Assembly (NCBI RefSeq): GCF_018326265.1
Contig: NZ_AP023360.1
Coordinates: 5,923,501-5,987,500 of the forward strand
Source: Catellatospora sp. IY07-71
GTDB lineage: Bacteria; Actinomycetota; Actinomycetes; Mycobacteriales; Micromonosporaceae
Length of the DNA stretch: 64,000 nucleotides
Direction of reading: 5' to 3'
The notes below the pieces were generated by a model, which ran no database searches, was not told where the DNA came from, and saw only the letters and a program-made list of their open reading frames with translations. Positions 1-64,000 of the stretch are shown in pieces. Each line of letters starts with the position of its first letter. The stretch's first letter is position 1. Position numbers and translations under genes: made by a program.

Positions 1-140
1 AGGCCGCCGAGTAAGTCGTCCCGACCAGCCGCCCAAGACTCGAGTGTCGCCAGCGTCGCCACGCAGAACAACTGGTCAATCCATGCGGGCGGCGCGATCC
101 AGGCTGGCCGCACTAGGCTGACCGGCGGGAAGGAGACCCG

Positions 141-866
141 ATGAACCGCGACATCCGTGACGTCGAGGACGTGCTGAAACTGCTGGACGAGCTGCTCGCG
201 GGTGCCGACCGGTGGACGCCGGGAGGCGGCGCCGACTGGTGGGACGGCTTCTACGCAGACCGGGACCGGCCCGTGCCGTTCTTCGCGGACAAGCCCGATG
301 AGAACCTGGTGTCGTACCTCGACCGAGGTCTGGTCAATCCCGGCCGCGCTCTGGACCTCGGTTGCGGCCCCGGCCGCAACGCGCTGTACCTGGCCGCCGC
401 GGGCTTTCAAGTCGATGCCGTCGACCTGTCCCCGGCCGCGATCTCCTGGGCCCGCGACCGGGCCACCGCGGCCGGACTCGACATCGCGTTCCACTGCGGC
501 GACGCGTTCGCCGAGACGGCCCCGTCCGGGCCGTACGACCTGGTCTACGACTCGGGCTGCTTCCACCACCTGCCACCGCACCGTCGCGTCAGCTATCGCG
601 CACTGCTTGCCCGGATACTGGCCCCCGGCGGCCATTTCGGGCTCAGCTGCTTCGCCGCCGGGGCGATGGGCTCCGAACTGCCCGACGCCGAGTTCTACCG
701 GCACGGCGGGCTGCAGGGCGGCGTCGCATACACCCCGGAGGCACTACGCTGGATCTTCGCCGACCTGACCGAGGTCGAGCTGCGCCGCATGCGCGACGAG
801 CCCGCCGACTCGCCCCGGTTCGGCGAGCAGTTCCTGTGGACCGCCCTGTTCCGCCACGACGGCTGA
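141..866 (+). CDS. class I SAM-dependent methyltransferase
   Basis: A 241-aa cytosolic methyltransferase of unknown substrate. The SAM-binding loop LDLGCGPGRN is at residues 71-80, the acidic strand-2 end VDAVDLS at 91-97, and a DLVYDSGCFHHLP stretch (133-145) sits where motif II of Methyltransf_25/TehB-like enzymes lies. There is no signal peptide or membrane segment. The ATG follows AAGGAG (130-135) at good spacing, which decides the start. The gene stands alone and converges on an acetyltransferase gene. The family is clear; the substrate (small molecule, metal or metalloid) cannot be read from the sequence. Confidence 0.88.
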   Translation: MNRDIRDVEDVLKLLDELLAGADRWTPGGGADWWDGFYADRDRPVPFFADKPDENLVSYLDRGLVNPGRALDLGCGPGRNALYLAAAGFQVDAVDLSPAAISWARDRATAAGLDIAFHCGDAFAETAPSGPYDLVYDSGCFHHLPPHRRVSYRALLARILAPGGHFGLSCFAAGAMGSELPDAEFYRHGGLQGGVAYTPEALRWIFADLTEVELRRMRDEPADSPRFGEQFLWTALFRHDG

Positions 867-1006
867 TTCCGGGACGCCCGGCGGACCCGCGAACCGCAGC
901 GTACGCGCGCTGGTCGGCTTGGCGCCGCCAACGCCAGGCCCAGGCCGCAACCTTGCGCTACAAGCGACGACCTGGCCTGCTCGATCGACGCGATCCAGGT
1001 GTAGTG

Positions 1007-1981
1007 CTAGACCTCGAGAGCCCAGCGCACCAACCGCATCTTCAATGTGAACCCGGCCTCCTCGTAGACGCCCACCGCCCCGGCGGCACTGGCCGAGTCC
1101 ACTCGTACGCTGGCCCGGCTGTAGCCCTGTGCGGCGGCGGCCCGCAGCGCGTGCCCGACCAGCGCGCGGGCTTCACCCCGGCTACGGTGCTCCCGGAGGG
1201 TCCGCATGATGAAGAAGTTCGCGTCGCGGATGCCCGTGGCCGCCGTGTCGGCCTCCCACGACTTGGTCACCAGCATGCCCACCGGAACTCCGGTCGCGAC
1301 CTCGCGCAGCAGGAAGCTGACCGCCGGCTGGAACGTGTGGTTGGTGACGTTGCTCCTCCAGGAGTCCACCGGCATCGGGGCGGTGCCCCAGTGGTCCTGG
1401 AACGACTCGTTGCGCACCGTCCGGAAGTCGTCGTCGTTCTGCTCCGACCACGGCTCGACCCGCAGTCCCCCGGGGATCGCCGCGCCGGGGACCGCGTCGC
1501 CGAGCGGGTGCTCCAGGTGCTGGAAGTAGCGGGCCGGAGTGAAGCCGTGGGCGCGGAAAAGCTCCGCCACACCGGGGATGTGCTCTCCTCGCTTGGCGTC
1601 GACCACGAGCTTCAGCGCCGGGTGATACCGCTCGTGCAGCTCTTTGGCCGCCGCCACGCCTGCCGTCAGCAGCGCGGTGCCGATGCCCCGGCGCCGGTAG
1701 GCCGGGTGGACCCCGCCGTCCAGGTAGACCTGATGGACCTCTTCCGCGCCCGGCTGGTAGTTGGCCTTCATGTAGCCGACCATGACGTCTCCGTCGAAGG
1801 CGGCGAGGCTGGCGCGCTCCAGCTCCGCGTACGGATCGACCAGCTCCTGGAGGGTGTCCTCCTCGGTGTAGTAGTCGCCGATCCCGTCGACGGTCTCCAT
1901 GGCGTTGAGCAGGTCCGCCGCCGCTTTCGCGTCCTCGACGGCGAGCGGCCGCCAGCTGAGTGAGCTGGAGTTCTCATACAT
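1007..1981 (-). CDS. tandem GNAT N-acetyltransferase
   Basis: A 324-aa protein with two GNAT folds in tandem, an arrangement like mycothiol synthase. The N-terminal domain carries the acetyl-CoA pyrophosphate loop in HPAYRRRGIGTALL. The C-terminal domain has REHRSRGEARALVGHAL and the closing pattern VGVYEEAGF. Substrate unknown. Two ATGs lie 4 nt apart at the 5' end; the frame starting MYENSS is the coding one. The ribosome binding site is weak. It is not called MshD because the mycothiol-specific context is absent. Confidence 0.82.
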   Translation of the reverse strand: MYENSSSLSWRPLAVEDAKAAADLLNAMETVDGIGDYYTEEDTLQELVDPYAELERASLAAFDGDVMVGYMKANYQPGAEEVHQVYLDGGVHPAYRRRGIGTALLTAGVAAAKELHERYHPALKLVVDAKRGEHIPGVAELFRAHGFTPARYFQHLEHPLGDAVPGAAIPGGLRVEPWSEQNDDDFRTVRNESFQDHWGTAPMPVDSWRSNVTNHTFQPAVSFLLREVATGVPVGMLVTKSWEADTAATGIRDANFFIMRTLREHRSRGEARALVGHALRAAAAQGYSRASVRVDSASAAGAVGVYEEAGFTLKMRLVRWALEV

Positions 1982-2153
1982 GCCGCCGACCGTAGATCTT
2001 GCGCATGCGGGCTGTCGCTTCGTTTTCCCGGCCTGTCGGGCGCATGCCGGGGACGGCGTCAGGGCTCGCCGGCCATTCCGGCGGCGAACGCCCGCCTTTC
2101 GAGCCGCTGATCACGCCCCCGCGAAGATCACGGCGGGGTTAGACTCCCGCTCC

Positions 2154-3620
2154 GTGACACCAGCCTCCACCCCGGTCGAAGCGGCCTTCGCCCTCCTGCA
2201 GCAGGGCCGCCCGGGCGACGCCGAAGACCTCATGACGCGGGAGCTGGACGCTGCCGCCGCCGCGCACGGCCACGGCAGCGCGGCCTGGGCCTCGGCCCAG
2301 TGCGACCTGGGCAACGTGCTGCTCAACGCCGACCAGACGGCTCGCGCGATCGAGTGCTACCGCAGCGCCACCGAAGCCACCAAGGCTGATCCGCAGCACC
2401 GGCGCAACCACCTGACCTACCGGATGAACCTGGGCATGGCGCTGCGGATGGCCGGACGGCTCGACGAAGCGGAGGCCGAGCTGCGCCAGTGCGCCCAGGA
2501 CCGCGGGGTCTTCTACGGCCGCGGGCATGCGGGCTACGCCTTCGGTCTCGAACCGCTGGCCGAGGTGCTGCTGCGGCGCGGCGACCTGCGCCAGGCGCAG
2601 CAGGTCGCCGAGCAGGCGATGGACAATTTCTGGCGCAACGGCCACGAGCGGCTCGCCACCACGCTGGCGCTGCGGGCCGAGATCGTGGGGGCGGGCGGCA
2701 CCGGGCCGCTGTTCCCCGACCTGCGGCAGCTGCCGGACGGCATCGTCGAACTGCTGGCACGGTCAGCCGTCGACCGCACCGACGAGGGCGACCCGGCCGT
2801 GCACCAGACCGTCCTCACCGGCCTGTCCGCCGCCCTGGAGAAGCGGCTCGGCCCGGACCACCAGGCGACCCTCGACACGCTGTCCAGGCTTGCCAACCTC
2901 GGCCGCCACAGCGGTGAGCAGGCCGGACGGGTGGAGGCGATCCAGCGGGTGCTGGCCTCCCACGACCGGCAGGGCAACGCCGAGCAGGCCGTCATCGCGA
3001 TGCTGGGTCTCGCGGTGGCGCAGGCCGAGACGGGCGACGAGGCTGCCGTGCTGGACACGTACGCGTCGGCGTACGCGAGAGCGGAGCGGATCGGCAACCC
3101 CGAGCTGCTGAGCCAGGTGCTGCGCAACTGGGGCGTCGCCCTGCGAGCGGCCGGCCGGGCCGACCAGGCGGAGCAGCGCCTGGCCGAGGCGGTGGCGCAG
3201 GCAGGCCAGGGCGCTGACCGGGAGCTGCTCGGAGTGGCGGGAGTCGCCCTGGGCTGCTTCCTGCAGCACGCGGGACGACTCGCCGAGGCCCGTACGGTGC
3301 TGGAGCAGGGCCTGTCTGAGCTGGACGGCGTACACCCGGACGCGATCATGGGGCGCAGCCACCTCACCGCGCTGACGGATGGGCGGACCTGCGGCTGCGA
3401 CGACCTGGAGTCGACGGTCACCGAGGCGTTCCGCGAGTTCGTCCTCGGCCGGCTGCCCGCCGGCCTGCTCGCCGAACTCGACGTGGCGATCGAGGACGGC
3501 GACTTCCAGATCAAGATCGGGCTGCAGCGCGAGCCGACCGAGGACGAACTGCAGCGGCTCAACGGTGTCGTCCAATCCGCGCTCGCCGAGTTCCGCCGCC
3601 GGATCAAGAGTCCGCGTTGA
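2154..3620 (+). CDS. TPR-repeat protein
   Basis: A soluble protein of about 488 aa made largely of tetratricopeptide-like helical pairs (for example LDEAEAELRQCAQDR, LRQAQQVAEQAMDNF, AEQAVIAMLGLAVAQAETGD). A charged C-terminal tail of about 80 residues (LLAELDVAIEDGDF onward) is not TPR. The open frame runs upstream to 1899, but that stretch has non-coding composition and the GTG at 2154 begins the TPR-like sequence, so it was chosen. The gene converges on the CHAT operon at 3839-8305. TPR proteins often act as sensors or scaffolds, so it may belong to that system; this is inference. Confidence 0.72.
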   Translation: MTPASTPVEAAFALLQQGRPGDAEDLMTRELDAAAAAHGHGSAAWASAQCDLGNVLLNADQTARAIECYRSATEATKADPQHRRNHLTYRMNLGMALRMAGRLDEAEAELRQCAQDRGVFYGRGHAGYAFGLEPLAEVLLRRGDLRQAQQVAEQAMDNFWRNGHERLATTLALRAEIVGAGGTGPLFPDLRQLPDGIVELLARSAVDRTDEGDPAVHQTVLTGLSAALEKRLGPDHQATLDTLSRLANLGRHSGEQAGRVEAIQRVLASHDRQGNAEQAVIAMLGLAVAQAETGDEAAVLDTYASAYARAERIGNPELLSQVLRNWGVALRAAGRADQAEQRLAEAVAQAGQGADRELLGVAGVALGCFLQHAGRLAEARTVLEQGLSELDGVHPDAIMGRSHLTALTDGRTCGCDDLESTVTEAFREFVLGRLPAGLLAELDVAIEDGDFQIKIGLQREPTEDELQRLNGVVQSALAEFRRRIKSPR

Positions 3621-3838
3621 ACTCTCGGTAGGGCTCCCGTCAGGTAACACGTTCCGCCTGGTGGGAGCCGTCGGCTGCGCAGATACGGTCACGGGAGGGC
3701 GCCGGCCCGTTCACGGCGCAGGGCGGCCGCCCGGCCGGGACGGCTCACACGGGCCGCAGCCCACCGGCGCGGTCCCGCTCGGCGTCCGACCGAGAGCGCC
3801 TGCGCGAGCGCGCCGGCTCCGGTCGGTGCGGCGCAGGA

Positions 3839-4777
3839 TCACCGGCGCGTTTCGGTACGCCTGGCCTTCAGCGACGGCAGCTGCCGCGGCAGCGGAAGCG
3901 TGCTCTTGCGCAGCAGCTCGGTAACGGCCCGCCCGACTTCGGGCCGCAGCACACCGTCGCACCCGAGGCGCAGCTGCTCGGCCAGGTCCGCGCCGTGCAG
4001 GTCGACCACCGCCTCGGTGAGGTCTGCCAGCGTCGCGGCCGCCTGCCGGGCCTGCACCCAGGCCGTGGCGGCCAGGACCGCGGCGATCGGGACGCCGGGC
4101 CACCACAGCAGACCCAGCGCCGCGTAGAGCACCGCCCAGCCGGCCAGCCGCGACGCCGCCGTGTAGGCGCCGTGCGCCGCGCTCACCTCGGTGCGGGCCG
4201 TGTCCTGCAGCAGCAGCCACAGCCGGGGCCAGGCGACCGCGAGATCGAGGCCGTAGTTGGCCTGCACGCGCACCGCCGGCGCGGCGAGCCGGTCGCCGAT
4301 CCAGGTCGGATGCGTCGGCTCGACCAGGCTGATGCGGTCGCGGGCGGCCAGCGCGGCGGCCAGCCCGACCGCACCCGTCGCGACGGCGTGATCCATCGCG
4401 GCCGTGACGCGGTCGCCGGCCCGCTCCCAGCGACGCAGCCGGGCGGCCGTCGCCAGCCGCAGCGGGGTGCGGGTGCCCGGCCAGGTCCAGAGGTACGCGG
4501 CGCACCGGCCCAGCACGGCCACGCACAGCCCGGCTCCGGCGGCACCGAGCAGCGCCCCGCCGACGGCGAGCAGGACCCGCCCGCTGTCGGTGCCGGCCGC
4601 GCTGGTCGTCACCTGGGCGGTCACCCAGGCGGCGAGCTTGCCGAGATCCAATGCCGCGGCGTGGCGCAGGTGGGTCGCGGCGACCGCGGCGGCGACGAAG
4701 AGCAGGCCGGGAAGCATGAGCGCGGTCAGCCACTGGTCGAGCAGCCGCTTGCCGACCTCACCGAGCACACCGATCAT
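3839..4777 (-). CDS. membrane protein of the CHAT operon
   Basis: A 312-aa protein of no recognised family. It has a hydrophobic segment near the N terminus (about residues 15-35), another near 70-95, and a pair around 225-260 (GWAVLYAALGLLWWPGVPIAAVLAATAW). It ends in a basic tail, KARRTETRR. The ATG overlaps the stop of the preceding small gene (ATGA at 4774-4777), so it is translationally coupled and last in a three-gene unit with the CHAT protease. Proteins of this shape next to CHAT/TPR genes occur, as far as I recall, in streptomycetes, which would suggest a conserved membrane partner; this was not checked. Confidence 0.7.
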   Translation of the reverse strand: MIGVLGEVGKRLLDQWLTALMLPGLLFVAAAVAATHLRHAAALDLGKLAAWVTAQVTTSAAGTDSGRVLLAVGGALLGAAGAGLCVAVLGRCAAYLWTWPGTRTPLRLATAARLRRWERAGDRVTAAMDHAVATGAVGLAAALAARDRISLVEPTHPTWIGDRLAAPAVRVQANYGLDLAVAWPRLWLLLQDTARTEVSAAHGAYTAASRLAGWAVLYAALGLLWWPGVPIAAVLAATAWVQARQAAATLADLTEAVVDLHGADLAEQLRLGCDGVLRPEVGRAVTELLRKSTLPLPRQLPSLKARRTETRR

Positions 4778-5163
4778 GACGTCACCTGCTTGCGTATCAT
4801 CGGCGCACCGTCCACGCCGCAGGCCGGCTCGGCGCCGTCGGCGACCTGCAGCCAGCGCGGGCACCGCGCCGAGGGGCAGGCCCACACCTCGACCGTGACC
4901 TGCTGCGGCTGCTGAGCGGCCGGGTTGGGCACGAACACGCGGTGGGCCGGCGGGACCAGGCCGCCCGCGATGCCGTACGCGATCAGGCGGCGGTCCAGTT
5001 CGTCGAAGTCGGCGGCGAGCGTGCCGTGCCCGCCGCCGGCGGCGAGGGCGGCGACGAGCCTGTCCACCAGCGGCTGGGCGTCGATCTCGGCGGCGATGTC
5101 GGCGAGGTCGCCGCTTTCCAGCTCGCGGCACAGGGCGGCGATGTGACGGTCAAGGTCGGGCAT
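4774..5163 (-). CDS. small helical protein with Cys-rich C terminus
   Basis: A 129-aa protein with an acidic helical N-terminal half (LDRHIAALCRELESGDLADI) and a C-terminal segment with a CPSARC pair and a third Cys in EPACGVDG, suggesting a small metal-binding or disulfide knuckle. The start at 5163 is preceded by GAGG with good spacing. Upstream in-frame ATGs (5190, 5235) lack a ribosome binding site and would overlap the CHAT gene. It lies 13 bp after the CHAT stop and overlaps the membrane-protein gene by 4 nt. It could be an adaptor or substrate of the protease; no family is claimed. Confidence 0.68.
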   Translation of the reverse strand: MPDLDRHIAALCRELESGDLADIAAEIDAQPLVDRLVAALAAGGGHGTLAADFDELDRRLIAYGIAGGLVPPAHRVFVPNPAAQQPQQVTVEVWACPSARCPRWLQVADGAEPACGVDGAPMIRKQVTS

Positions 5164-5176
5164 GAGGTCCTCGCGG

Positions 5177-8100
5177 TCAGGGGCCGACATGAATATAGGA
5201 CGTCCACAGCGAGGGCGACCTGGGCGCGGCGGCACGCTGCGCGGCGACCGCCTCGTGCAGCGCCACGTGGACCGGCGATCCGGCCCGCAGCCCGGTGTAG
5301 AAGGCCGTGGCCAGGGCCGCTGCGGTGCGGTCGCTCGTGGGCCACAGCGTGCCGACCACGTGGGCGTATCCGGCGAGCTGGAACGCCGACGTGAGGTGGA
5401 TGGTCTCGTCGAGCAGTTCGACGCTGCCCTGTGCGGTGGCGCACGCCGAGAGGTAGGCCAGCCAGCCGTCGGGGATCCGCAGCTGGTCGATGTCGACGAC
5501 GCCCAGCGGTCCGTCCTGCAGCAGCAGGCGGCCGGAGGCCACCGCCGTCACGTCGGTGAACGCGTGGCAGGCGAAGTGCACCAGCGGGGCGCCGGGCAGC
5601 TCCGCCGTGATCCGGTCGCGGGTGGCCTCGTGTCCTGTCAGCACGCGCGCCCGGGGGAAGAGCCCGGCGACCGCGGCGGCCTCATCGAGGGCTCCGGGCA
5701 GGGCGGCGACGCCGTCGGCCGAGGCGACCGCCACGATCAGCGGATCGGCCGGGCGTGACGCGGCGGCCTGCGCCCGGGCGCTGCGCAGCGCCCGGATCGT
5801 CGGGGCGTAGGAGGAGATCACCCGGTCTGCGACCGAGGTACTGCCGTCGACCGGCTGCGCGGCGTGCAGCGGCAGCATCGCCAGCAGCCCGGTGGGCACC
5901 CACCACAGCCGGCCGCCGCCGGGCCCGCTGTCCAGGACCGGGGCGGCGATCGCGTCCCAAAGCCAGCCGAGCACCTCCCGCATCGACGCCTCGGCATGCA
6001 GCCGATCCCGCAGCGTCCGCTGCGGATCGATGCCGGCGGCCAGCGCGGTGTAGAACGCCGCCGTCTGCTCGACGACCGCCGCGTCGCCGACCTGCGGCAA
6101 CGACACCACCCGCAGCTCGCCGCCGGTGAGCACGAGGGCGTCGCAGCGGTACTCGCTGAGGTTGACGAGCACGATCGTGTCGTCGCCGGCGGCCTCGACC
6201 AGGTCGGTGGCGCTGCTCGGCTGGAGGAAGCCGGCGAACCCGGCGTGATCGCGGATCTCGGCGAGCAGCGTCTCCCACTCCCGGGCCAGCGTGTGACGCT
6301 GCAGGATGGTGTCGATCCCATCCGCCGCCGCGCTGCTCTGCGGTAGGTCGAACTGGTCCCGGATCCGCACGAACCGCTCGGCCAGGCCGGGATGAGCCGC
6401 CCGGAGCAGTCCCAGGTCGCTGCGGGTGTCGAGGGTCTGGCTCAGCAGCACGCCGCGGCCGAGTTCGAGCAGCTCCAGCGCTCGTTGGGGCTGCCCGGCG
6501 GCCAGGGCGCAGGCCGCGGCGTCGCCGATGACCCCCGCCGGATGGCTCAGCTGCCGCTCGCGGGTGGCGCGGGTCAGTGAACGGCTGGCCAGGCGCGGCA
6601 GCAACCCGACCGCCGCGGCCAGGCCGTCGGCGGCCGCGGGCCAGTCCCCCGCCTCCGCGCACAGCGCACCCCAGCGGCGTGCGGCGATGACGCGCAGGTC
6701 CGGTGGCGCCGTCGGCACCGCGTATGCACGGCGCCAGAACTCCACTGCCGCCTCGCGGTCCTGCGCGTCGGCGCTGTCGGCGTGCCTGCGCGCCGTCACG
6801 TCGCCCAGCAGGAACAGCACCGCCGCCTGGTCGGGGTGGTCGGCCGGCAGGATGTCCAGCGCGGTCTGCAGGAGCCCGGTGACCTCGGCCAGATCCACCG
6901 TCCGGGGGTCGTCGGCGTGGGTGACGCAGAGCCCGTCGGCGAGCTGCCGCAGTGCCCACGGCCGCAGTGCGTGGTCGGCCGGCATGAGCTCCAGCGCCCG
7001 GCGCAGGGCGGCGACGCCCTCGGCCAGCGTCTCCGCGTCCTTGTCAGCGGTGTGCAGGAACATCAGTGAGGTGCCGAGGTTGGTCAGGCGGGCGGCCAGG
7101 TGGTGGGAGTTGGTCACCGCGTGGGTCACCGCCTCCCGGGCGGCCCGGCGCTGCGCCCGCCCGGTGCGCGGCGAGAAGATGACCGGCAGCGCCGAGACCA
7201 GCACCTCGCGATACGGCTGGGTCGGTGTCGCCGCGATGGCCTGCCGCTGCAGGCCGATCGACTCCCGCAGCGTAGGCAGATCCTCGTCGCGGAAGTGCTG
7301 CTCGCTCAGCGACACCGCCAGGTTCGAGGCGGTCAGCGTCCACAGCGGCGTGCCCTGCGGCGTCTGCTCCAGGATCCGCCGCTGGAGCTGGATGCTCTCC
7401 TCCAGGAACCGCGGGTCGCTCGTCGCCAGATAGGCCGCGTGCAAGGCGGTGCTCAGTTGCAGCCGCCGGGCGGACCGGTGCGGATCGACCCGTGGGGCAG
7501 GCAGCTCCAGCAGGGACCGCAGGACCTCGATGGCCCGGTCGAGGTCTTCGCGTTCACCCGACATGCGGTGCCGCAGCAGCATCGCCGAGCCGATGAGTTC
7601 GATCATCTTCGTCCGGCGCCGGCGGCGCAGCGCCGGCCGGCGCGACCGGCGGCCCAGGTCTCCGATGAGGTCGTCGACGACGAACAGCCAGTTCTCGCGC
7701 TCGGCGACGCGCAGTTGCGCCATGCCCCAGCCGACGGGATCGATCCAGGACAGGAGCGGGCGCGAGCGCCGGTTGCGCCACCGGACCCACAGCCCGGCTA
7801 CGAGGCCGAACAGGAACGGCGTCGCTACGGCGGCGAGGGTGATCCATCCCATCGTGGCGAGCAGTGACCAGCGGTCCGCCGCGGGCATGCCCACCAGGAC
7901 CATCGCCAGGACGGAGCCGGGCAGCGCGATTCGCCAGAACCGGCGTACGCGCACGTACCTCGCCAGATACGCGATGTCGTCTTCCGGCAGGAACGGCGGC
8001 GGCGGGTGCAGCTCGCGGAAGTGGACGTCGTGGCTGGCCACCAGCACGACGAGCAGCATGACGGCCAGATGTGCGACCACCGCGGCCCAGGCCCAGCCGC

Positions 8101-8305
8101 TGCTCAGTCCGAAGTGCTCGTACCCGCGGTGCGCGTGGCCCGCGGACAGGAGCAGTCCCGTGATCGGCAGCGTCCAGCCGGCGGCTCGCCAGAAGACGCC
8201 GTTCCAGTCCCCTGACGCCGTGCCGAATGCGGCGAGGAAAGCCGCGAACACCCCTGCGGTAACCAGTGCGGCGACCCAGCCCGGCACCCCCATGCCCCAA
8301 AGCAT
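5177..8305 (-). CDS. membrane-anchored TPR-CHAT protease
   Basis: About 1042 aa. The N-terminal 200 residues carry four or five hydrophobic segments (for example WVAALVTAGVFAAFLAAFG, VVAHLAVMLLVVLVA). A long TPR-like helical region follows. The C terminus is a CHAT (caspase-HetF) cysteine-protease domain: the catalytic His is in HFACHAFTD (~H914) and the nucleophile in YLSACATAQG (~C955), both intact. The frame is open to 8989, but sequence upstream of the ATG at 8305 looks non-coding; the ATG at 8293 is the alternative. First gene of an operon with the two genes downstream. CHAT-TPR proteins are proteases of bacterial conflict or stress signalling, activated by a sensor; here the sensor is unknown. 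Confidence 0.85.
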   Translation of the reverse strand: MLWGMGVPGWVAALVTAGVFAAFLAAFGTASGDWNGVFWRAAGWTLPITGLLLSAGHAHRGYEHFGLSSGWAWAAVVAHLAVMLLVVLVASHDVHFRELHPPPPFLPEDDIAYLARYVRVRRFWRIALPGSVLAMVLVGMPAADRWSLLATMGWITLAAVATPFLFGLVAGLWVRWRNRRSRPLLSWIDPVGWGMAQLRVAERENWLFVVDDLIGDLGRRSRRPALRRRRRTKMIELIGSAMLLRHRMSGEREDLDRAIEVLRSLLELPAPRVDPHRSARRLQLSTALHAAYLATSDPRFLEESIQLQRRILEQTPQGTPLWTLTASNLAVSLSEQHFRDEDLPTLRESIGLQRQAIAATPTQPYREVLVSALPVIFSPRTGRAQRRAAREAVTHAVTNSHHLAARLTNLGTSLMFLHTADKDAETLAEGVAALRRALELMPADHALRPWALRQLADGLCVTHADDPRTVDLAEVTGLLQTALDILPADHPDQAAVLFLLGDVTARRHADSADAQDREAAVEFWRRAYAVPTAPPDLRVIAARRWGALCAEAGDWPAAADGLAAAVGLLPRLASRSLTRATRERQLSHPAGVIGDAAACALAAGQPQRALELLELGRGVLLSQTLDTRSDLGLLRAAHPGLAERFVRIRDQFDLPQSSAAADGIDTILQRHTLAREWETLLAEIRDHAGFAGFLQPSSATDLVEAAGDDTIVLVNLSEYRCDALVLTGGELRVVSLPQVGDAAVVEQTAAFYTALAAGIDPQRTLRDRLHAEASMREVLGWLWDAIAAPVLDSGPGGGRLWWVPTGLLAMLPLHAAQPVDGSTSVADRVISSYAPTIRALRSARAQAAASRPADPLIVAVASADGVAALPGALDEAAAVAGLFPRARVLTGHEATRDRITAELPGAPLVHFACHAFTDVTAVASGRLLLQDGPLGVVDIDQLRIPDGWLAYLSACATAQGSVELLDETIHLTSAFQLAGYAHVVGTLWPTSDRTAAALATAFYTGLRAGSPVHVALHEAVAAQRAAAPRSPSLWTSYIHVGP

Positions 8306-8468
8306 CGGCACGCTTCGACGCACTGTCAAGGTGTCATCGCCGTCAGCGACGACCGCCGGCGGCTTCGGCCGACCGGGCGAATACCGGATGCCGACGGCGT
8401 GTGTCGTTGGCGGAGGGCGGCGGGCCGGGCAATCTGTATCGGGCGCCCGGGGAACCCGGGGCCGGGGT

Positions 8469-8894
8469 ATGCCGTGGGGGTTGGTCTTGGACCTGGTCAA
8501 GGAGTATGTGCGCCGGTATCTGGTCGCGCAGCGGGAGGCGGAACGCGATCTGTCCGACGCGATCGGCAGACTCGAAGCCGACGGCCGCCGGATCATCGAC
8601 GGCGGGCAGACCAGCCCGACCACCTGGCAGTACACCGACTGGCACACCGGGGAGATCATCGCCAGCGGTGACGACCGCACCCGTGACGACGAGGTCCTGG
8701 CCGCCCTGGACCCCGACGGTGCTTTCCTCCACGTCGACAACATCACGCGCCGGCCGGTCGAGCCGGAGAATCCGGGCATCCCGCTGAGCCTCGCCGGGGC
8801 GCTGGAGGACTGGGTCGATCTGCTGGACACACCGGACGAGGACATCGCCCGGTTCGTGGGCTGGACGGTGCAGGACGTCGCCGACGCGAGGTAG
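8469..8894 (+). CDS. hypothetical acidic protein
   Basis: A 141-aa acidic soluble protein of no recognised family. An N-terminal helix (LVLDLVKEYVRRYLVAQREAERDL) is followed by an aromatic/Asp-rich segment (TWQYTDWHTGEIIASGDD) and an acidic C terminus (DWVDLLDTPDEDIARF). Start at ATG 8469 with only a G-rich upstream stretch as ribosome binding site; the frame is open far upstream in antisense to the CHAT gene, which is a shadow. It diverges from the CHAT operon across about 160 bp and could share its control. Confidence 0.6.
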   Translation: MPWGLVLDLVKEYVRRYLVAQREAERDLSDAIGRLEADGRRIIDGGQTSPTTWQYTDWHTGEIIASGDDRTRDDEVLAALDPDGAFLHVDNITRRPVEPENPGIPLSLAGALEDWVDLLDTPDEDIARFVGWTVQDVADAR

Positions 8895-8985
8895 CCCGGC
8901 CACCGGCCTGGCCGAGGTCGCAAAATGTGCAGTCCGGCCTCAGGAAGTTCTCGGTGCGGCGGACTTCCTCGTCGCCGCTCGCAGG

Positions 8986-10164
8986 TCACTCGCCGGGGCG
9001 GCCGGTGTCGTGCTCGGCCTGTTCGCGTTCGGCGCGGGTGAGGCGGTCGCCGAGGTGGCCGTGGTGCACGAGAGTCGCCAGGGTGTCCATGATGACCCGG
9101 GCGCCGAGCAGCGAGGTGTTGTCGGCGACGTCGTACGGTGGTGCGATCTCGACGACGTCCATGCCGATGAGGCCCTCCCTGGCCACGGCGCGCACCGCCC
9201 GCAGCGCCTCGCGCGGGGTCATGCCGCCGGGCTCCGGCGTGCCGGTGCCGGGGGCGTACCCGGGGTCGATGACGTCGATGTCGAAGGAGAGGTACACCGC
9301 GTCGGCGTCCTTCCAGGCGATCTCCAGCGCGATGTCCATGGCGCGGTCGATGCCGAGTTCGTCGACGTCGAACATGGTGATCACGGTGGTGTCGATCTCG
9401 TCGGCGACGTGGACGCCCGAATGGTTGCCGATCCAGCCGCCGATGCCGATCTGGACCAGGTTCGAGGGTGGCACGTTGGGCAGCTTGGTGGCGTGCGACC
9501 AGTGGGTCGTATGCATGCGCTCGTCCATGGTCGTGACCGCGGTGTCGATGTGCCGGTCGAAGTGGACGATCCCGAGCCTGCCGTCGACGTGCTTGGCCAG
9601 GGCCTTGGCATCGGGCAGGCCCAGGCTGTGGTCGCCGCCGACGATCACCGGGAACGCGCCCGCGTCGAGGATGTGCGACACGGCCATTTCGACCTGGTCG
9701 AACGTCTTCTCGATGTTGGACGGGATCACGAAGACGTCGCCCGCGTCCCCGATGCTGATCTCCTCGAGCAGGTCCATGCCGAGGTCGGGGCTGTAGGAGT
9801 CGTACAACGCCGAGATGCGCCGCACCGCCTGCGGCCCGAACCGTGCCCCGCTTCGATAGGTCGTGCCCATGTCGAAGGGCGACCCGACGAACGCCACGTC
9901 GTAGCGGCCGATGTCGCGCACGTTCTCGACGTACGGCGACTTCAGAAACGTGTTGACACCGGCGAACATCGGGTCCAGCGACCGGGAGAACAGCGAGATG
10001 TCCCGATCTTTGATCGACGGCGCGGCCTGCAGTCCCAGATCGAGGCTGCGTTCGACCAGTTCGCGGCGCTTTCTCGAGGGCACCTCGCGCAGGCGGCGCC
10101 GCGCTCGCATCCCCGAAAGCCCGGCACGGACCCGGGCCAGCTCGTCATCGCGGTCAGCGGTCAT
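8986..10164 (-). CDS. ureohydrolase (agmatinase/arginase family)
   Basis: A 392-aa binuclear-metal ureohydrolase that releases urea from a guanidino compound. Metal-binding motifs are present in order: GGDHSLG, FDRHIDT (a variant of the usual DAHxD) and SFDIDVIDP, followed by EPGGMTPREALR and VEIAPPYD. An N-terminal extension of about 90 residues (ISLFSRSLDPMFAGVNTFL) is longer than in classic agmatinase. The start at 10164 has GGAGG eight bases upstream; the further ATG at 10218 has none. Substrate could be agmatine, guanidinobutyrate or free guanidine; the FDRH variant resembles sequences I associate with guanidine-hydrolase relatives. It diverges from the phosphoketolase gene. Confidence 0.85.
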   Translation of the reverse strand: MTADRDDELARVRAGLSGMRARRRLREVPSRKRRELVERSLDLGLQAAPSIKDRDISLFSRSLDPMFAGVNTFLKSPYVENVRDIGRYDVAFVGSPFDMGTTYRSGARFGPQAVRRISALYDSYSPDLGMDLLEEISIGDAGDVFVIPSNIEKTFDQVEMAVSHILDAGAFPVIVGGDHSLGLPDAKALAKHVDGRLGIVHFDRHIDTAVTTMDERMHTTHWSHATKLPNVPPSNLVQIGIGGWIGNHSGVHVADEIDTTVITMFDVDELGIDRAMDIALEIAWKDADAVYLSFDIDVIDPGYAPGTGTPEPGGMTPREALRAVRAVAREGLIGMDVVEIAPPYDVADNTSLLGARVIMDTLATLVHHGHLGDRLTRAEREQAEHDTGRPGE

Positions 10165-10275
10165 GACGACACCTCCACTCGCTCGCCTGCGCAGCGGCTC
10201 CCGGGGATGCCTCTTCACCCTACGCGCGTCCGCCGGTGACGGCGGTCCATAACGTGCCGGCCGCGCACGCCGGAC

Positions 10276-10289
10276 GGGACCGAAGTCCC
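10276..10289 (+). promoter_or_regulatory. DosR/DevR-type box 1 upstream of phosphoketolase
   Basis: GGGACCGAAGTCCC matches all informative positions of the DosR core GGGAC-N4-GNCCC and is almost fully symmetric. It lies 118 bp before the phosphoketolase start, paired with a second box 60 bp away. The sequence is direct; the assignment to a DosR-like regulator is inferred, as no regulator gene lies in the window. Confidence 0.7.
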
Positions 10290-10335
10290 GATTCTCCTGA
10301 AGGGAAGGCGACGACCTGCACCGACCGGCAGCGGC

Positions 10336-10349
10336 GGGACCAAAGTCCT
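10336..10349 (+). promoter_or_regulatory. DosR/DevR-type box 2 upstream of phosphoketolase
   Basis: GGGACCAAAGTCCT departs from the DosR core only in the last base. Its centre is exactly 60 bp from that of box 1, so both would face the same side of the helix if turns are about 10 bp. It lies 58 bp before the phosphoketolase ATG, a normal position for an activator site. Confidence 0.68.
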
Positions 10350-10406
10350 TCGGGGTCGGGCGGGCAGGCCCTACGTCGCAACGGTCACTGGGGCCACGCT
10401 GGCCTC

Positions 10407-12767
10407 ATGCATACCGTGGAGGGCGCCCCGCTGGGCGCGCAGGAACTCGCCCGCGTCGACGCGCACTGGCGGGCCGCCAACTACCTGTCCGTCGGGCAGA
10501 TCTACCTGATGGGCAACCCGTTGCTGCGTGAGCCGCTGCTTCCGGAGCACGTCAAGCCGCGGCTGCTGGGCCACTGGGGCACCACGCCGGGCCTGAACCT
10601 GCTCTACACGCATCTGAGCCGCATCGTCGCGGCCCGCCGCCAGGAGACGATCTTCATCACGGGGCCGGGTCACGGTGGTCCGGGCCTGGTGGCCAACACG
10701 TGGCTGGAGGGCGCCTACAGCGAGGTGTATCCGCACGTCAGCCAGGACGAGCGGGGCATGGCGCGGCTGTTCCGGCAGTTCTCGTTCCCCGGCGGCGTGC
10801 CCAGCCACGTCGCGCCCGAGACGCCCGGCTCGATTCACGAGGGCGGCGAGCTGGGCTACAGCCTGTCGCACGCGTACGGCGCCGCGCTGGACAACCCGCA
10901 GCTGCTGGTCGCCTGCGTCATCGGCGACGGCGAGGCCGAGACCGGTCCGCTGGCCGCGTCGTGGCACTCCAACAAGTTCCTCGACCCCGTCGGCGACGGC
11001 GTGGTGCTGCCGATCCTGCACCTCAACGGATACAAGATCGCCAACCCGACGGTGCTGGCCCGGCTCGGCGACGACGAGCTGACGGCACTGCTGACCGGCT
11101 ACGGGCACAAGCCCTACCTGGTCGACGGCGACGACCCGGCGCAGGTGCACCAGCGGCTGGCCGCGACGCTCGACGCCGTCTGCGACGAGATCGCCGACAT
11201 CCAGGCGGCGGCCCGGCTGGGCGAGGTCACCACCCGGCCGCGCTGGCCGATGATCGTGCTGCGCACACCGAAGGGCTGGACCGGCCCGAAGCAGGTCGAC
11301 GGCGTGCCGGTCGAGGGCACGTGGCGGGCGCACCAGGTGCCGCTGTCGGCGGCCCGCGACGACGCCGCGCATCTGGAGATGCTCGCCGGCTGGATGCGCT
11401 CGTACCGGCCCGAGGAGCTGTTCGACGCCGACGGCGGACCACGGCCGGAGGTCGTCGGCTGGCTGCCCACGGGCGAACTGCGGATGGGGGCCAACCCGCA
11501 CGCCAACGGCGGGCGCCTGGCCCGGGACCTGGAGCTGCCCGACTTCCGGGCGTACGGCGTCAAGGCGGGCGAGACCGCCGAACCGACGCGGGTACTGGGC
11601 GGCTGGGTGCGCGACGTCATGGCGACCAACGCCGAGCACCGCAACTTCCGGGTGGTCGGCCCGGACGAGACGGAGTCGAACCGGCTCGGTGCCGTGCTGG
11701 ACGTCACCGGCAAGGCCTGGCACGCCCGCACCGTCGGCACCGACCAGCACCTGGACCGGCACGGGCGGGTGATGGAGATCCTGTCCGAGCACACCTGCCA
11801 GGGCTGGCTGGAGGGCTACCTGCTCACCGGCCGGCACGGCCTGTTCTCCTGCTACGAGGCGTTCGTGCACATCGTCGACTCGATGGTCAACCAGCACGCC
11901 AAGTGGCTGAAGGTCACCCGCGAGCTGGACTGGCGCAAGCCGATCCCGTCCCTGAACTACCTGCTGACCTCGCACGTGTGGCGCCAGGACCACAACGGCT
12001 TCTCCCACCAGGACCCCGGTTTCATCGACCACGTCGTCAACAAGAAGGCCGACGTGATCCGCGTCTACCTGCCCCCGGACGCCAACACGCTGCTGTCGGT
12101 CGCCGACCACTGCCTGCGCAGCCGCGACTACGTGAACGTGATCGTGGCCGGCAAGCAGCCGGCGCCGACGTTCCTGGACATGGACGAGGCGGTGGCGCAC
12201 TGCACCCGGGGGCTGGGCATCTGGCCGTGGGCCGCCGACGACCGCGGCGACCCCGACGTCGTGCTCGCCGCCGCCGGCGACGTGCCGACGATGGAGGTGC
12301 TGGCCGCAGCGGACCTGCTGCGCGAGCACCTGCCGCAGCTACGGGTCCGGGTCGTCAACGTCGTGGACCTGATGCGGCTGCAGCCGCAGAGCGAGCACCC
12401 GCACGGGCTGCCCGACGCCGAGTACGACGCCATCTTCACCACCGACCGGCCGGTCGTCTTCGCCTACCACGGCTACCCGTGGCTCATCCACCGGCTGACC
12501 TACCGCCGCAACGGCCACGAGCACCTGCACGTGCGCGGATACAAGGAGGAGGGCACCACCACGACCCCGTTCGACATGCTGGTGCGCAACGACATGGACC
12601 GCTACCACCTGGTCATCGACGTCATCGACCGGGTCCCGGGGCTGGCCCGCAGCGCCGCCGGGCTGCGTCAGGCCATGGTCGACAAACGGACGGAGCACGC
12701 GGCGTACATCCGCGAGACGGGCCAGGACCTGCCCGAGATCCGTGACTGGCAGCCGCCGCAGCGCTGA
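10407..12767 (+). CDS. xfp: D-xylulose-5-P/D-fructose-6-P phosphoketolase
   Basis: A 786-aa TPP-dependent phosphoketolase that splits xylulose-5-P or fructose-6-P to acetyl-P plus a triose- or tetrose-P. Family hallmarks: [12 protein letters not shown] near the N terminus, GPGHGGPG, the TPP-binding [11 protein letters not shown] with [10 protein letters not shown], then [17 protein letters not shown], and the C-terminal [16 protein letters not shown]. Length is that of the family. The chosen ATG gives the usual N terminus ([19 protein letters not shown]) but has a weak ribosome binding site. Two DosR-type boxes upstream suggest induction under hypoxia, fitting a bypass that makes acetyl-P and ATP without respiration. 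Confidence 0.95.
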
Positions 12768-12897
12768 TCCAGAGTGCGGCCGCCGAGGGCCGCAGGGCGA
12801 ACGGCGTCCGGGCCGACCGGGCACGGCAGCTCTGCGGCTCGCGCACAGGTTTGCCTGTCAGGAACACGGGCATCCGCAGGCCGTGAGAAGCGGACGG

Positions 12898-14019
12898 GTG
12901 ACCGCCGGCGAGGTCTTCCGCTGGGCGGCCGCAGGCGCGTGCGGCATTGCCGTGGTCGGAATGGGCCTGGTCGCGCTGTGGACGGTACGGGGCGTGCTGG
13001 CACTGGTGCTGGTGTCGCTGTTCGTGGCGGTCAGCCTCGACCCGGCCGTGCGCTGGCTCGTCCGCCACCGCGTCCGGCGGCCGTACGCCGTCGCCGCGAT
13101 CCTCGCCGTCGTGGTGGGCGCGCTGGCGGCGCTGGTGGTCGGCGTCGGGCCGGCGCTGGTGAGCCAGGCAGGCAACCTGGTCAAGGACCTGCCGGGCTAC
13201 ATCGCGGGCCTCGACGAGCGCTCGCCCGTCTTCCGGGAGCTCAGCACCCGTTACGGGCTGGGCGACCGGCTCAACGAGCTGGCGGCCTCGGTGCCGGCCT
13301 GGGCCGCCACGAACCTGCTCAGCATGTTCCAGACCTTCCTCGAAGGGTTGGCCACCGCGGTGACGGTCCTGGTCCTGTCGCTGTACTTCCTGGCCGACAT
13401 GCCGCGGCTGCGCCGCCGCGCCCAGCTCGTCGCACCTGACCGGCACCGGGAGCGGGTGCGCCGCATCGTCGACACGGCGGTCGACAAGGTCGGCTCGTAC
13501 ATGATCGGTAACGCGGTCATCTCGCTGATCGCAGGTGTGGTCGCCTACCTGGGCCTGATGATCCTCGACGTCCCGTTCGCGCTGCCGCTGGCGCTGATCG
13601 TCGCGATCACCGATCTCATCCCGCTGGTCGGGGCGACCCTCGGCATGGCGGTCTGCGGCGCGGTCGCCGCGATGACCTCCGGGCTGTGGCCGGCCGCGAT
13701 CGGGATCGTGCTCTGGCTGCTGATCTATCAGCAGGTGGAGAACTACTGGATCGTACCGCTGATGATGCGCCGCAGCCTGGACATGCCGTCCCTGGCCGTC
13801 CTGCTGGCGGGCCTGATCGGCGCGGCCCTGCTGGGCCTGATCGGCGCGCTGATGGCCATCCCGATCGCGGCCACGATCAAGGCCGTGATCGTGGAGCTGC
13901 GTACTCCCCTGCCGCCGCCCGGCTACGCGATCGACCATCCGGTCGACGATCCGGAGTTGAGCGCGCTCGCCGCCGAAGCGGATCCTGCCGTGCCCGCGAT
14001 GAGGACCGCCGCCGACTGA
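12898..14019 (+). CDS. AI-2E transporter family (PerM-like) membrane protein
   Basis: About 373 aa with seven or eight predicted membrane segments: an N-terminal pair (GIAVVGMGLVALWTV, GVLALVLVSLFVAVSLDP), a long extracytoplasmic amphipathic stretch (residues ~95-150), and the C-terminal permease core with the family pattern VAITDLIPLVGATLG and the QQVENYWIVP loop. Members move autoinducer-2, auxin-like or unknown solutes; no substrate is implied here. The GTG at 12898 follows GAGAAG at good spacing; a GTG at 12883 is the alternative. It lies 130 bp after xfp on the same strand. Confidence 0.85.
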   Translation: MTAGEVFRWAAAGACGIAVVGMGLVALWTVRGVLALVLVSLFVAVSLDPAVRWLVRHRVRRPYAVAAILAVVVGALAALVVGVGPALVSQAGNLVKDLPGYIAGLDERSPVFRELSTRYGLGDRLNELAASVPAWAATNLLSMFQTFLEGLATAVTVLVLSLYFLADMPRLRRRAQLVAPDRHRERVRRIVDTAVDKVGSYMIGNAVISLIAGVVAYLGLMILDVPFALPLALIVAITDLIPLVGATLGMAVCGAVAAMTSGLWPAAIGIVLWLLIYQQVENYWIVPLMMRRSLDMPSLAVLLAGLIGAALLGLIGALMAIPIAATIKAVIVELRTPLPPPGYAIDHPVDDPELSALAAEADPAVPAMRTAAD

Positions 14020-14143
14020 GCCTTGCCGGGTTCGCCCGTCGGCGTGCCCGTCGGGCTGTCGGCGCGGGCGGATTTCTCCCGGTGCGGCTACCCGGGTGCC
14101 GGGCGAGACCGCAGCACCGCTGACACAACCCACCGGCACGGGA

Positions 14144-14890
14144 TCAGTACGTGTTCAACCCGTGGGAGCGGAACACCACCCGGGCGGCTTCGACGGCCGC
14201 CGGGGGCGGAGCGGCCACGTGGCGGAGGGGAAAATCCAGGCCGAGCGCCTCGTACTTGTGGCTGCCGAGACGGTGGAACGGCAGCACCTCGACCCGCTGG
14301 ACGCTGCGCAGCCCGGCCGCGAACGCGGCGAGCGCCTCGATGCCGGCCTGGCCGTCGGTCAGGCCGGGGACTAGGACGAACCGGATCCACATGGGGATGG
14401 CCGCATCCGACAGCCGCCTGGCGAACCGCAGTGTCGGGGTGACGTCGCCGGTCCTGGTGACGCGCCGGTAGGTGGCGGGGTCGTGGGCCTTGACGTCGAG
14501 CAGGACGAGGTCGACGGCGTCCAGCAGAGTGTCGTCGGCGCGGTCGCCGAGGAAGCCGCTGGTGTCCAGGGCCGTGTGCAGTCCGAGGTCGCGGCAGCGG
14601 CGCAGCACCTCGCGGGTGAACGCGGGTTGCAGCAGCGGTTCCCCGCCGGACAGGGTCACCCCTCCCCCGGCGACCCGGATGAACCGCCGGTACTTGCCGA
14701 TCTCCGCCATGAGCTGGTCAACGGTGGTGGGGGTGCCGTTGCGGCGGTGCCAGGTGTCGGGGCTGTGGCAGTACAGGCAGCGCAGCGGGCAGCCGGCGAG
14801 GAACGCGGTGAAGCGGGTGCCGGGGCCGTCCACCCCCGTCGACAGGTCGAAGGAGTGGACGGCCCCGGTCAGGGCGCTCGGCGTCGTCAT
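14144..14890 (-). CDS. pflA: pyruvate formate-lyase activating enzyme
   Basis: A 248-aa radical-SAM enzyme that installs the glycyl radical on pyruvate formate-lyase. The [4Fe-4S] motif CX3CX2C is visible as GCPLRCLYCHSPD, followed by GGGVTLSGGEPLLQ, DTSGFLGD and LLDVKAHDP, the usual order for PflA. The ATG at 14890 has AAGGAG close upstream. In the uninterrupted arrangement it would directly follow pflB; here a TnpB element separates the two by 1.37 kb, so it may have lost its normal co-transcription and depend on read-through or a promoter in the element. Confidence 0.93.
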   Translation of the reverse strand: MTTPSALTGAVHSFDLSTGVDGPGTRFTAFLAGCPLRCLYCHSPDTWHRRNGTPTTVDQLMAEIGKYRRFIRVAGGGVTLSGGEPLLQPAFTREVLRRCRDLGLHTALDTSGFLGDRADDTLLDAVDLVLLDVKAHDPATYRRVTRTGDVTPTLRFARRLSDAAIPMWIRFVLVPGLTDGQAGIEALAAFAAGLRSVQRVEVLPFHRLGSHKYEALGLDFPLRHVAAPPPAAVEAARVVFRSHGLNTY

Positions 14891-14907
14891 CAGACTCCTT
14901 CTGTGGA

Positions 14908-14927
14908 CTCCGGCCTTCAGGCCGGAG
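14908..14927 (+). repeat. IS left-end hairpin
   Basis: A perfect 8-bp stem CTCCGGCC / GGCCGGAG around a TTCA tetraloop, followed by AGGAAA. This is the subterminal imperfect-palindrome type recognised by Y1 (TnpA) transposases at the left end of IS605-family elements. Confidence 0.75.
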
Positions 14928-15042
14928 AGGAAACAGAACACCTGCGGAGCAGGACAGGCCGAGCCGATCCGCCGCCAAGGCGGACCGGCGCACTCCCGCA
15001 CCTCGCGGCGAGGCCGCCCATTCGTCCAGTTAGGATTCGCAC

Positions 15043-16248
15043 ATGTCGAGGACCGTGAAGCGGGCGTTCAAGTACCGCTTCTACCCGACCGACGTGCAGG
15101 CCGCGCAGCTGTCGCGGACGTTCGGGTGCGTCCGGCTGGTCTACAACATGGCCCTGGCTGCCCGCACCGAGGCATGGGCCCAGCGCCGGGAACGGGTAGG
15201 CTACAACGCCACCTCCGCGTTGCTCACCGGATGGAAAAAGACCGAGGAGCTGGCGTTTCTCAACGAGGTCTCGTCCGTGCCACTGCAGCAGGTGCTGCGG
15301 CACCTGCAAACCGCGTTCGGCAACTTCTGGGCAAAACGTGCCAGGCACCCGCACTTCAAGTCCAGGAAACGCTCGCGCCGCTCGGCCGAATACACCACCA
15401 GCGCGTTCCGCTGGCGCGACGGCCGACTCACCCTGGCCAAGATGACCGAACCCCTCGACATCGTGTGGTCGCGGCCGCTGCCCGACGGGGTGTCCCCGTC
15501 GACGGTGACCGTGTCGTGCGACGCGGCCGGACGCTGGTTCGTGTCCCTGCTCTGCGACGACACCATCACCCAGACCCCCGCCACCGGCCAGGTCGGCATC
15601 GACGCCGGGATCGACAGTCTGCTCACCCTGTCCACCGGCGAGAAGATCACCAACCCCAGGCACGAGCACGCCTACCACAAGCGGCTGGCCCGCGCCCAGC
15701 GCGATCTGGCCCGCAAGCAGAAGGGCTCGGCCAACCGGGCCAAAGCCCGGTTCAAGGTCGCCCGCATCCACGCCCGGATCGCGGACCGGAGGCGTGACCA
15801 CCTGCACAAGCTGACGACTCGGCTCGTTCGCGAAAACCAAGCGATCGTGATCGAGGACCTGACCGTCCGCAACATGGTCAAGAACCATCGCCTGGCCCGC
15901 GCGATCAGCGACGCGGCCTGGCGGCAGCTGCGCACCATGCTCGAGTACAAGACCGCCTGGCACGGCCGGGACCTGATCGTCGTCGACCGCTGGTTTCCCT
16001 CGTCCAAGCTGTGCTCGGCGTGCGGTGCCCTCGCTGAACGGATGCCGCTGAACGTGCGAGAGTGGACCTGCCAATGCGGCAGCACCCACGACCGTGACGT
16101 CAACGCGGCCCGCAACATCCTGGCCGCCGGACTGGCGGTGACAGCCTGCGGAGACGATGTAAGACCTCAACGAGAATCCTCTCGGACGGGGCAGTCGTCG
16201 GCGAAACAGGAAGACCCGAGGGCGACCAAGGGAATCCCCGTCCTTTAG
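15043..16248 (+). CDS. tnpB: TnpB RNA-guided nuclease
   Basis: A 401-aa TnpB. N-terminal FKYRFYPT and FGCVRLVYNMAL, then the split RuvC nuclease: D187 in VGIDAGID, E271 in IVIEDL, and the DRD triplet at 350-352 in HDRDVNAARNIL. A zinc knuckle lies at C324/C327 and C343/C345. All catalytic residues are present and there is no frameshift, so the nuclease is probably active. Its stop codon lies in the right-end hairpin, the normal place for the overlapping guide RNA. It runs antisense to pflB and pflA. Confidence 0.93.
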   Translation: MSRTVKRAFKYRFYPTDVQAAQLSRTFGCVRLVYNMALAARTEAWAQRRERVGYNATSALLTGWKKTEELAFLNEVSSVPLQQVLRHLQTAFGNFWAKRARHPHFKSRKRSRRSAEYTTSAFRWRDGRLTLAKMTEPLDIVWSRPLPDGVSPSTVTVSCDAAGRWFVSLLCDDTITQTPATGQVGIDAGIDSLLTLSTGEKITNPRHEHAYHKRLARAQRDLARKQKGSANRAKARFKVARIHARIADRRRDHLHKLTTRLVRENQAIVIEDLTVRNMVKNHRLARAISDAAWRQLRTMLEYKTAWHGRDLIVVDRWFPSSKLCSACGALAERMPLNVREWTCQCGSTHDRDVNAARNILAAGLAVTACGDDVRPQRESSRTGQSSAKQEDPRATKGIPVL

Positions 16249-16265
16249 GGCGGGGAGGATGTCAA
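16130..16265 (+). ncRNA. candidate omega (reRNA) guide RNA of TnpB
   Basis: In TnpB elements the guide RNA is made from the 3' part of tnpB through the right end. Here the right end is CCCCGTCC / GGGCGGGG (one G-U pair) around TTTA at 16236-16255, then AGGATG and TCAA. The guide would start at 16266 and read the last codons of pflB. The 5' boundary is a guess from known examples; only the hairpin and end are seen. Confidence 0.5.
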
Positions 16266-18505
16266 AGCGCCTCGTGGAAGGTGCGGGAGATGACGTCGCG
16301 TTGCTGTTCGGTGGTCAGCCGGACGAAGTTGACGGCGTATCCCGACACCCTGATGGTCAGTTGCGGGTGGCGTTCGGGGTGGGCCATGGCGTCTTCGAGG
16401 GTGGCCCGGTCGAGCACGTTGACGTTCATGTGGAAGCCGCCGGCGTCGGTGTATCCGTCGAGTACGCCGACGAGGTTGTCGATCTGATCGTCGCGGTGGT
16501 GGCCGAGGGCGTCGGGGGCGATGGTCTCGGTGAGGGAGATCCCGTCGCGGGCTTCGGCGTAGGGCAGTTTCGCCACCGAGAGGGCCGCGGCGACCAGGCC
16601 GTGGTGGTCGCGGCCGTTCATCGGGTTGGCGCCCGGGGCGAACGGCTCGCCGGCGCGGCGGCCGTCGGGGGTGTTGCCGGTGTGGCGGCCGTAGACGACG
16701 TTGGAGGTGATGGTCAGCACGGACAGGGTCGGCTCGGCGCCGCGGTAGGTCTGCTGCCGGCGGACCTTGTCCATGAAGGTGGTGACCAGCCACACCGCGA
16801 TGCCGTCGGCGCGGTCGTCGTTGTTGCCGAAGGCCGGGTACTCGCCGTCGGCGGCGAAGTCCACGGCCAGCCCGCTCTGGTCGCGCAGGACCTTGACGCG
16901 GGTGTGCCGGATCGCCGAAAGGCTGTCGGCGGCGACCGACAGGCCGGCCAGGCCGGTGGCCAGGAACCGGTGCACGGGATGGTCGTGCAGCGCCATCTCC
17001 AGCCGCTCGTAGCTGTAGCGGTCGTGCATGCGGTGGATCACGTTGAGCGCGTCGACGTAGGTTTCGGCCAGCCAGTCCAGGGTGCGGTCGAGCGCCGTGA
17101 CCACCTCGGCGTAGTCGAGCACCTCCCCGCCGACCGGTGGGGTGGCGGGGGCGACCTGCTCGCCGGTGATCTCGTCGCGGCCGCCGTTGATCGCGTACAG
17201 CACCGCCTTGGCGAGGTTGGCCCGGGCGCCGAAGAACTGCATGTCCTTACCGACCCGCAGCGCCGACACGCAGCAGGCGATGGCGGTGTCGTCGTCGTAG
17301 GCGGCGCGGATGAGGTCGTCGTTCTCGTACTGGATCGCGCTGGTGTCCAGCGACACCCGGGCGCAGAACCGCTTGAACCCCTCCGGCAGCAGCGGCGACC
17401 AGAGCACCGTCAGGTTCGGTTCGGGTGCCGGGCCGAGGTTGTACAGGGTCTGCAGGTACCGGAAGCTGGTGCGGGAGACGAGCGTCTCGCCGTCGGCGCG
17501 CATGCCGCCCAGCGCCTCGGTGACCCAGGTGGGGTCGCCGGAGAACAGCTGGTCGTACTCCGGTGTGCGCAGGAACCGGATGATCCGCAGTTTGATCACG
17601 AAGTCGTCGATCAGCTCCTGCGCGCGTTCCTCGGTGATGGTGCCCTCGGCCAGGTCGCGTTGCAGGTAGATGTCGAGGAACGTGGCCGTGCGGCCCAGCG
17701 ACATGGCCGCGCCGTTCTGCTCCTTGGTGGCGGCCAGGTAGGCGAAGTACAGCCACTGGATCGCCTCGCGCCCGTCGCGGGCGGGGCCGGAGATGTCGTG
17801 GCCGTAGGCGGCGGCCATGCCGCGCAGCTCCTCCAGTGCGCGGATCTGCTCGGCGAGCTCCTCGCGGTCGCGGATCACGTCCTCGGTGGAGCGGTTCACG
17901 TCCAGGCTCGCCTTGATCGCGCGGCGGTCGTCGATGAGCCGCTGCACCCCGTAGAGCGCGACCCGGCGGTAGTCGCCGATGATGCGGCCGCGGCCGTAGG
18001 CGTCGGGCAGCCCGGTGATGATGTGCGAGCGCCGTGCCGCCAGGACCGACGCGGGGTAGGCGTCGAAGACGGCGTCGTTGTGGGTCTTGCGGTACGTGGA
18101 GAAGACCGTGCGCACCGCGGGGTCGAGGTGGTAGCCGTAGGCGTGCAGCCCGGCTTCGACCATGCGCAGGCCGCCGTTGGGCATGATCGCTCGGCGCAGC
18201 GGCGCGTCGGTCTGCAGTCCGACGATCAGCTCCAGGTCCCGTTCGATGTAGCCGGGGGCGTGCGAGGTGATGGTCGAGGGCGTGGCGGTGTCGGCGTCGA
18301 GGATGCCGAGACGGCGCTCCTGGGCGAACAGATCGGTGAGCCGGTGCCAGAGGGTGCGGGTGCGTTCGGTGGAGCCGGACAGGAACGCCGGCCCGCCCCA
18401 GTAGGCCTGGTGGTTGTCGTGGATGAACGCGGCGACGTCGATACGTTCGCGCCAGTCCCGGCCGGCGAAGGTCCGCCAGGCGGCGGACTGCTCATTCCCG
18501 TTCAT
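16262..18505 (-). CDS. pflB: pyruvate formate-lyase (formate C-acetyltransferase)
   Basis: A 747-aa glycyl-radical enzyme converting pyruvate and CoA to acetyl-CoA and formate without oxygen. The active-site pair C411-C412 is in IACCVSAL and the radical glycine G722 in RVSGYAVNF, both intact. The C terminus ([15 protein letters not shown]) ends at the same place as the E. coli enzyme, so the adjacent TnpB insertion has not cut the protein; the TGA lies in the element's terminal TCAA. The ATG at 18505 has AGGAAGG six bases upstream, better than 18511. Two DosR-like boxes lie just upstream, fitting hypoxic expression of this oxygen-sensitive enzyme. Confidence 0.96.
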
Positions 18506-18566
18506 CGGCATCCTTCCTGTGGTGTGCTCGCGCATCCAGCCTCTGCCCGATCGCGCCGCCCGCGCA

Positions 18567-18580
18567 GGGCCGTTGGTCCC
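18567..18580 (-). promoter_or_regulatory. DosR/DevR-type box A between pflB and doxX-like gene
   Basis: Read on the minus strand this is GGGACCAACGGCCC, a full match to the DosR core GGGAC-N4-GNCCC. It lies 62 bp upstream of pflB and about 90 bp upstream of the divergent DoxX-like gene, so it could serve either. Confidence 0.65.
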
Positions 18581-18588
18581 TTCTGGAC

Positions 18589-18602
18589 GGGACGCGCGGC
18601 AC
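18589..18602 (+). promoter_or_regulatory. DosR/DevR-type box B between pflB and doxX-like gene
   Basis: GGGACGCGCGGCAC matches the DosR core except for one base in the right half-site. It sits 22 bp from box A (start to start), the near-adjacent pairing often seen for DosR sites. It lies 66 bp before the DoxX-like gene. Confidence 0.5.
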
Positions 18603-18667
18603 TGCTGCGGCCGCCACCGACGGCGGGATGCTCAAGGCGCCACCCCCGAAGAGGAAGGAATCCGGCG

Positions 18668-19237
18668 ATGACCGCCCTGCTCGCCCCCCGCACGACCCCC
18701 AACGGCCACCAGCCCTTCGCGCGGCTGGCCCCGCCGCCGGAGACCGGCCGCGCCCGCGCCACCCGGTTCGTCCTGGCCGGCCTGCGTATCGCGCTGGGCT
18801 GGGTCTTCCTGTGGGCGTTCCTGGACAAGCTGTTCGGCCTGGGCCACGAGACCAAGACCGAAGCCGCCTGGATCAACGGCGGCAAGCCGACCCTGGGCTT
18901 CCTCAAGTTCGGCACCGAAGGCCCGTTCGCCGGCCTCTACCAGGCCATCGCAGGCGCCACCTGGGCCGACTGGCTGTTCATGACCGGCCTGCTCGGCATC
19001 GGTGTCGCGCTGATCGCCGGCATCGGCCTCCGCGCCGCCGCCACCGCCGGAGGCCTGCTGCTGGTGCTGATGTGGACCGCGGTGCTGCCCCCGGCCAACA
19101 ACCCGATCATCGACGACCACCTCGTCTACGCCGGACTGCTCGCCGTCCTGGCGCTGACCGACGCCGGTGACACCTTCGGGCTCGGCAAGGCCTGGGCCCG
19201 GACCGCGATCGTGCGGCGGATGCCCTTCCTGCGCTGA
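18668..19237 (+). CDS. DoxX/DoxD-like integral membrane protein
   Basis: A 189-aa protein with four membrane helices (LAGLRIALGWVFLWAFLDKLFG; WLFMTGLLGIGVALIAGIGL; AGGLLLVLMWTAVLPP; LVYAGLLAVLALTDA), the layout of the DoxX/TQO-small family. These proteins associate with quinone-linked sulfur or redox enzymes. A strong GAGGAAGGAA ribosome binding site precedes the ATG. It diverges from pflB over DosR-type boxes and is followed by a strong hairpin terminator. The exact electron-transfer partner is not in the window. Confidence 0.78.
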   Translation: MTALLAPRTTPNGHQPFARLAPPPETGRARATRFVLAGLRIALGWVFLWAFLDKLFGLGHETKTEAAWINGGKPTLGFLKFGTEGPFAGLYQAIAGATWADWLFMTGLLGIGVALIAGIGLRAAATAGGLLLVLMWTAVLPPANNPIIDDHLVYAGLLAVLALTDAGDTFGLGKAWARTAIVRRMPFLR

Positions 19238-19253
19238 CATCCCCCGCCGCCCG

Positions 19254-19286
19254 GGTGCGGCCGCCGAACTCCTCGGCGGCCGCACC
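19254..19286 (+). terminator. hairpin terminator after DoxX-like gene
   Basis: A perfect 14-bp stem (GGTGCGGCCGCCGA and its complement) with a 5-nt loop ACTCC, 17 bp after the stop codon, no U-tract. The remaining 200 bp to the convergent sortase gene hold nothing else that I can support. Confidence 0.75.
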
Positions 19287-19484
19287 TTCGGTGCCACGCC
19301 ACCAAGGCTGCTCACCCCGCACGCGGGTGGTGGCATGCGATGCCCACCTCCCGGCGCACAGGCACAACGGGCTTCCCTGCCGAGGACCCACGACCCTGTC
19401 AGGCGCCGGTGGCCGGGCCCAGCTGGGCGGCCCGCCCACTTCCCGCGTGGGCGTAACGGTTCCGAGGCCGGCCCCTTCCCCCGT

Positions 19485-20180
19485 TCAGCTCCTGGCCGCG
19501 GTGACGACGATGTTGTCCCGGTAGTGGCGGGTGGCCCTGTCGAACGGGCCACCGCACGTGATCAAGGTCAGGCGTACGGCGCCGTCGCGGGCGAAGTACC
19601 GCTCCAGCGGGATCCGTGTCTTGCGGAACTGTTCCACCGCGACGACCCGAAGATCCATGACGTCGCCGGAGGCGTCCGCCAACTGCACCGTGTCGCGGGC
19701 ATCGAGGTCGCGCAGCCCGAAGAACGCCCCCTTGCCCTGGGCCGCGCTGTCGACGTGTCCGGCGATCACGATCGATCCCTCGGTGGCCTCGAGCCCGGGA
19801 CCGTAGCGATACCAGCCGACCCGGTCGACGCTGGGCGGGACCGCGAAGTCGCCGGTGGAGGCGTCGATCCCGACCGGATCGACGCGGGCGTCCAGCGACA
19901 TGGCCGGTATCCGCAGCCGGACCGGCGGTATCGCCGTCACCGCTGCGGGCAGCGATCCCGCCCGCACGGGAACAGCGGCATCCGGACCTGCCGCCGACGG
20001 TGACGGCGACGCTCCGGCAAGTGCGTCGAGCACCGGCTCCGGATCCTCGGCGGCACGGCAGCCCGCGGCGGTCAGCAGGAATGCCGCGCCGATCAGAGGC
20101 AGGGCCTCGCGGCGGGTGAGGCCGGGGCGGCGCGCCCCGCGGGTGTCGCGGGGCGCGCCGTTGGGGCGGGGCGCGGTCAT
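19485..20180 (-). CDS. class F sortase
   Basis: A 231-aa secreted or membrane-anchored transpeptidase. After a proline/arginine-rich start there is a hydrophobic segment ending in LTAAGC, a possible lipobox, then a linker and the sortase barrel. The triad is intact: H142 in IAGHVDS, C209 in LITCGG, R221 in HYRDNIVV. Class F sortases are the short actinobacterial type. The ATG overlaps the stop of the DUF4397 gene (ATGA), so the two are co-translated. The natural substrate is unclear: the paired surface protein shows no LPXTG. Confidence 0.88.
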   Translation of the reverse strand: MTAPRPNGAPRDTRGARRPGLTRREALPLIGAAFLLTAAGCRAAEDPEPVLDALAGASPSPSAAGPDAAVPVRAGSLPAAVTAIPPVRLRIPAMSLDARVDPVGIDASTGDFAVPPSVDRVGWYRYGPGLEATEGSIVIAGHVDSAAQGKGAFFGLRDLDARDTVQLADASGDVMDLRVVAVEQFRKTRIPLERYFARDGAVRLTLITCGGPFDRATRHYRDNIVVTAARS

Positions 20181-21007
20181 CGGCCGGTGCGCCGGGTGGC
20201 CAGGCGGACGCCGCCGCCGACGGCCACCACCAGCAGCAGCACGCCCACCGCGAGCCACCAGGGGCTCGCACCGGACTCGTCGGCCAGGCCGCCGTCGCCG
20301 CTGGGCACGCCGTTCGGCGCCGAGTGCAGACCGGTGATCACCTGGGCGACCACGCCCAGCGTCTTACCGTCCGCCGAGCCGGTCGCGTACACGATGGTCG
20401 CGGTGCCCTCCTTGAGCGTGACGTCGGTCGCCGGGATGGCGACCGTGGTGGTGCCCGCGAGGACGACGTCGGCGCTGACGGTGCCGGCGGGCAGGTCGGC
20501 CTTTGCTTCGTCGGGGTTGGTCAGGTTCTTGAACACCGGCGTGCCGCCGGCGCGCACGTCGACTGCGGGTGCGGCGGCGGTGTGCCGCACGACGAGGCGC
20601 GCCTTGCCCGCACCGACCTTGCTGACGTCGTTGACGAACGGCGTGATCTTCGGGGTGCCGGCGGCATCGAGGTGGGCGACGATGCTGATGTTCGCCCCGC
20701 CCGGCACCTTCGCGCCGTCGACCGACAGGATGGCCTTGTCGATCGGCTCGCCCGGCTTGGTCAGGTCGAGGTCGTAGCTGCCCTCGGGCAGGTCCAGCGG
20801 GCCCGCGACATCCCCGGGTTTGAAGTCCTCGAGGGTCACCTTGCCGTTGACGTACACGTCGACCGGGGTGTCGGGGATGCCGTGCACGACCGACACCTTC
20901 GACGTCGCCGCATAGGCGGGCGACGCCGTGGTAAGCCCGGCGGTGGCGGTCACGGCCGCGGCCACGGCGCCCAGGGCCAGGGCACGGCGGATGTTCCGGC
21001 TGCGCAT
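20177..21007 (-). CDS. secreted DUF4397 surface protein
   Basis: A 276-aa exported protein. It has a signal peptide (about residues 1-35, cleavage near SPAYAA), then two DUF4397-type beta domains (SKVSVVHGIPDTPVDVYVNG and ARLVVRHTAAAPAVDVRAGG), a short linker, a C-terminal membrane helix (WWLAVGVLLLVVAVGGGV) and a basic tail RLATRRTGR. The tail has the shape of a cell-wall sorting signal but no LPXTG. The ATG at 21007 follows AAGGAG. It is first in a two-gene operon with the sortase. Confidence 0.88.
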   Translation of the reverse strand: MRSRNIRRALALGAVAAAVTATAGLTTASPAYAATSKVSVVHGIPDTPVDVYVNGKVTLEDFKPGDVAGPLDLPEGSYDLDLTKPGEPIDKAILSVDGAKVPGGANISIVAHLDAAGTPKITPFVNDVSKVGAGKARLVVRHTAAAPAVDVRAGGTPVFKNLTNPDEAKADLPAGTVSADVVLAGTTTVAIPATDVTLKEGTATIVYATGSADGKTLGVVAQVITGLHSAPNGVPSGDGGLADESGASPWWLAVGVLLLVVAVGGGVRLATRRTGR

Positions 21008-21688
21008 CGCTGCTCCTTCGATCGTCTGTCTGTCCAGGACGGCTGAGGTCTCCGTCATCGAGGGCTACGACGGCGGTGCGGGACGCGGATGCGATGGGTG
21101 ATCTTCCCGACTGGCTGCATCCGCCAGTGCCCTGGCGGCCGTATCGCAGGAGGCTGCTTCGCGTGTCTCGCAAGCCGGGCCGACCGGCTGCGCTTTCCGG
21201 CCCGGCTCGCGCCCGATCCCGCCGCGTACGGCAGGCAGTTGCGGAGCGGGGCGTCACCACCGCCGACGTCGCGGCCATGCGGTCCTGCGACCGGCCACAG
21301 CCACGGCGAGGCCCCCGAAACGCCCGCTCGGCGGCCCCGCCGTGGCTTCCCAGATCAACGATCTCCAGTCGAGGTACGTCGATGGACCAAGGCTAGGCAC
21401 ATACCGGCTTCCTCGCAATGTTGCGTCGGAATCTGCGTCGTTATATCGTCTGCCCATCGAAGGCGTACCGCTGGTGAACCCATGAGCAGACTCCGGCGGC
21501 CGGAAACGAGTCTGCGGCGCGTCGCCCCTCGCCTGCCACGGTCGTGAACCGGGTGCGCCACTCGCAGCGGGTGGCCACTGCCGGTCGCCGGCGTGATCGC
21601 GACGCGGCCCAGCTCCGGGTGCATCCAGCGCGGCGAGGTTCGTCGTACGTGTCAGCGAAGGCGTGTGTGCCGGCCGGAGGGAGGCGGT
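21008..21688. other. 681-bp intergenic region, no supported gene
   Basis: This gap separates the divergent DUF4397-sortase and sigma/anti-sigma operons. Reading frames here show no codon bias or recognisable domain. The only structured element I see is the TCG direct-repeat site at 21421-21442. The lower GC around 21410-21460 would fit promoters. Confidence 0.5.
21421..21442 (+). promoter_or_regulatory. TCG-repeat operator, copy 1
   Basis: TTGCGTCG followed 12 bp later by a second TCG (GCGTCGTT). It is one of four copies sharing the pattern TTG-N-GTCG-N6-G-N2-TCG-N-T. It is 247 bp upstream of the sigma-factor start and about 410 bp from the DUF4397 start. Confidence 0.5.
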
Positions 21689-22333
21689 GTGAGTGCGGCA
21701 ACGGTCTTGCCGATCCCGTGGAAGGCGATGTCCCCGGTGAGACAGCAGCACGGGAGGACAGCCGTCGATGCCGACGAGCTGGCCGCCAGATTCGCCGGAG
21801 GCGATGACGACGCGTTGCGGGAGGCATACGACCACTGTGGCGCCGCGGTGTTCCACCTGGCGTCACGGCTGCTGCGCAGCCGCACCGACGCCGAGGACAT
21901 CACGCAGGCGGTCTTCGTGTCGGCGTGGCTGGCGCGGTCGACCTTCGACCCGCAACGTGGCGGCCTGCTCGGATGGCTGCTGGCCATCACCCGCCGCAAG
22001 GTGATCGACCTGGTGCGGGCCCAGCAACGCGCCGACCGTGTCGAGGAGGTGATCCGCCGGCAGCCCGAGCCGCCACCGGCGGCCTCCGCCGAACTGGTGA
22101 TCGAGCAGCTGGTGGTCGCCGACGAGCTGGCCAAGCTGCCCGCCGAGCAGCGCAGGGTGCTGGAGCTCGCGTTCTACGATGACCTCACCCACCAGCAGAT
22201 CTCCGAGACGACAGGCCTGGCACTGGGCACGGTGAAGAGCCACATACGGCGTGGCATGGCGGCCATCAAGCGGCGATGGGAGGTGGACGGTGCGGCATCT
22301 GGATTCCAGCCAGCTGGTTCTGCTGGCGTTTGA
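21689..22333 (+). CDS. ECF sigma factor (SigK-like)
   Basis: About 214 aa. Region 2 spans DALREAYDHCGAAVFHLASRL to WLLAITRRKVIDLVR, including DAEDITQAVFVSAW. Region 4 is LPAEQRRVLELAFYDDLTHQQISETTGLALGTVKSHIRRG. The GTG at 21689 has GGAGGGAGG just upstream; the ATG at 21728 is an alternative. Its 3' end overlaps the anti-sigma start by 44 bp. By analogy with SigK/RskA it should be held at the membrane and freed by proteolysis of its partner. Confidence 0.9.
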   Translation: MSAATVLPIPWKAMSPVRQQHGRTAVDADELAARFAGGDDDALREAYDHCGAAVFHLASRLLRSRTDAEDITQAVFVSAWLARSTFDPQRGGLLGWLLAITRRKVIDLVRAQQRADRVEEVIRRQPEPPPAASAELVIEQLVVADELAKLPAEQRRVLELAFYDDLTHQQISETTGLALGTVKSHIRRGMAAIKRRWEVDGAASGFQPAGSAGV

Positions 22334-23072
22334 GGATCTGTCGGAGCACCCCTCGGCAGCCGAGCACCTGGCCTCCTGCGACGCATGCCGTCACGAGGTC
22401 CTGCAGCTGCAGCGCCTGTCGACGGTGGTCGGCCAGACCCGGCAGCTGCGCGACCTGCCGGCCCCGCCGCCGCGCGTGTGGGAGGCGATCGTCGCGCAGA
22501 CCACGGTGGACACTTCCACCGCCGTCCCGGCGGCAGCCGTCCCGGCGAAGCCGGGCAGCGGACACGGTCCGCGCGGCCCGCTCCGCCCGGCAGACGGCCG
22601 CCCGCCCCGTGCCGTCACCGCCCGACCGTACGCGCGGCAGCGGCTGACCCGGATATCCGTCACCACCATGATCGTGTTGGCGGCGCTCGCCGGCGGGGCC
22701 GTGGCAGGCGTCCGGTGGAGCAGAACACCGCCGCCCCCGGCGCCGGCCGTGCTCGCGGCCGCCGAGCTGACCGCATACGGTGACACCCCCGCCACGGCAT
22801 CGGGCCAGGCACATGTCGTCGACGGCCACCGGCTCCGGCTTCACGTCGCCGGGCTGCCGCCCGTCGACGGCTACTACGAGGTGTGGCTGATCGACCCCGG
22901 CACCATGAGCATGTTCTCGATCGGCACGCTGGGCGCCGGTTCCGACGGCGACTTCAACCTGCCCGCCAACGCCGACCTGGGCACCTATCGCCTGGTCGAC
23001 GTGTCGGCCGAGCACTTCGACAACAACACCGCCCACTCCGGCGACAGCCTGCTGCGAGGTCTGCTCGGCTGA
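22290..23072 (+). CDS. RskA-type zinc anti-sigma factor
   Basis: A 260-aa membrane anti-sigma factor. The N-terminal cytosolic domain has the zinc motif HLASCDAC (HX3CX2C). One membrane helix (VTTMIVLAALAGGAVAGVRW, ~130-150) leads to an extracytoplasmic RskA domain (VVDGHRLRLHVAGLPPVDGYYEVWLIDP). The GTG start follows GGGAGG and lies inside the sigma gene, so the pair is coupled. It should sequester the sigma factor until cleaved. Confidence 0.9.
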   Translation: MRHLDSSQLVLLAFEDLSEHPSAAEHLASCDACRHEVLQLQRLSTVVGQTRQLRDLPAPPPRVWEAIVAQTTVDTSTAVPAAAVPAKPGSGHGPRGPLRPADGRPPRAVTARPYARQRLTRISVTTMIVLAALAGGAVAGVRWSRTPPPPAPAVLAAAELTAYGDTPATASGQAHVVDGHRLRLHVAGLPPVDGYYEVWLIDPGTMSMFSIGTLGAGSDGDFNLPANADLGTYRLVDVSAEHFDNNTAHSGDSLLRGLLG

Positions 23073-23165
23073 GACGGCCGCAGTGATGGCGGGCTCGCGG
23101 TGACGAGGTCCGACCGCCCCCATCCTTCCGGCCGTCCGCGCCGAACCACTGCTCACAGGGAGGTC

Positions 23166-23249
23166 ATGACGATGACTGTTCGAACAGCCGCCGTGGCGCC
23201 GTCCGGCGCTCGCGGCACCGGCGAAGCGGCCATGGGGTCCCAGCGGTGA
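23166..23249 (+). CDS. 27-residue upstream peptide
   Basis: A short frame with its own GGGAGG ribosome binding site, starting MTMTVRTAAVAP, whose stop overlaps the GTG of the next gene (GTGA at 23246-23249). The spacing and overlap suggest a translated coupling peptide rather than a functional protein. It resembles nothing known. Confidence 0.45.
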   Translation: MTMTVRTAAVAPSGARGTGEAAMGSQR

Positions 23250-23608
23250 AAGCGATCTCGATCGCCCTACCCGGTGGGCACCGCAGCGCGACGGTCGCAC
23301 GGGAGTTCATCGGGCTGCTGACCCGGTCCTGGCGGCTCGCCGACGGCGGCGGACTCGCGCTGCTGACCTCGGAACTGGTGAGCAATGCCGTGCTGCACGG
23401 CGGTGGAGCGGTGTCGCTGACCGTGATGCTTCGTGACGACCACGTGCGGGTCGAGATCAACGATCGCAGTGCTGGCATGCCGGCACCACGCCAACCCGAC
23501 GTCGACGGCGGTTTCGGATTGGGCATCGTCGACCGGCTCGCCCGGGCCTGGGGCGTGTCCGCCCTGCCTGACGGCAAGACGGTATGGGCCGAGTACCAGC
23601 TGCCGTGA
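23246..23608 (+). CDS. RsbW-like histidine-kinase-type ATPase
   Basis: A 120-aa stand-alone HATPase_c_2 protein, the anti-sigma/serine kinase type common in actinomycetes. The N box is SELVSNAVLHG, the G1 region VRVEINDRSAG and the G2 region GGFGLGIVDRLA, all intact. It probably binds or phosphorylates a sigma factor or an anti-sigma antagonist, but no STAS partner is adjacent. Translation is likely coupled to the 27-residue frame upstream. Confidence 0.85.
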   Translation: MKAISIALPGGHRSATVAREFIGLLTRSWRLADGGGLALLTSELVSNAVLHGGGAVSLTVMLRDDHVRVEINDRSAGMPAPRQPDVDGGFGLGIVDRLARAWGVSALPDGKTVWAEYQLP

Positions 23609-23611
23609 CAG

Positions 23612-24859
23612 TCATCCGAGCTTTCCCGCGAGGATGTCAGGGCTGACGTGCGGGGTGCGCACCGCCCGGTTGGCCCGGCGCCCGGCCCAGCGGGCCAGCC
23701 ATGGCGAGCGGCTGAGCAGGCGCAGCACGCCCGGCGGCCGTGGATCGCCGCACTGCAGGGCACGCCTGCTGCGGGCCTCGATCCGGCTCTGCTCCTGCTG
23801 CGCGGCATCCGTGATCGGCTTGCGGGCGTGTTGCACCGCGAGGCAGGCGGCGTCGACGTCCGCGCGGCTGCCCCGGGCCAGCGGCCCGGCGAGCAGGTTG
23901 GCCGCCTGCACCGCGTCGGCGAGTGCGTGGTTGATGCCGTTGCCCCCGACCGGCGAGATGACGTGCGCGGCGTCCCCGATGAGCAGCAGTCCGGGCACGG
24001 TCCAGCTCGCGACCTGCGTGATGCGGACGTCGAGCAGGGTCAGCTGGTTGACGTCGGTCAGCGCCGCCATCCGCTGCCGCAGCCACGGCATGTGCCGGTC
24101 GACGGCCTCCCGGATCGGCGCCACGCCGTCCTGCCGGGCCTGCGCGAACGAACCGGCGGCGATGCCGTAGCCGAGCTGCCAGCGCTGTCCCTGGTTCAGC
24201 GCGACCACGTAACGGCCCGGGAGGGCATACAGGTCCAGGCCGCTGCGCGGTGGGTCGGTGGCCGGATCGCGGGGCACGTCGAACCACAGCAGGTCCGATC
24301 CGACGCCGAGCTCGGTGGTCGCCAGGCCCGACAGCCGGCGGATCTTCGACGAGCGGCCGTCGGCCGCGACGACCAGACGGGCTCGCAGTTCGTGCTCGCG
24401 GCCGGTGCGGTCGGTGTAGGCCACACCGGTGACCCGGTCGCCCGTGTGCAGCAGGCGGTTGACGCGGGCGTTCATGCGAACCTGGAACGACGGGCGGGCC
24501 GCGGCCTCACCGATCAGGAACGTCAGGAACTCCGGCTGCGGCAGCAGTGCGAAGAAGCCGTAGTCGGCGCTGGCGTCGCGGAAGTCGCTCAGCACATAGT
24601 CTCGTTCGGCGGTGTGCCAGCAGAACGCCGTCGCGCGGGTGTGGGGCGTGTCCGCCAGCAGCCGCCGGGCGAGCCCCAGTTCGTCAAGCAGGTCCAGCGT
24701 GGCCGGACCGAGCGTGTCGCCACGGAACCGGCGGGCGAAGTCGGCGTGCGACTCGAGCACGATGACGGCACAGCCCGCTCGCGCGAGCAGGTAGCCCAGC
24801 ATCGCACCGGCCGGGCCACCCCCGACGATCACGCAGTCGGCGTCGTCTGTCGCGCCCAT
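23612..24859 (-). CDS. FAD-dependent monooxygenase (PHBH fold)
   Basis: A 415-aa flavoprotein hydroxylase. The Rossmann motif is VIVGGGPAGAMLGYLLARAG at the N terminus, the DG motif is VVAADGRSSKIRRLSG, and the FAD ribityl GD motif is LLIGDAAHVISPVGGNGINHALADA. It acts on an aromatic or other small substrate that cannot be inferred. The ATG at 24859 follows GGAGG. It converges on the ATPase gene with 3 bp between them. Confidence 0.88.
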   Translation of the reverse strand: MGATDDADCVIVGGGPAGAMLGYLLARAGCAVIVLESHADFARRFRGDTLGPATLDLLDELGLARRLLADTPHTRATAFCWHTAERDYVLSDFRDASADYGFFALLPQPEFLTFLIGEAAARPSFQVRMNARVNRLLHTGDRVTGVAYTDRTGREHELRARLVVAADGRSSKIRRLSGLATTELGVGSDLLWFDVPRDPATDPPRSGLDLYALPGRYVVALNQGQRWQLGYGIAAGSFAQARQDGVAPIREAVDRHMPWLRQRMAALTDVNQLTLLDVRITQVASWTVPGLLLIGDAAHVISPVGGNGINHALADAVQAANLLAGPLARGSRADVDAACLAVQHARKPITDAAQQEQSRIEARSRRALQCGDPRPPGVLRLLSRSPWLARWAGRRANRAVRTPHVSPDILAGKLG

Positions 24860-24897
24860 CCCCGCCTCCAGCTGAAATGCCGCAGGTCCGTCGTGGT

Positions 24898-25368
24898 TCA
24901 CCAGCCTGCGGTGCCCGGACCGCCCTTGAACGGCCCGACGATGTCGCCGGTGATCCATCCGCCGTAGAAGTCGCCCTCCTGGGGCCGGACCGGTTCACCG
25001 TCCAGCAGGCACTCGTCGAGCTTCGACGGATAGAACGCCACTGCGCCGGCCAGTTCTTCGTAACCGGCGGCCGGTGACTCGTACGACCAGGCGGCCTGCG
25101 GCACGACCGCCTGCCCGGCGACCAGGTCCCAGAACGTGGCGATCCCTTTGAACTCGCAGAACGAGCTGCGTCCCGAGAGCCGCAGCGGCAGGATCACCGC
25201 GGTGCGGGGCACGTAGTAGACCGGCGGATGGGAGGTCTCCAGGACTCTCAGCGCCTGCCGGGTGTCCACGACCACGAGTCCCTGGTGCCGGGCGGTGACG
25301 TGACGGTCGCTGCGCTCCCAGCGCGGCGGCCGTGGGTAGTCCCACACGCTTTCGGCCACGTCTGCCAT
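24898..25368 (-). CDS. DUF427 domain protein
   Basis: A 156-aa protein matching the DUF427 pattern: ARHQGLVVVDTRQALRVLETSHPPVYYVPR, then FCEFKGIATFWDL and WSYESPAAGYEELAGAVAFYP, ending in a short region rich in Gly/Trp. Function unknown. It lies 38 bp upstream of the monooxygenase on the same strand and is probably co-transcribed with it. Confidence 0.85.
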   Translation of the reverse strand: MADVAESVWDYPRPPRWERSDRHVTARHQGLVVVDTRQALRVLETSHPPVYYVPRTAVILPLRLSGRSSFCEFKGIATFWDLVAGQAVVPQAAWSYESPAAGYEELAGAVAFYPSKLDECLLDGEPVRPQEGDFYGGWITGDIVGPFKGGPGTAGW

Positions 25369-25412
25369 GGTAGGCGCCGCGCTCGGGGTCCCACGGCCGT
25401 CGCAGCCCGGGG

Positions 25413-25763
25413 TCATCGCGGTGCCGGCCCGTCCTGCGGGTGCGTCACCGGACCGGACCCGGGCCGAACCCAGACCTCGGGGGCCGCGGGAAGACCCGTC
25501 CGCACGGTTGCGACGCCCCCGAGCGGCATGTCCGGGGTGACGCGCCGGAGCAGCGGGCCGTCCAGGAGACCGTAGGCCGCCACCGCGTCCAGTGCTTTGG
25601 CGGCGTCCTTGGCCTTCTCACGGGTCTCCTCGTCACGGGCCGACGTCCAGATGCGGTAGCCGGCAGACTGCCATCGTGCGTTGTGCGAGATCCGGCCGGC
25701 GAGTTCCATGGAGCGCCCCGCGCACCGGCGGGACAGGTTGCTGAGCTTCTCCTCGATCCCCAT
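25413..25763 (-). CDS. hypothetical protein
   Basis: A 116-aa basic protein. The N-terminal half is helical (MGIEEKLSNLSRRCAGRSMELAG), slightly recalling CsbD-type stress proteins, and the C-terminal half is proline-rich and unstructured. The ATG at 25763 has GGAGG at good spacing. A copy of the TCG-repeat operator lies 90 bp upstream, so it may be in the same regulon as the MerR-B12 regulator. Confidence 0.65.
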   Translation of the reverse strand: MGIEEKLSNLSRRCAGRSMELAGRISHNARWQSAGYRIWTSARDEETREKAKDAAKALDAVAAYGLLDGPLLRRVTPDMPLGGVATVRTGLPAAPEVWVRPGSGPVTHPQDGPAPR

Positions 25764-25852
25764 CACGACCTCCGTAGGCAGGTGAGCCGACCATCTCGGC
25801 CCTGCTCTCATCGTCGTGTGCCGCGTCCGGCGCCGTCCGCCGAATCGAGAGT

Positions 25853-25874
25853 TTGCGTCGATTCAGGTGTCGAT
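25853..25874 (-). promoter_or_regulatory. TCG-repeat operator, copy 2
   Basis: TTGCGTCGATTC followed by GTGTCGATT, with the two TCG triplets exactly 12 bp apart. It sits in the 126-bp gap between the MerR-B12 gene and the hypothetical gene downstream of it, upstream of the latter. Confidence 0.55.
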
Positions 25875-25889
25875 TCGCTGCAGACCGGG

Positions 25890-26768
25890 TCACGCCGAAC
25901 GGGCGCGACCGATGACCGCCACCGCGAGGCGCAACGCCTCGGCCAGATCGGCGGGACAGCCGACCCCTTCCGGCAGCGGGCCGGGCCAACCCGGGCCGGC
26001 GGCGGCCACGAGAGCCGGCCGGGGACGGACCGCCAAGATCACCCTCAGATAGTCCGGGTCGCCGGTCACGGCCTGCTGCGACCAGACGAACACCGCGGCG
26101 GGCCCGGTGCGGCGGACCGCATGGGCCAGGCTCTCCGCGGGAACGCGGGCGCCGAGCATGCGCGTGCCGCAGCCCTGCTCGGCCAGCGCCGCGGCCAGCG
26201 CCTCGAGCGCCAGCGTGTGCTGCTCCTCCGCCGCGCAGGCCAGAACGGTCTTGACGGCTCCCGCGGCGAAGGGCCGCGGCACTCGCCAGAAGACCTCGAG
26301 CACGCACCGGGACAGCAGATGCTCGACCTCGATCATGTGCTGATCGCCCTCCTGCAGGCGGGACACCTCTCGCATCGCCGGGCAGATCAGGTTGTCCCAC
26401 GTGTAAACCACCCCGCGCCTGCGGACCGCCGCGAAGATCGTCGACAGCATGCTGGGCATGTCCAGCCGGACAGCCGCCATCACCAGGCCCCTGACCGCGG
26501 AATCCACGCCAGGCTGGTTCACGGAGGCCGCCGCGGGCGGTGGCGGCCCGGCCAGCGCGACGCGCGCCGCTGCCGCCGCCGGAACTCCCTCGGTCGTCAG
26601 CCGGCACATCACCTCCAGCCGGGCGACGTCGTCATCGGTGTAGCGGCGGTGACGGTGGGCTTCATGCCCGCTTGGGCCCAGCCCGTAGCGCTGATGCCAG
26701 CTGCGCAGGGTGGTGACGGCGATCCCCAGGTGCCGGGCGACGTCTCCGGCGGTGCGGTGCCGGTTCAC
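25890..26768 (-). CDS. MerR-family regulator with B12-binding-like domain
   Basis: A 292-aa LitR/CarH-type regulator. The MerR winged helix is at residues 1-70 (AGDVARHLGIAVTTLRSWHQRYGLGP, RHRRYTDDDVARL). A helical B12-binding-2-like bundle follows with E149-H150, matching the EH pair of CarH, then a Rossmann-like domain with H184 in EEQHTLALEAL where the cobalt ligand lies. The gating Trp of CarH is replaced by Gln (Q139), so light sensing is doubtful. It diverges from an idi-like gene, and light-dependent MerR-B12 proteins usually control carotenoid genes. Confidence 0.82.
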   Translation of the reverse strand: MNRHRTAGDVARHLGIAVTTLRSWHQRYGLGPSGHEAHRHRRYTDDDVARLEVMCRLTTEGVPAAAAARVALAGPPPPAAASVNQPGVDSAVRGLVMAAVRLDMPSMLSTIFAAVRRRGVVYTWDNLICPAMREVSRLQEGDQHMIEVEHLLSRCVLEVFWRVPRPFAAGAVKTVLACAAEEQHTLALEALAAALAEQGCGTRMLGARVPAESLAHAVRRTGPAAVFVWSQQAVTGDPDYLRVILAVRPRPALVAAAGPGWPGPLPEGVGCPADLAEALRLAVAVIGRARSA

Positions 26769-26860
26769 ATCGCGCGCTCCGGCAGCGGCCGGCTCAGGCC
26801 GGGCGCCGGAAACCCGTCAGTGCGATGGTGCATGGCTCCACCCTATGCGAGTTTCGCAAG

Positions 26861-26882
26861 TTGAGTCGATATCTGCATCGTT
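26861..26882 (-). promoter_or_regulatory. TCG-repeat operator, copy 3
   Basis: TTGAGTCGATATC followed by TGCATCGTT, TCG triplets 12 bp apart. It lies in the merR-idi intergenic region, 93 bp from the merR start, where an autoregulatory MerR operator is expected. Confidence 0.58.
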
Positions 26883-26997
26883 TTCGCCTCGAGTCTGGTC
26901 CGCTGATCGACGCAGCGGCTCGACGGCGCGCGACAGCCCTGGGTAATTTGAGAGTTGCCTCGCTACCTGACCTGGCCGTGACCGGAAGGTGGCAACA

Positions 26998-27537
26998 ATG
27001 GCCGATTTGCTGGTGGAGACCGTCGACGAGTTCGGCCTCGGCGGCGCGTCGGTGGGCGCAGGCCGAGCCCATGAGCCGCCGGGGCTGCTGCACAGGGCGA
27101 TGTCGCTGGTCGTGGTCGACGGGGCGGGATTCGTGCTGCTGCAGCGACGGGCGGCGGACAAGGCGACGTTCGCCTCGCGCTGGGATGTCTCGTGCAGCGG
27201 GCATCCACCGCCCGGACAGGACGCGGCGCGGACCGCGGTGGTGCGGGCGTACGAGGAGATCGGCCTGACCGCCGTCGTCGCCGAACCGGTGGGCTGCCTG
27301 CGGCGCCGGATGCGCGACCGGTCCTGCGGCCGGGTGGAGCACGTATGGCATCACCTGTTCCTGGCCGCGCTGGGGCGTCCGGCACAGGTCACGGTCGACC
27401 CCTCGGAGGTGGCGGACGTGCGCTGGGCCGAGATCGGCGACGCGCTGGCCGCGTCAGCCAGGACGCCGCGCGACTACACCCCATGGTTCGCCGGCACGCT
27501 CACCTCGGCGGTGGCCTCGGCGGTGCTGCTCAGTTGA
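26998..27537 (+). CDS. idi: isopentenyl-diphosphate isomerase-like Nudix protein
   Basis: A 179-aa Nudix-fold protein resembling type I IPP isomerase, which interconverts IPP and DMAPP for isoprenoids. It has LLHRAMSLVVVD, LLQRRAADKATF, the catalytic-Cys region WDVSCSGHPPPGQD, a Nudix-like AARTAVVRAYEEIGL, an acidic RVEHVWHH region and YTPWF. Some isomerase signatures are loose, so another Nudix hydrolase is possible. The ATG at 26998 has GGAAGG at good spacing. Divergence from a CarH-like regulator suggests a link to carotenoid supply. Confidence 0.68.
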   Translation: MADLLVETVDEFGLGGASVGAGRAHEPPGLLHRAMSLVVVDGAGFVLLQRRAADKATFASRWDVSCSGHPPPGQDAARTAVVRAYEEIGLTAVVAEPVGCLRRRMRDRSCGRVEHVWHHLFLAALGRPAQVTVDPSEVADVRWAEIGDALAASARTPRDYTPWFAGTLTSAVASAVLLS

Positions 27538-27573
27538 GGTGCCCCGATCCCGACAGGCAGGAAGCGGGGCACC
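27538..27573. terminator. bidirectional hairpin between idi and M20 gene
   Basis: GGTGCCCCG pairs with CGGGGCACC across an 18-nt loop, immediately after the idi stop and 7 bp before the stop of the convergent M20 gene. It can serve both directions. Confidence 0.6.
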
Positions 27574-27580
27574 GCACCCG

Positions 27581-28729
27581 TCAGCTGATCTCGTCGATCA
27601 GTCCGGCGAGCAGCGCCACCCGCGGGACCACCGAGCCGAGGTCGAGCCACTCGTCGGGGCCGTGGTCGCCACCGCCGACCGGGCCGAGCCCGTCGAGCAC
27701 CGGCGCGCCCGATGCGGCCAGCAGGTTGGCGTCGGCGCACCCGCCGGTGGCGGCGTGGGTGACGGTGAGCCCGAGTCCGGCTCCGACCTTTTCGGCCGCG
27801 CGCAGCAATGCCGCCGTGCCCGTTCCGCCCAGCCACGGTGGGGTCGGCGCGACGACGCGGACCGTCGCCGTCACGCCCGCGACCAGCGGGGTGCCGGCCA
27901 GCCGGGCGATGTCGGCCAGTGCCGCCTCGTAGGCGGCCGGTTCGGCCGCCCGCACGTCGACCACCAGCCGCGCCCGGTCGGCCACGACGTTCGGGCGGGT
28001 GCCGGCGTGCAGGACACCGACGTTGACGCCGTCGATGCCCTGCAGGGCGACGGTCAGGTGCGCGGCGGCCAGGGCGGCGTTGGCGCCGCGCTCGGGTTCG
28101 ATGCCGGCGTGGGCGGCCCGGCCGTGCAGGTCGATCTCGACGTCGGCGACGCCCTTGCGGGCCGAGACGAGGTCGCCGTTGTCGCGGGCGCACTCCAGGC
28201 ACAGGATCGCGTCGGCCTGCGCCGCCAGCTCGGCCAGCAGCGGCCTGCTCCCGACCGAGCCGATCTCCTCATCGGGGGTCGCGACCAGGACGATCTCGCC
28301 GTACCGGTCGGCGTCGAGCTGTGCGAGCACCTCGACGGCGGCCAGGCCCGCGAGCAGCCCGCCCTTGTCGTCGCACACGCCGGGCCCGTACGCCCGCGCG
28401 GTCGCCCCGTCGACGGTCAGCGGCCTGGCCGCGGCGGTGCCGGGCGGGAAGACGGTGTCCAGGTGGGCGGCGAGCAGGATCCGGCTGCCGCCCCGGCCGG
28501 CCTTCCGCGCGATCACCGCGTCGCCCAGTGCCGCCCCGTCGTCGTCGCTGACCGGCACGACGTCGACCCGTGTGCCCGCCTCGGCCGCGTACCCGGCGAA
28601 CCTGGCGGCGACCTTGCGCAGTCCATGCACCTGCCGTGAGCCGCAGTCGACCTCCACCAGCTCGGCGAGCCTTGCCAGGAACGCCGGGTAGCGGGCCTGG
28701 GCGGCGGCCCGCAGCGCCGCGGGGTTCAC
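27581..28729 (-). CDS. M20 family metallopeptidase
   Basis: A 382-aa zinc peptidase or deacylase of the M20 (ArgE/DapE/CPG2) family. Zinc ligands are seen in [10 protein letters not shown] (HxD), the bridging Asp in [10 protein letters not shown], Glu-Glu in TPDEEIGS, a further acidic [10 protein letters not shown], and a late His in [10 protein letters not shown]. The dimerisation-domain His is in [11 protein letters not shown]. No signal peptide, so cytosolic. The GTG start overlaps the ABC ATPase stop (GTGA), making it part of the transporter operon; it probably hydrolyses an imported dipeptide or acylated amino acid. Confidence 0.88.
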
Positions 28730-29487
28730 AGGACCTTCGCCAGGAACGCGCGGGTGCGGTCGTGCTGCGGGTCGCCGAGCACCCGGGCCGGTGTCCCGGC
28801 TTCGACGACCACGCCGCCGTCCATGAACACGACGGTGTCGGCGACCTCGCGGGCGAAGCCCATCTCGTGGGTCACCACCATCATGGTCATGCCCTCGGCC
28901 GCGAGGTCGCGCATGACGTCGAGCACCTCGCCGACCAGTTCCGGGTCCAGGGCGGAGGTGGGCTCGTCGAACAGCATCAGTTTGGGGCGCATCGCCAGCG
29001 CGCGGGCGATGGCGACCCGCTGCTGCTGCCCGCCGGAGAGCATCGCCGGGTACGCGTCGGCCTTGTCGGCCAGGCCGACCCGCTCCAGCAGTGTCAGCGC
29101 GCGCTGGCGGGCTGAGGCCCGCGATTCGCCCAGCACCTGGACGGGGGCTTCCATGATGTTGCCCAGCGCGGTCAGGTGCGGGAAGAGGTTGAAGCGCTGG
29201 AACACCATGCCGATGTCGCGGCGGCGTTGCGCGATCTCGCTCTCGCGAAGCTCGTGCAGCCGGTCTCCGTGCTGGCGGTAGCCGACGAGCTGCCCGTCGA
29301 CCCACAGCCGCCCGGCGGTGACGCTCTCCAGGTGGTTGACGCAGCGCAGGAAGGTGGACTTGCCGGAGCCGGACGGGCCGAGCAGGCAGCACACCTCGCC
29401 GGGGGCGACCTCCAGGTCGATGCCGCGCAGCACCTCCAGCCGGCCGAAGTTCTTGCGTACGCCCTCGGCTCTGATCATCGCGGTCAT
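28726..29487 (-). CDS. polar amino-acid ABC transporter ATPase
   Basis: A 253-aa ATPase of the GlnQ/HisP type that powers import. Walker A is GPSGSGKST, the signature is [15 protein letters not shown], Walker B is [13 protein letters not shown], and the H-loop is VVTHEM. It overlaps both the permease upstream (ATGA) and the M20 gene downstream (GTGA). Confidence 0.94.
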
Positions 29488-30347
29488 CGGACCGTCCCTC
29501 CCGCTGCGCGCTGGCCGCGGCCGAAGCGCCGTTCGACGAACCACTGCAGCACCGACAGGACGCTGACCAGCGCCAGGTACCAGATCGCGGCCACGGTCAG
29601 CAGTGGGATGACCTTGTAGTTCTGCGCGTAGACGGTCTGCACCGCGGTCATCAGGTCGCGTCCGGCGATCACGGACACCAGCGCGGTGGACTTGAGCATG
29701 GTGATGACCTCGTTGCCCATCGGCGGGGCGATGACCCGCATCGCCTGCGGCAGGACGATGCGGCGCATGGTCAGGCCGGGTTTCATGCCGAGCGCGTGGG
29801 CGGCCTCGGTCTGGCCGCTGTCGACCGACAGGATGCCGCCGCGCACGATCTCCGCGGCATAGGCCATCTCGTTGAGCGACAGTGCCAGCACGGCGGGCAC
29901 GATGCCGACCATCACCGCGTTGGTGGGCTGGTCGAACACGGCGATGTCGGTGAACGGCACGGTGAGCGTCAGCCGCGGCAGCAGCGCGCCGAGGAAGCCG
30001 AAGAACACGATCTGCACCAGCAGCGGCGTGCCGCGGAAGAGCCACACGAACGCGGCCGCGGACACGCGCAGGACCGGGTTGGCCGACAGCCGCATGACGG
30101 CCAGCAGGATCCCGCCGGCGGTGCCCAGCACCATCGCGATCACGGTCAGCAGCAGGGTGGTCTGCACGCCTTCGAGGACGAAGTCTTTGAACAGGTACTG
30201 GCCGATGGTGGCCGGTTCGAGGTTGGGGCTGCTGAGCAGTGCCGCCAGCACCTGGTAGGCGAGCAGGGCGACGGTGGCGGCGGCCAGCCAGCGGCCGTAG
30301 TGGCGTACGGGGACGGCTTTGATCGGCGGGTGGGGGTCGGTTGTCAT
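29484..30347 (-). CDS. polar amino-acid ABC transporter permease
   Basis: A 287-aa integral membrane protein of the HisM/GlnP family with a single permease type, so probably a homodimer. It has about six helices, including [23 protein letters not shown], and the cytoplasmic EAA loop [22 protein letters not shown] that contacts the ATPase. It lies 64 bp after the binding-protein gene, with a hairpin in the gap. Confidence 0.93.
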
Positions 30348-30372
30348 GGGCGCGGTTCCCTCGGGGTGGCGC

Positions 30373-30398
30373 GGGGCGGGCGCGCGGGCGCCCGCCCC
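30373..30398 (-). terminator. intra-operon hairpin between binding protein and permease
   Basis: A perfect 11-bp stem GGGGCGGGCGC / GCGCCCGCCCC with a GCGG loop. A hairpin here commonly stabilises or partly terminates the mRNA so that more binding protein than permease is made. Confidence 0.55.
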
Positions 30399-30411
30399 GT
30401 GGGGTGGCAGG

Positions 30412-31356
30412 TCAGTCGATGGCCCGGTCGATGGTCGCGGTGGCCAGGCCGATCTCCTTCTGCCCGTACTGGTCGAGGATCTTGGCGTAGGTGCCGTCGT
30501 CGATCAGCGACTGCACCGCGGCCTGGAACGCCTGGGCGAGGTCGGCGCGGGACTTGAGGAACCCGAAGGCGTTCGGGCTGGCCAGCCAGCCGTTCGGGTT
30601 GGCCGAGTCGGCGGCCAGCTGCACCTTGTCCTTGAGCTGCTGCTCGGTGTCGACGAGGTTGACCTTGGTGGCGGCGACGGCGTCGACGGTGCCGGCCAGC
30701 AGCGCCTGCACGGCCTGCGGGTTCTCCGGGTACTCCTTGACGGTGATGGCCTTGCCGGCGCAGCTGCTCTTGCTGTACTCGGCCAGGTGCTTGGCCTGGT
30801 TGCTGGCCTTCTGCACGGCGACGGTGCGCCCGCACAGATTCGTCACGTCGTTGATCGCGAGCGGGTTGCCCTTGGCGACCAGGAAGCCGGTGCCGGAGGC
30901 GCTGTAGTCGACGAAGGTGGCGACCTGCTGGCGCTCCTTCTTGTCGGTGATGCCGCCGGCGATGGCGTCGAACTTGCCGGCCTGCAGGCCGGGCACGAGG
31001 CCGTCGAAGGGCTGCTGGCTCCACTGGGTCTTCAGGCCGAGCCGGGCCGCGGCGGCGCTGAGCACGTCGTAGTCCAGGCCCTTGAACTCGCTGGTGTTGC
31101 CCTCGGTCTTGAAGTCGATGAACGGCTCGTAGGGGGCGTTGGTGGCGATGGTGATGACGCCCTTGTCGCGGAAGTCGGCGGGCAGCTTGGCGGCCACCTT
31201 CGCGTCGGTGGTGACGTCGCCGACGCCGGGCACGGCGAAGGTGACGGTGGCCGCCGCGCCGCTGTTGGCCGGGGCGGGGGTGTCGGTCGAGCCGCAGGCG
31301 GTCAGGAACGTGGCGGCCAGCGCGACGGCGGGCAGGGCGAAACGGTGCAGGCGCAT
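30412..31356 (-). CDS. amino-acid ABC transporter binding lipoprotein
   Basis: A 314-aa SBP_bac_3-type lipoprotein. The signal peptide ends in a lipobox FLTACGS (Cys near residue 21). The binding fold shows DKGVITIATNAPYEPFIDFK, FKGLDYDVLSAAAARLG, DAIAGGITDKKERQ and a DAVAATKVNLV hinge. It should deliver a polar or charged amino acid or dipeptide to the permease. First gene of the transporter operon, behind two GTTAC-type inverted repeats. Confidence 0.92.
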   Translation of the reverse strand: MRLHRFALPAVALAATFLTACGSTDTPAPANSGAAATVTFAVPGVGDVTTDAKVAAKLPADFRDKGVITIATNAPYEPFIDFKTEGNTSEFKGLDYDVLSAAAARLGLKTQWSQQPFDGLVPGLQAGKFDAIAGGITDKKERQQVATFVDYSASGTGFLVAKGNPLAINDVTNLCGRTVAVQKASNQAKHLAEYSKSSCAGKAITVKEYPENPQAVQALLAGTVDAVAATKVNLVDTEQQLKDKVQLAADSANPNGWLASPNAFGFLKSRADLAQAFQAAVQSLIDDGTYAKILDQYGQKEIGLATATIDRAID

Positions 31357-31393
31357 GGAGTCCTCCGGTGACTGAATCTCAGTACCAGGGGAA

Positions 31394-31438
31394 TGTAATA
31401 GACGTTACAGCGAATGTGAAGTTACGATTTTATGTAAC
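31394..31438 (-). promoter_or_regulatory. GTTAC/GTAAC inverted-repeat operators
   Basis: Two inverted repeats lie between the divergently arranged binding-protein promoter and the end of rpiR: TGTAA-N6-TTACA (31394-31409) and GTTAC-N8-GTAAC (31421-31438). The region is clearly AT-richer than its surroundings. The same half-sites recur at 33887-33945 between the two S51 genes, so a common repressor, probably the RpiR protein, is likely. Confidence 0.6.
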
Positions 31439-31445
31439 GCGCTCG

Positions 31446-32303
31446 CTAGAGGAGCCGGTACCGCTGCGCGGCCCCCTCGATCGCCGCGAGCCGCTCCCCC
31501 GCCGCCGCGCCCATCCGCGCGATCACACCGTCGATCAGGGTCTCCAGCACCGCCACGGTCGGCACGAAGCTGTCGTAGGCCGACGGCGAGTCGACCCGGC
31601 TGGGCAGCACCACGTCGGCCAGCGACGCGATCGGCGACAGCCACCGGTCCGTACACAGGATGATCTTCGCCTCCTGCTCCTTGGCCGCCTGCGCCAGCGC
31701 CAGGGTGGGCTGCTCGTAACGGCGGTAGTCGAACAGCACCAGCAGGTCCTTGCGGCCCAGGTCGGCCAGCAGGCCGGCGCGCTCCACCTGCCCGGCAGGC
31801 AGCAGGCGGCTGTTGCCCCGGATCTGCACCAGGTGCATGACCAGATAGTGCGCGAGCAGGCCGGAGAAGCGCCCGCCGTGCCCGGTCACCCGCAGCTGCG
31901 GGTCGGCCAGCAGCCGCACGGCCGCCTGCACCTCGCTTTCGGGCAGTTCGGCCAGCGTCGCCTCCACTGCCTGCGGCAGCACGCGGCGGGCCCGGTCCAG
32001 CGCCCCGCCGGGCGCGGTGGGCGGCTCGGCGGTGTACGCCGCCAGCGGCGAGGTGTCCCGCTCGGCGAGCTCGTCCCGCAGCGCCTTCTGGAACTCCGGG
32101 TAGCCGCGGAAGCCCAGCCGGTTGACGAAGCGCAGCACCGTCGGCCCGCTGACACCGGCGCGCTCGGCCAGCACCGCCACCGTCTCCAGTGCGGCCGTGG
32201 GATAGGCGGCCAGCAGCACCCGGGCCACCCGCCGCTCGGCGGGACTGCACTCGCCCAGCCGGGCGTGGATCATGCCGGCTACGCCGTGTTCGGCTACGGT
32301 CAT
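31446..32303 (-). CDS. MurR/RpiR-family transcriptional regulator
   Basis: A 285-aa regulator. The N-terminal HTH_6 domain shows SPAERRVARVLLAAYPTAALETVAVLAERAGVSGPTVLRFVNRLGF. The C-terminal SIS domain has RVTGHGGRFSGLLAHYL and LVLFDYRRYEQPTLALAQAAKEQEAKIILCTD. SIS domains usually bind sugar phosphates, though RpiR proteins beside peptidase/ABC genes also exist. The ATG at 32303 follows GGAGG. It lies between the transporter operon and the S51 genes and probably controls both. Confidence 0.88.
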   Translation of the reverse strand: MTVAEHGVAGMIHARLGECSPAERRVARVLLAAYPTAALETVAVLAERAGVSGPTVLRFVNRLGFRGYPEFQKALRDELAERDTSPLAAYTAEPPTAPGGALDRARRVLPQAVEATLAELPESEVQAAVRLLADPQLRVTGHGGRFSGLLAHYLVMHLVQIRGNSRLLPAGQVERAGLLADLGRKDLLVLFDYRRYEQPTLALAQAAKEQEAKIILCTDRWLSPIASLADVVLPSRVDSPSAYDSFVPTVAVLETLIDGVIARMGAAAGERLAAIEGAAQRYRLL

Positions 32304-32348
32304 GGGACACCTCCGCGGCACAGCGTAGCCACGAACACGCGACGGGCC

Positions 32349-32378
32349 GGTGCCCGCCCGGCGCGCCGGGCGGGCACC
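32349..32378 (-). terminator. hairpin terminator after first S51 gene
   Basis: A nearly loopless palindrome, GGTGCCCGCCCGGC and its complement separated by GC, just past the stop at 32384. Also lies upstream of rpiR. Confidence 0.6.
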
Positions 32379-32383
32379 GGGTG

Positions 32384-33802
32384 TCACTTCGCGACGGTGC
32401 AGGAGTAGGTCGCCGATCCGGAGCCGGAGTACGCCTCGACCTCGACGTAGACCGTGGCGCTGCCGGATGCGGTGCGGGTGTACGTCAGCGACTCGTCGGC
32501 CCCCGCGCCGTCGTTGACCGACCGGACCAGGGTGCTGCCGGACGAGTTCAGCAGGTAGAGGTCGGCGTCGTAGGCCGACGGGACGGCGCAGTTCACCGTG
32601 ATCGTGCGGCCGCTGTCCAGGGTGAGGGCGAAGTAGTCGCGGTCGCTGCTGCTGCCCATGGCGCCGGTGACGGTGGCAGGGTAGGTGAGCGAGACGATGC
32701 TGTTGGCGGTGCCGCGCGAGTCGTTGGGCTCCACTTCGGTGTAGGTCGAGCCGCCCCCGCCGCCGGGCGGCGGGCAGGAGGTGAGCGGCGTGCCGCTGTA
32801 CAGGTTGGCGTCGGCCACCCCGTTGGTGACGCTGCGCAGGTAGTAGCCGCAGGTGGGCCGGTTGGCGAAGTCGTAGGTCTGGCCGCTGGTCAGCTTCCAG
32901 ATCTTGAAGTTGGAGAAGCTGAGCGGCTGGCCGGAGACCGCCCGTTCCGGCTGGTGGTCGCCGAGCACGACGTACGCGCTGGGGCCGGTCAGGGTCGCCT
33001 TGCCGGCCGCGTCGACGAACAGGGAGGCGCCCTCCTCCACGCCGACGCCCCAGGCGGCGCCGCCACTGGTCAGGCCGTCCTTGATGGATCGGGCCACGAA
33101 CGCCATGAGCCTGCCCATCCGGTCGCGGGCGACGAAGTGCGAGTCGTTGATCGTGTTCGCGTAGTTCGGCCAGGTGAACATGCCGGTGGTGAAGCTGATG
33201 TACCTGTCGTACGGGTCGGCCAGCGCCTCCGAGGACAGGACGCTGCCGGAGCAGGCGTCGTAGACGACGGAGCTGTTGATGTGGTGCCCGGCGCTGCCGC
33301 CGCCGACACCGCCGCCCTTGGCCACCACCGACTGCACCGACGCCCGCAGCGAGGTGCCCTTCCAGTTGGCGTAGCGGCACTGGTCGCCGCCGGCGAAGTA
33401 GACGAACTCGGCGTTACGGACGTCGGTGTTGACCTGGCTGTTGTTGCCGTCGTTGGCAGCCGTCAGCGTCAGCGTGGTGCACGAGTTGACGCCGGTGATC
33501 GCCATGATGGTGTCGCACTCGGGGGTCTTGCTGCCCGACGTCGGCGCCGAGCCGGCCAGCACTGCCACGTCGATGCTGCCGCTGCCGCCGCGGATGGCGT
33601 CGACGGCCTTGGTCATGGTGGCGGTGACCACCGCCCCGGATCCGTTGAACGTGTAGGCCGGGCCGGACCAGCCGGTGCGGCTGACGTCGGTGCTGCTGCC
33701 CTGCCGCACGCGGGTGACCGCGGCCTCGGCCGGCGCGGCGATCAGGGTGCTCGCCAGTATCGCCACGGCGGCAGCCGCGGCCAGGCGGGGGAAGGGGGAC
33801 AT
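32384..33802 (-). CDS. exported cyanophycinase-like (S51) peptidase with PPC domain
   Basis: A 472-aa secreted protein. A signal peptide (residues 1-28, ...APAEAA) is followed by an S51/cyanophycinase fold: VYFAGGDQCRY (the GGDQ of cyanophycinases, ~138-141) and the nucleophile elbow GGGSAGHH with S170. After a Pro/Gly linker, residues ~375-472 form a PPC (bacterial pre-peptidase C-terminal) beta domain, EVEPNDSRGTANSI to the end. Cyanophycinases cut multi-arginyl-polyaspartate to beta-Asp-Arg. It diverges from a second S51 gene across an operator-rich region. Polymer specificity is inferred. Confidence 0.82.
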   Translation of the reverse strand: MSPFPRLAAAAAVAILASTLIAAPAEAAVTRVRQGSSTDVSRTGWSGPAYTFNGSGAVVTATMTKAVDAIRGGSGSIDVAVLAGSAPTSGSKTPECDTIMAITGVNSCTTLTLTAANDGNNSQVNTDVRNAEFVYFAGGDQCRYANWKGTSLRASVQSVVAKGGGVGGGSAGHHINSSVVYDACSGSVLSSEALADPYDRYISFTTGMFTWPNYANTINDSHFVARDRMGRLMAFVARSIKDGLTSGGAAWGVGVEEGASLFVDAAGKATLTGPSAYVVLGDHQPERAVSGQPLSFSNFKIWKLTSGQTYDFANRPTCGYYLRSVTNGVADANLYSGTPLTSCPPPGGGGGSTYTEVEPNDSRGTANSIVSLTYPATVTGAMGSSSDRDYFALTLDSGRTITVNCAVPSAYDADLYLLNSSGSTLVRSVNDGAGADESLTYTRTASGSATVYVEVEAYSGSGSATYSCTVAK

Positions 33803-33847
33803 GGTTCCTCCTGCATAAGTGGGCCACCACGCTGTGATGTATCGCAC

Positions 33848-33945
33848 ATTACATCTCATGCAGACAGCTGTACATCTGTATCTTCTGTTACTTACAAGCT
33901 CGTAACATCTATTACATCTAGACTTCTCATCCAGTCGCTTGTAAC
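33848..33945. promoter_or_regulatory. AT-rich divergent promoter with GTTAC/GTAAC and ACATCT repeats
   Basis: In the 261-bp gap between the two S51 genes, GTTAC (33887) and GTAAC (33902, 33941) half-sites repeat the motif found before the ABC binding protein, with four copies of ACATCT (33851, 33872, 33905, 33914), two of them inside ATTACATCT. The stretch is far more AT-rich than the window average. Confidence 0.55.
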
Positions 33946-34063
33946 GTGCTGTCGCGTCGCCACGAGGCGAACCGTCACCCAAGACCGGCTCCGCCCGCCG
34001 TCGGAAACCCCCAAGTTCCCACCACGCTGCGGCGGGCGGAGCCTCCCCCTACGGGAGGCAGCC

Positions 34064-35266
34064 ATGACCCAACGCCGCACCCTGCTGACCGGCGCCCTCG
34101 GCGCCGCCGCCCTCACCGCTCTCACACCGGCCGCGCCCGCCTCCGCCCGCGGCGGCCGGCGCGGCCCGCTCGTCCTCGTCGGCGGTTCACTGTCCGACGG
34201 CAACACCGAGATCTACGGCGAGATCGTCCGCCGCGCGGGAGGCGCCCGCGCCCGCATCGGCGTGCTCACCGCCGCGTCGATCCCGCCCAGCCAGGACCCC
34301 GACGCGGGCTCCCCCGACGCCGTCAACAGCGTCACCAACGGCCGCTACTACGCCGACCTGCTGCGCGCCCACGGCGCGGGCGAAGCCGTCTGGATCCCGG
34401 TCGACCTGGACCGCATCGCCGCCGCCGACGACCCCGCCGTAGCCGCGCTCGCCGCGAGCTGCACCGGGTTCTTCTTCGGCGGCGGCGACCAGTTCCGCTA
34501 CCTCACCACCATGGTCAGGGGTCAGGCGCACGCCGACAGCCTGCTGCTGGCCGCCATCCGCCGACGGCATGCCGCCGGCGCGGTCGTCGCCGGCTCCAGT
34601 GCCGGAGCCCAGATCCAGCAGGGGCCCGACATGGTCACCGGCGGCGAGAGCTACAACGCGCTGCGCGACGGCTCGCACCCCGGCTACTTCGACGACCCCG
34701 ACACCAGCGGCTACTGGCCGGCGGGCGGGTTCGGCCTGCTCACCTCCGGGCTGATAGACACGCACTTCTCCGCGTACGGCAGGCTCGGCCGTGCCGTCGA
34801 GCTGGCCGTCACGACCGGCAACCGCCGCGTGTACGGGCTCGACGCGAACACCGCGCTGCTGGTCACGGACCCCGGCGGCCGCGAGGAGCTGGGCCGGGTG
34901 CTCGGCACCGGCGGCGTCAACGTCCTCGATCTGCGTGACGGTGTGCGCTGGAGTCACCTCAGCGCCGGCTTCACCTACCGGCCCCGCAGCTGGCAGGCCG
35001 ACGCGCCGTCCGGGCTGCGCCCGCTGGGGCACGCCGCGGCGGACGAGGTGACCGGCAGTGAGGACGTGTTCGGCGACGACGTCGCCATCGGACTCGCCCT
35101 GCGGCTGGCGGCCTCCCGCACGCGCAGCGTCACCAGCCACACCCGGCAGAGCGACCCGCGCTTCGCGGTCACCTTCACCAAGACGCCGCGGTTCAGCGCA
35201 TACACCGGCGACGGCCGCACCGCGGCCGCGTTCACGGACCTGGCCGTCCACATCCGGCAGGCCTGA
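34064..35266 (+). CDS. exported cyanophycinase-like (S51) peptidase
   Basis: A 400-aa secreted serine peptidase of the cyanophycinase family. The N terminus QRRTLLTGALGAAALTALTPAAPASA has a twin-arginine and may be a Tat signal. The fold shows LVLVGGSLSDGNTEIY, FFFGGGDQFRYL (GGDQ, ~140-143) and the elbow AGSSAGAQIQQ with S179 as nucleophile. It lacks the PPC domain of its neighbour. A GGGAGG site precedes the ATG; the long in-frame extension upstream is antisense to the neighbouring gene and is not coding. Confidence 0.88.
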   Translation: MTQRRTLLTGALGAAALTALTPAAPASARGGRRGPLVLVGGSLSDGNTEIYGEIVRRAGGARARIGVLTAASIPPSQDPDAGSPDAVNSVTNGRYYADLLRAHGAGEAVWIPVDLDRIAAADDPAVAALAASCTGFFFGGGDQFRYLTTMVRGQAHADSLLLAAIRRRHAAGAVVAGSSAGAQIQQGPDMVTGGESYNALRDGSHPGYFDDPDTSGYWPAGGFGLLTSGLIDTHFSAYGRLGRAVELAVTTGNRRVYGLDANTALLVTDPGGREELGRVLGTGGVNVLDLRDGVRWSHLSAGFTYRPRSWQADAPSGLRPLGHAAADEVTGSEDVFGDDVAIGLALRLAASRTRSVTSHTRQSDPRFAVTFTKTPRFSAYTGDGRTAAAFTDLAVHIRQA

Positions 35267-35270
35267 GGTG

Positions 35271-35305
35271 GCTGAGGGCCCGGCGCGACCCGCCGGGCCC
35301 TCAGC
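35271..35305 (+). terminator. hairpin terminator after second S51 gene
   Basis: A perfect 14-bp stem GCTGAGGGCCCGGC / GCCGGGCCCTCAGC with a 7-nt loop, starting 5 bp after the stop. Confidence 0.75.
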
Positions 35306-35382
35306 CGCCGCCCACCCTTCATGGAGTACGGCTCTTCATCGAACAGTCGGCGGGATCCCACCGTGATCCTGATGCCTCCCGG

Positions 35383-35796
35383 TCAGGTCTCCGGCCCTCG
35401 CCTGCGGCCGGGAAGTCCCGGGCGCGCTCCGAACCGTGGCCTGAATCTGCTGACGCGCAGAAATGCCGTCCGTGGCAGCATCGCCAACCCGGCCGCGCTC
35501 CACCACACGTGCCCGCGCCCGCCGTGTTGGTAGAACCTCGCCAGCCACGTGCCGTCCGCTCGGCGTACCTCGATCCGGCCGGGCGCGAGGCGGGCGGCCG
35601 CAGTCCGCAGCGCGGCGAGCCGCGGCAGGTGCGCGAACGCGAGCGCGGCGTCGTCGAAGGTGACGACGACGGGGGCGCCGGCCACCGCCCGTACCGTGCC
35701 GGTGGTGCTGCGTCCCCCGGCCGACACCCGGATGTCCAGGGAACCCGACCACCGTGCCGGGTTCCCCGTAGCCGCCGGTCTACCGGGCTGCGCCAT
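35383..35796 (-). CDS. hypothetical protein
   Basis: A 137-aa protein with a beta-rich central region (LDIRVSAGGRSTTGTVRAVAGAPVVVTFDDAALAFAHLPRL, then GRIEVRRADGTWLARFYQHG) and a basic C terminus. It resembles no family I know. The ATG at 35796 overlaps the end of the 72-aa gene by 17 bp; its ribosome binding site is weak. Confidence 0.5.
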   Translation of the reverse strand: MAQPGRPAATGNPARWSGSLDIRVSAGGRSTTGTVRAVAGAPVVVTFDDAALAFAHLPRLAALRTAAARLAPGRIEVRRADGTWLARFYQHGGRGHVWWSAAGLAMLPRTAFLRVSRFRPRFGARPGLPGRRRGPET

Positions 35797-35998
35797 TGCC
35801 GCCGTCAGTGGTGGTGATCTCCAGGGTTCCGTTGAGCACCCATGTCGCCCTGGGCGAGTCTGCTCCGGTCCGGCGCGGCACCTGCACCTCCATGCCATGG
35901 AAGCGATACGAGATGCTGGCGTGCCTGCCGGTGAGGAAATCCCACATCTCCTTGCCGAAGTCGGCGAACTGGACGTCGTCTCGAACAGTGGTGGTCAC
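35780..35998 (-). CDS. small hypothetical protein
   Basis: A 72-aa protein (VQFADFGKEMWDFLTGRHASI ... EVQVPRRTGADSPRATWVLNGTLEI). No family recognised. The GTG at 35998 is preceded by GGGGAG and overlaps the stop of a 16-codon upstream frame. It is transcribed from a promoter region containing copy 4 of the TCG-repeat operator. Confidence 0.6.
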   Translation of the reverse strand: MTTTVRDDVQFADFGKEMWDFLTGRHASISYRFHGMEVQVPRRTGADSPRATWVLNGTLEITTTDGGNGAAR

Positions 35999-36045
35999 AG
36001 CGCCACTCCCCTTCGCACTCGGTTGAACCAGGCTGTCTGCTTCAT
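35995..36045 (-). CDS. 16-residue leader peptide
   Basis: MKQTAWFNRVRRGVAL, with its own AGGAG upstream and a stop that overlaps the next start as GTGA. It parallels the 27-residue frame before the RsbW-like gene. It is probably a translational-coupling leader. Confidence 0.4.
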   Translation of the reverse strand: MKQTAWFNRVRRGVAL

Positions 36046-36086
36046 CCTCGCCGCTCCTGGTCCGGGACGAGAGTCGTACCGGATAG

Positions 36087-36108
36087 TTGCGTCGATTCGC
36101 GCATCGAT
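36087..36108 (-). promoter_or_regulatory. TCG-repeat operator, copy 4
   Basis: TTGCGTCGATTC followed by GCATCGAT, TCG triplets 12 bp apart. It is 42 bp upstream of the leader-peptide ATG and the closest to the consensus with copy 2. Confidence 0.55.
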
Positions 36109-36135
36109 CAGTGGGCGGCGCCGATCACCTGCGGT

Positions 36136-36183
36136 CCGGGAATGGACGTCATCCGCCGGCCGGCGGATGACGTCCATTCCCGG
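36136..36183. terminator. 48-bp perfect palindrome after GH38 operon
   Basis: Two 24-bp arms with no spacer meet at 36159/36160 (centre CCGGCCGG); every base pairs. It begins 5 bp past the mannosidase stop, so it most likely terminates the carbohydrate operon and, read the other way, insulates the small genes at 35383-36045. Confidence 0.7.
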
Positions 36184-36188
36184 CCGCG

Positions 36189-38669
36189 TCAGCGCACCCG
36201 CAGCGAGCGCACCTGGTAGGGCCCGAGGGCGAGCGCGCCGGGGTCCGGATCTCCGGTCACCGGCTCCTCGGCCAGGGAGCATTCGCCGGCGACCCGGCCG
36301 TCGAGCCCGCCGACGACGGCTGTCATCGCCAGGCCGGTCGGGTTGGCCACGCGCAGCACGAATCCGTCGCCGTCCTCGGCGGGCTTGACCGCTGTCACCA
36401 CCGCGCCGGACACGGCGATGCCATCGACCGGCGACGGCACCGGGCTGCCGAAGCGCAGCTGCCAGGCCCGCAGCGGGGCCCGGTGCAGCCCGGCGGCATT
36501 CGCCATCTCCAGTTCGCCGGTGTCGAGCACGACACCGATCGCCGCGGTGACCTGCCGCAGGCACTGGGCTTGCGGTGTCGGCAGCTGCGGCCCGGCGCCG
36601 GTGGTGCGCGAGCGCAGGTCGGGCCGCGACAGCCAGCCGGTGGCTCGCAGCACGGTGACGGCGAGCTCGGGAGCGGCGGCCGGGAGCAGCCCCTGCACCT
36701 CGGGCAGCCCCGCGGTCAGCAGGCCGAGCCCGCCCGCGGCGGCCCAGCCGTGCACGGGCGCCACGGCGCAGTCGGCCTCGTACGCCCGCTCGGTGGGCAG
36801 CGGCCCGAGCGGTGCGGACAGCGGCCGGTGCAGCACGGAGAAGTGAGTGTCGGCGGCCCAGTCCTGGGCCGGCCCCGTCGGGAAGTGCGCTCGCAGCCGG
36901 TGGTCGCCGACGGTGTTGTCGAAGGCCACCGTCCAGTCGAGGCGCTCGACGCCACGCCACAGGGTCGCGGTGACGGTCACCGCGACCGGTTCGCGCGGCA
37001 CGGCGCGGGCGGACCGGTCGGCGGACAGGCCCCGGGGCAGGTCGAGCACGGCGTCGACGTGCCAGACCCGGCGCACCGGGGTGGCCTGCGCGCGCACCGC
37101 CGTCACCCGAGGGCTGATCTGCTCGTCGTCGCGCGGCGGATCGTAGTTGTAGGTGTCCCCGGCGTCGCCTCCGTCGACCAGCCGCGCCAGCCCCGGCAGG
37201 ACCCGGCCGGTGCGGGTGTCGGTGAGCGTCAGCGACGCGTCCTGCGCGATCTCGACCTGCCAGGGATGCGTGAGCGGCTCGGCCTGCGCGGCCGGTGCGT
37301 CGCCGAGCAGGACCTGGTAGCCGCGCCGGCCGCTGGGGCCGACCTCGGCGACGAACAGCAGCCGGTGGCGGGCGGCGGGCCTCGTGTCGGGCGGCAGGTC
37401 CAGGTCGGCGCAGAACAGCGGCGTCTGCTCGGGCTCGGAAACCTCGAACGGCACGTCGGCGCCGTCGGCGTCGCGCAGGCCGAGCACGTGGCGGCCGGGT
37501 GCGCTGTACACGTCCAGCTCGACCGGGCCGCGCACCGGCCGCGGGTGCGGGTTGGCCACGAGCACCGACAGGCTGTCGGCCGACGGCTCGCCGTACAGGC
37601 GGGTGTCCAGCCCCATCCGCTGCAGGGACCGGGCGAGCAGGTGTTCGCCGACCTGGGTGGCGCGTTCGAAGCGGACCTCGTTCTCGCGGTGCACCTCGTC
37701 GACCGAACAGCCGCAGATCGAGTCGTGCGGGCTGTTGGCCAGCAGCAGCTCCCATGCGTGGCGCAGCATCCCGGTGGTCGAGCCGGTGGCGTCCGTCTGC
37801 GCGAGATAGGGCTCGACCCACGACTCCAGCAGGGTCTGCACGGCGGCGTTGGCCTGCTTGAGGTACATACGCGACGACAGCGTGCCGGGCAGCAGGAACG
37901 TCAGCCACCCGCCCGGGTGGCGCAGCTCGCCCTCGATGACCGGGGCGCTGTCGCGGTCGTGGCCGGGGTCGGCGAAGAACTGGGCGAGCGTGCTGTGCGT
38001 CAGCGCGGGGTCCTGGCGGTCCAGCGCCGGCGCGAGGTGGTCGGCGCCGTTGAGCAGCAGCTGCGGCCCGTCGCCGGCCCGGTCGCGCTGCTTGGCGGCG
38101 TAGGCGGCGACCCGGTCGGCGAGGCCGTCCTCGTTCCAGAGCACGTCGGGTTCGTAGTAGCACTGGTTGACGGCGTACACCTCGGAGCCGTCCGGGGAGC
38201 GCCAGCGGAAGCGGGCGTGCTCCGGTGGCGCCCCACGCCAGACCAGCGCGGTGTCCAGGCCGAAGCCGCGCAGGATGCGGGGCAGGTCGGCGGGGTGCCC
38301 GAACGAGTCCGGGCAGTACCCGACGGTGGCCAGCCCGGCGCCGCCGGCGACCCGGCGGGCGGTGAGCAGGTTGCGGATGAGGTTCTCGCCGGAGACGAGC
38401 TGGTTGTCGGCCAGCACGTGCCAGGGGCCGATGGACAGGCGGCCGGCGCGGGCGTGTTCGCGCACCCGCTGGGCCAGTGCCGGATCGACGGCTTCGACGT
38501 CGGTGACGGTGACGGTCTGCCCGTCGAGGTGGAACGAGGGCAGCCGCTTGTCGTCGAGGGCGTCGCAGACCTGCGCGACGAGTTCGACCAGGCGGGCCCG
38601 GAACGCCTCCATGGGGCGGTACCACTCGCGGTCCCAGTGGACGTGGTTGACGACGTGCAGGGTGGTCAT
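36189..38669 (-). CDS. GH38 alpha-mannosidase
   Basis: An 826-aa family 38 glycosidase that removes alpha-mannose residues. The catalytic N-terminal domain begins LHVVNHVHWDREWYRP (zinc ligands HxD), with GYCPDSFGHPADLPRIL holding the nucleophile Asp region and LLLANSPHDSICGCSVDEVHREN for the distal zinc His. Large beta domains follow to the C terminus. No signal peptide, so it acts on imported oligosaccharide. The ATG overlaps the nanE stop (ATGA). Last gene of the carbohydrate operon. Confidence 0.92.
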   Translation of the reverse strand: MTTLHVVNHVHWDREWYRPMEAFRARLVELVAQVCDALDDKRLPSFHLDGQTVTVTDVEAVDPALAQRVREHARAGRLSIGPWHVLADNQLVSGENLIRNLLTARRVAGGAGLATVGYCPDSFGHPADLPRILRGFGLDTALVWRGAPPEHARFRWRSPDGSEVYAVNQCYYEPDVLWNEDGLADRVAAYAAKQRDRAGDGPQLLLNGADHLAPALDRQDPALTHSTLAQFFADPGHDRDSAPVIEGELRHPGGWLTFLLPGTLSSRMYLKQANAAVQTLLESWVEPYLAQTDATGSTTGMLRHAWELLLANSPHDSICGCSVDEVHRENEVRFERATQVGEHLLARSLQRMGLDTRLYGEPSADSLSVLVANPHPRPVRGPVELDVYSAPGRHVLGLRDADGADVPFEVSEPEQTPLFCADLDLPPDTRPAARHRLLFVAEVGPSGRRGYQVLLGDAPAAQAEPLTHPWQVEIAQDASLTLTDTRTGRVLPGLARLVDGGDAGDTYNYDPPRDDEQISPRVTAVRAQATPVRRVWHVDAVLDLPRGLSADRSARAVPREPVAVTVTATLWRGVERLDWTVAFDNTVGDHRLRAHFPTGPAQDWAADTHFSVLHRPLSAPLGPLPTERAYEADCAVAPVHGWAAAGGLGLLTAGLPEVQGLLPAAAPELAVTVLRATGWLSRPDLRSRTTGAGPQLPTPQAQCLRQVTAAIGVVLDTGELEMANAAGLHRAPLRAWQLRFGSPVPSPVDGIAVSGAVVTAVKPAEDGDGFVLRVANPTGLAMTAVVGGLDGRVAGECSLAEEPVTGDPDPGALALGPYQVRSLRVR

Positions 38670-39373
38670 TGCTGCTCCTGGCGCAGTGCTGCGGCGAACC
38701 GGGCGGTGATGTGCGACGGGCGGGTGATGGCGGTGCCGACGACGACGGTGTGCGCGCCCAGCCGCAGCGCCGTCGCGCACTGCGCGGGGGTCGTGATGCG
38801 CCCTTCGGCGGCGAACGGGATGCTCAGCACCTCGGCCAGGCGGGCGACCAGGTCCAGGTCGGGGCCGTCGGGCGGTGGCTGGGGTCCGGTGTAGCCGGAC
38901 AGGGTGGTGCTGACGATGTCGACGCCCGCGTCCTGGGCGGCCAGCGCCTGGGCGAGGGTCGCCACGTCTGCCATGATCATCATCTGGCGGCGGCGGCGCA
39001 GCTCGGCGACCGTGGAGGCGAGCGTGTGCCCGTCCGGGCGCGGCCGGTCGGTGCCGTCGATCGCGACGATGTCGGCTCCGGCGTCGGCGACGGCGAGCGC
39101 GTCGGCGACGGTCGGGGTGATGTAGACGCCGTCGCGGCCCTGCTTGACCAGGCCGATGAGCGGGGTGGTGGGCATCGCGGCGCGGATCGCGGCGATGTCG
39201 GCCAGGCCTTTGGCGCGGATGCCTACGGCGCCGCCGTCCGCGGCGGCAAGGGCCATGGCGGTCATGTGTGCGGGCGCGTCGAGGGGCTCGCCGGGCTCGG
39301 CCTGGCAGGACACGACGAGCCCGCCGCGCAGCGCGGCGAGGGTGTGCAGGCTGGTCATGGTCGCGCCGATCAC
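38666..39373 (-). CDS. nanE: N-acetylmannosamine-6-phosphate 2-epimerase
   Basis: A 235-aa TIM-barrel epimerase that converts ManNAc-6-P to GlcNAc-6-P. Motifs: GGLVVSCQAEPGEPLD, GAVGIRAKG, PLIGLVKQ, VAIDGTDRPRP, MIMADVATLAQALAAQDAGVDIVSTTLSGYT and IPFAAEGRITTP. The GTG at 39373 overlaps the preceding stop as GTGA, in keeping with the rest of the operon; the ATG at 39358 is the alternative. With the ROK kinase it gives a kinase-epimerase route for an N-acetylated amino sugar. Confidence 0.92.
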   Translation of the reverse strand: MIGATMTSLHTLAALRGGLVVSCQAEPGEPLDAPAHMTAMALAAADGGAVGIRAKGLADIAAIRAAMPTTPLIGLVKQGRDGVYITPTVADALAVADAGADIVAIDGTDRPRPDGHTLASTVAELRRRRQMMIMADVATLAQALAAQDAGVDIVSTTLSGYTGPQPPPDGPDLDLVARLAEVLSIPFAAEGRITTPAQCATALRLGAHTVVVGTAITRPSHITARFAAALRQEQQ

Positions 39374-41049
39374 CGCAGGCCCGCCAGCGCCGCGCAGGCC
39401 CGTTCCCGCCAGGTGGCGGCCCCGGACTCGGTGGGCGCGCTCAGCCCGAGCGCGGTGCGCACCGCCGCGGCGGCGGACTCCAGCGCCGCCGCGTCGGCGG
39501 TGCCCGGCTCGTCGTCGGGGTGCACGTGCAGGCCCGCGGCCAGGTCGGCTTCCAGGGCGCCGTACGCGGCCAGCAGGTGCGCCGCCGGGTACAGCTCGTC
39601 GCCGGAGTCGACGTCGGCGATCCAGGACAGCGGCACGCCGTGGCGGGCCAGGTCGTGCTGGGCGGTGGCCAGCAGCCCCGGGGTGTCGACGACCTGCCGG
39701 GCGCTGCTGCCGGAGGCGCATGCGACGGCGGCGAGCGCCCCCGCGGCCTCACCCACGGCCCACTCGCCGGCGTGGACGCGGTAGGCGGCCGCGGCGATCT
39801 GCGTGGCGGCGAGGTTCTTCGCGCCCATGAGCAGGTTGGACACCTGCCCGGCCAGGGCGCGGGCCGGGATCGTGAACGGGGCGGTCTCCTGGTAGACCGG
39901 CGCCGGGTGGCCGGTGCGCTCGTGCAGGTCGATGTGGTACCAGGCGATGCCGACCGCGCCGTCCAGGTGCCGGGCGCGGGCCCGGCCGGGGACCGGCAAC
40001 AGGTCGTGGCCGGTGACCGGCCGGTCGTGGCGCAGGCGGCGGGATTCACGCAGGTAGGGCGCGGCCGCGTAGCCGTCGGTGGTGCCCGCTTCGGCCGCCG
40101 CCAGGCGCAGGCCGGGGTAGCCCGTGCCGCCGTCCTCGCGCGGCGCCTCGGTGCGCAGCCAGTGCACGAACGCGGCGGTCAGCTCCCGCCCGGCCTTCTC
40201 CGCGCCGACCGGGTCGCCGATGGGGTCCTGCCCGGCGCAGTCGTTGCTGGCCCAGTTGAGCACGATCAGCTCGGGACGGTCGGCACGCAGGCGGCGGTAG
40301 GTCCAGAACGGCGGCTTGCCGTCGGGGCCGTCGGTGAACATGCGGTAGCGGTGCACGCCGCCGTCCCAGCCGGCGATGTCCAGGCCGCAGTGCTCGCGCA
40401 GCTGCTCGTAGCGGGCCGGGGCCGGGCCGGGGTCGTCGCCGTCGTGCTCGGGGTGGTAGGTCAGCAGCGCGCACCAGGTGAACGACTGCTGGGCCAGGGG
40501 ATCCGGGCCGCCGGGCACGGCGTGGGGTTCGGCGTACGCGTCGAAACCCTCCGAACCGACGGACCAGTCCTCGCCGGACAGGGGCAGCAGGTCGCCGCGT
40601 TCGGAGGCGTCGACGAACACGGTCGCGGCCAGCCGGGTGCCGTCGCTGAACTCGATCGCGGTGATGGTGTCGCCGTCGCGGTCCGCGCTCACCGGCGCGG
40701 CGTTCACGCGGACCTGCACACCGTGCTCGGCGAGCAGCTGCTCCATGACGGACTGGCCCACGGCGGGCGGGAAGCACAGGCGGCTGACCCAGCCCTCGCC
40801 GGGGTTCGCCGCTCCGCCGCACGCGGCGCGGATCCGGTCGCGCAGCAGCCGGTAGGACGCCGACGCCCCGAACGTCTCCACATGCGGGTGCTCGTCGAGG
40901 GCGCTGACCAGCTGGGTGGTCACCTGCCCGCCGATGCGGTCGAGCTCCTCGGTGAGGATCACCGACGCCCCGGCGCGGGCGGCGGCGATCGCGGCGGCCA
41001 CCCCGCCGAGCCCGCCGCCGACCACGACGACGTCTGCCTGCGTTGTCAT
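39370..41049 (-). CDS. FAD-dependent oxidoreductase (FAD_oxidored family)
   Basis: A 559-aa flavoprotein. The FAD-binding motif VVVGGGLGGVAAAIAAARAG is at the N terminus, followed by GGQVTTQLVSALDEHP, DASERGDLLPLSG, TDGYAAAPYLRESRRL and LLMGAKNLAATQIAAAAYRVHAGEWAVGEAAG, typical of pfam12831-like proteins found in polysaccharide operons. Likely oxidises a sugar or sugar derivative inside the cell; substrate unknown. ATGA overlap with the DUF4127 gene. Confidence 0.85.
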   Translation of the reverse strand: MTTQADVVVVGGGLGGVAAAIAAARAGASVILTEELDRIGGQVTTQLVSALDEHPHVETFGASASYRLLRDRIRAACGGAANPGEGWVSRLCFPPAVGQSVMEQLLAEHGVQVRVNAAPVSADRDGDTITAIEFSDGTRLAATVFVDASERGDLLPLSGEDWSVGSEGFDAYAEPHAVPGGPDPLAQQSFTWCALLTYHPEHDGDDPGPAPARYEQLREHCGLDIAGWDGGVHRYRMFTDGPDGKPPFWTYRRLRADRPELIVLNWASNDCAGQDPIGDPVGAEKAGRELTAAFVHWLRTEAPREDGGTGYPGLRLAAAEAGTTDGYAAAPYLRESRRLRHDRPVTGHDLLPVPGRARARHLDGAVGIAWYHIDLHERTGHPAPVYQETAPFTIPARALAGQVSNLLMGAKNLAATQIAAAAYRVHAGEWAVGEAAGALAAVACASGSSARQVVDTPGLLATAQHDLARHGVPLSWIADVDSGDELYPAAHLLAAYGALEADLAAGLHVHPDDEPGTADAAALESAAAAVRTALGLSAPTESGAATWRERACAALAGLR

Positions 41050-42509
41050 TGCTCCTGCTCCACATCGATGTCGATCTCGAAAGTGCGCCGCCACGGCAGC
41101 GCGACGCTGCCGGGCCGAATCCGCCAGCCGGGCACGGGGTCCAGTTCCCGCCAGCGCGCGGCGACCAGGTCCTCGATGCGTGCCTCGACGCCGCTGCCTG
41201 GTGCGACCTCGTCGTGGCGGGTCGGGTCGGCGCCGCGTTCGGCGCGGATCACGGCGCGGGCGTGGGACATGTAGCCGTGGTCCTCGGCGATCCGGTGCGC
41301 CAGCAGGCGGGCGTGGGCGCGCCGGTCGAGGGTGCCCGCCGCGCTGCCCGCCAGGTAGGCCACCAGGTGCGCGGCGGCGGTGCCGATGCTGTTGCCCGCC
41401 GTGTTCCAGCCCGCGTATCCGGCCAGCCGTGCCGGCAGCCCCCGGCCGGTCAGCTCGGCCAGCAGCGCCGGGTCCGCGCCGTTAGGGGCCGCGCAGTCGG
41501 CCAGCGCCACGGTCCGGCCCTCGCCGAGCAGGCGCTCGACGAGCGCGGCCGTCGCTGTCGCGGCGGCGGTGTCCGGTTCGTCCGGCGGGTTGACGGCCCA
41601 GTCCACGCCACCGGCCTGGGGCGCGTGCACCACCAGCACCGCCGGGGCGTCCGGCGCCACGCGGGCGCCCGCGGCGGCGAGCTGGCTGGCCGCCCCCGCG
41701 CCGACAGGCACCGCCTCGTAGGGTGCGACCCGCTGCAGGCTGGCCGGGTCGGCGCAGGCCACCGACACGGCCGGGGACAGCCCGGCGGCCTGGGCCAGGG
41801 CGCGGGCGGTCAGCACGGTGGCGGTCTCGTCCGCGCCGGGGTGGGTGAGCACCGCGCCGTCCGGCTCCAGCCATCCCGACCAGGCGCGCAGCCACTGCCA
41901 TTCGGCGGTGCCGACGGCGTCGGCCGAGGAGTCGTCGGCGCCGATGACCAGGGTGCGCAGCACCCCGTCGGCGGCCAGCTGCAGCGCGTGCTGGTTGAGC
42001 AGGTGGTTGCGGTGGCGGCGGCGCAGGAAGTCGCGGCGCGCCGCCGCGGGCACCGGGCCGGGGTCCGGCGGTGCGACACGGTCGCGCAGCGCCCGGTGCA
42101 GGCCCGCCGAGTAGCGGTGCAGGGCCCGGCCGTGGGTGGCCCAGTAGGCGGGCTCCTCGCCGTCGTCGTCGGCGTCGGGGGTGCGCTGCACGACCGTCGC
42201 GGCGTGCACCGGATGCGCCAGCCCCGTCAGTGCCTGCCAGCGTTCGAGCACGGCGGTGACGGGCTCGTCGCTGAGCCGGGAGGCGATGAGCCCGCCGTGG
42301 CCCAGCGTCTCCAGGCACACCACGGCCGCGTTGGCGGGCGTGCCGCGCAGCCAGCGGGAGATGGCGTCGGCCTGGCCGGGGGTCTTCTTCTCCGGCAGCA
42401 CCGGCCGTGGCGGGGTCAGCACCCGCGCTCCGGCCACCGCGGCGACCAGGCGGGGCAGTTTCAGGCAGGCGGGGCGGTCGTCGAGCGGGACCAGCGCGAC
42501 GGTGATCAC
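41046..42509 (-). CDS. DUF4127 family protein
   Basis: A 487-aa cytosolic protein. The N terminus VALVPLDDRPACLKLPRLVA is the DUF4127 signature, with CLETLGHGGLIASRLSD and VIGADDSSADAVGTAEWQWL further on. Function unknown; the family is usually found next to sugar transporters and glycosidases. Overlaps both neighbours by 4 nt. Confidence 0.85.
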   Translation of the reverse strand: MITVALVPLDDRPACLKLPRLVAAVAGARVLTPPRPVLPEKKTPGQADAISRWLRGTPANAAVVCLETLGHGGLIASRLSDEPVTAVLERWQALTGLAHPVHAATVVQRTPDADDDGEEPAYWATHGRALHRYSAGLHRALRDRVAPPDPGPVPAAARRDFLRRRHRNHLLNQHALQLAADGVLRTLVIGADDSSADAVGTAEWQWLRAWSGWLEPDGAVLTHPGADETATVLTARALAQAAGLSPAVSVACADPASLQRVAPYEAVPVGAGAASQLAAAGARVAPDAPAVLVVHAPQAGGVDWAVNPPDEPDTAAATATAALVERLLGEGRTVALADCAAPNGADPALLAELTGRGLPARLAGYAGWNTAGNSIGTAAAHLVAYLAGSAAGTLDRRAHARLLAHRIAEDHGYMSHARAVIRAERGADPTRHDEVAPGSGVEARIEDLVAARWRELDPVPGWRIRPGSVALPWRRTFEIDIDVEQEQ

Positions 42510-43462
42510 TGCGGCTCCAGGGCGACGGCGGCGGCCCCGAGCAGCGCCGCGTCCGCGTCGAGGGCGGTGGCGAGCACGGGAACGTCCGAGCGGATCGGCA
42601 TGGCGGCGGCGTGGGCGGCAGGCACGGCCGCGGCCAGCAGTTCCGGCACGGCCGCGCCGCCGCCGACGACGACGGCAGCCGGGTCGAAGGTGTTGATGAG
42701 CCCGCCGATGACCGCGCCCAGCGCTGCGCCCGCCTCGGCGAGCACCGCCACGGCGAGAGCGTCACCCGCACGCGCGGCGGCGACGACATCGGGCAGGGTG
42801 ACGGCCCCACGCCGGTCGATCGCTTCGGGCAGGGCGGCGCTGCCAGGCTGGACGGGGACGTCCGACTGCGCGGCGTAGCGGGCGGCCATCGCCGGGCCGC
42901 TGGCGACGGCTTCGAGGTGGCCGGGCGCGCCGCACGGGCATGGCAGGCCGGCGGCCTGCGCGACGGGGATGTGGCCCAGGTGCCCGGCCGCGCCGCGCGA
43001 GCCGGTGATCAGGCGGCCGCCGCTGACCACTCCGCCGCCGATGCCGGTGCCGACGGCGATCCCGACGACGTCGCGCAGCCCTGCGGCGCTGCCGTACGCG
43101 GTCTCGCCGAGCACGAACGCGTGCACGTCGTTGACGCTGCGGCCGGGCAGCCCCAGCAGCGCGGTCAGGGACGCGGTGACGGCGGTGCCGTCCCAGCCGC
43201 CGATGGCGCCGGTGGCCGCGTGCACGACACCCGCGCCGTCGACGACCCCGGCGACCGCGGCGCCGAACGCGACGGGCGCCAGCGGGCTGTCCGCCCGCAG
43301 CGCGTTGACCAGGGCCGCGGCCTGCTGCAGCACCGTCGCGCCGTCGGCGTCGACCGGGGTGGGCGCCTGCGCGCGGGCCAGCACCTGCCCGTCGTGCACC
43401 AGCGCCGCGGCGGTCTTCGTGCCGCCGATGTCGATGGCGGCGACGACCGGGCCGGGGCTCAT
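42506..43462 (-). CDS. ROK-family sugar kinase
   Basis: A 318-aa ROK kinase. ATP-binding AAIDIGGTKTAAALV, catalytic VNDVHAFVLGE, VGIAVGTGIGGG, GHLGHIPV and the zinc-type CPCGAPGHLEAVASGPA (a shortened CxCGxxGC-like motif). No HTH, so a kinase rather than a repressor. Probably phosphorylates N-acetylmannosamine or a related amino sugar to feed NanE. ATGA overlap with the GntR gene. Confidence 0.9.
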   Translation of the reverse strand: MSPGPVVAAIDIGGTKTAAALVHDGQVLARAQAPTPVDADGATVLQQAAALVNALRADSPLAPVAFGAAVAGVVDGAGVVHAATGAIGGWDGTAVTASLTALLGLPGRSVNDVHAFVLGETAYGSAAGLRDVVGIAVGTGIGGGVVSGGRLITGSRGAAGHLGHIPVAQAAGLPCPCGAPGHLEAVASGPAMAARYAAQSDVPVQPGSAALPEAIDRRGAVTLPDVVAAARAGDALAVAVLAEAGAALGAVIGGLINTFDPAAVVVGGGAAVPELLAAAVPAAHAAAMPIRSDVPVLATALDADAALLGAAAVALEPQ

Positions 43463-44181
43463 GTCGTCCTCCGGGTGACGGTGATGCGGTAGTGGTAGCG
43501 GTCGGCGCGGTACACCGACTCGCCCCGCTCCACGGCGCGGCCGGACGCGTCGAAGGTCACCCGGGTGACGCGCAGCGCCGGGGAGAACGGCGGCACGCCC
43601 AGCAGCGCCGACTGCTCCGGGTCGGTGACGGTCGCGCCGATGACCTGGTCGGCGTGGTGCGGCGAGGCGCCCCGGGCCGCCAGGGTCTCGTACAGGGAGC
43701 CGCCGAAGCGGGACTCGTCCACACCATCCAGCACGGACGCGACGATCCACACCTGCTCCACGCACATCGGGCTGCCGTCGGCCAGCCGCAGCCGCTCCAG
43801 ATGCACCACCGGCGTACCCGGCGACAGGCCCAAGTCGCGGGCGACCTCGGCGCTGGCGGGCACCCGCTGCCAGGACAGCAGCTTCGATCCCGGCGTCAGC
43901 CGCCGGGCCTGCATGTCCTCGGTGAACGAGGTCAGCGCCAGCGACTTGGCGATGGTGGCCGGGTCGGCGACGTACGTGCCCGAGCCCTGCTGGCGGTAGA
44001 CCCAGCCCTCCTCCTCCAGCCGCCGCATGGCCTCGCGGATGGTGGCCCGCGACACCTCGTACCGGCTGGTCAGCTCACGCTCGCTGGGCAGCGGGTCGTG
44101 CGGCTGGAGCACGTTCTGGATCTCGCCCAGCAGCCGCTGGTAGATGACCTCGTGCTTGCGCTCGCCTGGCATCTGCGTCAT
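43459..44181 (-). CDS. GntR/HutC-family regulator
   Basis: A 240-aa repressor. The wHTH shows DPLPSERELTSRYEVSRATIREAMRRLEEEGWVYRQQGSGTYVA. The UTRA effector domain has VVHLERLRLADGSPMCVEQVWIV and ends YRADRYHYRITVTRR. It is coupled to the permease and kinase by ATGA overlaps, so it is an in-operon regulator; its effector is probably a phosphorylated amino sugar. A candidate operator lies at 47334-47351. Confidence 0.92.
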   Translation of the reverse strand: MTQMPGERKHEVIYQRLLGEIQNVLQPHDPLPSERELTSRYEVSRATIREAMRRLEEEGWVYRQQGSGTYVADPATIAKSLALTSFTEDMQARRLTPGSKLLSWQRVPASAEVARDLGLSPGTPVVHLERLRLADGSPMCVEQVWIVASVLDGVDESRFGGSLYETLAARGASPHHADQVIGATVTDPEQSALLGVPPFSPALRVTRVTFDASGRAVERGESVYRADRYHYRITVTRRTT

Positions 44182-45014
44182 CCTTTGACGCCCCCTTCAC
44201 CGACTCCGCGGAAGAACAGTCGCTGCAGCCCGAGGAACACGATGATGAGCGGCAGTACGGCGATCATCGTGCCCGCGGCGATGGTGCGCTGGTCGTTGGT
44301 GAACGTCCCCGACAGGTACTGCAGCCCGATGGTGAGGGTGTAGTTGTCGGGGTCCTTCAGGACGATCAGCGGCCAGAGGAAATCGTCCCAGGCGAACAGG
44401 AAGCTGAACACGGCGACCACGGCCAGCGAGCCGCGCACGCTGGGCAGCGCCACCCGCCAGAACCGCGACCACTCGCCGGCGCCGTCGATGACGGCGGCCT
44501 CCTCGATCTCGCGGGGCAGGGCCAGGAAGCCGGTGCGCAGCACCATGATGGACAGTCCGGTGATCGCGCCGGGCAGCAGCACCCCGGCCAGGGTGTCGAC
44601 CAGGCCGATGCCCTTGACGGTCAGGAACACGCTCACCATGATCACCTCGAAGGGCACGACGAGCGAGGCCAGCACGGCCGCGAACACCGCGCCGCGGCCG
44701 CGGAAGCGCATCCGGGCCAGGGCGTAGCCGGCCATCGCGCCGAACAGGCAGTTGGTGAGGACGTTGGCCACGGCGACGATCAGCGAGTTGCCGGCGTAGC
44801 GCCAGACCGGCACGGTGTCGGCGACCGCGGCGTAGTTGGCCAGCGTCGGGTGCTGCGGCAGCCAGGTCGCGTCGGCGCCGTAGATCGGCTCCTGGGCGCC
44901 TTTGAGGGAGGTGAGCAGCTGCCAGGCGAACGGGCCGAGGCTGACCACGACCATCGCGCACAGCAGCAGGTAGCGTCCGCCGCGGCCGGCGAGCATCCGC
45001 AGGCGGGGGCTCAT
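44178..45014 (-). CDS. carbohydrate ABC transporter permease (MalG-type)
   Basis: A 278-aa inner-membrane protein with six helices. The EAA loop REIEEAAVIDGAGEWSRFWRVALPSVRGSLA docks the ATPase. The start at 45014 overlaps the first permease (ATGA). No ATPase gene is present; as in many actinomycetes a shared MsiK-type ATPase elsewhere would serve. Confidence 0.92.
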   Translation of the reverse strand: MSPRLRMLAGRGGRYLLLCAMVVVSLGPFAWQLLTSLKGAQEPIYGADATWLPQHPTLANYAAVADTVPVWRYAGNSLIVAVANVLTNCLFGAMAGYALARMRFRGRGAVFAAVLASLVVPFEVIMVSVFLTVKGIGLVDTLAGVLLPGAITGLSIMVLRTGFLALPREIEEAAVIDGAGEWSRFWRVALPSVRGSLAVVAVFSFLFAWDDFLWPLIVLKDPDNYTLTIGLQYLSGTFTNDQRTIAAGTMIAVLPLIIVFLGLQRLFFRGVGEGGVKG

Positions 45015-45898
45015 GCGTGGGCTCCTTCCTCGTTGCGGCGGCGCAGCTTCAGGCTCAGGGCGGAGAAGGCGAGGGTCCCGGCGAGCAGGACCAGGCTCAG
45101 CGCGGAGGCGTAGCCGATCTCGCCGTCGACGCCGAGGCCGACCTCGCGGATGTAGAACACCATCGACTTGGCCTCGCCGCCGGGGCCGCCGCTGCCGTCG
45201 CTCATGATGTAGATCTCGGCGAAGATCTTGGCGGCGGAGATCGCCGACAGGGTGCCGACCAGGACCATGGTGGGGCGTACCAGCGGGACGGTGACCGACC
45301 AGAACCGGCGCACCGGGCCCGCGCCGTCGACGGTCGCGGCCTCCAGCACGTCGCCGGGCACGTTGGCCAGCGCCGCCAGGTAGATCACCATGTAGTAGCC
45401 CAGGCCCTTCCAGATGGTGACGAGCATGCAGCTGAACAGCAGCAGGGTGCTGTCGGTCAGGAAGGGCAGCGGCTCGGCGACCACCTTCAGCCGCAGCAGC
45501 ACCGCGTTGACGACGCCGTCGCTGCGCAGCACCCAGCTGAAGATGAGGCCGACCACGACCATGGACGCCACGACCGGGGTGTAGAACAGGGCGCGGAAGG
45601 CGCCGATGCCGGGCAGTTTGCCGTAGACGAGCATCGCCAGCAGCAGCGGCAGCAGGACCAGGGCGGGCACGACGACCAGCATGTAGGTGACGGTGTTGCC
45701 CAGCGCCTGCCAGAAGTCGGCGTCGGTGCCGATGCGGGCGAAGTTGGCCACGCCGTTGAACCGCCCGCCGCCCAGGGCTCGGGCGTCGGTGAAGGCGAGC
45801 ACCGCGGTGTTGGCCAGCGGGCCCCACATCACCAGCGCGGCCAGGGCCAGGGCCGGGGTGAGGAACAGCCAGGGGACGTACCAGCGTCGGCCGGTCAT
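45011..45898 (-). CDS. carbohydrate ABC transporter permease (MalF-type)
   Basis: A 295-aa inner-membrane protein with six helices. N terminus YVPWLFLTPALALAALVMWGPL; EAA loop NVPGDVLEAATVDGAGPVRRFWSVTVPLVRPT. Pairs with the MalG-type permease. Lies 96 bp after the binding-protein gene, a hairpin in the gap. Confidence 0.92.
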   Translation of the reverse strand: MTGRRWYVPWLFLTPALALAALVMWGPLANTAVLAFTDARALGGGRFNGVANFARIGTDADFWQALGNTVTYMLVVVPALVLLPLLLAMLVYGKLPGIGAFRALFYTPVVASMVVVGLIFSWVLRSDGVVNAVLLRLKVVAEPLPFLTDSTLLLFSCMLVTIWKGLGYYMVIYLAALANVPGDVLEAATVDGAGPVRRFWSVTVPLVRPTMVLVGTLSAISAAKIFAEIYIMSDGSGGPGGEAKSMVFYIREVGLGVDGEIGYASALSLVLLAGTLAFSALSLKLRRRNEEGAHA

Positions 45899-45920
45899 CG
45901 GTGTCTTCCTTCCTGGGGTG

Positions 45921-45952
45921 GGCCGGCCGGAGTCAGGGCGCTCCGGCCGGCC
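45921..45952 (-). terminator. intra-operon hairpin between binding protein and permeases
   Basis: A perfect 12-bp stem GGCCGGCCGGAG / CTCCGGCCGGCC with an 8-nt loop. The same arrangement as at 30373-30398: likely sets a higher level of binding-protein mRNA. Confidence 0.55.
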
Positions 45953-45994
45953 TCGGGGTGTTCACCGCGCGGGGCGCGGCGGGGTGGTGCGGTC

Positions 45995-47308
45995 CTACTT
46001 GGCCAGCAGCTTGTTGGCCTCGGCGACCGCCTCGTCGAGGGCGGCCTTCGGGTCGAGGTCGCCCTTGACCGCGAGCTGGATCTTGCCGATGACGGCGGCC
46101 TTGGTGCGGTCGTCGAACTGCACCGGGGTGAGGTTCTGCGCCTTGGCCAGCTGAGCGGCCGACAGCTTGCGGGCCAGTGACTCCGGGGTGCCGTCGCTGA
46201 TGTCGGTGAAGTACGGGTCCGACAGCGACGAGGTCGTCGACGGCAGGATCGTCACGATCTTGGCGAAGGCGAGCTGGTTCTCGGCGTTGGTGACGAACTT
46301 GGCGAACTCCAGCGCCAGGCGCGGGTTCTTGCCGGCCTTGGGGACCAGCAGGCCCATGACCGACATGTTGGTGACGCCGGTGGGGCCGGACAGCTGCGGG
46401 CCGACGACGGTGTTGGCGGCGACGGCGGGGGCGTTCTGCTTGACGACCTTGAGGAAGTTCGGGCCGGACGGGAACAGGGCGGTCTGCCCGGCCGAGTACG
46501 CCTCGGTGGCCTTGGAGTGGTTCTGGGTCAGCCAGTCGGCGGCGATGGCCTTGCCCTGGTAGAGGTCGCGCAGCTTGGTCACGTACTGCACGGCGGCGTC
46601 GGTGTTGAACGTCCAGGCGCTCTGGTCGGCGTTGAGCAGCGGCACGCCGAGCTTGGCCAGGTCGGTGATGAAGCGGTTCTCCAGCGCCGGGTGCACGCCG
46701 TAGTAGGCGCCCTTGCTCACCTCGGCGATCTTCTTGGCCTGGTCCAGGGCCTCGTCGATGGTCGCCGGGGGCTTGGCCGGGTCGAAGCCCGCCTTGGCGT
46801 AGAGGTCCTTGTTGACCATGGTGACCTCGCTGGTGAGGTACCACGGCAGCGCGTACCCGCCGGGCTGGCCGGGGACCTTGAACGCGTCCCAGGCGCCGGG
46901 CACGTAGGCCGGTTTCACGTCACCGGCGTTGGCCTCCAGGTCGAAGAAGACGCCCTGCTTCTCCAGCTTCTGGGCGAAGTTGGGGTTCAGGTTGACCACG
47001 TCGGGCAGCGTGCCGGCCTGGGCGTCGGTGGTGATCTTCTCCTGGGCGCCCGCGAACGGCAGATCGATCCAGTTGATCTTCGTGCCGGGGTGGTCGGCCT
47101 CGAACTTCTTGATCAGGCCGTTGATGTACTCGTCGAAAGTGGGCTTGAGCGCCAGGGTGGCGAACGAGATCTCGCCCTTGAGTTCGCCGGCCGGGATCTT
47201 CCCGTCCGGGGTGGCCGTCTCGTCGGAGCCCAGGCCACAACCGGCGGTCGCCAGCGCGAGGCTCGCCGTGACTGCCGCGGTCACGAACCAGCGACGGGTT
47301 CGCATCAT
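45995..47308 (-). CDS. sugar ABC transporter binding lipoprotein
   Basis: A 437-aa SBP_bac_1-type lipoprotein. The signal peptide ends in ATAGCG (lipobox Cys ~ residue 24). The fold shows YINGLIKKFEADHPGTKINWIDLPF, TTDAQAGTLPDVVNLNP and ALPWYLTSEVTMVNKDLYAKAGF. Binds the oligosaccharide taken up for the GH38 mannosidase. First gene of the minus-strand carbohydrate operon. Confidence 0.93.
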   Translation of the reverse strand: MMRTRRWFVTAAVTASLALATAGCGLGSDETATPDGKIPAGELKGEISFATLALKPTFDEYINGLIKKFEADHPGTKINWIDLPFAGAQEKITTDAQAGTLPDVVNLNPNFAQKLEKQGVFFDLEANAGDVKPAYVPGAWDAFKVPGQPGGYALPWYLTSEVTMVNKDLYAKAGFDPAKPPATIDEALDQAKKIAEVSKGAYYGVHPALENRFITDLAKLGVPLLNADQSAWTFNTDAAVQYVTKLRDLYQGKAIAADWLTQNHSKATEAYSAGQTALFPSGPNFLKVVKQNAPAVAANTVVGPQLSGPTGVTNMSVMGLLVPKAGKNPRLALEFAKFVTNAENQLAFAKIVTILPSTTSSLSDPYFTDISDGTPESLARKLSAAQLAKAQNLTPVQFDDRTKAAVIGKIQLAVKGDLDPKAALDEAVAEANKLLAK

Positions 47309-47333
47309 CGCGTCTCCTCATCTCCAAGAACAC

Positions 47334-47351
47334 AAGTGGTACGTTCCATTT
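47334..47351. promoter_or_regulatory. candidate GntR operator
   Basis: An 18-bp imperfect palindrome, AAGTGGTAC / GTTCCATTT (7 of 9 pairs), lies 26 bp upstream of the binding-protein start and between the two divergent carbohydrate transcription units. A single site, so weak evidence. Confidence 0.4.
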
Positions 47352-47558
47352 CTGCCGTGAACCTATGTCACCGACCGCCGGGGGCGTCAAGTGTGACGAC
47401 GGTCACATGGCCTTTATCAGGCGCCATTTACGTGCCGTAATGCTCAGCTCAGGCGGTGGATGACAGGAGCCGGCGACCCGCTCCAGGCGCAGGAGTCGCA
47501 TTGACTTATCCGGACCACTTTCCAATGATGTGGCGCAACTCATGGGAGGTATGGACCA

Positions 47559-49946
47559 GTGTTCCGCTTACCGCACGTCGCCGCTCTCACCGCGGCCGCC
47601 ACGATGGCCGCCACCGTGGCGCTGACCAGCGGCGATTCGGCGTCAGCCGCCGCACCCGGCACCCCGCAGGTCACCGCCGCCGACGGGGCCGCCGCCGAAC
47701 TGGACGCGATCAACCCGTCCAGCCGCGCCGCCGGGGTACTCGCCCTCTACACGCCCGAGTTCGGGGCCGAGACCCGCACCAACGCCTTCGGCGGCGAGGC
47801 CGTCCTGCGCGCCACCGCCGACCGGGCCGTCTACGAGGTCCTCTCCGTCTGCACCGTCTTCGACAAGTGCCCGTCCCCCGGCAACAACGCCATCCCGGCC
47901 GACGGCGCCGTCCTGTCCGCCTCGCCACCGGCCACCGGCGGCACCGACGACCGCCGCTACCTGCGCGAGCACCTGCGGCCCGGCGATCGGGTCCGCATCG
48001 ACAACCTGTACCTGCGCACCGCCGTCACCACGCTGACGGCCGTCGACCCCACCGCCCAGAACAACCCCGGCGGAGTGGACCAGACCACCGGCCAGTGCTA
48101 CCCCGGATGCCGCGGCGCCGAGCAGCTCGTCGCCTACACCGACGCGAGCGGGCGGGCCACCACCGGCACCAACGACTACGGCTACGAGGTCGTCGTCACC
48201 GGCGGCCGGGTCACCGCCCGCGGCGGCAACAACCGCGCCGTGCCCGCCGGGGCCATGGTCCTGTCCGGGCACGGCAGCCGCGGCTCGTGGCTGGAGACCA
48301 ACGCCGTGATCGGCGCCGCCGTCAGCCTCGACGGGCTGAACCTCGCCGTGACCATCGATGCCGACGCCTACCTCACCGACGCCGACAACCAGATCGGCGC
48401 CGCGCAGGCCGCGCTCACCGCCGCGCAGGCCGCGTGCGCCCGCATCGACGCGGACAGCGTGCGCAGCGCCCTCGACCAGGCCCGGACACTGCGCACGCAG
48501 GCCGCCGCCGCGACCGGCGAGGACGCCGCCGCGCTGGCCCGGCAGGCCCGCCACCAGGCGCAGATCGCCGGCTACCGCACCCGCCCGGCGCGGGCCGCCG
48601 AGGGCCGCGGCATCTGGGTGCGCCCGATCGAGACCACCGAAGCCCAGATCACCGCCACCCTGGACCGCCTCGCCGCGGCCGGGACCAACCTCGTCTTCCT
48701 GGAGACGGTCTGGAACGGCTACACGATCTACCCCAGCGCGGTCGCCGCCGACCACGGCATCCCCGCGCAGAAGCCCGAGTTCACCGGCATCGACCCGCTG
48801 CGGATCTGGACCGAGCAGGCCCACCTGCGCGGCATCGAGCTGCACGCCTGGGTGCACACCTTCTACGTCGGCGTCGCCCCCGGCGGCGCGCCGGTGCTGG
48901 CAGCCCACCCCGAGTGGGCGGCCGTCGAACGCGAGGACGTCGGCAAGACCGGCCCGCAGCCGTCGCGGATGGAGCCCGGCTACTACTGGATGGACCCGGC
49001 GATCCCCGCCGTGCGCGAGTACACCACCAGCGTGTTCCGGGAGATCCTCGCCGGCTACGACGTCGACGGGCTGCACCTGGACTACATCCGCTACCCGGTG
49101 TCGCTGCCCTACGGCGCGGACTTCTCCTACAGCGACCACACCCGGCAGCGGTTCGCGGCCGAGCACGGCGCCGACCCGTACACCCTGGACCCTGCCTCGC
49201 CGCTGTGGCCGACCTGGAACCGCTGGCGCGAGAACGTCGTCACCACCTTCGTCGAAGGCGTGCGCGCCATGACCGACGAGGTCGCCCCGCAGGCCAAACT
49301 GTCGGCGGCGGTGTTCGCCGACCCCACCGACGGGCTCAACAAGAAGTTCCAGAACTGGGGCGCCTGGGCCGACAAGGGCTGGCTGGACTTCCTCACCGGC
49401 ATGTCCTTCGGCACCTCGGCGACGTCCGTCGGCGCCGACACGGCCGTCATGCGCGCCCGCGTCGGGGACCTGCCGCTGTACACCGCCACCTACGGCCCGC
49501 TGCGCGGCTCCGCACCCGACCTGGTGCTCGACCAGATGCAGGCCGTCGTCGACAACGACTCCGACGGCGTCGCGCTGTTCGCCTACAACCAGCTGTCCGC
49601 CCTGCAGCAGGAGGCGCTGCGGGAGGGCCCGCAGCGCAACCGCGTCCCGATCCCCCACGCCGACTACGCCTACGCCGCCGCCACCGGCATCGGCGCGGCC
49701 CGCGCCGAGGTCCTCGCGGCCGCGACGTGCGCACCGGTCGAGGTCAACGCCCGCGTATCGGCCCGGCTGCTGGCCGCCCAGGTCCTGACCGCCGCACCGC
49801 TGGGCCTGGGCCGCGAGGCCGCCCAGCGGCTGCTCACCCAGGCCCGCGCCGATCTGGAGACCGCCGGCGTCCAGCCGGCCTACGCCGCCAGGCTCCGCCG
49901 CGACCTGGCCATGTACCAGCGCTGGCTGACGCTGTCCGCCCGCTGA
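47559..49946 (+). CDS. secreted GHL10-like glycoside hydrolase
   Basis: A 795-aa exported protein. A signal peptide (~1-30) precedes a 250-residue N-terminal beta region of unknown type, a helical linker (~265-330), and a catalytic barrel of the glycosyl-hydrolase-like 10 (DUF187/YngK) type: RGIWVRPIETTEAQI, LHAWVHTFYVG, DGLHLDYIRYPVSLP, LSAAVFADP. A helical tail follows. GTG start with GGAGG nine bases upstream. It should trim an extracellular glycan whose fragments the divergent ABC operon imports. The precise bond is unknown. Confidence 0.82.
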   Translation: MFRLPHVAALTAAATMAATVALTSGDSASAAAPGTPQVTAADGAAAELDAINPSSRAAGVLALYTPEFGAETRTNAFGGEAVLRATADRAVYEVLSVCTVFDKCPSPGNNAIPADGAVLSASPPATGGTDDRRYLREHLRPGDRVRIDNLYLRTAVTTLTAVDPTAQNNPGGVDQTTGQCYPGCRGAEQLVAYTDASGRATTGTNDYGYEVVVTGGRVTARGGNNRAVPAGAMVLSGHGSRGSWLETNAVIGAAVSLDGLNLAVTIDADAYLTDADNQIGAAQAALTAAQAACARIDADSVRSALDQARTLRTQAAAATGEDAAALARQARHQAQIAGYRTRPARAAEGRGIWVRPIETTEAQITATLDRLAAAGTNLVFLETVWNGYTIYPSAVAADHGIPAQKPEFTGIDPLRIWTEQAHLRGIELHAWVHTFYVGVAPGGAPVLAAHPEWAAVEREDVGKTGPQPSRMEPGYYWMDPAIPAVREYTTSVFREILAGYDVDGLHLDYIRYPVSLPYGADFSYSDHTRQRFAAEHGADPYTLDPASPLWPTWNRWRENVVTTFVEGVRAMTDEVAPQAKLSAAVFADPTDGLNKKFQNWGAWADKGWLDFLTGMSFGTSATSVGADTAVMRARVGDLPLYTATYGPLRGSAPDLVLDQMQAVVDNDSDGVALFAYNQLSALQQEALREGPQRNRVPIPHADYAYAAATGIGAARAEVLAAATCAPVEVNARVSARLLAAQVLTAAPLGLGREAAQRLLTQARADLETAGVQPAYAARLRRDLAMYQRWLTLSAR

Positions 49947-49952
49947 CCCACC

Positions 49953-49984
49953 GGGGGCGCGACGCAACGGCGCGCCGCGCCCCC
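49953..49984 (+). terminator. hairpin after GHL10-like gene
   Basis: A 9-bp stem GGGGGCGCG / CGCGCCCCC around a 14-nt loop 6 bp after the stop. It is in the 70-bp gap before the next gene and may only partly terminate. Confidence 0.5.
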
Positions 49985-50016
49985 ACCCCTTCCCGGTTCA
50001 CCAGAGAGGCTCGACG

Positions 50017-51249
50017 ATGCGCCACCGAACCACCGGAACCCTGCTCGCCGCCCTGGCGATCCTGCTGGCCGCGGCCTCACCCGCGGCAGCCGACACCACC
50101 GTGCCCGACACCGCCTGGACCACGGGCGCACCCGCCGGACCCGGCGGCACCGTCGCCCTGGCGAACCTGCGCCAGCTGCCCGGAGCCGTCACCGGCAGCC
50201 CGATCGTGGTCAGCAACAACCCGGAGACGTTCACCGGCAACGGCTGGCTGATGCTGCACTCGCGCACCACCCCCGCACGCGGCGGCGCGGCCACCCCGCT
50301 GTCGGGCACCTTCCCGCTGTACCTCTACCACCAGAACGGCACGTCCACCACGCGCTACCTGCACGTGCTCATCTCCAACCCGAACGCCTCGCCGGTCACC
50401 GTCACCGTGCGCGGCGCGGCGTACACCAACGCCCAGAAGCCGCTGACCGCCGACCCGGCCCAGCGCGCGGGCACCGGCCCCTGCTACGCCGTGGCCGACG
50501 CGTGGACCCGCGGCACCACCACGACCTACCTCAGCGGCGCGTCGGTCGCCTCCGGCAAGGCCGTGCAGGCCACCCGGATCACCATGGCCGCCGCCAACAT
50601 CGCCGACGGCCGCTTCGAGATCACGGCCAGCGCCGGGGTGTACGTGTACACGGTCGTCACCGGCGACGGCAGCACCACCACCGCGACGAACCTGTCCCAG
50701 CAGAACGCCTCCTGGGCACCGGGCAACATCGCCTCCGAATCCCCGACCACCTACGGCCGCGAGGCCGGGGTGTACGCCACCTCCGCCTGGGACACCGGGC
50801 AGGTCACCCTGCCGCTGCCCGCCGCCGGGCGGCACCTCGGGCTGGCCGTCAACACCACCGCCAAGCAGGAGCCGACCCTCGACCAGACCACCGCGGGCCT
50901 GGCCACCATGAGCGACTCCTCCACCCGCAGCTGGGGCAACTACGGCCACCGCTACACCGTCCGCCTGGTGCTCCAGAACCCGAGCGCATCGACGCGCACG
51001 GTCAAGGTCACGTTCGCGTCCAACCTCGTCGCCGCCACCGACGTGCCGGGCAACACCTGGAACGGCCCGGCGACGGTGGCCGTCGACGGCTCCAGCACCG
51101 TGCAGACCCTGTACACCCGGCCGACCGCACCGCTCGACCAGATCGGCACCTACGCCGTCGGTGCCGGCGCCAGCCGCACCCTCACCCTGACGTTCTACGT
51201 GCCGGGCCTCATCACCGCCGGGCAGCAGCTGCTGCTCGAGACGGTGTGA
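50017..51249 (+). CDS. secreted DUF3370-like protein
   Basis: A 410-aa exported protein with signal peptide (~1-25, ...SPAAAD) and an all-beta sequence. LRQLPGAVTGSPIVVSNNPETFTGNGWLMLHS and RYLHVLISNPNASPVTVTVRGAAY recall DUF3370, a family known mainly from cyanobacteria. A second half (GNIASESPTTYGREAGVY... HRYTVRLVLQNPS) fits the same family. Function unknown. It is co-oriented with the GHL10-like gene, suggesting a joint role at the cell surface. The family call is from pattern memory. Confidence 0.62.
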   Translation: MRHRTTGTLLAALAILLAAASPAAADTTVPDTAWTTGAPAGPGGTVALANLRQLPGAVTGSPIVVSNNPETFTGNGWLMLHSRTTPARGGAATPLSGTFPLYLYHQNGTSTTRYLHVLISNPNASPVTVTVRGAAYTNAQKPLTADPAQRAGTGPCYAVADAWTRGTTTTYLSGASVASGKAVQATRITMAAANIADGRFEITASAGVYVYTVVTGDGSTTTATNLSQQNASWAPGNIASESPTTYGREAGVYATSAWDTGQVTLPLPAAGRHLGLAVNTTAKQEPTLDQTTAGLATMSDSSTRSWGNYGHRYTVRLVLQNPSASTRTVKVTFASNLVAATDVPGNTWNGPATVAVDGSSTVQTLYTRPTAPLDQIGTYAVGAGASRTLTLTFYVPGLITAGQQLLLETV

Positions 51250-51277
51250 GCCGCGCCGGGCGAACACCCTGAACACC

Positions 51278-51308
51278 GGAGCTGCCGGGCGATCGACCCG
51301 GCAGCTCC
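51278..51308 (+). terminator. hairpin terminator after DUF3370-like gene
   Basis: A perfect 12-bp stem GGAGCTGCCGGG / CCCGGCAGCTCC around a 7-nt loop, 29 bp past the stop. Confidence 0.72.
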
Positions 51309-51309
51309 G

Positions 51310-51888
51310 CCGCACTCCACGCGCCACTCCGCCTCGCCCGCCGAGCCGCTCGCCGCCTACCGGCCGCAGCTGCGGCCGCCCGCCGACTGGGTTCGGTGTT
51401 GGGCTACTGAGGTCAACACGGCTGCGGCCCGGATGGTGGCCACCTTCGAGGCGGTGTACGGGTACCCGCCGGGCGTGAACGGGGTGCTTCTGGCCGGCGC
51501 CGATGATCGCGTCGCCGCCGACCGCTACCGAGCTGACCCGCTGTCCACACCCTGGATGGCCGACTACTATGACCTCATCGCCGAGGTCAGCCTGCCAGAC
51601 GTCGGCAACGGCTATTTCATCCACAGCGCCGCCACTGCCCTAGACCTACGGGACGAGTGCGGGTACGCCTTCCTACCTCACGCCGACGACCCCCATGGCC
51701 TGGTCATCGGGTCGACGGGCGTAGGGGCGCTGTACGTCGCCGACTGGGGCGGCGCCGTGCACCGCTCGGTCGCTGCGTCGCTGGATGCGGACTTCGAGCC
51801 GGTCGCCCATTCGGTAGAGCACTTCCTGCACCGCCTGCGTCAGGTCGTCTTCGAGTTCGTGGACAGCGGCGTGGTGCAGGACCTCTGA
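51310..51888 (+). pseudogene. 5'-truncated SUKH/SMI1-like gene
   Basis: The ATG at 51433 opens a 151-aa frame, but protein-like sequence continues in frame upstream without any start codon (AAYRPQLRPPADWVRCWATEVNTAAARM), back to about 51310 beside a terminator. The gene therefore seems to have lost its 5' end. The rest (LPDVGNGYFIHSA, FLPHADDPHGLVIGSTGVGALYVADWGG) loosely resembles SMI1/KNR4 immunity-type proteins. It could still be translated from 51433. Confidence 0.5.
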
Positions 51889-51938
51889 CAGCGGCCGAGG
51901 GCGTCGCCTCGCCGCCGATCGCCCTACGATCACCGGCG

Positions 51939-52017
51939 TGTACACGACCCCACGCGCCCCCATCGACATCGCAGCCGTGATCCCGCAGCTAGCTCCGCTG
52001 GCCCGCACGGTGGTCGC
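51939..52017 (+). pseudogene. 5' fragment of a truncated gene
   Basis: A GTG start gives VYTTPRAPIDIAAVIPQLAPLARTVV, which looks like the true N terminus of a known type of hypothetical protein, then changes abruptly near 52017 into sequence antisense to a nitroreductase. The frame stops at 52081. It marks one side of a recombination junction. Confidence 0.42.
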
Positions 52018-52614
52018 GGTGGGCACGTCCTCGCCGCTCCACGGTGGCCGGTGCGTCCAGTCGGCCGGTCCGGCCCGGTAGCCGGGGTCGGACAGCTGCA
52101 GCGCCCCGGCCCGTACGGCCGTCAGGGCCAGCACCGGCACCTGGCCGACGGCGACCAGGTGGACGTGGGCGTGTTCGCGCTCGCCGGCCATGACAAGTGT
52201 CCGGCATTCGGCCTCGGTAACCGCCTGCGACGTGAACGGCCGGTCGGTGCGCCGTCGCCTGATCGCGTCACAGGCCATCAGCTCATCCAGCGACGGTTCG
52301 TGGGGGCCGACGACGGTCAGCTCGGCGAGCAGATCCGGATCGGCCGGATCGGGCAGTCGCCGTACCTGCGCCTCGTGGCCGGTGGCGGCCAGGGCGGTTC
52401 GGGCGTGGTGCAGGGCGACGCCGCAGCTGATGGTCAGCAGCCGCCCGTGCGGGTCGGCGCCCGGTAGCTGGCGCTGCCGGTCGGCGTACAGGCGGAGCCG
52501 ATCCGGGTCGGCCTGCCAGCGCCACGGCTGGGTGTTGAAAATCGACGGCGCGGCGAGCGCGGTGCGGGCCGCGTCGCGCAGCACCTGTTCGCGGGTCGTC
52601 TCGTCTGCTGTCAT
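52018..52614 (-). pseudogene. Acg-family nitroreductase, N-terminal part only
   Basis: About 199 codons aligning with the first 225 or so of the neighbouring intact paralogue: PSIFNTQPWRWQADPDRLRLYAD, LLTISCGVALHHARTALAATGHEAQVR, RRRTDRPFTSQAVTEAE and ending WTHRPPWSGEDVPTATTV. After that the frame continues into antisense of other genes, so the C-terminal flavin-binding half is missing. A piece with that C-terminal half is at 56199-56513. The start ATG is 52614. Confidence 0.72.
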
Positions 52615-52672
52615 ACCCCCACCGTCCACCCTGCGCGGCGCGGGTGGTCAGGGCCGCCGCGCCTGGGCAGGT

Positions 52673-52708
52673 GGGCCAGGGTCCTGCCTGCGGGCAGGTC
52701 TTGGTCCC
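52673..52708. promoter_or_regulatory. degenerate DosR-like sites between nitroreductase genes
   Basis: Within the divergent promoter region, GGGCCAGGGTCCTG (52673-52686) and, on the minus strand, GGGACCAAGACCTG (52695-52708) each keep one good DosR half-site and a poor second half. Alone they would be weak; they are listed because Acg-type genes are classical DosR targets. Confidence 0.35.
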
Positions 52709-52842
52709 TATCCCGGCACGGCCGGGGTGGGCGGAGAATGCGGGTGTGATCCGTGTGTTCCGGCTGCCCGACGGCAGCGGCATCGACGTATGCCGCGACA
52801 TCCGCGTGGCGTGCTGTTAGGCACACAACTTCTGGAGGAGTC

Positions 52843-53865
52843 ATGACCACGTCGAGCGAGCACCACCGCCCACCGGCCGCGGCCTACGCCGTGGCGGCGG
52901 CGGCGGCCGGACGCGCGCCCTCGATCCACAACACCCAGCCCTGGCACTGGCAGATCCGCTCTGACCGGCTCGAACTGTACGCCGACACGAGCCGCGCCCT
53001 GCCCGGCACCGATCCCGATCAGCGGATGCTGCTGCTCAGCTGCGGCGCCGCGCTGCACCACGCCCAGGTCGCGTTGCACGCCCAGGGATACGACGTCGCG
53101 GTCCGGCCGCTGCCCGATCCGGGCCGACCCGATCATCTGGCCACCTTGACGATCACCGCCGAGGTCCCGGTGACGGCGCAGGCCGTGCGGCTGGCCCAGG
53201 CACTGCAGCTGCGCCACACCGATCGCCGCCCCACTGTCGACTCCCCCGTCACCGCCGAACAGGTCGACGAGCTTCGTCGGCTCGCCGACGCCGTGGGCGT
53301 GAACGTGCACCGGCTCACTTCCGACCAGGTCACCGAACTGGTCGTCGCCGTGTCGCACGCTGAGGACGCCGCCGCAGGCGAGCCTGCCGTCATCGCCGAG
53401 ACGTCCTACTGGACAGGGCCTTCGCGGCCCGCCGGCACCGGTCTGCCGCCGGAGGTCATCCCTGACCGGAGGCCGGAGACCGACGTCGGCGAACGCGACT
53501 TCGGCACCCGCGGCACCCTGCAGGCCGGCGGCGGCCACGACAAGGCTTCCACCTACATCGTGCTGTTCGGCGCCGACGACGACCGGGCCGCGTGGCTGCG
53601 CGCCGGGCAGGCCCTGTCCGCGATCTGGCTGCACGCCACCGGTCAGGGCCTCGCCGTGCTGCCGTTCAGTCAAGTCATCGAGATCGACGGAACCCGCGCC
53701 ATGATGCGCCGCATCCTGTCGCAGCGCGGCTACGCCTATATCGTGCTGCGCCTGGGCGTCGCCGATCCCGAACACACGCTGACCGGGCACACCGCGCGCT
53801 TGCCGTTCGAACAGATCGCCACCATCGAGCAGACCGGCTCCGGTGCGGCGGGCAACGCCGGTTGA
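52843..53865 (+). CDS. Acg-family nitroreductase-like flavoprotein
   Basis: A 340-aa intact member of the Acg (Rv2032) family, double-length nitroreductase-fold proteins of actinobacteria with a lid covering FMN. Features: APSIHNTQPWHWQIRSDRLELYAD, LLLSCGAALHHAQVALHAQGYDV, LQLRHTDRRPTVDSPVTAEQVDEL, then the second half GGGHDKASTYIVLFGADDD, AGQALSAIWLHATGQGLAVLPFSQVIE. The ATG follows GGAGGAG. Acg proteins are hypoxia/nitrosative-stress induced through DosR in mycobacteria; their reaction is uncertain, possibly FMN storage. Confidence 0.88.
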   Translation: MTTSSEHHRPPAAAYAVAAAAAGRAPSIHNTQPWHWQIRSDRLELYADTSRALPGTDPDQRMLLLSCGAALHHAQVALHAQGYDVAVRPLPDPGRPDHLATLTITAEVPVTAQAVRLAQALQLRHTDRRPTVDSPVTAEQVDELRRLADAVGVNVHRLTSDQVTELVVAVSHAEDAAAGEPAVIAETSYWTGPSRPAGTGLPPEVIPDRRPETDVGERDFGTRGTLQAGGGHDKASTYIVLFGADDDRAAWLRAGQALSAIWLHATGQGLAVLPFSQVIEIDGTRAMMRRILSQRGYAYIVLRLGVADPEHTLTGHTARLPFEQIATIEQTGSGAAGNAG

Positions 53866-53939
53866 CGCATCCTCGCCTGCTGTCGTCGTCTCGCGCCGCC
53901 CGGCGGTGCGGCCGGGCTTCGCCGCAGCCGGCGGGTGAT

Positions 53940-53953
53940 GTGACCAAGGTCCT
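53940..53953 (-). promoter_or_regulatory. DosR-like box upstream of short Acg-like gene
   Basis: On the minus strand AGGACCTTGGTCAC, two mismatches to GGGAC-N4-GNCCC (first and thirteenth bases). It is 58 bp before the ATG at 54012, the same distance as box 2 from xfp. Confidence 0.45.
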
Positions 53954-54011
53954 GTCCGACGGGTCTCACCGGCCCTGCCCCAGCCTGGACGACGGGGCGC
54001 ACGGTGAGGGC

Positions 54012-54539
54012 ATGGTCACTGAACAGTTCCTGGTCAAGGCACGCGAGCACGGCGTGTGGGCCAAGGTCGTCACCGGCGAGGCGTCGTTGCAGCTGCTGTC
54101 GCGGATCGTGGAGGCCGCCACTGCCGCCCTGCGCGGCGACGGCGCCTACGACCTTCGGCCGGTCGGCCAGACGGAGTTCTGCCCGAGGGCGCATCCGTGG
54201 AAGGGCGTTGCGGGCACCTGCCGCGCCGGGCCGTGCGGCCCCGACCGCGGCTTCGCGGTGGTGCTGGGCACCGACGCCGACAGCACCGACGACCGGCTAC
54301 GGGCCGGGCAGGTGGCCCGTGACCTGCTGGCCGATTCGGCCAAGGCGGGGCTGATCGCCTCGATCCACGCCCAGCCCGCTGCGGTCCAGCTGGCCCGTGA
54401 TCATCTGCAGCTCATGTTCAGCGAGTCCGGCGTCGCGCAACTGGTGGTGTTCGTCCGCCCGCTGCGGACATCGGTAGGGGTGTTGGAGCCCGGCCAGTGC
54501 CCGGTGTGGCAGGCGGCGCGGTCTTCCGTGTCCGCGTAG
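54012..54539 (+). CDS. short, N-terminally truncated Acg-like protein
   Basis: A 175-aa protein matching only the second half of its neighbours: TEQFLVKAREHGVWAKVVTGEASLQLLSRIVEAATAALRGD, then GFAVVLGTDADSTDDRLRAGQVARDLLADSAKAGLIASI and VAQLVVFVRPLRTSVGVLEPG. The N-terminal half with the NTQPW motif is absent. It has an ATG, an upstream DosR-like box and no internal stop, so it may be expressed, but it could be a decaying duplicate. Confidence 0.55.
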   Translation: MVTEQFLVKAREHGVWAKVVTGEASLQLLSRIVEAATAALRGDGAYDLRPVGQTEFCPRAHPWKGVAGTCRAGPCGPDRGFAVVLGTDADSTDDRLRAGQVARDLLADSAKAGLIASIHAQPAAVQLARDHLQLMFSESGVAQLVVFVRPLRTSVGVLEPGQCPVWQAARSSVSA

Positions 54540-54579
54540 CGATGCCGAAGTGTCCAGGTGGTGAGACCTTGTACGCGGG

Positions 54580-55527
54580 TCAGCTGGTGTGGACTATGGC
54601 GACCGGGCCGTGGGCGTGCTCGACCAAGGCGTGGCTGACCGAGCCCAGCAACTTGCCGGTGAAGCCGCCCCGGCCCCGGGACCCGACGACCGTCAGCGCG
54701 GCGTCCCGGCTGGCTTCGACCAGGGCGCGCTCGGCGTTGAGGCTGTGCACCGGCCGCAGCTCGACTGCCAGTGCGGCGTGGCCGGCACGCCACGGCGCGA
54801 TGGCGTCGGCGAGCATCTGCTCGGCTTCGGTGCGGGCTGCGTCGGCGGGGTCCACGGCGGGTTTGTCGCCGTGATACCACGGGGCCTGCCAGTGGATGTT
54901 GACCATGATCAGCGCGGCCCGGCGCAGCAGGGCCTCCTGGGCGGCGAACTGCAGTGCGCCCTGCGCCGAGGGTGAGCCGTCGTAGCCGACGAGGACCGGC
55001 CCGGGCAGCGCCACAGCGAGTTCGGTATCGGTGTCGGTGGAGCTTTCGGTTTCGGTGGGGCGGTAGACGACGACGGTGCTGTGGGCGTGGGCGGCGACCT
55101 GCGAGGACACCGACCCCAGGAGCAGGCCGGTGAAGCCGCCGGCGCCGCGGCTGCCGACAACGATGATCGCTGCCCGGCGAGACTGCTCGATCAGCACCGG
55201 TGCGCCCGCCCCGGCGATCAGATGGGCACGGACCTCGATGTCGGGATACTGCTCACGCAGCTGGGTCGTGACGCCGGTGAGGGCCTGCTCGGCGGCGTGG
55301 CGGGTTTCGCCCTGATCGGCGGCCAGGTATTCGCCACCCAGCCACGGCGGCGCGAACCCGTACAGCGCGCTTTGGTAGCCGCAGACCAGTTCCAGTGGCG
55401 CGCCGCGTTCGCGGGCCAGCCGGGCGGCGTAGCGGGCGGCGAGCGTGCCGCATTCGGAGCCGTCCACTCCTGCGATCACGGGACGGTCCGGCCCGGCGGG
55501 GCGCGGTGCGGCCGTGTCAGGATCCAT
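54580..55527 (-). CDS. universal stress protein, tandem UspA domains
   Basis: A 315-aa protein with two Usp folds. Domain 1: VIAGVDGSECGTLAARYAARLA and the ATP loop GSRGAGGFTGLLLGSVS. Domain 2: VLVGYDGSPSAQGALQFAAQEA and GSRGRGGFTGKLLGSVS. Both loops carry G-2X-G-9X-G(S/T), so ATP binding is expected. Double-Usp proteins are typical DosR-regulon members in actinobacteria and slow growth under hypoxia. No clear DosR box is seen directly upstream. Confidence 0.92.
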   Translation of the reverse strand: MDPDTAAPRPAGPDRPVIAGVDGSECGTLAARYAARLARERGAPLELVCGYQSALYGFAPPWLGGEYLAADQGETRHAAEQALTGVTTQLREQYPDIEVRAHLIAGAGAPVLIEQSRRAAIIVVGSRGAGGFTGLLLGSVSSQVAAHAHSTVVVYRPTETESSTDTDTELAVALPGPVLVGYDGSPSAQGALQFAAQEALLRRAALIMVNIHWQAPWYHGDKPAVDPADAARTEAEQMLADAIAPWRAGHAALAVELRPVHSLNAERALVEASRDAALTVVGSRGRGGFTGKLLGSVSHALVEHAHGPVAIVHTS

Positions 55528-55683
55528 GCGTCCACGATGCCGCCCGGATGGCGCTGCCGGTGACCGAACCGGAAGATCGGCCTCCGGCGGCGGCTGTCGA
55601 CGCCGGCGTCCAGGCGCTTGCCTCGGGCGGGTACGGCGAGGATCGCGGCGCGTTCTGTCTGGGTGGGCAGCGGTCTGCCTTCG

Positions 55684-56091
55684 TCACGCGGGGCGGTCGC
55701 CGGTTCGTTGGCGGTCGAGGAACTGCCGCAGTTCGCGGTCGGTCACCCGCCCGGCGAATACGTGCCGGGTGAGCGCCAGCAGCCACAGCGCGACGACACA
55801 GGCTACGGCTGCCGCCAGGGCGGCGGCTTGGCCGGTGACCGACGCCGTGACTGCGGCGATCAGGCCGGTCGCGGCGAGGACGAAACCTGCGACCAGCGTC
55901 GGTTTACGCGGACGTTCCAGCCGTAGCCTGCTGTGCTCGATCGCCGCGGTCACCGCGCCGAGGACCAGAACCCCTGCGGCTGCCTGCTTCACGTGCAGGA
56001 TGCTCAGGCCATATTCGCTGCAGGTCGCCGCCGCCGCGCCCAGCAGGGTCGTGGTCAGCGCATCACGCCAGGTCAGGATCATGGCATCCAC
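55684..56091 (-). CDS. small membrane protein
   Basis: About 135 aa with four hydrophobic segments (ALTTTLLGAAAATCSEYGLSI, AAAGVLVLGAVTAAI, LVAGFVLAATGLIAAVTASV, AAAVACVVALWLLALT) and a charged C-terminal tail RVTDRELRQFLDRQR. No family recognised. The GTG at 56091 follows GGAGG at 4 nt; the ATG at 56082 is the other choice. Lies within the stress-gene island. Confidence 0.6.
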   Translation of the reverse strand: MDAMILTWRDALTTTLLGAAAATCSEYGLSILHVKQAAAGVLVLGAVTAAIEHSRLRLERPRKPTLVAGFVLAATGLIAAVTASVTGQAAALAAAVACVVALWLLALTRHVFAGRVTDRELRQFLDRQRTGDRPA

Positions 56092-56198
56092 TTCGCCTCC
56101 CACGCTGCCACTGCCGATCCGGGCCGGGCAGGGACCGTGGTCCCCGGTTGCGAGGGTCCGTTGACCCGCCATCCGGCCTGCCGGTGCGGGCGGGTCGC

Positions 56199-56513
56199 TC
56201 ACGCGCGGTCGTCACGGCGGGTCGAGCATCTGCGCGGCCGGGCGGCGCGGGCTCTGCGCGGACGCCCCGGCGGCGGGTGCCCGACCCGGACCAGGATCTG
56301 CGGCTGCCCCGGGCCCGATATCAGCCGGGCCGCCCGCGCCCGCAGGTCGGCGAACTCGATGACGTCGCTGATCGGCGCCGACCCGAGCCCGGCCGCGGTG
56401 GCCGTCAGCAGGACCGCCGACAGGGCCTCACCGGCACGCAGCCTGTCGGCGAGCGTGTCGGTGTCGGTGTCGGTGAACAGCAACGCGTACACCGCGCCGA
56501 CGTCGTGTTCAGG
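56199..56513 (-). pseudogene. Acg-family nitroreductase, C-terminal part only
   Basis: Translates as EHDVGAVYALLFTDTDTDTLADRLRAGEALSAVLL to the stop at 56199, with AGLGSAPISDVIEF and GPGQPQILVRVGHPPP. It aligns with the last third of the intact Acg paralogue (GGGHDKASTYIVLFG onward). Upstream of about 56513 similarity stops and a CBS-domain remnant begins on the opposite strand. Together with the fragment at 52018-52614 it would make one nearly complete gene lacking only some 25 residues. Confidence 0.68.
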
Positions 56514-56515
56514 CC

Positions 56516-56713
56516 CTGCGGAGCCTCGCCGACCTGACCGCCGCCGACGTGCTCGACCACGAGGCCGCGGTGCTGGACTCCTATGCCGTAGTCGTGGACG
56601 CCGCGCGGCTGAGAAGGTCGACGGCGGTCGACGCCGTCGCCCTCGTCGACGACAGCGGCAGCCCGGTCGGCATGCTCACCAGCAGCGACCTCATCCGGCT
56701 CATCGCGTCGTGA
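56516..56713 (+). pseudogene. CBS-domain protein, C-terminal remnant
   Basis: An open 65-codon frame with no suitable start: LRSLADLTAADVLDHEAAVLD, then the CBS pattern AVDAVALVDDSGSPVGMLTSSDLIRLIAS and TGA. The 5' part of the gene is missing at the junction near 56510. CBS proteins such as Hrp1 are usual companions of Acg and Usp genes in hypoxia islands. Confidence 0.62.
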
Positions 56714-56766
56714 CCACCGCGGCCCAAGCCGGCACCGGCTGCGACTGCCCGGCCTGATGACCGGCA

Positions 56767-56794
56767 TTTACACGAAATGCATTTCGCGTATACT
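56767..56794 (+). promoter_or_regulatory. terC promoter with palindromic operator in the spacer
   Basis: TTTACA (-35, 56767-56772), 16-bp spacer and TATACT (-10, 56789-56794). The spacer core is a perfect 14-bp palindrome CGAAATGCATTTCG (56773-56786), extended by TAC/GTA to a 22-bp imperfect one. A dimeric repressor or MerR-type activator could bind there. The promoter is unusually AT-rich for this genome. Confidence 0.65.
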
Positions 56795-56804
56795 GGATCG
56801 CAGT

Positions 56805-56945
56805 TCGAGGGGGAGTACCCGAAGCAGGACGCGACTTCGTCAGTACGGTCCGGCCATCCGGGCCCGGAGCCGCGGCCATTCCCACTGGGGGTGGTCCGGG
56901 AAGACCGTCGACCGTTCAGGTCCGAGCCACCGGCTCGGCCGGTCG
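56805..56945 (+). promoter_or_regulatory. yybP-ykoY-type (manganese) riboswitch
   Basis: The terC leader contains the conserved blocks of this class in the right order: GGGGGAGTACCC (56809-56820), TTCGTCAGTACGG (~56836-56848), a GC-rich arm GGCCATCCGGGCCCGG and GGGAAGACCGTCGACC (~56898-56913). The class senses Mn2+ and is classically found before Alx/TerC and P-type ATPase genes. Boundaries are approximate; a covariance-model search would settle it. Confidence 0.68.
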
Positions 56946-56957
56946 AAGGAGTCTTCC

Positions 56958-57929
56958 ATGTCCGTGTCACTGTGGGCCTGGGCTGCCGTGATGGGCACCG
57001 TCGCCGTCATGCTCGCCATCGATCTGTTCCTGCACCGCGACGGCCACGAGATCGGCTTCCGTGAGGCGCTGACCTGGTCGGGCATTTGGATCGCGGCTGG
57101 GCTGGCGTTCGGCGGCGTGCTGTGGTGGTGGCAGGGCGCCGAGGTGGCCGGCACCTACTACGCCGGCTACCTGATCGAGAAGGCGCTGTCGGTCGACAAC
57201 GTGTTCATCTTCGCGATGATCTTCACGTTCTTCGCCGTGCCCAGCGCTTTCCAGCACAAGGTCCTGTTCTGGGGCGTGATCGGCGCGCTGGCCTTCCGGC
57301 TGGTGTTCATCTTCGTCGGCGCGCAACTGCTCGACGCCTTCTTCTGGACCGCCTACCTGTTCGGCGCGTTCCTGATCTACACCGGCTACAAGATGGCGTT
57401 CAAGCACGACGGCGACATCGACCCGCACCGCAACCTGCTGGTGCGGATCGTGCGCCGCGTAGTGCCCACCGACCCGGCATACCACGGCGACCGGTTCTTC
57501 ACCCGGATCGACGGCAGGCGAGTGGCCACCCTGCTGTTCGTCGTGCTCATCGCCATCGAAGCCACCGACCTCATCTTCGCCATCGACTCGGTCGCGGCGA
57601 TCCTGGCCATCACCACCAGCACGTTCATCGTCTGGACCGCCAACGCCTTCGCCGTGCTGGGCCTGCGCAGCCTCTACTTCTGCCTCGCCGGACTACTGCG
57701 CCGGTTCGTCCACCTGCACTACGGCCTGGCCGTGCTGCTCGGCTTCGCCGGAGTGAAACTCATCCTGTCCGAAACCCCGGTCGGCAAGCTGCCGATCCCG
57801 GTCACGCTCGGCGTCATCGTCGCCACCCTGGCCGTATCGATCGCCTGGAGCATGATCGCTACCCGCCGCGGCGTACCCCCCGCGCAGGCCGCCCGACCAG
57901 ACGGCCAGCAGGCCACTGCGCCCCGCTGA
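56958..57929 (+). CDS. TerC/Alx-family membrane protein
   Basis: A 323-aa protein with about eight helices. Two acidic intramembrane patches are conserved: KALSVDNVFIFAMIF and EATDLIFAIDSVAAILAIT. Length and topology match Alx. Members export manganese or service exported metalloproteins. The ATG follows AAGGAG. The riboswitch in its leader supports a role in Mn2+ export. Confidence 0.93.
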   Translation: MSVSLWAWAAVMGTVAVMLAIDLFLHRDGHEIGFREALTWSGIWIAAGLAFGGVLWWWQGAEVAGTYYAGYLIEKALSVDNVFIFAMIFTFFAVPSAFQHKVLFWGVIGALAFRLVFIFVGAQLLDAFFWTAYLFGAFLIYTGYKMAFKHDGDIDPHRNLLVRIVRRVVPTDPAYHGDRFFTRIDGRRVATLLFVVLIAIEATDLIFAIDSVAAILAITTSTFIVWTANAFAVLGLRSLYFCLAGLLRRFVHLHYGLAVLLGFAGVKLILSETPVGKLPIPVTLGVIVATLAVSIAWSMIATRRGVPPAQAARPDGQQATAPR

Positions 57930-58014
57930 CGTCCGCGGCCGCAGCCGCGGCCTGGCGAAGGCCGGGATCACGCCGCCCGGCACGGTTGCGGCGACCGCCG
58001 AACTGTTCAGTCGT

Positions 58015-58056
58015 GGGAATCGCGACTTCGAGTGCGCGAATCCCCGCTCGTAGAAT
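58015..58056 (+). promoter_or_regulatory. leaderless promoter with inverted-repeat operator
   Basis: GGGAATCGCG (58015-58024) and CGCGAATCCC (58035-58044) form an inverted repeat (9 of 10 pairs) with a 10-bp spacer, directly before a -10 TAGAAT (58051-58056). The -10 ends 7 bp from the regulator's ATG, so transcription should start at or next to the A of ATG: a leaderless mRNA under likely autoregulation. Confidence 0.5.
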
Positions 58057-58062
58057 GAGCGC

Positions 58063-58416
58063 ATGGCCCAGACGGCTTCCGGAGGCAGGAACTGGACGTT
58101 CCTGACCAACCACGCCCACGTCCTGCTCGCCCTCGCCCGGCAACCCGACGCCCGGCTGCGCGACGTCGCGGTCGAGGTCGGCATCACCGAGCGGGCCTGC
58201 CAGGCGATCGTCCTGGACCTGGAGACCGCGGGCTACCTGGTGCGCCACCGCATCGGACGACGAAACCGCTACACCATCGACCCCGACGGCCCATTCCGCC
58301 ACCCGGCCGAGGCCGACCACCGCATCGGCGACCTCATCGCCCTGCTCGCCGCGCCCCGGGCCGAGCACCCCGCGGGGGGTCCCGTCCCAGCACACCGGGC
58401 GAGTTCTCTGCCGTAG
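58063..58416 (+). CDS. winged-helix (MarR-like) regulator
   Basis: A 117-aa single-domain protein: TFLTNHAHVLLALARQPDARLRDVAVEVGITERACQAIVLDLETAGYLVRHRIGRRNRYTIDPD is a winged helix of the ArsR/MarR kind. Effector unknown; no Cys metal site. No ribosome binding site precedes the ATG, in line with a leaderless transcript. The downstream tail is low complexity. Confidence 0.82.
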   Translation: MAQTASGGRNWTFLTNHAHVLLALARQPDARLRDVAVEVGITERACQAIVLDLETAGYLVRHRIGRRNRYTIDPDGPFRHPAEADHRIGDLIALLAAPRAEHPAGGPVPAHRASSLP

Positions 58417-58679
58417 CCGACACTCATGGGGACGGACTTGGGCACGGCGACATCCTCACAAGACACCCACAGGGCAGATCATCGCCGGCGGCCGCGCTCC
58501 GCACCGCGGTGAATGCCGCGAAGGCTCTTGTGCTGATCAGGTGAAACAGGCCGGATGCATGCCCATAAAATTGGCAGTGGCTCACACATTCTCAGCCGAG
58601 CCGCGCCGACTTGGCGGCAATGGCGATGTTGGTTCCCTGGCCGCGGCCGCTCCACGACCGACGAGGTGACCACGCCGCC

Positions 58680-59693
58680 ATGCCGCTGAACTCACAACCG
58701 GCACCCGAGCCGCCGCCTCCGAACGCCGACTGCCTGGCAGACAGGACCTGCAAGTTCCTGTACGACCTCACCGGATCCAGCTGGCTCGCCGAGGGCGGCT
58801 ACTACCTGCTGGTCAAGCCGGTCCGCATCGTCCTCATCATTCTCGGCGCGATGATCATCCGGGCGCTGCTGAACCACGGCATCGACAAGTTCGTCGACCG
58901 CACGGTGAAGGGCAAGACGCTCCTGCGGCCCATCCGCGAGAAGGTCCCCACCTCGGTCGCCGCGGCTACCACGGTTTTCGCCGACCGCCGCAGCCAGCGG
59001 GCCGAGGCGCTGGGATCGGTGCTCAAAAGTGTGGTCACCGCAACGGTGTTCTCCCTCGCGTTCCTGATCGTCCTGAGCGAGTTGGAGATCAACGTCGGGC
59101 CCCTCCTCGCGAGTCTCGGCGTAGCCGGCGTGGCGCTGGGTTTCGGCGCCCAGTCGCTGGTGAAGGATCTGATCGCCGGTATGTTCATGCTGCTGGAAGA
59201 CCAGTACGGCGTGGGCGACATCATAGACACCGGCGAGGCGCTCGGCGTGGTGGAGACGGTCGGCCTGCGCATCGTCAGCATCCGCGACATCCACGGCGTG
59301 CTGTGGCACGTCCGCAACGGTGAGATCATCCGTGTCGGCAACAAGAGTCAGGGCTGGGCCACGGTCATGATCGACGTGCCGATCGGGTTCGCCGGTGTCG
59401 ACAAGGCCACCGCCGTGCTGCGCCAGGCCGTGGACGCGTTCGCCCACGATCCGCAGTACTCCGGCTACTTTCTCGAATCACCGCAGGTGCTCGGCGTGGA
59501 GAGCATCAGTGTCGACGGCGCGGTGATCCGCACCGTCTGCAAGACCTCCACCGACCGGCAGTGGGACCTTCAGCGCGAGATGCGCCGACGGCTCACGGAG
59601 GCACTGGAGGCCTCGGGTATCGCGGCGCAGATCCAGGCATCGCGCACGCTGCGGGCGTCCCTGCCGATCCAGGAACCGCCCCCGGACCGTTGA
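58680..59693 (+). CDS. MscS-family mechanosensitive channel
   Basis: About 337 aa. Membrane helices at VRIVLIILGAMIIRALLN and VVTATVFSLAFLIVLSEL; the pore helix and beta domain are LLASLGVAGVALGFGAQSLVKDLIAGMFMLLEDQYGVGDIID, the MscS hallmark. It releases solutes on hypo-osmotic shock. The C-terminal vestibule is complete. Several upstream starts (58611, 58620, 58626) exist; 58680 gives a sensible N terminus, but none has a strong ribosome binding site. The 260 bp before it hold nothing I recognise. Confidence 0.9.
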   Translation: MPLNSQPAPEPPPPNADCLADRTCKFLYDLTGSSWLAEGGYYLLVKPVRIVLIILGAMIIRALLNHGIDKFVDRTVKGKTLLRPIREKVPTSVAAATTVFADRRSQRAEALGSVLKSVVTATVFSLAFLIVLSELEINVGPLLASLGVAGVALGFGAQSLVKDLIAGMFMLLEDQYGVGDIIDTGEALGVVETVGLRIVSIRDIHGVLWHVRNGEIIRVGNKSQGWATVMIDVPIGFAGVDKATAVLRQAVDAFAHDPQYSGYFLESPQVLGVESISVDGAVIRTVCKTSTDRQWDLQREMRRRLTEALEASGIAAQIQASRTLRASLPIQEPPPDR

Positions 59694-59790
59694 ACGGGCA
59701 CCACACGGTCGGCCGCTCCAGCGATCACGGCCCGCCGCGAGGCTTGCGCGTACCGCAGCCCGGACAGTAGTGGCTTGTCGGTGCGGCGGA

Positions 59791-62157
59791 TTACTGCCGG
59801 ACCATAGCGATCTTGAACCGTTCGTCGGGGCTGATCAGGTGGTCTGCGTCTTCGGCATCCTGTCCGAGAGTGATCTCGACCCAGTGGACCCGCCCGGTGA
59901 ACGCGGCCTCGTGGGGACCGTAGTCCGGGCTGACCGTCGTAGCCGTGTCGTTGCCGATGTCGGTGGTCTCGTCGGCGGAGAAGACCATCGGCACGGTGGC
60001 ATCGACGCGGCCCTCGCCGACCTGGACGCCGTCCAGGTAGAGCAGGACGGTGCCGCCCTTGCCGAGGCCGCCGCCGTCGTAGACGAACTCCATCCGCACC
60101 TGGTGATCGCCCGGCGGGATCGGCTGATTGCCGACCACGATGAACGTCTTGAGGCCGAAGAGGTTGTAGCAGTACGCAGGTCTGCCGTCCTTGACGTACA
60201 GCGACCAGCCGCCGAACGTGCCGCCCTGCGCCACGACGACGCCCCGGGCCCCGTCTTGTGGAACAGTGACCTGCGCGGTGATTGCGTGCGACTTGTTCTT
60301 GACGATGATCACCGAGTTCTCGCTCAGCCGGCCCATGCCGCCGTAGATCAGCTGCCTGTCGCCGCGGATCAGGGTCGGCCGGCCGGCCAGGTCGGCGTTG
60401 AAACGTTCGGGGCGGCGGTCATCCAGCGGCAGAACCTGGTACTTGGCGGCCTCGATGAGGAACAGCCGCTGCAGTTCCCGCAGCTTCTCGGGTTGCTCGG
60501 CGGCCAGGTCGCGGGCCTGGGTCCAATCGTCGGGTCCGTACAGTTCCCACGCGTCGTCGTCGTAGGCGGGCAGCCGCCCTTGGACGAACGACCACGGCAC
60601 CGAATGCCGGGTGACCGCCGTCCAGCCCTTGTGGTAGATCCCCCGGTTGACGAACATCTCGAAATACTGGGTCTCGTGCCGCTCATCGGCACCCGGGTCG
60701 TCGAAGGAGTACGCCATCGACACGCCCTCCATCGCGGCCTGCTGCACGCCATGGACGAAGCTCGGCTGCGGCAGCCCCGCCGCCTCCAGCACCGTCGGCG
60801 CCACGTCGATCACGTGGTGGAACTGGTGGCGCAGCCGGCCGCGGGCCGTGATCCCAGCCGGCCAGTGCACGATCGTGCCGTTGCGGGTGCCACCCCAGTG
60901 CGAGGCGACCTGTTTGGTCCACTGGTACGGGGTGTCCATCGCGTGCGCCCAGCCCACCGCGTAGTGGTTGTACGCCCTGGGCGTGCCGAAGTCGCCGATA
61001 CGGGACGCCATGAACTCTGCGGTCTCCAGGCCCTCGATGCCGTTGAGGATGATGTGCTCGTTGAAGGTGCCGTGCAGGGTGCCCTCGGCCGACGCGCCGT
61101 TGTCGCCGATGATGCAGTAGATCAGCGTGTCGTCCAGCACTCCGAGGTCGGCCAGCGCGTCGATGAGCCGGCCCGCGTGGTGGTCGGTGTGCTCCAGGAA
61201 CCCGGCGTAGACCTCCATCTGCCGCGCCAGCACGGGCTTGAGGTCGTCGGGCATGTCCTCCCAGGCCGGAATCTCGGCAGGGCGAACGGTCAGCTGCGCG
61301 TCGGGCGGGACGACCCCGATCTCCTGCTGCCTGGCGAAGGTGCGCTCGCGCAGCCTGTCCCAGCCGTCTTCGAACCGGCCCCGATACCTGTCCGACCACT
61401 CCACCGGAACATGGTGCGGCGCGTGCGTGGCACCAGGCGCCCAGTAGACGAAGAACGGTTTGGCGCCCATCAGCGCCTTCTGCTGGCTCACCCACGCGAT
61501 GGCCTGATCGGTCATGTCCTCGGTGAAGTGGTAGCCCTGCTCCGGAGTCCGTGGCGGCTCCACCGGCACGGTGTTCCGGTAGATCGACGGGGCGTACTGG
61601 TTGGTTTCACCGCCGATGAACCCGTAGAAGTACTCGAACCCGCCGCCGGCGCTCGGCCAGGCGTCAAACGGTCCCATCGGGCTGGTCTGCCAGACCGGCA
61701 CCTCGTGGCACTTGCCGAACTGCGCGGTCGAGTAGCCGTTCAGCTTCAGGATCTCCGGCAGCGGTGCCTTGGTGTTGGGCCGCACGGAGCTGTATCCCGG
61801 TGCGGACGTGGCCATCTCGGTGACCCCACCCATCCCGACCGAGTGGTGATTGCGCCCGCTGAGCAGGGCCGCCCTCGTCGGCGAGCATAGGGCGGTGGTG
61901 TGAAACCGGGTGTAGCGCAGCCCGCCTGCTGCCAGGCGCTCGAACGTCGGCGTGCTGACGGGGCCGCCGAACGCGCTGGACGCGCCGAAGCCACAGTCGT
62001 CGATCAACATGACCAGCACGTTCGGCGCCTGCTGCGGCGGCAGGAGCGGTTCGATCGGCGGGTACGTCGTGTCGGGGTCCTTAGCGTCGTAGGTCGTCAG
62101 ACCTGGACGGTCGACATGCGCAATCGGCAGCACGACCCGACTGATCGGCTCGCCCAT
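59791..62157 (-). CDS. arylsulfatase (type I sulfatase)
   Basis: A 788-aa sulfatase that cleaves sulfate esters. The formylglycine site is LCSPTRAALLSGRN (Cys ~91), which must be oxidised by a generating enzyme not in this window. Metal ligands: MLIDDCGFG and CIIGDNGASAEGT; also GKCHEVP and WAPGATHAPHHVP. Residues ~600-760 form a beta-rich concanavalin-like extension (VRMEFVYDGGGLGKGGTVLLYLDG). No signal peptide is visible. The ATG at 62157 has GGAGG nine bases upstream. Substrate unknown. Confidence 0.93.
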   Translation of the reverse strand: MGEPISRVVLPIAHVDRPGLTTYDAKDPDTTYPPIEPLLPPQQAPNVLVMLIDDCGFGASSAFGGPVSTPTFERLAAGGLRYTRFHTTALCSPTRAALLSGRNHHSVGMGGVTEMATSAPGYSSVRPNTKAPLPEILKLNGYSTAQFGKCHEVPVWQTSPMGPFDAWPSAGGGFEYFYGFIGGETNQYAPSIYRNTVPVEPPRTPEQGYHFTEDMTDQAIAWVSQQKALMGAKPFFVYWAPGATHAPHHVPVEWSDRYRGRFEDGWDRLRERTFARQQEIGVVPPDAQLTVRPAEIPAWEDMPDDLKPVLARQMEVYAGFLEHTDHHAGRLIDALADLGVLDDTLIYCIIGDNGASAEGTLHGTFNEHIILNGIEGLETAEFMASRIGDFGTPRAYNHYAVGWAHAMDTPYQWTKQVASHWGGTRNGTIVHWPAGITARGRLRHQFHHVIDVAPTVLEAAGLPQPSFVHGVQQAAMEGVSMAYSFDDPGADERHETQYFEMFVNRGIYHKGWTAVTRHSVPWSFVQGRLPAYDDDAWELYGPDDWTQARDLAAEQPEKLRELQRLFLIEAAKYQVLPLDDRRPERFNADLAGRPTLIRGDRQLIYGGMGRLSENSVIIVKNKSHAITAQVTVPQDGARGVVVAQGGTFGGWSLYVKDGRPAYCYNLFGLKTFIVVGNQPIPPGDHQVRMEFVYDGGGLGKGGTVLLYLDGVQVGEGRVDATVPMVFSADETTDIGNDTATTVSPDYGPHEAAFTGRVHWVEITLGQDAEDADHLISPDERFKIAMVRQ

Positions 62158-62319
62158 CGTCACCACCTCCGGCGGCTCGGCCCATCTCCCACGATAGGGA
62201 ACCCAGGGCCGTGTCTACCGGATGTTTCCGGTCCAGTCGCGGATGCCGGCCATAGGATGGCTGGTAGCCCCGTCCGTGCAAGGGCTTGGATGTTCACTGC
62301 CAGGGAGGGCGTGGTTGTC

Positions 62320-62496
62320 ATGGCCATGACCGACGAGGAGTTCTTCGGGTTGCAGCGGGACGTCGAGGCGTTGATCCTCAAGAAGATCAAGACTGCTCTC
62401 GACGACGAGCGATACTCCCCGGAGCACCTCGAGACGCTCGCGAACGCCTTCGCCATCGTCCACAGCGAGAAGCCGGCGGACATCGGCAGGGGGTGA
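62320..62496 (+). CDS. 58-residue hypothetical protein
   Basis: A short, plausible gene: MTDEEFFGLQRDVEALILKKIKTALDDERYSPEHLETLANAFAIVHS, predicted all-helical, with GGGAGGG about 11 bases before the ATG. Family unknown. It diverges from the sulfatase gene. Confidence 0.6.
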   Translation: MAMTDEEFFGLQRDVEALILKKIKTALDDERYSPEHLETLANAFAIVHSEKPADIGRG

Positions 62497-62541
62497 CGGG
62501 CCGGGCCGCTTCGCGGTGCCCGAGTGCCCGCTTCCTCCAGG

Positions 62542-63840
62542 TCACAGCAGCTTCTCCGGGTGGCTGAGCAGGCGTTCGACGGCAAGCAGGTAGCGGGCGC
62601 CGCTGATCCCGTCGGTGACCCGGTGATCTGCTGCGAGACTGGCGGTGACCGTCGGGTGTACACCTAAAAGCCCGGCGACGGCGCAGGGCCGGTCGCGGAT
62701 CGTGCCGAACCCGACGAGGGCCACCTGCGGCGGGTAGATGACCCCGTGGATGGTGTCGACGCCCTGCTCGCCCAGGCTGGACACGGTGATGGTGGGGTCG
62801 GCGAGTTCGGCGGCGCGCAGCCGCCCGGCGCGGGTACGCGCGACCAGGTCTTTGAGGGCGGCCATGAGGTCGGGCACGGTGAGCTTGTCGGCGTCGTGGA
62901 TGGCCGGTGCCACCAGGCCGCCTTCGCGCAGCGAGATCGCCACGCCCAGGTGCACGGCTGCGCTGCGGTGGAAGGCGGTGCCGGTGTGGAAGCCGTTGAG
63001 GTCGGGCACCGTGGCCACGGCCATGGCGGCGGCTTTGAGCAGGAGCGCGGCGGGCAGGATGCGCTCGGCCACGGGCACGGTGCGGTTGTGCTCCCGCAGC
63101 CGGCGAAGCGCGGCCTCGAGATCGAGCGTCTCGGTGAGGTAGTAGTGCGGTATCTCGCGCTTCGCGCGGGCCATCGACGTCGCGATCTGCGCCCGGATCG
63201 CCATGGTGCGATCAGCCGTTCCGGCACGTGCCGGAGCTGCCGCGAACGCCGCAGCCGCGGCAGTCACGTCGGCGGCGCGTACCGCTCCACCGGGGCCTGA
63301 CCCGGCGATGCCGGTCAGCGGCACACCGAGCTCCTGCGCCAGCTTGCGGGCATGTGGTGAGGACCGGATGCGGACCGCCGCGACGGCCGCAGAGGTCGGC
63401 GCCGTCTCGGATGCAGCCGCTCGGACGTCCGCGTGGGTGACGCGTCCACCGGGCCCGGTGCCGTGCACGGTGCCCAGGTCGACGTGTGCGGCGTCCGCCA
63501 GGCGGCGTACCAGGGGTGAGGTGACCGGCGACGGGACGGCTCCGGTGGCAGGCGTCGCCGGTGCGGGCCGCGGGGCGGCCGGGGCCGGTTCCGGCTCCGG
63601 TCCGCCGGTGGTGATCGTGGCGAGCACGGCGCCGACCGGCACCCGGACGCCCGGCTCGACGAGCAGTTGGTCGACGACGCCGCTGGTGAAGCACTCCACT
63701 TCGACGTTGGCCTTGGCGGTGTCGACCACGGCGACGACGTCGCCCCTGCGCACCTGCTGGCCGGGATGCACCAGCCACTCGACGAGGGTGCCGTGGTCCA
63801 TGTCGGCGCCCAGCGACGGCATGCGGAACTCCGACTTCAT
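62542..63840 (-). CDS. dihydrolipoamide acyltransferase (E2) of a 2-oxoacid dehydrogenase
   Basis: A 432-aa E2 core subunit. Lipoyl domain 1-80 with the lipoyl-lysine in [12 protein letters not shown] (K43). Two E1/E3-binding domains in tandem ([32 protein letters not shown] and [32 protein letters not shown]); one is usual. Catalytic domain ends [12 protein letters not shown] with H406. Two binding domains are an unusual layout. The ATG overlaps the E1-beta stop (ATGA). Confidence 0.93.
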
Positions 63841-64000
63841 GCGGCCACCGCCCGGACCGCGTCGACAACTGCGCCGGGCTGCGGCAGGGCCGCCTGTTCG
63901 AGGTGGGCGGCGTACGGCATCGGCACCTCGGCGGAGCAGACCCGTCCCACCGGGGCGTCGAGGTCGTAGAAGGCCTGCTCGGTGATGCGGGCGGCGATCT
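63837..64000 (-). CDS. 2-oxoacid dehydrogenase E1 beta subunit, C-terminal part
   Basis: The window ends inside this gene. The visible 54 codons, [52 protein letters not shown], are the C terminus of an acetoin/pyruvate/branched-chain-type E1 beta (transketolase C domain). It overlaps E2 by 4 nt, so an E1-alpha gene is expected just outside the window. Confidence 0.88.

Follow-up and report, generated by a model that had tools for sequence, protein, structure and literature searches.

The regulator gene litR1 of Catellatospora sp. IY07-71 lies in a window (the whole stretch of DNA analyzed, 64,000 nucleotides) in which a 22-bp motif occurs four times, one copy upstream of litR1 itself. A preliminary description of this locus read the four sites as a regulon, which raises the question of whether the motif is the operator of the regulator encoded beside it, and which genes such an operator would control. 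From sequence comparisons, we give a probability of roughly 0.78 to the reading that a CarH/LitR-type regulator binds the repeats and blocks the promoters of a photoprotection regulon.

All four sites were found where the preliminary description had placed them, each matching the 22-bp pattern on the plus strand with no mismatches and with TCG triplets 12 bp apart, as described (Table 1). Dinucleotide shuffles averaged 0.04 matches and never reached four. When two mismatches were allowed, the loose pattern yielded 11 matches in the window against 7.3 expected; inside the window, the exact pattern alone stands out from chance. The genome-wide motif search for which the preliminary description had called returned six exact matches in the whole 8.6-Mb genome, including one in the crtE/crtB gap, and none for the pattern read backwards. 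A sharpened pattern (given below) with up to three mismatches returned 11 matches, its control again returning none. Sites in this genome accompany crtE/crtB, litR1, litR2/photolyase, and a PAP2 gene. Of the 11, three may have arisen by chance, as called genes overlap the matches at 4883164 and 7219082 and the one at 7738798 lacks a clear target.

Across Micromonosporaceae the site sharpens to two near-identical 12-bp direct repeats, TTGCGTCGATTNNTGMGTCGAT, with the half-site TGMGTCGAT (opposite strand, TCGACGCA). This sharper pattern was used for all family counts because the loose pattern has background in other genomes. The preliminary description had staked its regulon reading on the site being conserved near merR orthologues and staying out of coding regions, and both hold in relatives. 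The site is carried by 77 of 80 named LitR loci, in which 21 control patterns (the reversed pattern and 20 permuted ones) gave no matches; of the three remaining loci, L129 and L145 end inside crtI, leaving the region uncovered, and in L171 the gap between litR and crtB contains no match. These 77 sites lie between crtB and crtE (56), crtB and crtI (14), photolyase and litR (6), and litR and an amine oxidase gene (1), the crtE and crtB families having been checked. Among 42 sites away from crt genes in the fetched relatives (up to two mismatches), 40 fall between genes and 38 have an outward-pointing start codon no more than 300 bp away, although the stretches concerned are 77% coding by a simple gene caller. 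Group-3 sigma genes are preceded by a site in eight fetched loci, and DUF427 genes flank sites in loci L191, L199, L267, and L275.

By genome, LitR and the site occur together in 148, LitR alone in 4, the site alone in 4, and neither in 43, counts that are not a test of independent events because LitR and the site share ancestry; the reversed pattern gave no match in any of the 200 genomes. The site is present in all ten other genomes of the genus, and TGCGTCG pairs are most often spaced 12 bp apart (37 of 95 pairs; runner-up spacing, 9 pairs). Outside the family, a class-wide survey found the site in 13 of 197 genomes, in most of them not known to be near a LitR gene, and the control pattern in 5, and both genomes whose LitR has the recognition helix WHQRY carry the site at crtE. 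The site is a real, widely conserved control site in Micromonosporaceae, most often between the first carotenoid genes, and it probably marks genes that protect cells from light. The regulon reading thus gains support, with crtE/crtB and a second litR/photolyase locus appearing as further candidate targets; no earlier description of this regulon was found in the open-access literature.

Within the window, the sites at 26861, 25853, and 36087 lie 92, 89, and 88 bases from the starts of litR1 (26768), the 116-aa gene (25763), and the 72-aa gene (35998), respectively, which agrees with the earlier placement of three sites less than 130 bp upstream of minus-strand genes. A TAnnnT hexamer (TAGGGT) is found 15 nt from the edge of site 26861, the proximal repeat of which is expected to overlap the -35 region of litR1. 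On its other side lies an idi-like Nudix gene, divergent from litR1, that the preliminary description did not mention, the product of which scored 110.5 bits against the NCBIfam IPP isomerase model, under its cut-off of 127. Eight of the 10 other genomes in the genus retain the site upstream of a homologue of the 116-aa gene; the best homologue lacks it in 3 of 10, and further copies also lack it. The DUF427 and FAD-dependent monooxygenase-like genes probably belong to the same transcription unit as the 116-aa gene, and a homologue of the latter enzyme with 47% identity adjoins a site in genome G086 (locus L008). The site upstream of the 72-aa gene is kept in both genus genomes that have a homologue, and the second small protein of that unit probably starts near 35796.

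Table 1. Motif sites and neighboring genes in the window
Feature	Position	Strand	Evidence
Site between DUF4397 gene and ECF sigma gene (weakest site)	21421..21442	+	Exact match
DUF4397 protein	20177..21058	-	Pfam DUF4397 1.8e-29
ECF sigma factor	21593..22333	+	Pfam sigma70 r2/r4
FAD-dependent monooxygenase-like protein	23612..24958	-	Pfam FAD_binding_3 9.9e-54
DUF427 protein	24898..25416	-	Pfam NTP_transf_9 7e-28
116-aa protein	25413..25763	-	No Pfam family
Site upstream of 116-aa gene operon	25853..25874	+	Exact match
litR1, MerR-type regulator with B12-binding domains, CarH/LitR-like	25890..26768	-	Pfam, PDB, AlphaFold
Direct-repeat site between litR1 (-) and idi-like gene (+)	26861..26882	+	Exact match; TCG units 12, 12, 11 bp
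idi-like Nudix gene, divergent from litR1	26989..27537	+	NUDIX 3.7e-16
Second small protein	35383..35898	-	No Pfam family
72-aa protein	35780..35998	-	No Pfam family
Site upstream of small-gene unit	36087..36108	+	Exact match

LitR1 has the domains of a CarH/LitR protein in the expected order, namely a MerR helix-turn-helix (MerR_1, 51.3 bits, 1.3e-13), a helical B12-binding_2 domain (18.8 bits, under the Pfam cut-off of 23), and a Rossmann B12-binding domain (32.4 bits, cut-off 32.1). Profile and model both match CarH: a search of PDB sequences retrieved CarH at 1.1e-7, and the AlphaFold model (pLDDT 90) is best matched by the CarH entries 5c8f, 5c8d, and 5c8e. The score against the NCBIfam CarH model is only 41.5 bits (cut-off 400). 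Photocobilin-like sensing was considered, being among the fold matches, and rejected, as nothing points to a bilin domain.

The 22-bp motif would be the operator of this regulator, and we consider it very likely that LitR binds it. In 69 of 70 cases a TAnnnT hexamer lies on the crtE or crtI side of the operator, at 7-14 nt from its edge (a raw count with no background set), which would place the -35 region in the proximal repeat. The two 12-bp direct repeats are accordingly predicted as tandem repeats overlapping the -35 region of target promoters, as in CarH-type operators, and their placement at carotenoid genes is likewise that of CarH/LitR regulation. Bound regulator would keep RNA polymerase off the promoter, and such repression by promoter covering seems likely to us. 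Its release, most simply on illumination if adenosylcobalamin is held, would switch on the carotenoid genes, the photolyase, the idi-like gene, and litR itself, along with the 116-aa/DUF427/FAD enzyme genes, the small-gene unit, and the PAP2 protein.

Within this proposal, we favor only slightly the idea that the signal consists of light and B12, a confidence lowered by the incomplete light signature of the protein. Of the lower axial histidine motif D/ExHx2G/P, H184 and E/D182 are present in 30 of 30 aligned LitR, and position 187 is proline in 28 of 30 but alanine in the window LitR1. The EH of Wx9EH is kept (30 of 30). The tryptophan of Wx9EH occurs in none of the 110 family LitR loci, the column holding H, Y, Q, A, or F, and a profile alignment sets CarH W131 opposite the H/Y/Q column. 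According to the available part of PMC11796333, the light signature of the adenosylcobalamin photoreceptor CarH comprises GxxW, EH, GxxH, and GxxxP; LitR has the EH and GxxxP (G206, P210), lacks GxxW, and keeps only the histidine of GxxH, the glycine being replaced by E181. LitR may thus bind the motif and yet not be a B12 photoreceptor, with repression lifted by a different signal or by an antirepressor as for Myxococcus CarA, which also keeps the EH and B12 motif without the tryptophan (PMC9304148, in the portion available). The two unmatched signature elements and the missing tryptophan speak for this alternative, which we regard as possible but the less probable case, as the invariant EH and lower-ligand histidine suggest that cobalamin binding is still selected and the targets are light-protection genes.

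A bolder reading, which we offer tentatively, is that LitR proteins with the WHQRY helix, the window LitR1 included, form a separate CarH/LitR class with a new recognition helix, a 12-bp operator, and a tryptophan-less adenosyl pocket. This class would respond to light through altered B12 chemistry, or to another signal, and would govern a broad Micromonosporaceae regulon including SigB/F-type sigma factors, photolyases, and gene families of unknown function. A 12-bp pitch adds about 50 degrees of twist between repeats past a full turn, and the separate class would therefore form a different oligomer on DNA.

It is improbable that some other regulator binds the motif and that LitR is merely one of its target genes. 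We infer binding by LitR, and litR1 and litR2 both carry a site as targets would. However, LitR and the site are gained and lost together, the WHQRY helix accompanies the 12-bp site beyond the family as well (2 of 2), an 11-bp version precedes the WDRRY LitR of Streptomyces-like genomes, and no other regulator common to the loci came to light, though the search was not systematic.

The fourth site, at 21421, does lie before a sigma factor as previously described, flanked on one side by the DUF4397 gene and on the other by an ECF sigma gene with a probable true start near 21691. The site was sought with up to five mismatches in three orthologous gaps of the genus (L263-L265) and was absent, so the ECF sigma gene is a weak candidate target. 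Support for site 21421 consists of a site preceding a DUF4397 gene in another genus (genome G061, locus L276) and the similarity of this ECF factor to the sigma encoded divergently from litR in Streptomyces-like genomes, for which it is the best of 28 own-genome matches in a one-way search (46% identity, 1.4e-40; next match 8.1e-21). This site, and the group-3 sigma genes with sites noted above, would suit a motif that is itself a -35/-10 promoter read by a sigma factor dedicated to it, for example the window ECF or a SigB-type factor. We consider this very unlikely, as the motif consists of near-identical halves in direct repeat whose 12-bp spacing is too short for -35 and -10 elements, the TAnnnT hexamer falls outside the motif in nearly all crt sites, and the ECF factor has orthologues in no more than 3 of the 10 other genomes of the genus, against 10 of 10 for the site. 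Chance or sequence composition, to which the behavior of the loose pattern in the window and the matches of its control in many family-survey genomes might point, is ruled out by the shuffled, reversed, and permuted patterns, the exact and sharpened patterns lying far above every control.

LitR binding with promoter blocking, our preferred reading, would provide a precise candidate operator and target list for LitR-type regulation in an antibiotic-producing family, and would tie uncharacterized genes (DUF427, 116-aa, 72-aa, DUF4142, MMPL, PAP2) to a probable light response. It also offers a natural comparison of 11-bp with 12-bp CarH operators and of tryptophan-containing with tryptophan-free cobalamin pockets, and the co-varying WHQRY helix and operator pitch suggest a DNA-recognition code open to direct test.

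Like CarH of Thermus thermophilus and Bacillus megaterium (class I LitR), LitR1 joins a MerR-type DNA-binding domain to helical and Rossmann B12 domains, and its sites are direct repeats predicted to overlap carotenoid promoters, with autoregulatory placement. Judged by sequence, the system departs from known CarH in its 12-bp pitch, its WHQRY helix (WERRY in CarH), and its loss of the Wx9EH tryptophan. The preliminary description had likened the motif to CarH/LitR operators of near spacing; the direct repeats bear this out, but the pitch does not, as CarH operators have three or four tandem repeats at 11 bp in the published text available, against two conserved repeats at 12 bp here, and the reverse-strand core TCGAC(G) fits only the TnnAC of the published TnnACA. 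Myxococcus xanthus CarA shares the kept EH and B12 motif and the absent tryptophan (PMC9304148, available portion), but its operator differs. In Streptomyces, LitR activates litS and the LitS sigma factor reads crtE (PMC12705666, as far as its accessible text goes). There litR adjoins the divergent ECF sigma gene, whereas here litR1 and the ECF gene are 4 kb apart and not divergent; with the site immediately at crtE/crtB, regulation would not require a sigma relay. In 4 of 5 Streptomyces-like loci, litR is preceded by the half-site TGCRTCG[TA]T, with repeats 11 bp apart. The class II LitR proteins PplR1/PmlR2 of Pseudomonas control a photolyase, a furan fatty-acid synthase (UfaM), and other light genes through half-site repeats (PMC9758184, available portion); they differ from LitR1 in their operator, T(G/A)TACA-N12-TGTA(C/T)A, and in having no B12 Rossmann domain. 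Locus L080 shares features with the class II system, with litR, the site, an amine oxidase gene, a DUF1365 gene, and a cyclopropane-synthase-like gene.

Exact matches to the 22-bp motif TTGNGTCGN6GNNTCGNT are present at all four positions named in the preliminary description (21421, 25853, 26861, and 36087), against 0.04 expected in the window. The genome-wide search it proposed retrieved six exact copies from the single 8.6-Mb contig of Catellatospora sp. IY07-71, and the reversed control matched nowhere in the whole genome. The two copies beyond the window lie at a PAP2-superfamily gene (locus L001) and between crtE, which encodes a polyprenyl synthase, and crtB, which encodes a squalene/phytoene synthase (locus L006); the latter site is 1.8 Mb from litR1, the window's gene for a CarH/LitR-like MerR-B12 regulator (LitR1), and ties the motif to carotenoid (crt) genes. 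With up to three mismatches allowed, a sharper motif, TTGMGTCGATTNNTGMRTCGAT, was found at 11 places in this genome, three of which may be chance matches, and its control at none. Site 21421 has four mismatches to the sharper consensus. A second litR gene, whose product is 54% identical to LitR1, is separated from a photolyase gene by a site, and this arrangement recurs in other genomes of the genus; the two LitR paralogues thus share one operator type.

Places of TTGMGTCGATTNNTGMRTCGAT (up to three mismatches) in the Catellatospora sp. IY07-71 genome, with other features for which coordinates were recorded
Feature	Coordinates	Context
TTGMGTCGATTNNTGMRTCGAT place	window 25853	upstream of 116-aa gene
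TTGMGTCGATTNNTGMRTCGAT place	window 26861	
TTGMGTCGATTNNTGMRTCGAT place	window 36087	upstream of 72-aa gene
TTGMGTCGATTNNTGMRTCGAT place		crtE/crtB gap
TTGMGTCGATTNNTGMRTCGAT place		gap between second litR and photolyase
TTGMGTCGATTNNTGMRTCGAT place		hydrolase adjoining photolyase of second litR locus
TTGMGTCGATTNNTGMRTCGAT place		PAP2 gene
TTGMGTCGATTNNTGMRTCGAT place		upstream of fasciclin-domain gene
litR1	window 25890..26768 (-)	
Sortase and DUF4397 genes	window 19485-21058	adjacent
HATPase-type anti-sigma-like protein	window 23246-23608	beside ECF sigma gene and its RskA-type anti-sigma gene
Second litR	L078 7886-8838 = C1:7413882-7414837	faces photolyase across site
litR, site, amine oxidase, DUF1365, cyclopropane-synthase-like gene	L080 9094-14370	in series
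Dienelactone hydrolase and TspO genes	L067 18113-19281	diverge from 3-mismatch site near crt cluster

Across 200 genomes of the Micromonosporaceae, the loose pattern matched in 150, although its control also matched in many, whereas TTGMGTCGATTNNTGMRTCGAT with up to two mismatches matched in 153 and its control in none. Eight aligned LitR proteins also served as the query for a named genome collection, and the best 80 of 186 relatives were kept; judging by genus name, all 80 appear to be from Micromonosporaceae. The site was present within the fetched stretch at 77 of these 80 loci, and neither the reversed pattern nor any of 20 permuted patterns matched at any of the 80, bearing out the site's conservation near orthologous litR genes. 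Judged with 16 query proteins, the genes nearest the site were crtB/crtE (56), crtB/crtI (14), photolyase/litR (6), and litR/amine oxidase (1). Using LitR at E <= 1e-10 and TTGMGTCGATTNNTGMRTCGAT with up to two mismatches as criteria, both were found in 148 of 199 family genomes (own genome excluded), LitR only in 4, site only in 4, and neither in 43 (Fisher p 3e-34, which overstates the evidence because genomes share ancestry and genus g12 supplies many double absences). The gene order in several other genera is crtB, site, crtE, crtI, idi, litR, and in other Catellatospora-group genomes the LitR orthologue directly follows crtI, adjoining the crtE/crtB gap site; the window has kept the litR-idi pair and lost the linkage to crt.

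When the 70 crt sites were aligned, positions 1-11 and 14-21 were 91-100% conserved, compared with 73% for position 22. Among TGCGTCG pairs 8-32 bp apart (n=95, 71 genomes), 37 were spaced at exactly 12 bp and the next commonest spacing had 9, with the control pattern also matching in many of the 71 genomes. A TAnnnT hexamer lies 7-14 nt (mostly 9-11) from the operator edge toward crtE/crtI in 69 of 70 crt sites, a raw count, so that the -35 region would fall inside the proximal repeat; on the litR1 side in the window, TAGGGT is 15 nt from the site. This layout, read here from sequence, is that of a -35-covering repressor, as in published accounts of CarH, and we infer repression by a regulator bound over the -35 region.

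The 116-aa gene has a homologue in all 10 other genus genomes, and in seven the best copy has a site (up to three mismatches) 83-103 bases upstream; a second copy carries one in a further genome, and eight further copies had none upstream (20 of 31 homologue matches tested in total). Homologues of the 72-aa gene occur in only two of the 10, both with a site 82-96 bases upstream and a DUF427 gene on its opposite side; in the window, a DUF427 gene lies downstream of the 116-aa gene. The PAP2 site recurs at three loci (L211, L268, L270). Site 21421, between the DUF4397 and ECF sigma genes, is regarded as unproven because none of the three genus genomes (of 10) with an orthologue of the sigma gene has a site near it. 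This is despite a site 90 bases upstream of a DUF4397 gene in another genus, and despite the window sigma being the best own-genome match (46%, 1.4e-40; next 8.1e-21) to the sigma divergent from litR in one Streptomyces-like genome. In the window the DUF4397 gene adjoins a sortase gene; at L018 and L027 the site is found with DUF4142 genes that have sortase-like genes behind them.

Sites away from crt were fetched from among the matches listed for TTGMGTCGATTNNTGMRTCGAT in the 200 genomes. Among these, 40 of 42 were intergenic, in keeping with the preliminary description's placement of the motif outside coding sequence, and 38 of 42 were within 300 bp of a start codon pointing away. The site precedes genes for sigma-70 factors containing regions 2, 3, and 4 at no fewer than eight loci (L021, L022, L178, L182, L194, L197, L199, and L203); the L178 product scored above the SigB/SigF/SigG model cut-off. 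These group-3 (SigB/F-like) sigma genes, located behind the site in several family members, may connect light with general stress. Other sites among those fetched lie upstream of genes for a photolyase-related protein, SRPBCC-type proteins, MMPL transporters, FAD oxidoreductases, DUF4142, TspO, and dienelactone hydrolase. The dienelactone hydrolase/site/TspO arrangement is seen in several Catellatospora-group genomes, and the L080 litR cluster resembles the published UfaM light cluster of Pseudomonas.

Recognition helix, Trp state, and repeat pitch seem to covary. At 110 family LitR loci, drawn from two overlapping genome sets, the recognition-helix residues are WHQRY in 107, and the Trp of Wx9EH, the CarH motif contacting the adenosyl group, has given way to H, Y, Q, A, or F in all 110; the EH of the motif is invariant (30 of 30). 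Outside the family (n=27), WHQRY occurs in two genomes (G298, G309), both without the Trp and both with a 12-bp site adjoining a crtE-like gene, whereas the other 25 have WDRRY, WERRY, or WARRY, with Trp at the Wx9EH column in 23 and beside it in L228 and L230. The half-site recurs upstream of litR at 11-bp spacing in four of five Streptomyces-like loci, where a divergent ECF sigma gene was checked in L225 and L230. Actinobacterial genomes of 1.3-1.5 Mb (family f26, L232-L240) keep a LitR with Trp.

We found no published description of a LitR operator in Micromonosporaceae in an open-access library; PMC11767292 cites an Actinoplanes thesis touching on carotenoids. The regulon suggested in the preliminary description is real and larger than first seen. 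LitR1 shares the domain order of CarH, and its structure model (pLDDT 90) has CarH as its best fold match. Its adenosyl pocket differs from that of CarH in lacking the Trp of Wx9EH while retaining EH, and LitR1 departs from two of the four elements of the light signature in its published description. The site and its probable regulator are best filed as a variant form of CarH/LitR regulation.
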